A stretch of DNA of 28,057 bases from a virus: positions 1-28,057 of IMG/VR virus record IMGVR_UViG_3300043654_000028; one strand, written 5' to 3'. The translations under genes were made by a program, and so were the position numbers. The notes beneath the pieces were generated by a model, which had not been told where the DNA came from, did no database searches, and was given only the letters and a program-made list of their open reading frames with translations. The first letter of the stretch is position 1, and the number at the start of each line of letters is the position of its first letter. Of this stretch, positions 1 through 28,057 are shown piece by piece.

Positions 1-314
1 AACAGCTGGCGCATTGCTTACGTCAAAATTCAAGAAATGAAATGGCCGGGATTCCCATTGCGCGATGGATCGCCCGAGCCACACCGTGCCCCTGACGCAA
101 ACCCTGTTTGAATCGACGCACCGGCTGCGCAATCTCTTTCGCCCGCTCACTGAATCGAAAGAGCATCAGCAGGCGCGCATGCGCGCGGGTGCCGCCCAGC
201 AAGAACTTGCCGTAGCCAAACTCGCGACGGCCCGAACATCACCTATCCGCTCACACAGCCCCAGGATCGCCGCTACGGGCAGAACTACCCGTTTTGGGTA
301 TCAGAGCAACAGCT
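1..314. repeat. Imperfect tandem duplication of the portal gene start, with internal deletion
   Basis: Bases 1-223 repeat 308-530 with one difference seen (C at 193, T at 500). Bases 224-314 repeat 634-724. The first copy therefore equals the second minus 103 bases (531-633), and its last bases (308-314) are also the first bases of the intact copy. The deletion is not a multiple of three, so the ATG at 65 opens a frame that loses the portal reading after about 53 residues and runs on to 418. No independent gene is visible here. It could be a real broken duplication, a strain-variant chimera, or an assembly artefact at a contig end. Confidence 0.9.
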
Positions 315-368
315 GGCGCATTGCTTACGTCAAAATTCAAGAAATGAAATGGCCGGGATTCCCATTGC

Positions 369-380
369 GCGATGGATCGC
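369..380 (+). promoter_or_regulatory. ANGGAN hairpin at the portal gene start (candidate CsrA site)
   Basis: A GCG stem, ATGGAT hexaloop and CGC stem (3 bp) cover 369-380. The loop matches the CsrA/RsmE consensus ANGGAN. The ATG of the longest portal frame (372) lies inside the loop. Elsewhere in the window this hairpin lies 16-20 nt ahead of the start, so the GTG at 393 fits the pattern as the true start. Confidence 0.5.
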
Positions 381-2198
381 CCGAGCCACACCGTGCCCCT
401 GACGCAAACCCTGTTTGAATCGACGCACCGGCTGCGCAATCTCTTTCGCCCGCTCACTGAATCGAAAGAGCATCAGCAGGCGCGCATGCGCGCGGGTGCT
501 GCCCAGCAAGAACTTGCCGTAGCCAAACTCAACGCCGAGGCGGCCAGCGCCCGCAAGCAAAAGACACTGTACGAATCCGCCGGCACGATGGATTTTTTCT
601 TGTCGGCTTACGTGGACCTCCTCGACCGTTACCGCGACGGCCCGAACATCACCTATCCGCTCACACAGCCCCAGGATCGCCGCTACGGGCAGAACTACCC
701 GTTTTGGGTATCAGAGCAACAGCTATCCCTCGTGCGTGCCCAGGCCCGGCTGATGACGGCGATGAACCCCTACGCGATTGGCTTGCTGACCGGGCTCGCG
801 TCGTTTGTGATCGGCAGCGGGTTCACTTACCGGGCAATGCCGAAGAAAGGCAAAGAGAACGTCGGCGATGGCCTGCTCAGCGACGTGCAAGAGGCCATTG
901 ACGAGTTCGCGGAGCTGAACGACTGGGAGGAGCTTCAGCAGGAGTTGTTTTGGCGCACGCGAGAGGACGGGGAATACTTCCTGCGGTTCTTCGACCAGGT
1001 AGACGGCGGGATTCTCGTGCTTCGCGTGATCGAGCCGGAGCAAATCACGTTGCCCCCAGGGGGGCGGTTTGAGGAATACAGCTTCGGAATCAAGACAGAT
1101 CCCGAAGATGTGATGACGCGCTACAAGTACTTTTCGCACTACAAATCCACCACGACCGCTAGCGGCGACGTGCGGCAGAACGGGTCAGCACTGCATAACG
1201 CGGGTGCTTCGGAGCTGGGGGAGGAGATTGACGCGGACTGCGTCCAGCATATGTACGTCAACACGAAGAAATCGATCAAGCGCGGGCTGACCGATTTCTC
1301 GTTCGGCGTGTTCGATTGCCTGCGCGCCGCTCAAAAGTTGGTCTTCAACTTTGGTGAGGGGGCCGCGATCCAAGCGAGCATTGCCCAGATTCGCCAGTGG
1401 GACAACGCCAGCGCATCGAGCGTCCAGCAAATGGCCGGCGCGAACACGACGTACAGCGTGGCCAATCCGATTACCGGGCAGGCGATCAACTACCAGCAGC
1501 TGGAGCCGGGCCAGATTCTCGACATTCCGCGGCAGTTGCAATACGTGCCCCCGCCGGCCTGGCAGGGCGGTGCCGCCGAATCGTTTATCTCGCTCTTGCA
1601 TGCCGAGTTACGCGGGGCTGGTACCAGGTGGAATGCTCCCGAGTGGTTAGCCACGGCCAGCGGCGCCGACATGGCCGCGTATACGGCGAGTCTGACCGCC
1701 GAGTCACCGTTCGTTAAAACGGCCGCGCGATATCAGCGACTCTACGTGCGGGTGTTTCGTGACGTGGTCAAGCGGGCGGTGGCTACGGCGGCAATGAACG
1801 ACCTGCTGCCCCAGGAAGCCGTCGACCTCGTGGACATTGAATGCACGCCGCCACGTATCGAAATGCGGGATTCCCTTGAGGAGGCTCAGGCCAACCAGAT
1901 TCGTGTTGTCGGCGGCTGGAAGGCCCCGCAACAGGTGTGCGAGGAAGAGGGGCGGCAATGGGACGAAACAAAAGTACTGATCGAGGAATATCATGAGGAC
2001 ATGGGCACCGTGTTGCCGCAATTCGAGCTGCCCAAAGAGGACGGGCCGGATGCTGGAACGGGAGTCAAGAAAATACCCATGAAAGGAGGTGCCGATACAA
2101 ACGGCGATACCTTTCGAGAATCGCTGACTGAAGACTTTGATCCAGCCAAGCATCCCCGCGGCCAGCCCGAAAACAAAGGCGTTACAAGGGGAGCGTGA
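372..2198 (+). CDS. Phage portal protein (lambda-type family)
   Basis: This is the dodecameric head-vertex channel through which DNA is packaged and to which neck proteins attach. The 608-residue length fits lambda-like portals. Visible signs are an N-terminal helical region, a segment starting NPYAIGLLTGLASFVIGSG, a central acidic region, and a C-terminal half with a WNAPEWL segment and an ARYQRLYVRVFRDVVKRA clip/crown-like helix. It is followed directly by small genes and then the Mu-F-like minor head gene, the standard head-module order. The start is uncertain: ATG 372 sits in an ANGGAN hairpin loop, and GTG 393 would give the same spacing as in other hairpin-led genes. An in-frame TGA at 345 excludes an earlier start. 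Confidence 0.87.
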   Translation: MDRPSHTVPLTQTLFESTHRLRNLFRPLTESKEHQQARMRAGAAQQELAVAKLNAEAASARKQKTLYESAGTMDFFLSAYVDLLDRYRDGPNITYPLTQPQDRRYGQNYPFWVSEQQLSLVRAQARLMTAMNPYAIGLLTGLASFVIGSGFTYRAMPKKGKENVGDGLLSDVQEAIDEFAELNDWEELQQELFWRTREDGEYFLRFFDQVDGGILVLRVIEPEQITLPPGGRFEEYSFGIKTDPEDVMTRYKYFSHYKSTTTASGDVRQNGSALHNAGASELGEEIDADCVQHMYVNTKKSIKRGLTDFSFGVFDCLRAAQKLVFNFGEGAAIQASIAQIRQWDNASASSVQQMAGANTTYSVANPITGQAINYQQLEPGQILDIPRQLQYVPPPAWQGGAAESFISLLHAELRGAGTRWNAPEWLATASGADMAAYTASLTAESPFVKTAARYQRLYVRVFRDVVKRAVATAAMNDLLPQEAVDLVDIECTPPRIEMRDSLEEAQANQIRVVGGWKAPQQVCEEEGRQWDETKVLIEEYHEDMGTVLPQFELPKEDGPDAGTGVKKIPMKGGADTNGDTFRESLTEDFDPAKHPRGQPENKGVTRGA

Positions 2199-2201
2199 CG
2201 T

Positions 2202-2330
2202 ATGCCTGACGATGTGCTGCAAGAATTGCGTGAAGAGTTTGAATCCGACCTGGACGCGTACATGAAGGAGTGGACTAAATCTCTCGCCGACAAAATTAGT
2301 GAGGGTGGCGCGGAAGGGGAAAGCGAATGA
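2202..2330 (+). CDS. Small acidic helical protein, 42 aa
   Basis: The ATG at 2202 follows a good Shine-Dalgarno (AAGGGGAG, 2186-2193) and the frame reads 42 codons to TGA 2328-2330. The product starts MPDDVLQELREEF and is charged and probably one amphipathic helix with an acidic C-terminus (GAEGESE). The stop overlaps the next start in ATGA (2327-2330), which indicates translational coupling. No family is recognised. Its position between portal and minor head protein suggests a small head-assembly accessory, but nothing in the sequence proves that. Confidence 0.6.
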   Translation: MPDDVLQELREEFESDLDAYMKEWTKSLADKISEGGAEGESE

Positions 2331-2542
2331 GCACGGACTATTGCATTCACGATTGGAGTTGCGAGCAAACCACTTTCGACAAGGATTGGGTGCGGTATGG
2401 CCTGTTTTCAGCGACCAATCCCAAGGGTGCCAAAATCATAGAGACCCGAAAGGTTTGCCGGCACTGCGGTGAACTAGGCGTCCCCGTTCCCAATCAGTCG
2501 ATGCCAAATCCGTTCTGCCGTATTCAAGCCGTCGAGGAATAA
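2327..2542 (+). CDS. Small CXXC protein, 71 aa
   Basis: It starts with the ATGA overlap at 2327 and ends 3 nt before the minor head gene. Cysteines lie at residues 6, 12, 44, 47 and 64. The core VCRHCG looks like half of a zinc ribbon, with the other ligands possibly C6/C12 or C64. It contains aromatic residues (W10, W21, Y24, F27) and no membrane segment. Function is unknown. It is one of several small CXXC proteins slotted between virion genes in this window. Coupling by overlap makes it a credible gene despite its size. Confidence 0.65.
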   Translation: MSTDYCIHDWSCEQTTFDKDWVRYGLFSATNPKGAKIIETRKVCRHCGELGVPVPNQSMPNPFCRIQAVEE

Positions 2543-2545
2543 CGT

Positions 2546-4765
2546 GTGCCCCACCGCTTCGCACAATCCCGGCTGATCGCACACGTCGGCATCCGGCAAG
2601 TGGAAGTACACTTGCGCGCCGATGCAGTGGCGGCAGCGGTGGACAACGCAATAGCGAAGCTGTGGCGGGAGACCGTGCTTGCGGGCAACCCTCAGGCGTT
2701 TGCCGCTCTTGTCGGCCACGTCGCGAGCAAGATCGACTCCCAGCTTGAGCAAATCGCCACATGGGGTTACCGCACGGCGAAGCAAGCGAAAATGTCCGCG
2801 CTGCCCACGTCGTACCTGCGGTATGTCGCCATGATCCGGGCGCGAGCGTTCTTGCGCCGTGAGCGGGTCACCATCCACGAAGCAGCTGCCGACGATATCG
2901 ACCAGGGCGGCGGGATTGAATTGCTACTAAAAGTGTTCGGGCTCGAAACAGGCAAGTCTGTTGAGCAGCAAAACGGCCACGACTTCATCCGCTCACTCTT
3001 ACAACCCGTGGACCGCCTGGCACCGCTCCGTGAGCCGGCCCGCGCGGAACTATCCGACGAACAGCAGCGGGAGTTATTCGCCAAGCTGCTCTTTCGACCG
3101 CCAACGCAAGCCCGCGTAAACGCCATCGTTTACTCGAATCTCGATGGCGAAAACTGGTCAACGCGCTGGGCTCGCGTGTCCAAACTGGCGGCACCCGAAC
3201 GGCTAGCCGATGTGGTGAGCGCTGGGTATGCCGCCGGAAAATCCCAGCGGCAGATCGCAAAAGACTTGGAGCCGATTGTGGACAACGTTCGGGTATCCGC
3301 CACACGCATAGCCCGCACCGAGGGGCTGCGCGTGGCCCACGCCACACAGATGATCACCGACCAACAGGTGAGCGAGCTGCGAGATGGTTACCAGATCCAC
3401 GCAACGCTCGACCAGAATACGCGGGCGGCACACGCGGCCCGCAACGGATCAATCTGGTACGGGACGCCGAACGTGGACGCGGCCGGCGTGCCGTCGATGC
3501 CGTTGGCCGCTAGGCACACGCTGCACATGACGGCGGCGACGTTGCCAGACGAGCCCAATTGCTTACTTCCCGGAACTCGTGTCCAGGGCGAATTCGTTGC
3601 CGGATTCAAGGCGCAGTATTCGGGGAAGGTTATCGAGTTGCGCTGTGGGAGCGGCGCGACGGTTCGGGTTACTGCTAACCACCCAATAGCGACCTCGCAG
3701 GGATTTGTCCCGGCGTACAGCCTCACGGAAGGCCAGCAGGTTTTGAGCCACGTAGTCTGTGGCAATTTTCTTTCCGACAACGAACGCTATGGCCCATCCG
3801 TGATCGAGAATGTATTTCGTGCGATCAAACAATTTTCTTGGCCCGTTTCCCATACCCCAGCCCGAAACCATTTCTATGGCGATGGCCTCTTTATGAATGG
3901 CCAAGTCGAGATTGTAGTGGCCGACAGGCCATTGCCGTTCGACCTGGATTCCAAGGATGGAGAGGGCGTCCGCGACGATGAATTCAGAGGGGTAAGCGTG
4001 AACACATTTGAGATACCGGGTGCGGGCACGTGCACACTTAACCGCCTCAGAGTCCCTACCGCCGCGTCTGGCTCGCTGGGCAGCATCGGTTTGGGTTTTG
4101 CGAATGGAAGCGGAAGCTTGCGACCATTTTACAGTCTCGGCTTCGGACCGGCTGCGAAGTTTGACGCCAGCCGCTACGATCAGACGAGTGAGACCGCTTC
4201 TCCGACTTCCGCGAGTGACGCCCAATTCGTCGGCAAGCTTCTTGAGCGATTCTCCGGCAAGGTATCGCTTGATTACGTTGTCCAGGTTCGGTGCTTCGAT
4301 TGGTCTGGGCATGTCTACGATCTCCAAGGCGTGGGCGGATGGATTGTAGCAAACAACATCGTCGTAAGCAACTGCCGCTGTGTGCTCGTCCCCGTGCTCA
4401 AGCCGGCCCACTCGATCCTTGCCGACCCCGCCAAAGTGCAAACACTCCGCAACGCGGCGGCGAAGACGATTCCGGACCCCGACGTTTACACGAGCTGGTT
4501 CGCGGCGGCCGACGAACGACGGCGCCGGCTAGCCGTGGGTGCGCGTCGTTATCAAGCGGTTGTCGATCGGGTGGGCGATAATCCCTCATGGTCGCATTTC
4601 GTCAACCCAGACACCGGCGAGTTAATGGGGCTCAAGGATTTGCGGAGCGAAAAGCCACTGGAGCGAGCCCGGCGGACGGCGGCCGTAGACCGGTTGATCG
4701 GTGATCGCCGCGAATTGCTCGCGCAGGTGCGGACGTTCGGTTTTGCCCTACCCCAACCCGTCTAA
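2546..4765 (+). CDS. Minor head protein (Mu gpF / SPP1 gp7-like), interrupted by an intein
   Basis: The GTG start at 2546 follows GAGGA (2534-2538). The 739-residue precursor consists of an N-extein (1-338), an intein (339-609) and a C-extein (610-739). The family assists head morphogenesis and binds portal or DNA. The diagnostic region is TRIARTEGLRVAHA followed by DQNTRAAHAARNG and, after splicing, PDEPN joined to CRCVLVPV. This restores the PNCRC motif typical of the family. The spliced product would be about 468 residues. The intein sits exactly at the N|C junction of that motif, the most conserved point of the protein, as is usual for inteins. The C-extein is helical and Arg-rich. Identification of family and of intein are both strong. 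Confidence 0.9.
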   Translation: MPHRFAQSRLIAHVGIRQVEVHLRADAVAAAVDNAIAKLWRETVLAGNPQAFAALVGHVASKIDSQLEQIATWGYRTAKQAKMSALPTSYLRYVAMIRARAFLRRERVTIHEAAADDIDQGGGIELLLKVFGLETGKSVEQQNGHDFIRSLLQPVDRLAPLREPARAELSDEQQRELFAKLLFRPPTQARVNAIVYSNLDGENWSTRWARVSKLAAPERLADVVSAGYAAGKSQRQIAKDLEPIVDNVRVSATRIARTEGLRVAHATQMITDQQVSELRDGYQIHATLDQNTRAAHAARNGSIWYGTPNVDAAGVPSMPLAARHTLHMTAATLPDEPNCLLPGTRVQGEFVAGFKAQYSGKVIELRCGSGATVRVTANHPIATSQGFVPAYSLTEGQQVLSHVVCGNFLSDNERYGPSVIENVFRAIKQFSWPVSHTPARNHFYGDGLFMNGQVEIVVADRPLPFDLDSKDGEGVRDDEFRGVSVNTFEIPGAGTCTLNRLRVPTAASGSLGSIGLGFANGSGSLRPFYSLGFGPAAKFDASRYDQTSETASPTSASDAQFVGKLLERFSGKVSLDYVVQVRCFDWSGHVYDLQGVGGWIVANNIVVSNCRCVLVPVLKPAHSILADPAKVQTLRNAAAKTIPDPDVYTSWFAAADERRRRLAVGARRYQAVVDRVGDNPSWSHFVNPDTGELMGLKDLRSEKPLERARRTAAVDRLIGDRRELLAQVRTFGFALPQPV
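3560..4372 (+). mobile_element. Intein in the minor head protein, 271 aa
   Basis: Block A is CLLPGTRV at the N-terminus (Cys1 from TGC 3560). Block B is ATVRVTANHPI (T-x-x-H). Block F is VYDLQGVGGWIVANN, ending IVVSN with Cys (TGC 4373) as the +1 residue. The penultimate residue is Ser, not the usual His, so splicing may be slower or use an altered C-terminal mechanism. No LAGLIDADG or HNH motif is visible in the sense linker. Instead, the opposite strand encodes a nuclease-like protein across nearly the whole intein. The sense linker (about 200 residues) has no stop but is rich in Gly, Ser, Phe and Pro, as expected if its sequence is constrained from the other strand. Confidence 0.9.
3563..4312 (-). 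CDS. Putative homing endonuclease antisense to the intein (HTH + Vsr/PD-(D/E)XK-like)
   Basis: This 249-residue frame starts at ATG 4312 (minus strand), 9 nt after a GGAG on the same strand (plus positions 4322-4325). The frame is open further upstream to 4441, but that part lies over the extein. Residues 10-60 form an HTH: KRYLAGESLKKLADELGVTR, then a segment ending GVKLRSRSEAE, as in DNA-binding parts of homing enzymes. Residues 108-180 look Vsr-like: PSEF (E110), GHYNLDLAI (D136), EAIAIEM (E147), then an Arg/Tyr-rich helix and AIAFVVG strand. The stop TAA is made by the second intein codon. Such a gene would cut intein-less alleles to spread the intein. Sense coding here is certain; antisense expression is inferred from motifs and the ribosome-binding site. 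Confidence 0.72.
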   Translation of the reverse strand: MPRPIEAPNLDNVIKRYLAGESLKKLADELGVTRGSRRSGLTRLIVAAGVKLRSRSEAETVKWSQASASIRKTQTDAAQRARRGGRDSEAVKCARARTRYLKCVHAYPSEFIVADALSILGIQVERQWPVGHYNLDLAIHKEAIAIEMVSGWGMGNGPRKLFDRTKYILDHGWAIAFVVGKKIATDYVAQNLLAFREAVRRDKSLRGRYWVVSSNPNRRAAPTAQLDNLPRILRLESGNEFALDTSSGK

Positions 4766-4770
4766 TCCGT

Positions 4771-4813
4771 CACGCCGTCCACAATTCGCACTTTTGCCAT
4801 AACTCCACGCAAA
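4771..4813 (+). promoter_or_regulatory. 43-nt repeated noncoding element, copy A (candidate promoter)
   Basis: It lies in the 111-nt gap between the minor head and protease genes. By eye, 35 of 43 positions match 22997-23039. Identical blocks are CACGCCGTCCAC, CTTTTGCCATA and CACGCAAA, with the same internal spacing. Both copies end 63 nt before an ATG. TTGCCA could be a -35 hexamer, but no good -10 lies at 16-18 nt. Confidence 0.65.
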
Positions 4814-4876
4814 TAATCGGCACCGGACCGCCCCTCACGTCTTGTAGCCGCTGGCTCGCGCGGCATTACTGAGAGT

Positions 4877-6253
4877 ATGGCTACGGCCACTTCACCAAAT
4901 CGGCACGCGCGACATGCAACCAAGGATGGCGTGGGGCGCCATGGACGGCGCCCGCTTAATCGTTCCCGCTTTCGCTATCGACTGCGCATGTGCGAATCGG
5001 TTCACGCTTCGCGCCCTCTCCGCGTGGACCGCGACAAAGGGATCATCTACGGCGTCAAGATTCTCGGCTTTGAAAGCCTAAACAATCGCCGCTATCTCCC
5101 CGAGGCGATGAACGAAGCGATCAGTCTTTACGAGGGAATCGCTGTCAACATCAACCACCCCGAGGTTGAGGGGCGGCTGCCCACGGCCCAGCGCTCGAGC
5201 TACGACCGGTTCGGCCGAATCGTCAATGTCAAGTTCCTGGACGGCGAAGGGCTGTTCGGCGACCTGGAATACCTGAAATCGCATCCGATGGCCGGCATGG
5301 TTACCGAGGCGGCCGAACGCATGCCCGACGCTTTTGGGCTGTCCCACAATGCCCAGGGCGAGGGCGACACGGACAACGCCGGCACGTTCGTTATCCACAA
5401 AATCACAGAGGTCCGCTCCGTGGACGTGGTTGCTGACGCGGCCACTAACCGGAGCCTATCCGAATCAAGGACGGTCATTATGGAAACTGCCGCGCTTACC
5501 AAGCAAGAGAAAATTGACCTCGTGAACGAGCTGACCGAGGCCAAGACCGTGACCGCAAAAGCCGGCAAAAAACTGCTGGCACTGTGCGAGGCGGAAAGCC
5601 AGTACCACGATCACATTTTCAACGCCATGAAGTCGCTGCATGAGGCGGGCATGGACGGCGACGAAACGGCCGCCGACAAGATGAAGGCCTTGTGCAAGTC
5701 GCTCACCGCGGACCACGTGAGCAACACGGGCGAATCGGACAATGATGACAAGGGCGACGAAGGCGGCGGCGGCAACGCCAAGCATAAAGTCGGCCTGGAT
5801 GAGGACGAGGAAGACATCGACCGCGAGCGCGAGGACGACGACAAGTCGCGCACGAAGGGCGGCGACAAGGTCGAGAGCCGCAAGCGGCGATCACGCGATA
5901 ACGAGATCAGCGAAATTCGCGGCGAGCTGCTAAGGCTCAAGCTCGAAAAGAAAGCGCGCGTCGCGTGCGAGGCCAAGGGCATTCCGGCAACCGAGGCCCT
6001 GATCGAATCGTTGACCGACCTGGGCAGCGAAGCGAAGATCAACCGGTATTTGACCCAGCTCGTGGAAATGGGTCTGGGCGGGAATGGCGGCCAGCAACGG
6101 CCCGGCGTTCGTCATGGCCTGGGGGGCTCGAAGCCGCGTAGCCGTTCGCAGGTTATGCCGGTCCCCGAAAGCCGCGGCGGGAACTACGGCGGCATGAATA
6201 TCCCGACCGATCCCAGCAAGCCCGAGGAGCTGGCGAACTTTTTGTTGAACTGA
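4877..6253 (+). CDS. Prohead protease with C-terminal scaffold domain
   Basis: The gene encodes 458 residues; ATG 4877 follows GAG and ATG 4988 (residue 38) is an alternative. Residues about 45-195 are the protease: VDRDKGIIYGVKILG, INHPE (candidate His94), the segment DAFGLSHNAQG (candidate Ser156), then ITEVRSVDVVADAATN, the usual end of prohead serine proteases. Residues 202-458 are scaffold-like: charged and helical, with a Gly/acidic stretch near 285-320 and a basic coiled segment after it. Protease-scaffold fusions shape the capsid shell and digest the core before packaging. Its place directly before decoration and capsid genes fits. The exact peptidase family is not certain. Confidence 0.75.
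   Translation: MATATSPNRHARHATKDGVGRHGRRPLNRSRFRYRLRMCESVHASRPLRVDRDKGIIYGVKILGFESLNNRRYLPEAMNEAISLYEGIAVNINHPEVEGRLPTAQRSSYDRFGRIVNVKFLDGEGLFGDLEYLKSHPMAGMVTEAAERMPDAFGLSHNAQGEGDTDNAGTFVIHKITEVRSVDVVADAATNRSLSESRTVIMETAALTKQEKIDLVNELTEAKTVTAKAGKKLLALCEAESQYHDHIFNAMKSLHEAGMDGDETAADKMKALCKSLTADHVSNTGESDNDDKGDEGGGGNAKHKVGLDEDEEDIDREREDDDKSRTKGGDKVESRKRRSRDNEISEIRGELLRLKLEKKARVACEAKGIPATEALIESLTDLGSEAKINRYLTQLVEMGLGGNGGQQRPGVRHGLGGSKPRSRSQVMPVPESRGGNYGGMNIPTDPSKPEELANFLLN
5480..6253 (+). CDS. Internal in-frame scaffold protein (predicted)
   Basis: ATG 5480 is in frame with the protease and follows AAGGA (5467-5471) by 8 nt. This is a better ribosome-binding site than that of the full gene. It lies precisely after the protease domain ends (residue 202 of the long product). 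Translation from here would give a free scaffold of 257 residues, starting METAALTKQEKIDLVNELTE, as Nu3 is made inside lambda gene C. The separate product is an inference from the site and the domain boundary. Confidence 0.55.
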   Translation: METAALTKQEKIDLVNELTEAKTVTAKAGKKLLALCEAESQYHDHIFNAMKSLHEAGMDGDETAADKMKALCKSLTADHVSNTGESDNDDKGDEGGGGNAKHKVGLDEDEEDIDREREDDDKSRTKGGDKVESRKRRSRDNEISEIRGELLRLKLEKKARVACEAKGIPATEALIESLTDLGSEAKINRYLTQLVEMGLGGNGGQQRPGVRHGLGGSKPRSRSQVMPVPESRGGNYGGMNIPTDPSKPEELANFLLN

Positions 6254-6292
6254 GCGGGGCGGATTACACCGCAACGAATCACGATACTCCGG

Positions 6293-6306
6293 CGCGATGG
6301 ATCGCG
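6293..6306 (+). promoter_or_regulatory. ANGGAN hairpin upstream of the decoration gene
   Basis: A CGCG stem, ATGGAT hexaloop and CGCG stem (4 bp) are followed by a possible G-U pair. The GGA lies 17 nt before the GTG start at 6319. There is no other Shine-Dalgarno in between. Candidate CsrA-family binding site. Confidence 0.65.
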
Positions 6307-6318
6307 TGAGTTATAACC

Positions 6319-7125
6319 GTGAGTGCAAATTTCGGTGGTTTCCGTTTCCAGTACCCGCAAGGCACGCAGTTTGCGCGGTACTTGGCTCCGGCCAGCCTGC
6401 AGATCAGCCAAGGTGACCTGCTTTACTGGACAGGCTCCGTGGCCCAACCCCTGTCGGCCAAAGCGATCCTGGGCACCCAGGTACTCGACCAGGCAGCTAT
6501 CGCCGCCGGCTTGTTTTTGGGCGCGTGCATGAGTGGTCGCATCGCCTCCCAAGCCGGCTCTGTCTGGCCGGCCGACTCCATCGACGTGGTTGCGGACACC
6601 CCCTATCTCGCCGACTGCGCAAGCGCCACGTTCGAAGAAGGCGACCTTGTGGGCGTTGTTCGCAACGTCGGCAACACGGCCTTGCAGGATCAAAACGTCG
6701 TGGGCGTAGTCAACCCCGCACTGGCCATCGGCCGCGTTATTCGTCGCGAGCCGGTTGCGGTAACGTCGGTTCTCATTCAGCTTTTTGGCAAAAACACCTG
6801 GCAGGGCGTGCCCAACAACCAGTCAATGTTCGCCCGCCAGGGCAACGGTGTAACGGCCCTGGCGGATTCCAACGGCGCTGTCGATCACACGATGGGGCCA
6901 ATCCTGACAATGGTTCCCACGGCGGCCCGAAACCAGACACTGCCCGTGGAAGCGCAAAGCAAGGGACTGGGCTTCGAGTTCACGAACAACAGTGCGGGCG
7001 CGTTCGCCGTAACTTTCCAGAGCTCCGCCGCTGGCGCCATCAAGGGCAATGGCGTGGTGCCCCAAAACAAGACGGCCATCCTCTGGTGCGATGGCACCAA
7101 CTGGACTGGCCTGGTCAGCGCGTAA
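6319..7125 (+). CDS. Capsid decoration/cement protein candidate
   Basis: The 268-residue product (GTG start, VSANFGGFRF) sits between scaffold and major capsid genes, the standard place of the head-stabilising protein. The N-terminal half (GDLLYWTGSVAQPL, GDLVGVVRNVG, VVNPALAIGRVIRRE) resembles the beta-rich DUF2190-type cement proteins that bind capsid trimers. The C-terminal 90 residues (TNNSAGAFAVTFQSSAAG, then ILWCDGTNWTGL) form a second beta domain, perhaps surface exposed. The start is chosen because GTG 6319 follows the hairpin at the same distance as in the capsid gene. The family assignment is moderate; the structural role follows mostly from gene order. Confidence 0.6.
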   Translation: MSANFGGFRFQYPQGTQFARYLAPASLQISQGDLLYWTGSVAQPLSAKAILGTQVLDQAAIAAGLFLGACMSGRIASQAGSVWPADSIDVVADTPYLADCASATFEEGDLVGVVRNVGNTALQDQNVVGVVNPALAIGRVIRREPVAVTSVLIQLFGKNTWQGVPNNQSMFARQGNGVTALADSNGAVDHTMGPILTMVPTAARNQTLPVEAQSKGLGFEFTNNSAGAFAVTFQSSAAGAIKGNGVVPQNKTAILWCDGTNWTGLVSA

Positions 7126-7144
7126 GCGACGTACACAATCCTCC

Positions 7145-7160
7145 CGGTGATGGATCACCG
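7145..7160 (+). promoter_or_regulatory. ANGGAN hairpin upstream of the major capsid gene
   Basis: A CGGTG stem, ATGGAT hexaloop and CACCG stem give 5 perfect pairs. The GGA lies 17 nt before ATG 7172, the same spacing as for the decoration gene. Together with 17725-17740, it is the longest stem of the set and precedes the most expressed virion gene. Confidence 0.7.
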
Positions 7161-7171
7161 CGGATGCAACG

Positions 7172-8554
7172 ATGGCTGTGAATATCATGAAGGTCCGCGG
7201 GTTGTACGAGTCCTACCGCGGACAGCCCGGCGGGCGCGGCCGACTGGCGTTCCGCAACACGCTTCGGCAGCAGCTGGGCCTGTGCGATCAGAACGGCAAC
7301 GACTACCGCAATCGCAACGGCGACCGGTGTGTCAAGAACGCTCAGCTCAAACCGGAAGATTTCTCGTTGCAGGAGCTGGCGGAAGCCGTGGTAGGGCCGG
7401 CATGGCGGGTGTTCTTCGATCCGACGAACGAGGGCAGCTTGCAGCAGCTCGCGAGCCATAACCGTCTCGTGGAATCGCAGTACGTCGGCGACAACCGGGC
7501 ATTGCTCGAAGCCACGGGCGTGGGTGTCGATCCCGGGGCATTCCTGGATATCAACACGTTCACGGCGGTTGTCGGCGGCCTGGTCGAGGTCAAGATCCTC
7601 GAAAACTTCCAGAGCCCGAAATTCATAGCCGACGAACTCATGCCGGTTGAACAAACGAAACTCAACGGCCAAAAAATCATCAACGCGGCCCGGATCGGCG
7701 ATAAGGCAATCCGTCGCCAACCTGGCGAACCGCACGCACGCGCCGTATTCGGTGAGCGTTTTGTGTCGACGCCGGCCACTCGAGAAAATGCGCTCGCCAT
7801 CGACGTAACCAAAGAAGCCGTGTTCTACGACTTGACTGGCAACGTGCTCAACGTAGCCGGCGACGTGGGCGAGTGGTTGGGCTACCGCAAAGAACTGGAC
7901 GTGATTGACGCCTTCATCGGCGTAACCAGCGGCTCCAGTGGCGTGTCTGCACTGAGCTACATGGGCACGGCCTACGGGATGTATTCGACCAGCCAAACAA
8001 TCGGCAAGTCAACGATTATCAATCAACAGTCGAACGATCTGCTCGACTGGACGGCCATTGAATCGAGCTGGTTGCTTTCGCAGCGCATGACCGACCCGGA
8101 AACCGCCACCCGCATCGGCGTGATGTACGACACGATCCTAGTGAACCCGGCGAAGCTCAATACGGCGATCCTGATCCTGGGTGCCATCCGCACCGAGGTG
8201 CGCACGACCGGCGGCAACACGCAGGCCACGGCCCCGACATTGCAGATTCGCGACACGCCCAGCGCGCCGTACACGAACGCTTCAATCAAGGTGCTGAGTT
8301 CGCCGCTCGTGGAACAACGCTGCACGGATGCCAGCGGGCTCAATTTGAGCCAGGCAAACGCCAACAAATACTGGTGGCATTTCCAGAAGGGGCGGCCTTT
8401 CCGGTACATGCAGAATTGGCCACTAACTACATGGCAATTCTCCGGTAATCAATACGAGATGCTCGACAAGGGCATTGTAGCAACTTATGGGGCTAACGAA
8501 CGCGGAATCGCGGCGAGTATTTCGCCGTGGCACGTGGTCGAGAACACGAACTAA
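7172..8554 (+). CDS. Major capsid protein (HK97-fold)
   Basis: The product is 460 residues. The first about 110 residues are helical and could be a delta-like internal scaffold or N-arm. Then come LVEVKILENFQSPKFIADELM, GERFVSTPATRENAL, and EAVFYDLTGNVLNVAGDVGEWLGYRKELDVIDAFIG, a pattern of E-loop, spine helix and P-domain typical of major capsid proteins. The C-terminal part (WHFQKGRPFRYMQNWPL) includes the A-domain sheet. Its position after protease/scaffold and decoration genes supports the call. The start ATG 7172 (MAVNIMK) lies after the hairpin; ATG 7164 is out of frame. It would form the icosahedral shell. Confidence 0.82.
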   Translation: MAVNIMKVRGLYESYRGQPGGRGRLAFRNTLRQQLGLCDQNGNDYRNRNGDRCVKNAQLKPEDFSLQELAEAVVGPAWRVFFDPTNEGSLQQLASHNRLVESQYVGDNRALLEATGVGVDPGAFLDINTFTAVVGGLVEVKILENFQSPKFIADELMPVEQTKLNGQKIINAARIGDKAIRRQPGEPHARAVFGERFVSTPATRENALAIDVTKEAVFYDLTGNVLNVAGDVGEWLGYRKELDVIDAFIGVTSGSSGVSALSYMGTAYGMYSTSQTIGKSTIINQQSNDLLDWTAIESSWLLSQRMTDPETATRIGVMYDTILVNPAKLNTAILILGAIRTEVRTTGGNTQATAPTLQIRDTPSAPYTNASIKVLSSPLVEQRCTDASGLNLSQANANKYWWHFQKGRPFRYMQNWPLTTWQFSGNQYEMLDKGIVATYGANERGIAASISPWHVVENTN

Positions 8555-8557
8555 GAG

Positions 8558-8584
8558 GCGCGGTGACGCGCGGGATGGAACCGG
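8558..8584 (+). promoter_or_regulatory. GTGA-tetraloop hairpin and weak ANGGAN hairpin after the capsid gene
   Basis: A GCGCG stem, GTGA (GNRA-type) loop and CGCGC stem lie at 8558-8571. They are followed at 8571-8584 by CGGG, ATGGAA, CCGG, where only three of four pairs form. The second loop is ANGGAN and its GGA is 5 nt before ATG 8585, so it also acts as a normal Shine-Dalgarno. Confidence 0.4.
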
Positions 8585-8779
8585 ATGAGCAAGACAAAAC
8601 AACTGGCGGCTGCGGACGCGGCAGCGGACGAACTGGAGTTGGTGACCTGGTATGTGCAAATGGGCTCGTGCCCGCGAACGATGATCGAATCGCTAACGCG
8701 GGACGGAGCGATTGCGGCGTACAAGGCTCGGTTCGGAATCAAGCGGACGGATTTGGAAGCCGTGGTAACGCGGCTGTGA
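8585..8779 (+). CDS. Small hypothetical protein, 64 aa
   Basis: ATG 8585 follows GATGGAA (8574-8580). The protein is helical, with an Ala-rich N-terminus (KQLAAADAAADELELVTW) and a C-terminal part ending FGIKRTDLEAVVTRL that could be a short HTH-like fold. No family is recognised. It lies between the major capsid gene and another small gene, where head-completion proteins are common, but it is shorter than usual adaptors. Spacing to neighbours is tight, so it is likely co-transcribed. Confidence 0.6.
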   Translation: MSKTKQLAAADAAADELELVTWYVQMGSCPRTMIESLTRDGAIAAYKARFGIKRTDLEAVVTRL

Positions 8780-8780
8780 G

Positions 8781-8794
8781 GCGGATGGACCCGC
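8781..8794 (+). promoter_or_regulatory. ANGGAN hairpin upstream of gene at 8806
   Basis: A GCGG stem, ATGGAC hexaloop and CCGC stem give 4 perfect pairs. The GGA lies 16 nt before the GTG start at 8806. It begins one base after the upstream stop codon. Confidence 0.6.
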
Positions 8795-8805
8795 AAGCGT
8801 GAATC

Positions 8806-9033
8806 GTGGCCGCTCCGGTTTCGTCGCTGACCGCATTGCAGGCCGCTTACCAGAACGCCTGCAACCTTCTCCAGGAGATCACGCTAAAGCCCAAGCCGTC
8901 TTACAGCGTGGACGGCGAGTCGTGGAGCTGGAACGAGTACCAGAGCATGCTGACGCAGCAAATAAAGTCGCTCAAGCAGTTGATACAGGATGAGTCCGGT
9001 CCGTTCATTGTGAGCACGCGGGGGATTACTTGA
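8806..9033 (+). CDS. Small virion-module protein, 75 aa
   Basis: The start is GTG 8806, giving VAAPVSSLTALQAAYQNACN. The helical N-terminus is followed by SYSVDGESWSWNEYQSMLTQQIKSL. The SVDGxSWSWxEY pattern resembles short head-tail joining or neck-associated proteins in siphovirus head modules, but I cannot name the family securely. The 3' end overlaps the next gene by 4 nt (TTGA), indicating coupled translation. It is led by an ANGGAN hairpin. Confidence 0.6.
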   Translation: MAAPVSSLTALQAAYQNACNLLQEITLKPKPSYSVDGESWSWNEYQSMLTQQIKSLKQLIQDESGPFIVSTRGIT

Positions 9034-9365
9034 AAATTGCGTCGGTCGCGATCAACACGAGTACGTCAGGCGACAACGTCATTGTGGCGGCCGTTCCGAA
9101 GAAAATCATTCGCGCCATTTTCTTCAGCCTGAATGCCGCCGCGGCCGTAAACGTGGGATGGCGCGATGGTGCTGCCGGCACCTTTATATCCGGGCCGACA
9201 CCCATGTCCGGGAATAACAATTTCGTCGTTGACTGGGCGTTGCCGATGCCCACTGGTTACACGATTGGCCACTTTGAGACCACGGCGGGCAACGCGTTGG
9301 TGCTCAATCTGAGCGGTGCCGTCCTTGTGGGCGGCCACTTGATTTATGCACTAGCGGACACGTGA
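9030..9365 (+). CDS. Beta-rich virion protein, 111 aa
   Basis: The TTG start at 9030 overlaps the previous stop (TTGA). The product begins MKIASVAINTSTSGDNVIVA and has alternating hydrophobic and polar strands (IRAIFFSLNAAAAVNVGWRD, NFVVDWALPMP, NALVLNLSGAVLVGGHLIYA). It looks like a small beta-sandwich of the sort found in capsid decoration or fibre-base proteins. It has no signal peptide or membrane helix. The exact role is unknown. Gene order (after the capsid and a joining-like gene, before a CsrA-like gene) fits a virion surface or neck part. Confidence 0.6.
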   Translation: MKIASVAINTSTSGDNVIVAAVPKKIIRAIFFSLNAAAAVNVGWRDGAAGTFISGPTPMSGNNNFVVDWALPMPTGYTIGHFETTAGNALVLNLSGAVLVGGHLIYALADT

Positions 9366-9366
9366 A

Positions 9367-9630
9367 ATGCATCCGTCCCTCAAAACGCGGGTTGTCCACA
9401 AGCACGGAGCCGATGGCATCGGTTCGGGCCGGCTCAAGCTACGCCTGGAAAACGGGCAAGCAATCAGCATCGGCGACGACATCAAGGTTACGCTATCGCT
9501 CGACCTGGGCAAGGCTCACTTGATTATCGAGGCACCGCGAACCCTCCGCGTGTGCCGTCTGGGAGACGAAGAGAGCGACGAAAACATAGAGAACACTTCG
9601 GCCGATGGAGCGGCTTTGAAGGCGAGCTGA
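9367..9630 (+). CDS. CsrA/RsmA-like RNA-binding protein, divergent, 87 aa
   Basis: Residues 22-65 align to CsrA: LKLRLENGQAISIGDDIKV matches the start of CsrA up to its IGDEVTV segment, followed by HLIIEAPRTLRVCRL at the APKEVxVHR position. CsrA Leu4, the G9/I14/G15/D16 turn, A36-P37 and the RNA-contacting Arg44 have counterparts; Arg6 does not (Leu). It has a 21-residue N-terminal extension and an acidic, Asn-rich C-terminal tail of about 20 residues. CsrA dimers bind ANGGAN hairpin loops in mRNA and block or aid translation. It sits inside the virion operon, 1 nt after the previous stop. Which RNAs it binds is an inference from the hairpins listed in this window. Confidence 0.68.
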   Translation: MHPSLKTRVVHKHGADGIGSGRLKLRLENGQAISIGDDIKVTLSLDLGKAHLIIEAPRTLRVCRLGDEESDENIENTSADGAALKAS

Positions 9631-9633
9631 ATC

Positions 9634-10086
9634 ATGGCCGATATCGGTTTTTACCACCAGGTGCTTCCCACGGCGTTCGTCACGTCCACGAAAACGCTGG
9701 GGCAGATTCTGGCGGCTGGCAACCAACGCGTGATCGTGAACGAGTGGGACGTCAGTTTCAACGGCACGTCAAACACGGCCACGCCGATCGAGTGTGACGT
9801 AGTGCGGCAGACGAGCGCGGGCACATCGAGCGCGGGCACGCTCCGCAAGCGGTTCCCGGGCGATCCGGAAACGTTGCAGACGGCGTGCTTGATTACGTTT
9901 TCCGCCGAACCCACCGATGCCGGCGACGTGCCTTTGAGCGAACAGGTACACCCTCAGACCGGGTACACTTGGCAGGCGCCGTTTGGCGGCGAAGTGCGTG
10001 TCCAGGGCGGTGCCCGGCTGGGCATTCGCGTGGTGAGCCCCGGTGCGGCCGCGAGCGCATCCGTGCGGCTCGGTTGCGTGGAGTAA
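9634..10086 (+). CDS. Virion structural protein, 150 aa
   Basis: The start MADIGFYHQVLPTAF lies 3 nt after the CsrA-like gene's stop. The protein is beta-rich with Thr/Ser/Gly loops (SFNGTSNTATPIECDVVRQT, SSAGTLRKRFPGDPE). No signal peptide, membrane helix or catalytic motif is seen. This composition, in this operon, suggests a capsid- or neck-surface protein. No named family is recognised. Confidence 0.55.
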   Translation: MADIGFYHQVLPTAFVTSTKTLGQILAAGNQRVIVNEWDVSFNGTSNTATPIECDVVRQTSAGTSSAGTLRKRFPGDPETLQTACLITFSAEPTDAGDVPLSEQVHPQTGYTWQAPFGGEVRVQGGARLGIRVVSPGAAASASVRLGCVE

Positions 10087-10147
10087 ACGGAGCGGCGGCG
10101 AAAGAAGGGCCGCGGCGAACGAGACCTTTTTGATGGAGTTGTTCACG

Positions 10148-10498
10148 ATGAGCGATGAACCGATTATCGGCGCCGCTACTCCGATGGGGCAAGCGGTCTC
10201 GCCCACGCCTCACGAACATCCGCCCAAAAAAATGCGGATGACGGTTGCCGCAATGGCATCCGCGTTCGGCGTGGACCTGGCAACCTTCCGCAAGATCGTG
10301 GGGGCATGCGCATTCGGCAAGACCTTGCACGATGCGTTTTGTGAACGTGTCAATCACACGGTGCTATTCGAGCGCAACTTGCACGACGATGAACCGCGGG
10401 AGCCGGATCGCAAAGCTGAAGACATGAAGAACCGGCTGATGGCAGCCGGCATTCCCGAAGACAAGATGGCCGAAATGTTGGCCGGGCTCACCAAGTAA
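10148..10498 (+). CDS. Hypothetical protein, 116 aa, last gene of the head operon
   Basis: ATG 10148 follows TGATGGAG (10131-10138) by 9 nt; the in-frame ATG at 10133 lies within that site and is less likely. The product starts MSDEPIIGAATPMGQ and has a His/Pro-rich segment (SPTPHEHPPKKMRMT). An HTH-like helical stretch (VAAMASAFGVDLATFRKIVGA) is followed by an acidic C-terminal helix (EDKMAEMLAGL). Function is unknown; the small helical domain could bind protein or DNA. A strong terminator follows 36 nt after its stop. Confidence 0.6.
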   Translation: MSDEPIIGAATPMGQAVSPTPHEHPPKKMRMTVAAMASAFGVDLATFRKIVGACAFGKTLHDAFCERVNHTVLFERNLHDDEPREPDRKAEDMKNRLMAAGIPEDKMAEMLAGLTK

Positions 10499-10534
10499 GC
10501 CGGCCACACAAGCTGCGCTGCCTGGCGTTACGGA

Positions 10535-10575
10535 GGGGCCGGCTCACTTACCCCGGTTGAGCCGGTCCCGTTTTT
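10535..10575 (+). terminator. Rho-independent terminator of the head operon
   Basis: GGGGCCGGCTCA (10535-10546) pairs with TGAGCCGGTCCC (10558-10569) over 12 bp with one G-U, around an 11-nt loop. It is followed by G and TTTTT (10571-10575). This is a textbook intrinsic terminator and separates the head module from what follows. Confidence 0.9.
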
Positions 10576-10632
10576 GACCGCGAAGCGAAGGAGCGCTACC
10601 AGATGACCGCCGATCACGTCCACATCTTTGGC

Positions 10633-10827
10633 TTAACGCCGGCCGATCAAATTGTGCACGCTCTGAAGCGCCTCGATTCGCTCCTCAAGCCGCGTTACCC
10701 GGTTCTGCAATCCCTGCTCGTCTTCGTGAACTTTGGTTGGCTCTGGCGCTCGCGAATCGGCGACGAGAAACCCGCCAGCGATTCCGATTACGAGGGCGGC
10801 AAGAGCGGCTGCAATGTGCTTCTTCAT
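10633..10827 (-). CDS. Small membrane-anchored coiled-coil protein, 64 aa (reverse strand)
   Basis: The start ATG 10827 follows AGAGGA on the minus strand. Residues MKKHIAAALAALVIGIAGGF form a signal anchor or signal peptide. They are followed by a polar stretch (DSRAPEPTKVHEDEQ) and a heptad-like segment (LQNRVTRLEERIEALQSV). Type II membrane topology with an exterior coiled coil resembles spanin or superinfection-exclusion type phage proteins, but no family is recognised. It has its own promoter and opposes the late genes, so it may be expressed at a different time, for example in lysogeny. Confidence 0.7.
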   Translation of the reverse strand: MKKHIAAALAALVIGIAGGFLVADSRAPEPTKVHEDEQGLQNRVTRLEERIEALQSVHNLIGRR

Positions 10828-10864
10828 GGGTCGATCCTCTTGGGTGATAAACAAGACGAACCCC

Positions 10865-10870
10865 ATTATA
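10865..10870 (-). promoter_or_regulatory. -10 element TATAAT for the reverse-strand gene
   Basis: A perfect TATAAT lies on the minus strand, 37 nt before ATG 10827. A weak -35 candidate (CTGGCA) sits 14 nt further upstream, closer than ideal. Transcription would begin near 10858. Confidence 0.6.
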
Positions 10871-10905
10871 CACGAACAGCTGCGTGCCAGCTGCGCTAAA
10901 ACGAA

Positions 10906-13056
10906 ATGCCAACGACGCTATACCTACGGCGTGACGAATCTGCTCCAAGCGGGCTCACGCTGCCGAGCGGCTACCAGGGTGCGTGGGATTTTACTTATGC
11001 CCCCGATGCGGGGGCGGGGGCCAAGGCTCTCGATTCATCTCCCGGAGCAGCGCAGAGCGGGGCAATCCCGTCGTGGGGTTCCCAAGGGCTCACCACCAAA
11101 GGGTATGGTCACGCACAGTTTCTTTCTTCTCCACTGTCCGCCCAAACAATATCTGCCGGCAACTGGACGGTGGCTTTTGCTGCGCTGCTAAACAACGCGA
11201 ACGCTTCGTTTACCTGGGCACCGTTCGTTGGCATTTACCTAATGAACGGTGCGACGGGTGCCGTTCGTTCGACTATTTTTGCGCTGGCACAGCTCACCGG
11301 ATCGGCTGCCGGCCGATCCGGAACGGGCGAATTAACCGGCTATTCAACAACATGCTCCGGATCAAGCGTTGTCGCATCGTCCGGCGACTACATCGCTGTA
11401 GAAATCGGCATTTCAGTCCACAACGTTGGTGGTGCGTCCGTGCCAAACACGGAGGCGTTTTCAAGCGGCACGGTGGCGATCAGTTCGGACAACGTTGCCG
11501 CCTCAAATGCTCAGTCGTTCGTAACGGCTACTGGGGTGTTATCGTTTCTTGCACCTATTCCGATTGTGCAAACGACACAGCACCGCACAGCGGCGGGGCA
11601 CAAACCGAAGATGCCGCCCATCGGCCGCAAGGTGCAGCCGGGGCAAGGCAAATTCGCTCGTATACCGAGAATCGGGCAAACGGCGAGCCCGGTTGCGCGG
11701 CGAGCCAAGCGGGTGGACCAGCCCCCCACGCCATTGATTCCGAAGCTCCACGGCAAGGCGAAATATCACCGGCCGATTAGTACGGGGCAGGTGGGCAATC
11801 CGATCATGCAACGGCACAAGCGGGTTGATCAGGCCCCGCGCCCGCCCGTGCGCCCGCAAAAAGTGAAGCGGACACCATCGTCGTTTCACACGGCCCAGGT
11901 TCTCACGATCACCATTGTGAAATCGCGTCGCGTGGTTAACGTTCGCAAAAACCCGCCGCCACGCCCCGCGAAAGTGCGGAAGACAAAAAAGGCAAGCACG
12001 CAAGCGGTTGTATTGCACGTGCGTGGCCGGCGTGCTCGTGGCGCGGCTAGGCGTTCTACAGGCGGGCAACTTTCGCGAGGGAATAGCACGCGCAGAGGAC
12101 AGCAGCCACTTTTGCGCTCGGGCGTGCAGACACAGATTCAGCGGCGTCGAAAGGTCTTCCGGCCGACGCGGTATGCCAAGCCGCCCACCGGCGGGAAATC
12201 GAAGCACTGGATCGTCGCCAAGAATCCGGCGGCGGTTGCCGGTACTCGACGCGTAATCCCACGACAATTCCCCGCGCCGAAATTCGCGATAAGCAAGCGG
12301 CGGACGAACCGCCGACGCCCGATATGGACCGAATCGATTCACCGTCAGCGATCACGGGTTGCCCGCTTCATGCTGCACGTGGCTTTGCTCTCGCCAGCGC
12401 TGCTTACCCTGGCTCGCCCGCATAGGGTCAACCGCAACGTGCTCAAGGTGGTGGCCATCGCTACAGGCCGGCGGCGATTTGACCGGCAGCGCGTGCCGGC
12501 TTTCCGGCTGGCAAAACGTGTCACGCACGCCCGCTATTTCGTCGTGCCTCTGCTTGTGCCGGCAAAGCGTTCGCGCGTGCTCCAGGGTATACGCCACGGC
12601 TTGCCCCTTCCACGTGTGCGATTCCGCACACACCATCCGCACCGGCAATTTACCTACAAGGTGTCCGGCCGAAAGACCGTGCTCAATTTCGACCCGTTGC
12701 CGGCGCGGCCCAGTCAGACGAAACACCGGAAGTTGCCGAGCACGAATATGCCTTGGACCGTCAAACGGCGGACGACTGGCGAGCAACGGGTACGGCCGCC
12801 CGTGGTGCGTGGCCGGCACAAAGTGTTTCGCGTGCCCGGCTCCGGCAAAATGGCGATTCCGGTGGCGAAGCGGGCGAAGTTCATGGACGCGCCCCGCCCC
12901 AGCGTGCTCATGGTGAGGGGGAGGCACATTCGGCGATTCGTGCGATATGTCCCCGTTCTCGCCCCGTCTGGCGTGAGCGTGGCGGGACCGTACTACGTGG
13001 CGGCCGCGCAAATTTACTGTGCGGGCGCTGCTCAGGGCGACGTGACAACAGAGTGA
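10906..13056 (+). CDS. Large virion-type protein with beta N-terminus and highly basic repeat domain
   Basis: The gene encodes 716 residues. Residues 1-215 are beta-rich and fibre- or lectin-like (GYQGAWDFTYAPDAGAGAK, NWTVAFAALLNNANASFTW). Residues about 220-690 are extremely rich in Arg, Lys, Pro and His, with poorly conserved repeats of about 37-38 residues. A typical core is PVARRAKRVDQPP, IMQRHKRVDQAPRPP, and near the end PVAKRAKFMDAPRPS. The last 30 residues (GVSVAGPYYVAAAQIYC) are neutral and beta-like. No Shine-Dalgarno is obvious at ATG 10906. A net charge this high suggests binding to nucleic acid, polyanionic capsule or the capsid interior. No family is recognised. It is the first gene after the terminator and may need its own promoter. 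Confidence 0.7.
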   Translation: MPTTLYLRRDESAPSGLTLPSGYQGAWDFTYAPDAGAGAKALDSSPGAAQSGAIPSWGSQGLTTKGYGHAQFLSSPLSAQTISAGNWTVAFAALLNNANASFTWAPFVGIYLMNGATGAVRSTIFALAQLTGSAAGRSGTGELTGYSTTCSGSSVVASSGDYIAVEIGISVHNVGGASVPNTEAFSSGTVAISSDNVAASNAQSFVTATGVLSFLAPIPIVQTTQHRTAAGHKPKMPPIGRKVQPGQGKFARIPRIGQTASPVARRAKRVDQPPTPLIPKLHGKAKYHRPISTGQVGNPIMQRHKRVDQAPRPPVRPQKVKRTPSSFHTAQVLTITIVKSRRVVNVRKNPPPRPAKVRKTKKASTQAVVLHVRGRRARGAARRSTGGQLSRGNSTRRGQQPLLRSGVQTQIQRRRKVFRPTRYAKPPTGGKSKHWIVAKNPAAVAGTRRVIPRQFPAPKFAISKRRTNRRRPIWTESIHRQRSRVARFMLHVALLSPALLTLARPHRVNRNVLKVVAIATGRRRFDRQRVPAFRLAKRVTHARYFVVPLLVPAKRSRVLQGIRHGLPLPRVRFRTHHPHRQFTYKVSGRKTVLNFDPLPARPSQTKHRKLPSTNMPWTVKRRTTGEQRVRPPVVRGRHKVFRVPGSGKMAIPVAKRAKFMDAPRPSVLMVRGRHIRRFVRYVPVLAPSGVSVAGPYYVAAAQIYCAGAAQGDVTTE
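11578..12990 (+). repeat. Degenerate ~37-residue coding repeats (basic)
   Basis: This is the coding region for the basic domain of the preceding protein. Clear units begin near residues 250, 287 and 325 (RIPRIGQ..., RPISTGQ..., FHTAQVL...) and near residue 660 (FRVPGSG...). Middle units are worn and hard to phase by eye. Each unit has a small/hydrophobic strand, a cluster such as RAKRVD, a Pro-rich turn and a second basic cluster. Confidence 0.6.
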
Positions 13057-13114
13057 GGGCCTAAATAGCCTAAATCGAATTTGAGCCATTAAAGCCTTTG
13101 TAAGGGTTCACGCA

Positions 13115-13594
13115 ATGAAAACCGCGCGCGAAGTGGCAAACTCCAGTTTTTACCTAGAGAAGATCAAGGCCAATTGGCAGGTACGGAACACCCGCAAACT
13201 CGACGTGGGGCCAACGGCGACAACCCTAATCCAGGTGCGCGGCGGCCTGGCAGCCGAGATCAATCACTTTCACGTCGAGCTGTACGACGTGGAGAACGAC
13301 ACGCACTTCGTGGTGGCGCTCGTGCCCCAACGCCCCGTGTGGACGTTTCGTAAGCTGCCGGTAGATGGTGTGGTGAAAGTTCGCGCCTGCGAAGGTCTAC
13401 GCGATATTGTGCCGCTCGGAGAAGCGGTGTTTATTGAACCATTCGTCCACAAGATCGAGCCCAACGACTGGTATCACTGGTTTGCGTGGGCGGGCCGACG
13501 CCTGGGCCACGAAATTGCGAGCACGCAAGCGCTCGGCATTGCGATTGTGGCAACCAAGCCGTGCAGGGCGATTTGCACGGTGAGCGGGAACTGA
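13115..13594 (+). CDS. Virion-type protein, 159 aa; paralogue of the gene at 13812
   Basis: ATG 13115 follows AAGGG (13102-13106). The 58-nt gap before it is AT-rich and holds GCCTAAAT twice (13059-13066, 13068-13075); a promoter is possible but not clear. The protein has an N-terminal helix and a beta domain (LIQVRGGLAAEINHFHVELYD), then EPNDWYHWFAWAGRR and TQALGIAIVATKPCRA. The aromatic WYHWFAW patch and the IAIVAT strand recur in the product of 13812 (YWWHWCGR, VGIVVAT), so the two are paralogues. The role is unknown; a small tail or head-surface protein is plausible. Confidence 0.6.
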   Translation: MKTAREVANSSFYLEKIKANWQVRNTRKLDVGPTATTLIQVRGGLAAEINHFHVELYDVENDTHFVVALVPQRPVWTFRKLPVDGVVKVRACEGLRDIVPLGEAVFIEPFVHKIEPNDWYHWFAWAGRRLGHEIASTQALGIAIVATKPCRAICTVSGN

Positions 13595-13604
13595 GGATCA
13601 CGCT

Positions 13605-13808
13605 ATGGGCACGGTGGCCTGTGGGTTGTGTGCGTGGCGCGGTGAGCACACGGCGGCGATTCAACAGCCGGCTGGCGGGTTGCCGAGGTGTCCGCGATGT
13701 GGGACGTGCGTGCATTGGGTGTCGCTTTTTGAAACGCTGTTGCTCTTGTTCATCGTGCTGGCGAGTGCGTTCGTGGTTCTGGCGACCTTGTATGCGTTTT
13801 TGGGGTAG
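13605..13808 (+). CDS. Zinc-ribbon membrane protein, 67 aa
   Basis: ATG 13605 lies 10 nt after the previous stop, with GAGGA at 13592-13596. Cysteines 6, 9, 29, 32 and 35 (ACGLCAW and PRCPRCGTC) make a zinc-ribbon-like module. Residues about 42-65 (LFETLLLLFIVLASAFVVLA) form one transmembrane helix. The zinc domain would face the cytoplasm if the N-terminus is inside. No family is recognised. It separates the two paralogues at 13115 and 13812. Confidence 0.65.
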   Translation: MGTVACGLCAWRGEHTAAIQQPAGGLPRCPRCGTCVHWVSLFETLLLLFIVLASAFVVLATLYAFLG

Positions 13809-13811
13809 ACC

Positions 13812-14336
13812 GTGGACCGCGTTGAACCGCACCGAAACCCAGCTTTCGAGGTAAACGTACCGTGGCAACATCATGGCGTGAACCCGAGACCGTGGAACGA
13901 GCCTCCAGAAACGGGCCGGCTACGCCTGATGATCCGGTGGTACTTGCAGACTCGCGATCTCGTGACCGTAGACCAGGGCGGGCAAACGGTTCTCCAGGTG
14001 CAGACGGCCCGCGAGTGCGAGATAACGACCATCCGGGTAGAGTTTCCGGGCGCGCCCCTGGAGCTGAAAAGTAAGATCGGCGTAGGCGAACAGGTGGCGG
14101 CCGTGGGCTTGAGGCGAGTGCCGAAGTGCGGGCGGCATGGCCCATACGGCTATCAGGGAATCGGCGGGTACGTGATCGGGCAGCCGATCCTTTACGAACG
14201 GTTGGAGCCGCCCAATTACTGGTGGCACTGGTGCGGGAGAAACAAGGGGTTGTTGTTGTCGCCTGGATATGCCGTTGGAATTGTTGTGGCCACGAATATG
14301 CCGGCGGCGTGCAAGGTTTTCGTAGGGGGCGAGTGA
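13812..14336 (+). CDS. Virion-type protein, 174 aa; paralogue of the gene at 13115
   Basis: The start is GTG 13812, three nt after the previous stop; ATG 13875 or ATG 13929 (MIRWYLQTRDLV) are alternatives, since the first 40 residues are Pro-rich and unlike the paralogue. The core (TVLQVQTARECEITTIRVEF) matches the beta part of the 13115 product. RLEPPNYWWHWCGRNKG and YAVGIVVATNMPAACKVF match its C-terminal half. Such duplicated small beta proteins are common among decoration and tail-tip proteins, but the function is not shown. Confidence 0.58.
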   Translation: MDRVEPHRNPAFEVNVPWQHHGVNPRPWNEPPETGRLRLMIRWYLQTRDLVTVDQGGQTVLQVQTARECEITTIRVEFPGAPLELKSKIGVGEQVAAVGLRRVPKCGRHGPYGYQGIGGYVIGQPILYERLEPPNYWWHWCGRNKGLLLSPGYAVGIVVATNMPAACKVFVGGE

Positions 14337-14337
14337 T

Positions 14338-14814
14338 ATGCCGCTCGGAACACTCGGAGCCGTAACCGGCATTACGATCGCGCGCAGCGGGTGGACGCTC
14401 ATGGCTCGCATTTATGGGGCCAACGGCCAGCTGCTCACCCAGGCGTCGTTAGCCTCGATCAACTGGAGCGCGTACGATCAAACGGCCGGCATACTACTCG
14501 CGACCGGTTTTTTCACGCCCGCGGCAGCGGTCTTTAACTCCCTCGTGCAAAATGATCCGCGATGGGTGAAAGATTCGCCAAGTAATCCCGTGCAGGACTG
14601 GCCCGGCGGCCCGTACGTGTCGGGGTACAACTTTCTGGGCGTCGTGCCGGCGATCACTTTCGCCACGCCCGGGCAGCTGCCCTACGATATCGACCCGTTG
14701 ACGAATGCGATTAACTCACATGTCGTGCAGGTGGACGTGAAGTTCACGCCGGTGATCGGTGAACCGTTTCAGCAGCCCTATATTTCGACGCCGAACCCGG
14801 CGTTTTGCCCGTGA
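14338..14814 (+). CDS. Hypothetical virion-module protein, 158 aa
   Basis: ATG 14338 is one base after the previous stop, with GGGGGCGAG (14325-14333) as the ribosome-binding site. The product MPLGTLGAVTGITIARSGWT contains INWSAYDQTAGILLATGFFTP, then GYNFLGVVPAITFATPG and SHVVQVDVKFTPVIGEPF. The pattern is beta-rich, soluble, without cysteine pairs or membrane helix. No family is recognised. Its place in the run just before the neck genes suggests a structural protein. Confidence 0.55.
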   Translation: MPLGTLGAVTGITIARSGWTLMARIYGANGQLLTQASLASINWSAYDQTAGILLATGFFTPAAAVFNSLVQNDPRWVKDSPSNPVQDWPGGPYVSGYNFLGVVPAITFATPGQLPYDIDPLTNAINSHVVQVDVKFTPVIGEPFQQPYISTPNPAFCP

Positions 14815-14820
14815 CACTGT

Positions 14821-15042
14821 ATGGGGGCCGTCGTGGAAGACAACGTGTTTACCGGTGACCCCGAGCGTGTTGCGGAATGGTCCGTGGTGTGTGGACGTGC
14901 TGGCTGCAAATGGCTGGGTAAGGTCCGGCAGCTGATAAGCAACCGGGCGTTTACGCGGGTAGGGTGCCCGCAATGCAAAAGTGAAATCCCGATGACGGCG
15001 GCCATAAGGGTGTGGGTCAAGGCGTGCCGGGAACCTGGGTAA
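14821..15042 (+). CDS. Small zinc-finger-like protein, 73 aa
   Basis: ATG 14821 is 6 nt after the previous stop. Cysteines at 24, 29, 49 and 52 (VVCGRAGCKW and VGCPQCKSE) form a C-x4-C / C-x2-C zinc ribbon of about 30 residues. The N-terminal part is acidic and the C-terminus ends VWVKACREPG. It may bind nucleic acid or protein. No family is recognised. Confidence 0.6.
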   Translation: MGAVVEDNVFTGDPERVAEWSVVCGRAGCKWLGKVRQLISNRAFTRVGCPQCKSEIPMTAAIRVWVKACREPG

Positions 15043-15056
15043 CCCGAAGGATCGGG
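15043..15056 (+). promoter_or_regulatory. ANGGAN hairpin upstream of the neck gene
   Basis: A CCCG stem, AAGGAT hexaloop and CGGG stem give 4 perfect pairs, starting right after the previous stop. The GGA lies 20 nt before ATG 15072. Confidence 0.65.
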
Positions 15057-15071
15057 GATTGACGCAATGGA

Positions 15072-15830
15072 ATGCAGCTCGATCTATCGCAAGACTTTGA
15101 CACGATCGACGATCTGGAGCCGATCCGCTACACGTCCGTGCGGCTCTCCGGATCGATGCAAGCGGCGCTACCACGCTGCAAGCGGCGTGCACTCACTCGC
15201 AAGGAACTGGCGGCCAGCGGCGGTGTCTACCAAGCCAATGACGTGGCGTTGCTCACGAGTTGGAGGCAGATACAGGGGCTTGCTTCGCAAGGGAGGGAAC
15301 CGAAACCCGGGGACACCTGGCAATCGGGCGGCGACACGCCGGCAAGCGGTACGGGCGGGCCACCCGCCACCTACACCGTTCTGGAAGTTACCGGCGGCAA
15401 GCGTGACGGTTCCGGGCATTACCAGACGTGGCGACTTACTTCCCGCAACCTCGTGCTTGCGTTCGATCTCCAGGACACGATTGATATTCAGCTGCCCACC
15501 ATCATTTACGACGCGGCGGGTACGGCAATCCGAACGTGGCCGGAGAATGGCGCGGGACAGACTATCTATCCGGGGCTGGCCGCCCGCGTGCAACTGATCT
15601 CGGACGACACGGTTGACGAGCGCGGCATCCGCGGTTTTGTCGGCAACTACGCGGTGATTGTGGCAACCCAGGTTCCCGCCGTGACGATGGAGGCCCGGAT
15701 ACGCTGGCCGGCGGTGAGCAAGACGCGGCCGGGCATCGACACGGTGCAGTATCTGGACATCAAGGGCGTGCACAACCCGAGTAGGATTGATGAATTGCCG
15801 GTTCTTGATGCGTTGCTACCGCCGTTATAA
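15072..15830 (+). CDS. Head-tail connector/neck-region protein candidate, 252 aa
   Basis: ATG 15072 gives MQLDLSQDFDTIDDLEPIRY; ATG 15067 is out of frame. There is an N-terminal helical segment, then TYTVLEVTGGKRDGSGHYQTW, then a beta region (LVLAFDLQDTIDIQLPTIIY), and a C-terminal stretch that ends DIKGVHNPSRIDELPVLDALL. The gene lies just before an HK97-gp10-like gene, where head-closure proteins are usually encoded. Family membership is not clear, and the call rests mainly on order. The ANGGAN hairpin at 15043 leads this gene. Confidence 0.5.
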   Translation: MQLDLSQDFDTIDDLEPIRYTSVRLSGSMQAALPRCKRRALTRKELAASGGVYQANDVALLTSWRQIQGLASQGREPKPGDTWQSGGDTPASGTGGPPATYTVLEVTGGKRDGSGHYQTWRLTSRNLVLAFDLQDTIDIQLPTIIYDAAGTAIRTWPENGAGQTIYPGLAARVQLISDDTVDERGIRGFVGNYAVIVATQVPAVTMEARIRWPAVSKTRPGIDTVQYLDIKGVHNPSRIDELPVLDALLPPL

Positions 15831-15842
15831 GGGGGATTGATT

Positions 15843-15998
15843 GTGACTTGCACGATGATTGACGAGTTCATTAGCAGATCCGCAGAGACTTGGTTGATTT
15901 CCGAAATGGTAGCAGCGGGAAACCATGTGTCCTACTGCGACAACTGCATGGAAAAATTCCGAGCGATTGCAACCGACCCCGAAGCTGTACGCGCATGA
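15843..15998 (+). CDS. Small CXXC protein, 51 aa
   Basis: GTG 15843 follows AAGGGGG (15829-15835); ATG 15855 is an alternative. The product is VTCTMIDEFISRS... with HVSYCDNCMEKFRAIAT near the end, so a single CDNC pair plus C3 are the only cysteines. The stop overlaps the next start (ATGA, 15995-15998), which supports it as a real, coupled gene. Function is unknown. Confidence 0.55.
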   Translation: MTCTMIDEFISRSAETWLISEMVAAGNHVSYCDNCMEKFRAIATDPEAVRA

Positions 15999-16519
15999 TC
16001 GAGAGCAGCTTTACTTTTGACGACTCCGCCCGCGGCACCATCATGGCAACCGCGTGGGCTGGTCTCGTGCGCGCAACCATTTTCTTTCGCGACGGCTGCC
16101 GCGCAACGCTCAACGTGCCCAATCCCGGCGAAGCTAAGCCGTTGCCGTGGACGACAGGTAGCGGACGCTCGGCAACCAAGCGGGCGTACACCTCCCCCAG
16201 CAAGCCGGGGGAGCCGCCGCGTACCCGCACGGGCCACTTGGCAGGTTCCGTGGACATGGAGCTAGACGAGCAGGGCATGCGGAGCCGGGTGGGCATTCCT
16301 GAAAACGCCAAATATGGCTACTGGCTCGAAGTGGGTACGAAAGCAGTAACGATCACGGCGAAGGCGGGCAAAGCCTTGTTGTTTTATTCTCCCGTACTCG
16401 GGAAATGGATTTTCAGGAAGAGGATTCACCGCGGCCCCATGGCGCCGCGCCCGTGGATGAGCGCCACACTGACGAAGCTGTGGAGTGCGCTCGAGGTGCT
16501 GGTAACGGCAACGGATTGA
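15995..16519 (+). CDS. HK97 gp10-like tail/neck protein, 174 aa
   Basis: ATG 15995 overlaps the previous stop. The frame is open further upstream, but that part is the previous gene in another frame. Family signs are RTRTGHLAGSVDMELDEQG, then VGIPENAKYGYWLEVGT, a basic loop, and GPMAPRPWMSATL near the C-terminus. This order (R-x-T-G-x-L, Y-x-x-x-x-E-x-G-T, RP-x-x) is typical of HK97-gp10/minor tail completion proteins. These act at the head-tail joint before tail terminator and tail tube genes, as here. Confidence 0.8.
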   Translation: MIESSFTFDDSARGTIMATAWAGLVRATIFFRDGCRATLNVPNPGEAKPLPWTTGSGRSATKRAYTSPSKPGEPPRTRTGHLAGSVDMELDEQGMRSRVGIPENAKYGYWLEVGTKAVTITAKAGKALLFYSPVLGKWIFRKRIHRGPMAPRPWMSATLTKLWSALEVLVTATD

Positions 16520-16522
16520 CGA

Positions 16523-16532
16523 AAGGATGGAT
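16523..16532 (+). promoter_or_regulatory. Two overlapping ANGGAN sites at the ribosome-binding site of the CsrA gene
   Basis: AAGGAT (16523-16528) and ATGGAT (16527-16532) overlap. Their GGAs lie 13 and 9 nt before ATG 16541, where the ribosome binds. No stem is visible. CsrA genes are often autoregulated through such sites. Confidence 0.5.
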
Positions 16533-16540
16533 GGCTAAAC

Positions 16541-16759
16541 ATGGCTCGCGACATCGTTCCCAAAACCTACGCCGGCAAGGGCTGCTTGGTGCGCCGGAAG
16601 CCCGGCGAAACGGTGAGGATCGGCGACGACATTTCCGTTACGATTGAGCCCGAGTCTTTCGGCCGCGATATCCTATTGCGGATCAAGGCGCCCGAGGCAT
16701 TGCGGATCACGCGGCCGGAGCTGGATAGGTTACACGAACGGGCGGACGAGGTGGCGTAG
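16541..16759 (+). CDS. csrA: CsrA/RsmA-family RNA-binding regulator, 72 aa
   Basis: Residues 15-61 match CsrA well: CLVRRKPGETVRIGDDISVT corresponds to the CsrA start (RRxGETxxIGD), then IKAPEALRITRPELDRL (APKEVxVHREEI). Both key RNA-contact arginines (CsrA Arg6 and Arg44) are kept. A 14-residue N-terminal extension (MARDIVPKTYAGKG) replaces the usual Met1, which is unusual because strand 1 begins there in CsrA. The insert around PESFGRD is one residue longer. CsrA dimers bind ANGGAN hairpin loops and control translation or mRNA stability. The gene is inside the neck/tail operon, and no FliW partner is seen. It is a paralogue of the gene at 9367. Confidence 0.85.
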   Translation: MARDIVPKTYAGKGCLVRRKPGETVRIGDDISVTIEPESFGRDILLRIKAPEALRITRPELDRLHERADEVA

Positions 16760-16762
16760 CCG

Positions 16763-16957
16763 ATGAAACCGCTATGGGTTTGTTACCCGGCCTACACTAT
16801 CGAGGGCGTATGGTGGGTACAGGACCAAAACGACCGGAGCGGTAACCAGGTGTGTTTTTACGGGCCGCAAGCCGAGCAGAACGCCAAGGAATACGCGGAA
16901 TGGAAGTCGGGCCAAGTGCGAATGAGAAAATGGCGGGCAAGAGGAAGGGGCGGGTAG
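16763..16957 (+). CDS. Small hypothetical protein, 64 aa
   Basis: ATG 16763 is 3 nt after the CsrA gene's stop, with weak GTGGCG upstream. The product starts MKPLWVCYPAYTIEGVWWVQ, which suggests a short beta-hairpin. Its C-terminus is basic (RMRKWRARGRGG). No family is recognised. Spacing to both neighbours is 3 nt, consistent with a co-translated operon gene. Confidence 0.55.
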   Translation: MKPLWVCYPAYTIEGVWWVQDQNDRSGNQVCFYGPQAEQNAKEYAEWKSGQVRMRKWRARGRGG

Positions 16958-16960
16958 GGT

Positions 16961-17425
16961 ATGGCCAGCGCAATTGATGACGAAACGGCACAAGCGGTGA
17001 TCGCCTTGTGGAAGGCGACCCCGGCCCTTGTTGCGCTCGCGAAGCTGCCGCCCCAGCTCGACAGGCTCACGACGGGGCAGACGATGCCCTACGTGCAAAT
17101 CGAGGTAAAAAAAGAGAAGGACCCCGAGCGGTGTTCATCGCAGCACTTTTACGACTACCGGGAGGTCACGCTAACCGTGTACGGCACCCGGCCGCAAATT
17201 GTGCCGTGCATCCCAGCAATCGTAGCCGTGTTCAACCGCCAGCTGGCGACCGGCCCGAACCCGGCGAACCCGACCGCAACGCTGATTTTCCCCGGCTCTA
17301 CCTACCTTTACCGATGGTGGGAGCTGGGACACGGCGACATCGTGGAGGACGAAAAACGCAAGGGTGGTGAAAATATTTACAAGGCTGTCGTGCGTGGTGA
17401 ATGCGCGACGGTTAGAATAGGGTGA
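16961..17425 (+). CDS. Tail terminator/tail completion protein candidate, 154 aa
   Basis: ATG 16961 has GGGGCGGGTAGGG just upstream. The sequence has an N-terminal helix (AVIALWKATPALVALAKL), PYVQIEVKKEKDPERCSSQH, then YREVTLTVYGTRPQIVPCIPA and a C-terminal IYKAVVRGECATVRIG. This helix-beta-beta layout (allele-like T/M-PYV then x-x-Y-x-L-T-V-Y) is that of lambda U / DUF3168-like tail terminators. Its position between the gp10-like and major tail genes supports it. Terminators cap the tail and join it to the head. Confidence 0.6.
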   Translation: MASAIDDETAQAVIALWKATPALVALAKLPPQLDRLTTGQTMPYVQIEVKKEKDPERCSSQHFYDYREVTLTVYGTRPQIVPCIPAIVAVFNRQLATGPNPANPTATLIFPGSTYLYRWWELGHGDIVEDEKRKGGENIYKAVVRGECATVRIG

Positions 17426-17475
17426 GATTAAACACGAAGGAACGCGAACGCCGACGAAAGGACACAACCCGGCAA

Positions 17476-17712
17476 ATGGCCACCAAAATCCAATCAATCA
17501 TCTTTGAGCAAGCTGGTGAGAAATACCACGCGGCGGACTGTCCCAACTGTGGGCGCCGCCACGCGATGGCCGTGAGTGACAACAAAAACAAATCGCCCGT
17601 GCATTCGTCGTGCGCGTGCGGCATGCTGCTGCACCTGGACCCCGCACACGAGCCCTTAACCGCCGAACAATTTCACGCTGACCTAATCGGTAGCCGAACC
17701 CCGGCCGCCTGA
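17476..17712 (+). CDS. Small zinc-ribbon protein, 78 aa
   Basis: ATG 17476 (MATKIQSIIFEQ) lies 15 nt after an AAAGGA (17457-17462). A longer frame from GTG 17422 would add a Lys/Arg-rich leader and is less likely. Cysteines 22, 25, 46 and 48 (ADCPNCGRRH and SSCACGM) make a zinc ribbon. An AAGGAA loop with poor stem lies at about 17435-17448. No family is recognised. Confidence 0.6.
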   Translation: MATKIQSIIFEQAGEKYHAADCPNCGRRHAMAVSDNKNKSPVHSSCACGMLLHLDPAHEPLTAEQFHADLIGSRTPAA

Positions 17713-17724
17713 TTCAATACCCCG

Positions 17725-17740
17725 TGGCGAAGGACCGCCA
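17725..17740 (+). promoter_or_regulatory. ANGGAN hairpin upstream of the major tail gene
   Basis: A TGGCG stem, AAGGAC hexaloop and CGCCA stem give 5 perfect pairs. The GGA is 34 nt before ATG 17769. A separate strong Shine-Dalgarno (GGGAGG, 17755-17760) lies nearer the start, so here the hairpin does not serve as the ribosome-binding site. Confidence 0.68.
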
Positions 17741-17768
17741 TTAACCCCGACGCAGGGAGGCAAACACT

Positions 17769-18194
17769 ATGGCCGGTCCAACAAACACGTTCTTCATGTC
17801 CGGGCAGGCTAATCCTTTCAGCTACATCGTGCCCGGCCAAAACCAAATCACGCTCAACATTACGGGCTGGACTTGGGATGAGGAAATCAACACGCTAATC
17901 GTGACTCACAGCGGCAGCGGCGGCGTGGCCGCGCGTATCCCCAACGTGCTTGACGGCAAGGGTACGGTGAACGCGGATTTCGATTTACTCAATCCCGTGT
18001 ACGCCACGCCTCCGATCTTGGTAGCGGGGCAGAGTGGCATTGCGCAATATTACGTGAGCCCATCGCGCGCGTGGCAAGTGCCAAACATTATCAAAAAACT
18101 GCACTTTGAAAGCACGGTGATGGGCAAGGTAAGTTATTCGTTCGATTGCGAGATGAACAGCTTGCAGGGCGCGTACGTCCGGCCGGCCCCATAG
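17769..18194 (+). CDS. Major tail (tube) protein candidate, 141 aa
   Basis: It has the best ribosome-binding site of the module (GGGAGG, 8 nt before ATG). The product MAGPTNTFFMSGQANPFSYI has beta strands such as QITLNITGWTWDEEINTLIV and a C-terminal ESTVMGKVSYSFDCEMNSL. It is followed by chaperone and tape-measure genes, which is the invariant order for a tube protein. The small size is typical of short-tube siphoviruses. The strong ribosome-binding site agrees with its need for high expression. Confidence 0.68.
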   Translation: MAGPTNTFFMSGQANPFSYIVPGQNQITLNITGWTWDEEINTLIVTHSGSGGVAARIPNVLDGKGTVNADFDLLNPVYATPPILVAGQSGIAQYYVSPSRAWQVPNIIKKLHFESTVMGKVSYSFDCEMNSLQGAYVRPAP

Positions 18195-18198
18195 TTGG

Positions 18199-18218
18199 CA
18201 ACTCTGCGCGCAGAGTTG
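18199..18218 (+). other. Perfect 20-nt palindrome after the major tail gene
   Basis: CAACTCTGCG followed by CGCAGAGTTG is a perfect palindrome with no loop, 4 nt after the tail gene stop. No T-run follows. It may be an RNA stem that limits read-through, a processing site or a protein-binding site. Confidence 0.6.
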
Positions 18219-18236
18219 TGTCATAGTTCTCGCGTA

Positions 18237-18250
18237 GCCGAAGGATCGGC
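18237..18250 (+). promoter_or_regulatory. ANGGAN hairpin upstream of the tail chaperone gene
   Basis: A GCCG stem, AAGGAT hexaloop and CGGC stem give 4 perfect pairs. The GGA lies 31 nt before ATG 18277. No good Shine-Dalgarno stands between them. Confidence 0.62.
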
Positions 18251-18276
18251 AGCCCGCGAAAGCGTACACCCCTCTT

Positions 18277-18753
18277 ATGTCCGCCGCACTCATGCCCCAC
18301 CTGGGAGCCGAGGCCAAGGTACAGGCGTTCGGCCAAACGTGGATACTGGCCCGTTGGACCGTTTCGATATGGAACGATTTCCTTGATTGGGCAAAGGGAA
18401 AAATGCCCGATCCGTTCGCCGGCCTTGATCGTGTAGCGGCCATGATCCCGGCAGACGCATCGCATGCGCACCCCGTAGGGGTGGCGTTCAACCAGGCGTT
18501 GCAGCGGGCACAAGAACGGGCAGCAGTGATGTTGTCGCTCCAATCCCCTGAAGTGAGCGAGCTGCTGCAAGACCCACGCGGCGCCGCCCGCATCGCGTGG
18601 TTGCTCTTGCGCAAGAATCACCCGGACATCACCGAGGATATGGCGTTCGCCATCGTGGACGAGATCGGCCCCGAGAAGATGCGCGAGGCATTCGAGATCG
18701 CACAAGGCAAGCTGCCGCCCCCCGTGGGAAACGAACAGGCCCCGGCGGCATAG
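18277..18753 (+). CDS. Tail assembly chaperone, G-type, 158 aa
   Basis: The start is MSAALMPHLGAEAKVQAFGQ (ATG 18277; ATG 18292 is also possible). The protein is helical with WTVSIWNDFLDWAKGKMP and a C-terminal helix ending GKLPPPVGNEQAPAA. It lies between the tail tube and tape-measure genes. Near its 3' end is a lambda-like slippery site with a hairpin (18726-18768), the hallmark of tail chaperone genes, which gives a longer GT fusion. Chaperones coat the tape measure during tube assembly. Confidence 0.8.
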   Translation: MSAALMPHLGAEAKVQAFGQTWILARWTVSIWNDFLDWAKGKMPDPFAGLDRVAAMIPADASHAHPVGVAFNQALQRAQERAAVMLSLQSPEVSELLQDPRGAARIAWLLLRKNHPDITEDMAFAIVDEIGPEKMREAFEIAQGKLPPPVGNEQAPAA

Positions 18754-19022
18754 CGTTACCGGCGGGGCGGACGAACTGGCGCACGGTCGAGTGGTTTCTG
18801 ATGAGCGCGGAACATGGCCCACATTTTCGCCCGTGGGAAATAGGGCTGCTGACGCTTGCCGAGATCACGCTGTTGATGGAAGACGGAACGCCGAAGCCAG
18901 ATACCGGCAAGGTGATGGGCGGGAGCGGAACCACGCGAGAACAGGCAATTGCGTACCGCAATTGGATTTTAGGCATGAGCCCGGCGGAACGACTCGCTCA
19001 CGCACGGGTGGGAGAATTGTGA
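18277..19022 (+). CDS. Tail assembly chaperone GT fusion made by -1 frameshift, about 248 aa
   Basis: The zero frame is read to AAC at 18730-18732 (152 codons). A slip of -1 at G GGA AAC then continues at CGA 18732-18734 and reads 96 more residues to the TGA at 19020-19022. The added part (WEIGLLTLAEITLLMEDG, AYRNWILGMSPAERLA) is T-like and could not start well by itself; ATG 18801 is an internal alternative without a good ribosome-binding site. The ratio of G to GT in lambda-like phages matters for tail length. The fusion is predicted, not shown. Confidence 0.78.
18726..18768 (+). promoter_or_regulatory. -1 programmed ribosomal frameshift signal
   Basis: The heptamer G GGA AAC (18726-18732) is in the correct phase for X-XXY-YYZ. 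Six nt later, GCCCCGGCGG (18739-18748) pairs with CCGGCGGGGC (18759-18768) with one mismatch. The spacing and stem suit a stimulatory structure. Lambda's own site is GGGAAAG. Confidence 0.85.
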
Positions 19023-19023
19023 A

Positions 19024-20313
19024 ATGGCAATCGGGAAATCATTAGCCACGCTGTTTGTGGACTTCGTGACGCGTGGTGTGGACAAGGTAACCGAGGCGTG
19101 CGCCGCGTCGAAAAAGCATTTGGACGACATGACCGGCTCCGCTAAGGCGTTCGGCAAAGAAGCCGATCGCGCGTTCTCGACTTTCGTCGAAACCGTGCGC
19201 ACGGCCAGCGGCCACACGATGGACATTTACAAGCCGCTCATGGAGAAGATGAAGGAGGAACCGCCAGAAGGTGGTGGATTCGACAAAGCGCGGGATGCCG
19301 TAGACAAGTTGCGAGTGGGCACTGTGGCAGCCGGCGTGGTCATCGGCAACGTGTTCTCGAGCGCGCTGAACAAAATCGGCGACTTCGTGCGGGCCGGGAT
19401 CGCGGGCACGGTGATGGGAGAGGCTCTGAACATACGGATGCAACTACTCTCGCGGAACATCGCCGGGTTATTCCAGCCGGAACTACGCAAGCTGATCGAC
19501 TTGCTGGACCGCACCGTCGCATGGTTTCGGGCGCTCACCAACGAGCAGCGTACGAACATTGTGAAATGGATCGAGGCAGCCGTAGCCACATCGGCTGTAG
19601 CGCTCATTCTCCCTAAGGTCATCGGGCTGGTTGGCGGGCTGGTTATCGGCATGAAGACGCTGACGGCGGCCATGCTCGGCTTCGACGTGGCCAGCGGCGG
19701 GATATTGCCTGCGATTGGCGCTATCGTTACCGCCTTCGTGGCAATGGCGACCTGGGCGACGGTATCGAAAGGCGGCGTTAGCGAACTCGGCACCGTGTTC
19801 AAGGAAATGGCCAAGCCGATCATGGACATTGCCGCGAAGCAATTGCCGCGGCTTGAAGCGGCGGTTGCGCGACTGGCCCTCTCCTGGCAAGTGGTGAAGC
19901 CTGCCTGGGAGGGGTTTTTTAATTGGGCCGGCAACCGGCTCGATAACCTCGTGTGGACGTGGGCTCGGGCAAGTGCCGCCATTGTCGGGTTCGGCACGCT
20001 GGCGGTGACGGGGAGCCTGGCAGCGGCGCGCGAAGCATCCGGTGAGGAATTTAAAGACATCATGAACCCACGGAAACCGGGCGGCGCCGACAAGGGCGGG
20101 CGCACGGAGACGCAGCCTGCACGCGCCGGATTCGAGGGCCTGAACGACACCATGCGACGTATCCAGGTGGCCGCACTCAACCAGGACTTTGACCGGCAGA
20201 CGGCAAATAATACGAAGGCAATTGCCGTGGACGTGAACGAGATCAAGAAGGGGATTGCGGCGGCGATGGCTAATTTTGGCCGACCCAAGCCCGGCTTGCA
20301 GCTCGTGCCGTAG
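19024..20313 (+). CDS. Tape measure protein (short), 429 aa
   Basis: ATG 19024 is one base after the chaperone fusion's stop. The protein has an N-terminal helical region (KSLATLFVDFVTRGVDKVTE), a long hydrophobic helix group near residues 186-240 (AAVATSAVALILPKVIGLVG and GGILPAIGAIVTAFVAMATW), then TMP-like helices and a hydrophilic end. This helix-rich make-up, directly after G/GT, identifies the tape measure. Using the usual about 0.15 nm per residue, a length of 429 predicts a tail of about 65 nm, short for a siphovirus. It also may form a membrane channel on infection. Confidence 0.78.
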   Translation: MAIGKSLATLFVDFVTRGVDKVTEACAASKKHLDDMTGSAKAFGKEADRAFSTFVETVRTASGHTMDIYKPLMEKMKEEPPEGGGFDKARDAVDKLRVGTVAAGVVIGNVFSSALNKIGDFVRAGIAGTVMGEALNIRMQLLSRNIAGLFQPELRKLIDLLDRTVAWFRALTNEQRTNIVKWIEAAVATSAVALILPKVIGLVGGLVIGMKTLTAAMLGFDVASGGILPAIGAIVTAFVAMATWATVSKGGVSELGTVFKEMAKPIMDIAAKQLPRLEAAVARLALSWQVVKPAWEGFFNWAGNRLDNLVWTWARASAAIVGFGTLAVTGSLAAAREASGEEFKDIMNPRKPGGADKGGRTETQPARAGFEGLNDTMRRIQVAALNQDFDRQTANNTKAIAVDVNEIKKGIAAAMANFGRPKPGLQLVP

Positions 20314-20333
20314 CCTGTGCCGTGATGTGCTAA

Positions 20334-20347
20334 CGCGAAGGATCGCG
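20334..20347 (+). promoter_or_regulatory. ANGGAN hairpin upstream of the distal tail gene
   Basis: A CGCG stem, AAGGAT hexaloop and CGCG stem give 4 perfect pairs. The GGA lies 20 nt before ATG 20363. No other Shine-Dalgarno is visible in that leader. Confidence 0.65.
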
Positions 20348-20362
20348 AGCTAGTCCCACGCC

Positions 20363-21418
20363 ATGCCCCTACCCATAGAGCAGCAAGTTGGCATCGACGG
20401 CCAGACGTACAACGTTCTTGTAACGGAGAATTCTGTCCCGTCCGTTTTTCCGTCCGGCAATTCGGGGCCGATCCAAATACCGTATCTCGAGCTGCTGACC
20501 TACCGCGAGCGCGGCAGCCGCATGGGCGACGACACAGAATCAACCCGCACGTGCCTGTGTATGTGGGAGCAACGGTTGCCGTTTCTCTTGGCGATGCTGG
20601 GGACAAGTACCCGCGTGCCCCCGCAAGGTCAGAACGGCGCGCCGTTCATTACCCGGTTGCTCCCGGAAGAACACCCCGAGCTCGTCGGCCTCTTTGCTAC
20701 GCAATACGAGTTGAGCGGCCAGCTGGGCGTGCCCACGCAGGACCGTGGGAATCTGATACGCGCCCTGCAATCCACGCCGGCTTTCTCCGGGCCGGCCGGG
20801 ACGCCACCGCTCACGCAAACGAACCCGCTTTCAAACATGGTGAGCTTCAGCCTGGCTCAATATGAGATCACGTACCGGCCATTCGACTACGTTTTCGACA
20901 CCGATCAAAACATGTCGAAAAACCCGACAGGCGAGTTAAGCCGGTTCGTAAGCCGGTACGTCGATCCAAGCGCCGAAGCGTTAGTTATCCCCGGCAACGC
21001 GGCTAAGTGGGTTTCTGATGGCACATTGATTCCAGAGCCGCCAGCAATCCCGCAACCGATCCTCGAATACCAATATGTCTGGCATGACGTGCCCGGCGGC
21101 CAGTTCGGCCAGTTTTTGCCGGCATTCGAGCCGCTGGTAGGCACATGCAACCAGCTCGCGTTTGATCCGCAAGGATTTAACTGCGCGCCCCAAACATTGC
21201 TTTGCCAAGCCCCGAAACTCAAATGGCATTTCACGGCAAGCGGGGATATCGTTTGGGACATCACTTATATATTCACGTTCAAGAGCTGGACGCACAACGC
21301 AATCTATCGCCGTGCGATTGGTGGCAACGGCCCACCCGGGTATGACCCCGTTTCGCTCACGAACGGACAGCCGGTGATCCCAACGATGGATTTCGCTGAG
21401 TTGTTCCTGATTTCCTAA
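20363..21418 (+). CDS. Tail tip/distal tail protein candidate, 351 aa
   Basis: It follows the tape measure, as distal tail and hub genes do. Visible: GIDGQTYNVLVTENSVPSVF, TRLLPEEHPELVGLFATQYE, MVSFSLAQYEITYRPFDYVF, then beta segments ending GDIVWDITYIFTFKSW and MDFAELFLIS. The sequence is beta-rich with Tyr/Phe/Pro and lacks motifs I can name. The role is inferred from order. It is led by an ANGGAN hairpin. Confidence 0.5.
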   Translation: MPLPIEQQVGIDGQTYNVLVTENSVPSVFPSGNSGPIQIPYLELLTYRERGSRMGDDTESTRTCLCMWEQRLPFLLAMLGTSTRVPPQGQNGAPFITRLLPEEHPELVGLFATQYELSGQLGVPTQDRGNLIRALQSTPAFSGPAGTPPLTQTNPLSNMVSFSLAQYEITYRPFDYVFDTDQNMSKNPTGELSRFVSRYVDPSAEALVIPGNAAKWVSDGTLIPEPPAIPQPILEYQYVWHDVPGGQFGQFLPAFEPLVGTCNQLAFDPQGFNCAPQTLLCQAPKLKWHFTASGDIVWDITYIFTFKSWTHNAIYRRAIGGNGPPGYDPVSLTNGQPVIPTMDFAELFLIS

Positions 21419-21430
21419 TCGCAAACCGAT

Positions 21431-22171
21431 ATGCCACGCGACCGCTATAACCCTGTTTCGCTCGGCTTCTTGCAACAGTTGTCGATTGCCGATCTCGATC
21501 ACATGCAAGAGACGGCGGCGGCCACGTCGCGGCCGGCGGCGGGTAGCAATGGCGTTGCGTGCAAGATCAATAGTGGGGGATTGACGGTTGCGCTCACTGC
21601 GCCGCGCAAATTCATGGCCAAGATTACGGCTTATGATTTCAGCCAAACGCCGGCGATGTACGCTTTCAGCGAGGTCGCTTCGCAGAACGACGGGACATAC
21701 AAGACGTTTGTTGACGGCGTTACCACAACGATCCTGCAAGCAGGACAAAAACAACCGTGGGGAGCCTACGAAGACAACGGCGGGTTCGCCCAGGTGGGCA
21801 CCATCGTCCGCATGCGCAACGAAGCGGGTGAAGTGTTCCGGTTTTCTTACTCGCCGCCGGACCTTTTCGTTTCCCCTAATAATCTAACGCCCGTAATTCC
21901 AGGTGTTCCCAACCTGTACGATGCCACGCTGTACAACCTGGCGGTAACCGGTGGCTTTCCCGGATTCAAGAGCTTAGGAACGTGCTGGGCTACGTTTTAC
22001 ATGCAAGTGGCGGGCAACGCCGTTCCAACCGTTGGAGATTTTTACCGGGCGAGTTTTTGCACGGGCGCGGAGTACAACGGTTCTTGGCGACCGCAATTCT
22101 TCGCGGATGGGCCGGTGATAATCGGCGGCGGCCAGTGCGTGAGCGGCGGTATCCAACTGAATTCGTGGTGA
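21431..22171 (+). CDS. Tail-associated virion protein, 246 aa
   Basis: The start MPRDRYNPVSLGFLQQLSIA follows 12 nt after the previous stop. It has a short N-terminal helix, then a Gly/Thr/Asn-rich beta protein (GVACKINSGGLTVALTAPRK, GTIVRMRNEAGEVFRFSY, GGGQCVSGGIQLNSW at the end). This composition suits a tail fibre, receptor-binding or tip-associated protein. No enzyme motif or signal peptide is seen. It is probably a structural protein of the tail tip. Confidence 0.5.
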   Translation: MPRDRYNPVSLGFLQQLSIADLDHMQETAAATSRPAAGSNGVACKINSGGLTVALTAPRKFMAKITAYDFSQTPAMYAFSEVASQNDGTYKTFVDGVTTTILQAGQKQPWGAYEDNGGFAQVGTIVRMRNEAGEVFRFSYSPPDLFVSPNNLTPVIPGVPNLYDATLYNLAVTGGFPGFKSLGTCWATFYMQVAGNAVPTVGDFYRASFCTGAEYNGSWRPQFFADGPVIIGGGQCVSGGIQLNSW

Positions 22172-22174
22172 TGT

Positions 22175-22570
22175 ATGCCGGGCTCGATTATCATTCCGGA
22201 TTGTGGCTGCTGCGGCGCACCGATCCCATGCGGTCTGTGTCTCGCCACTCCGGTGGACATCCCGGTAACGATATCTGGAATGGGTTGCGGGCTCGACGGC
22301 ATAACCAACCTTGCAGCCAACACACCTAGCCAAGGCGGCCCCGCGTGCAGGTGGTCAGCTCAATTGGCCGGTTACGGTCTCATATTGCAGATGGGAAGCG
22401 AACTAGGGCAAGTGTTCGTGGAGTTGTTTATCCAACAGGGAGCTAAGCAAATTATTTACTTCCTGAATGCCCCGGGGAATCCGATTGACTGCACGGCCAC
22501 GTACACGCTCGTCTTCGGCAATAGCACGAATTGGACGTGTGGATCACCCGTAACGGTGCAACTGAATTGA
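22175..22570 (+). CDS. Cysteine-rich hypothetical protein, 131 aa
   Basis: ATG 22175 lies 3 nt after the previous stop. The N-terminus DCGCCGAPIPCGLCLATP carries five cysteines within 17 residues, followed by a beta-type domain (LILQMGSELGQVFVELFIQQ, IIYFLNAPG, YTLVFGNSTNWTC). The cysteine cluster resembles those in planctomycete phage tail-region proteins seen by memory, but I cannot name a family. It may coordinate metal or form disulphides in a virion protein. Confidence 0.55.
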   Translation: MPGSIIIPDCGCCGAPIPCGLCLATPVDIPVTISGMGCGLDGITNLAANTPSQGGPACRWSAQLAGYGLILQMGSELGQVFVELFIQQGAKQIIYFLNAPGNPIDCTATYTLVFGNSTNWTCGSPVTVQLN

Positions 22571-22905
22571 ACATCCAGGTGTGCCGATATCGGCTAGAGA
22601 TCGCCGCGACCGATTGTTTGTGCACTTCCACGCATTTTGTTCGTGGACGCGTGCCGCTCTCGTTTTGCGCAATTTGTAAAAAGGCTGACTTACCAAGAGA
22701 CCGCGAAGCAACGGCCGCCCCCGCTCCCACACCGTGTGCCCACCTGGGGCAGCCCACGGGCGTGACACGCGAGTGCCCGACGTGCGCCGGCAATGTCCGT
22801 GTCAAGCTAATGACGTGCGCCGTTCATGGGGCGTGCACACCGATCAAGGCGGTTGCCGGCGTTGCGTGTTGCCAGGGGTGCAGGGATTTCACTTGCGAAT
22901 CCTAG
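22567..22905 (+). CDS. Cysteine-rich multi-zinc-finger-like protein, 112 aa
   Basis: TTG 22567 overlaps the previous stop (TTGA), like the start at 9030. GTG 22579 is an alternative, and TTG 22531 would extend it into the previous gene. Cysteine pairs include C17/C19, C34/C37, C70/C73, C84/C90 and C101/C102/C105/C110 (RECPTCAG, VACCQGCRDFTC). Several zinc ribbons or a disulphide knot are possible. No signal peptide is seen, so zinc is more likely. No function is assigned. Confidence 0.58.
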   Translation: MNIQVCRYRLEIAATDCLCTSTHFVRGRVPLSFCAICKKADLPRDREATAAPAPTPCAHLGQPTGVTRECPTCAGNVRVKLMTCAVHGACTPIKAVAGVACCQGCRDFTCES

Positions 22906-22996
22906 ACTTTCGCCGCAAAATGCCATCGGTTCACGCACCACGTTCGATCGGCTCGACGCACCACACGCAACAGAGCCTATTCGCAGGTAAGCCGGC

Positions 22997-23039
22997 CACG
23001 CCGTCCACGATAACCGCTTTTGCCATACCCTCACGCAAA
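22997..23039 (+). promoter_or_regulatory. 43-nt repeated noncoding element, copy B (candidate promoter)
   Basis: It matches 4771-4813 with the same three conserved blocks and ends 63 nt before ATG 23103, the same distance as copy A to ATG 4877. A CTTG at the same offset downstream is also shared. Its 3' neighbour is a holin-like gene, so it may drive the lysis genes. Confidence 0.65.
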
Positions 23040-23102
23040 AATCCTTCCCCCAGCCCGCGGCAGCACCTTGCGTGCGCGGCCCCCGTCAGCGACAACGAAC
23101 GC

Positions 23103-23345
23103 ATGGACTTCAACGCGCTTGTGCAGTCCGCCGGATTTCCGACCGCGTGCGTGGCCGTCATCGGCTTGGCATTGTGGAAAACGCTGCGGTGGTTGGCTCC
23201 GAGATTCGAAAAAGTTATGGACCGACACATTGCGTTTGTGGATCGCACGGAGACGCTACTAACGAACACGTCAAAGAAAGTTGACGACATTCACGAGGTA
23301 GTTACCGCGTCCGGCTGGCAGACGCACAAGGCAACTGGCGGCTAG
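23103..23345 (+). CDS. Small membrane protein with cytoplasmic helix (holin-like), 80 aa
   Basis: ATG 23103 (MDFNALVQSAGFPTACVAVI) is chosen because the 43-nt element precedes it by exactly the same distance as in copy A. The frame is open further upstream, but that part would be coded in the 43-nt element itself. One membrane helix lies at about residues 10-26 (AGFPTACVAVIGLALW), then a basic step (KTLRWLAPRF) and an amphipathic tail (VDRTETLLTNTSKKVDDIHE). It resembles class III or short holins and the XhlA-type proteins. A holin role is inferred from topology and place. Confidence 0.55.
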   Translation: MDFNALVQSAGFPTACVAVIGLALWKTLRWLAPRFEKVMDRHIAFVDRTETLLTNTSKKVDDIHEVVTASGWQTHKATGG

Positions 23346-23356
23346 CGCCCGCGCTC

Positions 23357-23370
23357 GAAGAAGGAGCTTC
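23357..23370 (+). promoter_or_regulatory. ANGGAN hairpin at the ribosome-binding site of gene 23374
   Basis: A GAAG stem, AAGGAG hexaloop and CTTC stem give 4 perfect pairs. The loop is also the Shine-Dalgarno, with the GGA 8 nt before GTG 23374. This would directly hide or present the ribosome-binding site. Confidence 0.6.
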
Positions 23371-23373
23371 ACC

Positions 23374-23643
23374 GTGGCATTCATGGTTTACCGGCGTGAC
23401 CCGCCGCACTTCCGTTTTCAACCCTTCAATCTTCTCGTCCAGGCTTACACGTGGATTACTCGATCACGGCGGCCACACTGCCCCGAGTGTGGCGTACGCA
23501 TGTCGCGAATCTGGACCGACGTAGGGCTGTGTTGGGGTTGTGATTGCCGGGGACGAACGCGAATCGGACCGCGACCTGCAGAGGCAACCCTATGGGATTT
23601 CACAGCCGACGCCCTACTACCAGCCCCAGTGCGCCCCCGGTAG
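23374..23643 (+). CDS. Zinc-ribbon protein, 89 aa
   Basis: GTG 23374 follows AAGGAG. The product is basic, with PPHFRFQPFNLLVQAYTW, then HCPECGVRMSRIW and GLCWGCDCRGR (cysteines 36, 39, 53, 56, 58), a zinc ribbon. The C-terminal 30 residues are Pro/Ala-rich. It may bind RNA or DNA. No family is recognised. Confidence 0.6.
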   Translation: MAFMVYRRDPPHFRFQPFNLLVQAYTWITRSRRPHCPECGVRMSRIWTDVGLCWGCDCRGRTRIGPRPAEATLWDFTADALLPAPVRPR

Positions 23644-23699
23644 CGGGCACTGAGGCAGGTAACGACAACGGCGAGCCCGTGCGGCTCGAAAGGAAAGTC

Positions 23700-24182
23700 A
23701 TGGCGGACACCAACGAACCTGAACAGCTCCCACCGGGGATGGAATACCTCCAACTGCCCGACGTGAAGCCGGGCACGCAAACGAGCGAATTTTGGGTAGC
23801 GATCGCCACCAAACTTATCATGCTCGCAGTCTCTGCCGGCGTTCTGACGGAGAGTTGGGGCCAAGAATTCAGCAAAGCGATAACCCCCGCTATAACCGGG
23901 GTCTTTGCACTTCTGGCCCTGGCTCACGTCGCACGCGGGTACATCCAGAGCCGGGCGACTGTGAAGGCGGCACACGCGGCGAGCATTAGCGGGCTTATCA
24001 ACCAGGCGGGCGGCGGCACGACGGCGGCGACCATGGCCATGGCGTGCCTCGTGGGACTGCTCGCGTTTGGTTCGCCGGCCCACGCCCAGCCGTACACGTG
24101 GACGCCTGCCCTCGCGCAGTACGCCACACATAGTCAGGACCTGGTCAGGCTCAGATTAACGGCGGGACAATTACACCGGTGA
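23700..24182 (+). CDS. Three-helix membrane protein, 160 aa (holin candidate)
   Basis: ATG 23700 follows AAAGGAAAG (23690-23698), the best site in a longer open frame. Membrane helices lie at about 31-50 (FWVAIATKLIMLAVSAGVL), 61-80 (AITPAITGVFALLALAHV) and 107-127 (TAATMAMACLVGLLAFG), the last followed by a signal-like SPAHA. Residues 1-28 are acidic and cytoplasmic. Such small multi-span proteins next to short membrane proteins are typical of holin/antiholin loci. The assignment is from topology only. Confidence 0.55.
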   Translation: MADTNEPEQLPPGMEYLQLPDVKPGTQTSEFWVAIATKLIMLAVSAGVLTESWGQEFSKAITPAITGVFALLALAHVARGYIQSRATVKAAHAASISGLINQAGGGTTAATMAMACLVGLLAFGSPAHAQPYTWTPALAQYATHSQDLVRLRLTAGQLHR

Positions 24183-24189
24183 AGGAACC

Positions 24190-24516
24190 ATGCTGATCGA
24201 ATCCGCACTGATCCTGGCCCTACAAATAGCCGGCGGCATCCGCGCGGAGATGGATCGCTTCCCGCCGCAAGAATTCTGTCGCCAAATGAAAAATGCGTGT
24301 AAGGACCGATCACGACATCTCCCATTTGGTTCCGACGAATGCTGCGAGCTAAGGCATTACGAGCAGTTTTGGGAAAATATCGAATACGCTCATTGGTGCG
24401 TGCGGAATCGTTCAAAGGCGCAATACGCCCAGGAATACTTGGAGAAAGCTCGCTTAGCCGTGGGCGACGACGCCTACTACTACTCGCCCCCAACCCATAC
24501 CTGGGGCAGGGAATGA
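24190..24516 (+). CDS. Hypothetical protein with N-terminal hydrophobic segment, 108 aa
   Basis: ATG 24190 follows GAAGGAACC; a GGT/ACC three-pair stem around GAAGGA (24178-24189) abuts the start. The N-terminus MLIESALILALQIAGGIRAE may be a signal peptide or membrane anchor. The rest is helical with QEFCRQMKNACKD, DECCELRHYEQFW and EYLEKARLA. Charged and Cys-containing; it could be a periplasmic coiled protein. Not recognised. Confidence 0.55.
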   Translation: MLIESALILALQIAGGIRAEMDRFPPQEFCRQMKNACKDRSRHLPFGSDECCELRHYEQFWENIEYAHWCVRNRSKAQYAQEYLEKARLAVGDDAYYYSPPTHTWGRE

Positions 24517-24689
24517 CGGCTGACGATTGGCGGGAAGCCTACGAAGAGCGGGCGGCCATCATGGAATTCGATGGCAAGATGACTCGGGCGGAAGCGGAGA
24601 AGGCCGCAATGGCTGACATTCAACGCCAAATGCGGGAGAGTCGATGGACTGGCTCATTGATTACGCCCCGGTCTACTTCTGGCCAGTGA
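24513..24689 (+). CDS. Small helical protein, 58 aa
   Basis: ATG 24513 overlaps the previous stop (ATGA). The product is MTADDWREAYEERAAIMEFD, then GKMTRAEAEKAAMADIQRQM, which is helical and charged. The AAIMEFDGKMTRAEAE pattern resembles short replication- or plasmid-type helical motifs, but the length is too small to assign. Its last 46 nt overlap the next gene. The gene is plausible because of the coupling. Confidence 0.5.
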   Translation: MTADDWREAYEERAAIMEFDGKMTRAEAEKAAMADIQRQMRESRWTGSLITPRSTSGQ

Positions 24690-24988
24690 TTTACTTTGGC
24701 GCTGGGTGGATGACAGCCAAGATTTTGCGGGAACTGCAATGGAGCTATGAACCGCTGCCGGAAGGGAAAGGATACAACGCGATGATCTGGGTCTCGATAA
24801 TTCTTGGGCTTCTTTCGCTCGTGCTCCAGTGGCTTCTCAATAAGCCGGCTCTGAACCCGGCGCAAAAGAAAGCGCTAGGAGTTCTCCGCAATCGGATGAG
24901 CAAGGTGGAAGCGGCTTGCGAACAGTGCGGAGCGCCGATGCTGCCCGACGATGAGGCGGATGCAGCCGCTGCGGAGATGCACGCGTGA
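24644..24988 (+). CDS. Two-helix membrane protein with C-terminal CXXC, 114 aa
   Basis: ATG 24644 (MDWLIDYAPVYFWPVIYFGA) follows GGGAGAG. The first hydrophobic region is residues 9-28, the second 46-66 (AMIWVSIILGLLSLVLQWLL). The loop between them is basic. The C-terminal part has RNRMSKVEAACEQCGAPMLP (C92, C95) and an acidic/Ala tail. The topology suits a small holin-like or regulatory membrane protein, but no family is recognised. Confidence 0.58.
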   Translation: MDWLIDYAPVYFWPVIYFGAGWMTAKILRELQWSYEPLPEGKGYNAMIWVSIILGLLSLVLQWLLNKPALNPAQKKALGVLRNRMSKVEAACEQCGAPMLPDDEADAAAAEMHA

Positions 24989-25167
24989 TAAATGACCCCA
25001 CCGAACCCGGCTATTACTGGGCCAATGAGACTGACGAAATGGGCGAGCCGCAGCAGATCGTTGCCGTCATCCGAAACCGGCTGACCGATGGGTTGTACGT
25101 CCAGAAGATCGGTTTCGAGACGACATTTTCGGTAATGGATTTCACGAACTGGAGAAAGGCCCTGTGA
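24985..25167 (+). CDS. Small hypothetical protein, 60 aa
   Basis: GTG 24985 overlaps the previous stop in GTGA. The product MINDPTEPGYYWANETDEMG continues into QQIVAVIRNRLTDGLYVQKI and ends FTNWRKAL. The EPGYYWA start and beta-rich make-up resemble the short DUF551-like proteins found in phages and plasmids, though this is not certain. It is followed directly by an anchored protein gene. Confidence 0.55.
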   Translation: MINDPTEPGYYWANETDEMGEPQQIVAVIRNRLTDGLYVQKIGFETTFSVMDFTNWRKAL

Positions 25168-25168
25168 G

Positions 25169-25924
25169 ATGCTGAAATCTCCATACGCCGCCATCGTTAT
25201 CCTGCTGGCCGCCATCGGCCCGCTCGGGGCCTGGTTCGCCCGCGGCTACCTCGACGGCAACATGCAGCCCGTTCCCGCTCCGACGCCGCTACCGGAGATT
25301 TCCCTGCCCGGCCAAGTGACGGCGGCAGTCGGACGGCAAAAGCAGATTGATATCACCGGCTCCGTGCCCTGGGTTGAGTGGCGACTGCTCGACAAGCCCA
25401 GCGCGGCCGAAATGCCGATTGACGTTACCCCGATCAACGACGGCAAGAGCGTGATTTTCACGGCTCCGACACCGGGCATCTACTGGCTCCAGGCCAGCGG
25501 AGTTTGCAAGAGCGGCAAGGCACTCTGTCACGCGAATTGCGAGGTCGTTGTTGGCACTGGACCACCTCCGCCTGGGCCGCCCGATCCACCACCGACGCCG
25601 ACTGATCCTTTCTTCACGGCGTTGTCGGCGGCCTGGGCGGCGGACACAGACCCGGCGAAAGAGGCGAATCGGCTGTTGTTAGAGGGGATGTACGCCACAT
25701 TCGAGGTGATCCCTGCCGGCGTGAATACTTACGGGGACCTGTTCGCCAAGATGCTTGCGGATGAGAAGGCCGCGCTGCCGGCGGGCGCTCTCCCAGCAGA
25801 AAGAAAAGCCATTGGCGCTTACTTAAACGCCAACTTGCCCACAGCGCCGGGAACGACGGTTGATAAGGCACTGACGGCGAAAGTGTTCGGGCAGGTGGCG
25901 AACTATCTGGGGGAGTTGAAGTGA
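25169..25924 (+). CDS. Membrane-anchored Ig-like/Pro-rich protein, 251 aa
   Basis: ATG 25169 follows GGAGAAAGG (25151-25159). Residues 6-25 (YAAIVILLAAIGPLGAWF) form a signal anchor. Residues about 45-128 are an Ig-like beta domain (QKQIDITGSVPWVEWRLLD, then PGIYWLQASGVCKSGK), a Pro-rich linker follows at 131-146 (PPPPGPPDPPPTPT), and a helical C-terminal domain runs to the end. Such Ig-like plus Pro-rich secreted proteins are frequent in planctomycetes. It could be a host-like cargo gene of the phage. Confidence 0.62.
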   Translation: MLKSPYAAIVILLAAIGPLGAWFARGYLDGNMQPVPAPTPLPEISLPGQVTAAVGRQKQIDITGSVPWVEWRLLDKPSAAEMPIDVTPINDGKSVIFTAPTPGIYWLQASGVCKSGKALCHANCEVVVGTGPPPPGPPDPPPTPTDPFFTALSAAWAADTDPAKEANRLLLEGMYATFEVIPAGVNTYGDLFAKMLADEKAALPAGALPAERKAIGAYLNANLPTAPGTTVDKALTAKVFGQVANYLGELK

Positions 25925-26211
25925 AGGTTAAGCAGGTTGCGGATGGCTTCAATGTGAAGTGCCACGAGCACGGCGAGCACTTTATCCCTACGCCCCGATG
26001 GAGCTACAACGGCAATGCTGATGCTCCGACCTTCTCGCCATCCGTGAGAGTGTCGTGGACATGGGTACCTATTGAGGACACCGAACCCGGACACCAAACA
26101 GGGTCTCACTGCTGTCACTTCAACGTGACTGACGGCAAGATAATTTACCACGGCGATTGCACGCATAAGTACGCCGGCCAGACCTTGGATTTGTTGGATT
26201 ACGAAGCATGA
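25921..26211 (+). CDS. DUF6527-like protein, 96 aa
   Basis: GTG 25921 overlaps the previous stop in GTGA. The typical features are WSYNGNADAPTFSPSVRV, then SHCCHFNVTDGKIIYHGDCT and HKYAGQTLDLLDY. The NG-x-x-x-x-PTFSPS, CH-F-x-x-x-DGK-I-x-Y and D-C-T-H motifs fit the DUF6527 family, whose function is unknown and which is common in phages. His and Cys clusters may hold a metal. The family call is from memory of its pattern. Confidence 0.7.
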   Translation: MKVKQVADGFNVKCHEHGEHFIPTPRWSYNGNADAPTFSPSVRVSWTWVPIEDTEPGHQTGSHCCHFNVTDGKIIYHGDCTHKYAGQTLDLLDYEA

Positions 26212-26309
26212 AGCCGTTCCTGATCGCAGCCGGTGTGATGCTGGTCCTATTTCTCGGGGCGATTCTGTACTTCGTGCTGATCTTTGCGATCAACGGGGGT
26301 GATGGGTAA
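26208..26309 (+). CDS. Single-helix membrane peptide, 33 aa
   Basis: ATG 26208 overlaps the previous stop (ATGA) and the frame ends directly before the next ATG (26310). The product MKPFLIAAGVMLVLFLGAIL, then YFVLIFAINGGDG, is one transmembrane helix with a short N-terminal basic end. Such a peptide can be a small holin, toxin or membrane regulator. The overlapping start and stop support translation. Confidence 0.55.
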   Translation: MKPFLIAAGVMLVLFLGAILYFVLIFAINGGDG

Positions 26310-27164
26310 ATGGCGACTTCTCTTCCGGTCTTTCAGCCCCGCGCTCGCGGCCGTATCGAGCCGGCAAACATTGATCATCTGCGGGAATTGTCGCAAGCCC
26401 AGCATGGGAACATCTTGCGCAGTCTACGGGACGATGTTCCCGTGCCAGCGGCTTACGACTGTCGAACACAGACGCCGGCTTTCGTTCCCGAACTCGAGTC
26501 GACGGACGACGATCAAGCTCAGTGCGGTTCCTGCTGGTGTTTCAGCGGAACCGAAGTTGTCGAAGCTGCCCTGATAAAAGCTGGCATCCTTCAGATCGGC
26601 CAGCGGTTGAGCAAGGAATACACACTCGATTGCGGCAAAAACGGCGGTTGCAATGGCGACGACAACACAACGGTCCTTGATTGGGCTAAGGCGACCGGGT
26701 TACCCCTGTCTGCGGACTATGGTCCTTACACGGCAGGCGGCGGCAGAACTGGACGCTGCAAGTTCACCGCCGGGATGAAGCTTTACAAGATCGACTCGTG
26801 GGGCTTCGCTGATTCCAACGGCGGGCAGGGCGTGACCTCGACCGATGACATTAAGCGTGCCATCTTGGCTTACGGCATGGTGGGCAGCGCTGTCGCTGCC
26901 GGCCCCGATTGGGATGGGCTCGGACCGACCGACGTTATCAGTGGCCGTTCGCGCAGCATCGACCACGACGTCGCCCTAGTCGGCTGGGACGACTCCAAGG
27001 GCGCGTGGATCATGAAGAATTCTTGGGGGCCGACCTGGATGAACGGCGGCTATGCGTGGATCAAGTACGGGGCCGATTCGATTGGCACCGAAACCGTTTT
27101 CGCCGTCGTCAAAGGCCCGACGCCGCCCCCGTTTCCACAAGTTCTTGACTGGGCGCAACTGTGA
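26310..27164 (+). CDS. Papain-family (C1A) cysteine peptidase, 284 aa
   Basis: ATG 26310 follows the TAA of the previous gene without a gap. The active-site motif QCGSCWCFS gives catalytic Cys75 with the oxyanion Gln71. [15 protein letters not shown] provides His219, and [17 protein letters not shown] provides Asn237. An ERFNIN-type propeptide is not visible, and the N-terminal 60 residues are short ([20 protein letters not shown]). Cysteines 108, 114 and 150 could form disulphides. No signal peptide is seen. C1A peptidases are unusual in tailed phages. It could be a host-like moron or have a role in lysis, as no classical endolysin is visible here. Confidence 0.85.
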
Positions 27165-27196
27165 AATGTGATTGCCCGTACCACAAAGGAGTTCCT

Positions 27197-27493
27197 GTGA
27201 CATCGCTACCCGTAAACGTCGAAAAAGCCGTGCAGTCAACGAGCGTTCTGACTATCTGGGATTGGATCGTTTCCACACTCGGCAGCAGCAGCAATCCGAT
27301 TGCTCAATGGCTTCTGTCCGGTCTGGAGGCGTTACTGGCCCAGCTCGCCCCGAATGCTCTGGCCGATGCCAAACTCGCCGCCCCGTCTGGCTTGCTGGCC
27401 TGGATTCAGACGCTCATCGCCGAGGCCCCGCAGATTGCGGCCATCGTGCAGACGGTGATTGCCGAGATCGAGAAGTTTTTGCCGAAATCGTAA
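27197..27493 (+). CDS. Hypothetical helical protein, 98 aa
   Basis: GTG 27197 (VTSLPVNVEKAVQSTSVLTI) follows AAAGGAG (27185-27191) by 5 nt. The frame also opens at GTG 27161, but that site overlaps the peptidase end without a good ribosome-binding site. The protein is hydrophobic-helical (WDWIVSTLGSSSNPIAQWLL, GLEALLAQLAPNALADAK, PQIAAIVQTVIAEIEKFL), perhaps amphipathic and membrane-associated. No family is recognised. Confidence 0.58.
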   Translation: MTSLPVNVEKAVQSTSVLTIWDWIVSTLGSSSNPIAQWLLSGLEALLAQLAPNALADAKLAAPSGLLAWIQTLIAEAPQIAAIVQTVIAEIEKFLPKS

Positions 27494-27520
27494 CGGAGGC
27501 ACTCCCTGCATCCCCCTTGG

Positions 27521-27546
27521 GGGCGCGGCCTATGTGGGCCGCGCCC
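27521..27546 (+). terminator. Strong GC hairpin, possible terminator without T-run
   Basis: GGGCGCGGCC (27521-27530) pairs perfectly with GGCCGCGCCC (27537-27546) around TATGTG. No poly-T follows, so it may be an imperfect terminator or an RNA-stability stem. Confidence 0.55.
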
Positions 27547-27570
27547 TCCCCTAACCACGAAGGAGTTCAA

Positions 27571-27945
27571 ATGCGAACCCTCTTGATAGCCCTGCTAGTC
27601 GTCAGTCAAGCCGACGCCTGTCCCCCGAAACACGGCCATGCACGGGCCGTGTATGCCTGGGCACGTGCCCGGCCTGTTACTGTCGGTCGGGTCGCCCCGG
27701 CTCCCGTAGCCAAGCCTTTCGTCAGCGTGGCCCCGGCAGTTGGCCAGGCCGCCAAGACATGCCCCTGCTCCCCGGCCTGTACCTGCGGGTGTAACGACGG
27801 CAAGGCGTGCTCGTGCGGCGGCCCGATGGCCTCGACCGTGGATACCAGTTTGCCAACCGTCGTGAGCCGGCAGCAGGTGTGCAGCGGCGGACGCTGCCGG
27901 ATTGAAACGACCTGGTCGGACGGGACGGTTACGTATGGTCGATAG
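27571..27945 (+). CDS. Exported cysteine-rich protein, 124 aa
   Basis: ATG 27571 follows AAGGAG (27560-27565), the same leader type as the gene at 27197. Residues 1-16 (MRTLLIALLVVSQADA) are a Sec signal peptide, with ADA as cleavage motif. The mature part has an Arg/Ala/Pro-rich region and a cysteine cluster (TCPCSPACTCGCNDGKACSC; cysteines 64-82) plus C104 and C109. It likely has disulphides or binds metal outside the cell. Not recognised. Its short length and late position suggest a cargo gene. Confidence 0.65.
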   Translation: MRTLLIALLVVSQADACPPKHGHARAVYAWARARPVTVGRVAPAPVAKPFVSVAPAVGQAAKTCPCSPACTCGCNDGKACSCGGPMASTVDTSLPTVVSRQQVCSGGRCRIETTWSDGTVTYGR

Positions 27946-28057
27946 CGGCCCCGACATTTGGAATGGTTCTCATCACGGCGAAGGCGTCGGCACTCTGCCC
28001 AGCAGCACCGGCGGCAAGGTCGTGATTTGGTCTTGGGCGCCTGGCGACGTGATGAGC
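27935..28057 (+). CDS. Start of a further gene, cut by the window edge
   Basis: ATG 27935 overlaps the previous gene's 3' end and reads 41 codons without a stop to the edge. The product begins MVDSGPDIWNGSHHGEGVGT and contains GGKVVIWSWAPGDVMS. It is beta-like, Gly-rich. It is not recognised, and the short overlap is its only support. Confidence 0.45.
   Translation, partial: MVDSGPDIWNGSHHGEGVGTLPSSTGGKVVIWSWAPGDVMS

Follow-up and report, generated by a model that had tools for sequence, protein, structure and literature searches.

An uncultivated phage carries CsrA-type target hairpins directly 5' of about nine genes, most of them virion genes, and the same phage encodes two CsrA-family proteins. 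The window, i.e. the whole stretch of DNA analysed here, is 28,057 nt long (positions 1 to 28,057 of IMG/VR record IMGVR_UViG_3300043654_000028). The hairpins are real and far beyond chance; they are stranded, leader-located, variable in stem and constant in loop, and they match the CsrA/RsmE high-affinity consensus. As read from the sequence, this arrangement suggests that the phage controls translation of its particle proteins, by putative binding, through a captured bacterial regulator, CsrA. The targets proposed so far for phage CsrAs are host processes. Here, a phage genome lists about ten candidate sites of the high-affinity type before its own, mostly particle, genes, and the question of what phage CsrAs target is therefore directly testable.

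Hairpins with an ANGGAN loop

Eleven ANGGAN hexaloops with 4 or more Watson-Crick pairs in the stem were found on the + strand of the window and 0 on the - strand (Table 1). They include the eight perfect hairpins of a preliminary description of this DNA, which had overlooked three (loops at 9605, 10588 and 4941, the last with 7 bp). Dinucleotide shuffling gave an expectation of 0.51 for the + strand (1000 shuffles, maximum 3, none reaching 11) and of 0.34 for the - strand; the shuffles correspond to about 1 chance hairpin per 55-80 kb, in agreement with the earlier estimate of 1 per 65 kb per strand. Indeed, 10.4% of the 106 + strand ANGGAN sites have a stem of at least 4 pairs, vs 0.50% of all hexamers (binomial P 9e-12), and 0 of 47 do so on the - strand. 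In an unbiased de novo scan of loop words (5 loop sizes, all tetramers, 16 phages including the window), A.GGA emerged as the top loop motif of the window (P 9e-12), and none of the 15 other phages had a comparable loop motif, each being at 1e-6 or weaker. Furthermore, the enrichment is at loop length six. A chance origin is rejected by the shuffles, the loop-class controls, the opposite strand and the 15 other phages.

The hairpins lie just upstream of starts, as had been claimed: 10 of the 11 are within 60 nt, such leaders making up 8.5% of the window (P 2e-10). One of the ten ORFs behind them (10603-10899) is in doubt, given the overlapping - strand ORF 10633-10866. The GGA is 16-20 nt from the start in five cases, where six had been counted before, and at 8, 10, 24, 31 and 34 nt in the remaining five. 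The variation of stems under a constant loop was also confirmed, with double changes at all four stem positions, pairing itself being a selection criterion. AAGGA-type loops account for 6/11 and ATGGAN for five. The loop is the only part common to the copies, neither stems nor flanks being shared, and all have a single orientation, which argues against copies of a small dispersed mobile palindrome (REP-like) fallen into leaders by accident. Such an origin, for which one could invoke the different palindrome family found in leaders of the same genes in the sister phage L026, is disfavoured and highly improbable.

The hairpin is present in the predicted MFE fold of 8/11 leaders. The minimum free energies of the leaders are ordinary (z -1.6 to 0.3), and whole-leader stability is therefore not the selected trait. 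Of two weaker hairpins described earlier, the 3-bp one at 369 exists, with the portal ATG (372) inside its loop, and the one near 8571 comes down to 2 pairs. The 4941 hairpin lies within the longest protease ORF, and an alternative ATG, 4988, is found 42 nt 3' of it. The SD of gene 17769 (17754-17759) itself reads AGGGAG. No CsrB-like sponge RNA, in the form of clustered intergenic hairpins, was seen in the window.

Table 1. Hairpins and csrA genes of the window (loop sequence in brackets; MFE, minimum free energy)
Feature	Position	Strand	Loop	Context
GCG[ATGGAT]CGC, weak, 3 bp	369..380	+		holds portal start codon; second copy 62-73, duplicated contig end
GGGCGCC[ATGGAC]GGCGCCC, 7 bp, C-G closing	4934..4953	+	4941	inside ORF 4877-6253; 42 nt 5' of alternative ATG 4988
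GCGCG[ATGGAT]CGCGT	6292..6307	+	6297	leader; 17 nt before GTG 6319, decoration-like gene
CGGTG[ATGGAT]CACCG	7145..7160	+	7150	leader; 17 nt before ATG 7172, putative major capsid protein
GCGG[ATGGAC]CCGC	8781..8794	+	8785	leader; 16 nt before GTG 8806, conserved small head/neck-region gene
csrA1, CsrA-family, 87 aa	9367..9630	+		PF02599 31.3 bits vs cut-off 27
GGCCG[ATGGAG]CGGCT	9600..9615	+	9605	csrA1 3' end; 24 nt before ATG 9634; absent from MFE fold
AGCG[AAGGAG]CGCT, SD-like loop	10584..10597	+	10588	before doubtful ORF 10603-10899; absent from MFE fold
CCCG[AAGGAT]CGGG	15043..15056	+	15047	leader; 20 nt before ATG 15072, neck/tail gene
GCA[ATGGAA]TGC, 3 bp	15064-15075	+		second ANGGAN hairpin at that leader; spans start codon ATG 15072
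csrA2, CsrA-family, 72 aa	16541..16759	+		PF02599 32.2 bits vs cut-off 27
TGGCG[AAGGAC]CGCCA	17725..17740	+	17730	leader; 34 nt before ATG 17769, putative major tail protein
GCCG[AAGGAT]CGGC	18237..18250	+	18241	leader; 31 nt before ATG 18277, putative tail assembly gene
CGCG[AAGGAT]CGCG	20334..20347	+	20338	leader; 20 nt before ATG 20363, tail gene after tape measure
GAAG[AAGGAG]CTTC	23357..23370	+	23361	loop = SD of GTG 23374 (8 nt); absent from MFE fold

The two CsrA-family proteins and the closing pair

Both CsrA-like genes of the preliminary description pass the Pfam cut-off and are encoded within the same run of genes. They score far below the NCBIfam equivalog cut-off and are therefore divergent members of the family. 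The CsrA fold is predicted for both proteins from structure models, which are monomers of modest pLDDT (63-64), CsrA proteins being domain-swapped dimers with two RNA sites. With CsrA2, the top 10 PDB matches in Foldseek are all CsrA/RsmA/RsmE, and phmmer against the PDB finds RsmE (2jpp, 1.9e-4); with CsrA1, the top two Foldseek matches are CsrA, the best being 5z38, at a probability of 1.00 but with E 0.12-0.25. The RNA-contact residues of the family are Arg6/Arg7 of beta 1 and Arg44 of beta 5. In alignments, CsrA2 keeps the equivalents of Arg6, Lys7 and Arg44, and CsrA1 keeps only that of Arg44, with Leu and Glu at the Arg6 and Arg7 positions. The csrA2 leader contains AAAGGATGGATGG.

The published high-affinity CsrA/RsmE motif is an ANGGAX hexaloop seated directly on a stem (PMC4005645), and the preliminary description was right in taking ANGGAN hairpin loops for an established target of these proteins. 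The window hairpins share the hexaloop directly atop the stem (11 vs 0.5 expected) and the leader position at or near the RBS. They do not share the C-G closing pair, contacted by Thr5 in RsmE complexes and a preference rather than a strict requirement of the family: the closing pair is G-C in 10/11. Both window CsrAs have Arg at position 5, where almost every other phage CsrA has Thr/Ser, and phages with Thr/Ser5 CsrAs have 8 G-C and 18 C-G closing pairs (Fisher P 0.001 against the window).

Arg5 and the G-C closing pair may thus represent a private RNA-protein code. We tentatively propose, as a possibility we hold to be the weaker bet, a private Csr circuit in which a Thr5 to Arg shift in specificity accompanied a C-G to G-C switch of the closing pair in nearly all leaders, so that a single phage regulator would govern the entire virion operon free of cross-talk with the host CsrA. 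If true, protein and RNA would share a co-evolved code, and this CsrA would be the first from a phage to have a structural-gene regulon of its own; the Arg5/G-C pairing offers a lead toward orthogonal CsrA-RNA pairs.

These observations also bear on whether it is the host CsrA that targets the hairpins, tying virion translation to host physiology while the phage CsrAs act elsewhere, e.g. on host mRNAs. The loop fits the general CsrA consensus, CsrA1 is devoid of two canonical RNA contacts, a point that counts against repression by the phage proteins as well, and manipulation of the host has been suggested as a role of phage CsrAs. However, the closing-pair bias and the Arg at the contact position in both proteins fit a private partner, and sister phages, presumably with similar hosts, are devoid of the hairpins. 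We regard targeting by the host protein as unlikely.

Predicted effect on virion translation

Our preferred reading, which we consider probable, is that a CsrA-family protein, likeliest CsrA2 with or without CsrA1, binds the hairpins and represses virion translation. The hairpins would be binding sites most likely of CsrA2 (16541), CsrA1 (9367) possibly acting alongside. Occupying the ribosome-binding region or the stretch immediately 5' of it, the protein would restrain translation of the genes for head, neck and tail, and the phage could thereby set the timing or the balance of virion protein synthesis within a single long late operon. Binding, the phage CsrA over that of the host, repression over activation, and this purpose are what we infer from the patterns described. 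If true, the phage would tune virion stoichiometry post-transcriptionally via a captured bacterial regulator. Most window leaders have a single hairpin, where many established CsrA target mRNAs have at least two sites; this, the privacy of the set and the 3/11 hairpins outside the MFE fold count against repression by the phage's own CsrA. Several hairpin leaders are devoid of any other Shine-Dalgarno, and the element that would be blocked is therefore not obvious.

CsrA-mediated activation and stabilisation are known, and binding could instead activate or stabilise virion mRNAs, e.g. through protection from RNase E or easier 30S loading. The frequent absence of a separate SD, the stems that leave the SD unsequestered and the identity of the genes, for which the strongest late expression is expected, all point that way. 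In contrast, the loop that is itself the SD at 8 nt (gene 23374) has the classical geometry of repression, and a dimer bound to any of the five sites at 16-20 nt, which border the 30S footprint, should interfere. Activation seems to us rather unlikely.

Acting without CsrA, the hairpins would offer the ribosome a loop resembling an SD, or would stabilise the late mRNA or mark sites of its processing, 5' hairpins being a common mRNA-stability device. The AAGGA-type loops and the lack of another SD for most hairpin genes agree with this, but the five ATGGAN loops are poor SDs and the distances of 16-34 nt exceed those of an SD. Moreover, stability by itself would leave A1 and GGA3-5 of the loop free to change as the stems do, and the enrichment sits at loop length six. 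We judge such a role quite improbable.

Related phages and other csrA systems

The preliminary description had looked both to enrichment over shuffles and to loop conservation in related phages; its interpretation is supported by the former, which is overwhelming, and not by the latter, the set as a whole being absent from relatives. Queries with portal, capsid, tail and CsrA2 gave no relative above 71% capsid identity, and no prophage relative was found in cellular genomes. The hairpin set is not conserved among about 80 capsid relatives, and a covariance model run over 0.95 Mb of related and control phages gave no hit better than chance (best E 0.37). Other csrA-bearing relatives are devoid of the set, and no different loop motif stands out in them. 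The set is therefore lineage-specific.

Sister phages at 71% capsid identity have no such set either. In L026 csrA2 is missing; in L027 it is in synteny, as located by a direct search after the Pfam search had missed it, with the key Arg44 replaced. Thus, among sister phages, hairpins look to be present only where csrA2, from its residues, appears competent for RNA binding. Sisters L024-L027 carry GATC[ACGGAC]GATC near the start of their ortholog of the ORF 4877-6253 gene.

Roughly 1% of phages have a csrA gene (PMC7366521). According to a 2025 study, in which knock-down of csrA in Escherichia phage PTXU04 gave smaller plaques, no earlier work had tested what these genes do in the life cycle of a phage (PMC11879866). 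Like the window, PTXU04 (csrA being gene 00028) and Pseudomonas phage F116 encode a CsrA; F116p47, the csrA of F116, sits in a virion module. In PTXU04, which is unrelated to the phage of the window, ANGGAN leader hairpins are likewise present; unlike in the window, there are only four, against about 0.4 expected. Every one of them is on the csrA strand, and those before holin-csrA and gene 00036 are kept in Pondi and Bas95. F116, where none are over chance, and phi297, VvAW1, 431E45.1 and PSTCR8lys were rejected as parallels, being without strong enrichment.

As in the hcnA leader and the RsmZ stem-loops, targets of CsrA/RsmA/RsmE, the window has ANGGAX hexaloops on stems, leader sites near the RBS and, according to the models, small five-strand proteins. 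Unlike in those systems, the regulator is phage-encoded, its predicted targets are phage virion genes, the closing pair is G-C and not C-G, residue 5 is Arg and not Thr, and there is one hairpin per leader. Plasmid pQBR103 encodes RsmQ, likewise a CsrA-family protein of a mobile element, which favours GGA at hairpin tops (PMC9928087); it rewires host mRNAs, whereas the predicted targets here are the element's own structural genes.

Phage translational repressors such as the RNA-phage coat protein with its hairpin and T4 RegA, gp32 and gp43 act on structural or replication genes. Like them, a phage protein is predicted here to limit translation from a leader hairpin or start region; they are not of the CsrA fold and control one or a few genes (several early ones for RegA), against about nine, mostly virion, leaders in the window. 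Finally, in 80 other csrA contigs, a redundant set, hairpins on the csrA strand number 52 vs 21.5 expected, and those on the other strand 19 vs 20.8.

Occurrence and anatomy of the hairpins

Each hairpin named in the preliminary description, which proposed a CsrA-type regulon of ANGGAN hexaloops before virion genes, was recovered at its position. Its list was incomplete, as three further hairpins with at least four Watson-Crick pairs occur at 9605, 10588 and 4941. As that proposal would predict, such hairpins are enriched over shuffled sequence: the + strand carries 11 against 0.51 expected (maximum 3 in 1000 dinucleotide-preserving shuffles), and the − strand none against 0.34 expected in the same number of shuffles. 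Of the 106 + strand ANGGAN sites 11 have a stem, whereas among hexamers at large the share is 0.50% (binomial, 9e-12); none of the 47 sites on the − strand has one. An unbiased motif scan that covered every tetramer word and the X.YZW classes at loop sizes 4-8 placed A.GGA hexaloops at the top for the window (9e-12), and the same scan of 15 other phage genomes gave no word beyond ~1e-6.

Ten of the 11 hairpins, including that at 10588, which precedes a doubtful ORF, lie at most 60 nt upstream of a start, in a zone representing 8.5% of the window (P 2e-10). The GGA had been placed 16-20 nt from the start in six cases; we count five, the others lying at 8, 10, 24, 31 and 34 nt.

The loop consensus is A[A/T]GGA[T/C/G]. 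The stems are unlike one another, each of the four inner pairs showing double changes, a pattern previously likened to covariation; since complete pairing was itself a selection criterion, the real evidence is the enrichment test and not stem covariation. Copies of one element were ruled out, because stems and flanks are unrelated. The predicted MFE fold includes the hairpin in 8 of the 11 leaders. Two leaders have an additional ANGGAN site near the start (Table), the csrA2 leader contains AAAGGATGGATGG and ACGGAT, and the candidate near 8571 has two pairs only.

Table. Positions of hairpins, genes and other features in the window and in other phages
Feature	Genome	Position	Strand	Remark
Weak hairpin	window	369-380		3 bp; portal start codon within loop
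Second ANGGAN site	window	15067		3 bp, spans ATG
Second ANGGAN site	window	17754		is the SD itself
Hairpins	PTXU04	30445, 35883, 31816, 48747	−	CsrA-type, csrA strand
Portal	window	window start		PHROG match 3e-26
MuF head protein	window	2546-4765		Pfam match 1e-9
Tape measure	window			PHROG match 5e-7
Antisense ORF	window	3563-4441	−	antisense to intein in MuF gene
Antisense ORF	L074	6536-7375	−	in MuF ORF 5690-7750, antisense to intein
Lone − strand ORF	window	10633-10866	−	
Overlapping ORF	window	10603-10899		
Cysteine protease	window	26310-27164		Peptidase_C1, E 8.5e-31
CsrA-like protein	L027	17929-18120		virion module
CsrA-like protein F116p47	NC_006552	33363-33569		virion module
Palindromes	L026	16760-16830, 18605-18670, 19180-19250		AGTGG/CCACT repeats

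The CsrA-like proteins and their predicted action

The CsrA-like ORFs 9367 (csrA1) and 16541 (csrA2) are both divergent members of the family, since their PF02599 scores (31.3 and 32.2 bits) exceed the Pfam cut-off of 27 yet fall far under the NCBIfam CsrA equivalog cut-off. Their AlphaFold2 models are modest (pLDDT 63-64); with that of 16541, modest as it is, the first 10 structure matches are all CsrA/RsmA/RsmE, and with that of 9367 the best match is CsrA, with a weak E value. With E. coli CsrA as reference, 16541 retains Arg6, Lys7 and Arg44, while 9367 retains Arg44 and has Leu and Glu at positions 6 and 7.

In the high-affinity target defined by NMR work on RsmE (PMC4005645), the hexaloop ANGGAX sits immediately on top of a stem, and Thr5 makes contact with the guanine of the C-G pair that closes this stem. 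The window hairpins match the hexaloop-on-stem part exactly, but the window differs at the closing pair in both RNA and protein: this pair is G-C in 10 of its 11 hairpins, compared with 36% of other window hairpins (P 2.6e-4), and both CsrAs have Arg at the family Thr5 position. The matched motif of other phage CsrAs, from 80 IMG/VR contigs, has Thr or Ser at position 5, Asn once and Arg never, and the distinct hairpins of these contigs close with C-G in 18 cases and G-C in 8, the corresponding window counts being 1 and 10 (Fisher P 0.001). These sequence comparisons suggest that the G-C closing pair and Arg5 may be a matched RNA-protein change.

Repression would be the likeliest effect of putative CsrA binding to these leaders, since a dimer bound to a hairpin that lies 8-20 nt upstream of the start would overlap the 30S footprint and the loop itself serves as the SD of gene 23374. 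Binding could conceivably activate instead, several hairpin leaders having no other SD. The sites may also be read by a host CsrA; prophage searches for the host found nothing. Phage-borne CsrA is already known (PMC7366521), as is the plasmid CsrA RsmQ, which recognises GGA at the apex of hairpins and rewires its host (PMC9928087). In literature searches we found no phage CsrA described as targeting the structural genes of its own phage.

Related phages and other csrA phages

We fetched 80 capsid relatives, of which the nearest four, at 71% identity, form two lineages (L024-L026 and L027). The conservation of hairpins in related phages envisaged earlier was not borne out, the regulon being absent from these four and from the rest. 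The relatives without the window have 29 + strand hairpins against ~22 expected, and a covariance model of the hairpin, run over 0.95 Mb, gave no match above the chance level, the best E value being 0.37. A possible relic is GATC[ACGGAC]GATC, which each of the four nearest sisters has close to the beginning of its ortholog of 4877-6253, the gene that in the window has the 7-bp hairpin. At the syntenic csrA2 place, L027 has a csrA-like gene (43% local identity) whose product has Arg44 replaced (IQN for ITR), and L026 has none. Both also lack the regulon, so among these three lineages, the window included, hairpins occur together with an apparently competent csrA2; the contrast is small but pointed.

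Very divergent Csr-like genes recur elsewhere in this phage group. The L027 CsrA-like protein and F116p47 have EGT(L/V)IQN in the Arg44 region; they are presumably non-canonical RNA binders, and possibly a CsrA-derived subfamily. In L026, three genes whose window orthologs bear hairpins have long palindromes in their leaders (~105-nt stretches with predicted energies of -43 to -58 kcal/mol), a leader-hairpin family of another kind in the corresponding positions. Its capsid gene is preceded by unstructured CACTCACCACTAC repeats, and weaker leader repeats of the AGTGG/CCACT type precede the capsid gene in L024, L025 and L027.

Like the window, Escherichia phage PTXU04 (MK373772) has ANGGAN hairpins, four in number and all on the csrA strand (~0.4 expected). 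Two are located upstream of gene starts, at distances of 9 and 23 nt, and one of these two leads a holin-csrA pair; the hairpins before this pair and before gene 00036 are kept in Pondi (91.6% DNA identity) and Bas95 (85%). Knock-down of PTXU04 csrA gave smaller plaques, in a study whose authors describe the role of CsrA in the phage life cycle as previously untested (PMC11879866). In PTXU04, autoregulation by a phage CsrA and the timing of lysis are open to testing in the laboratory. The 80 IMG/VR csrA contigs, which are redundant and hence indicative only, show an excess of hairpins on the csrA strand (52, with 21.5 expected) but not on the opposite one (19, with 20.8 expected).

The record and its other genes

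The window, a complete IMG/VR virus record (28,057 bases, 60% GC), is probably a phage genome fragment, because it starts at the portal gene. No family match was found for gene 7172, the putative capsid gene from its position and its 45-71% conservation across related phages; we inferred the labels decoration, neck, major tail and tail assembly from gene order. Bases 1 to ~230 recur nearly exactly at ~308-540, and 228-310 at ~640-722, so that the portal start is duplicated; these repeats within 1-720 probably reflect either an error of assembly or terminal redundancy of the contig.

Opposite the middle of the MuF intein (Hint) domain, the window has a − strand ORF, and a homologue (28% identity, E 2e-19) lies antisense to a MuF intein in another phage, L074; the ORFs are of 279-292 aa with an N-terminal HTH, and the window copy has a weak REase_MTES_1575/DUF559 match. 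To judge from sequence, the antisense ORF looks like a homing endonuclease encoded opposite its intein, both strands being constrained; a literature search returned no case of a homing endonuclease on the strand opposite its intein. A lone − strand ORF in the otherwise + strand operon looks like a signal-anchor, coiled-coil protein and has a good SD; because it overlaps another ORF, one of the two is spurious. The window also encodes a papain-family cysteine protease, an odd cargo for a phage.
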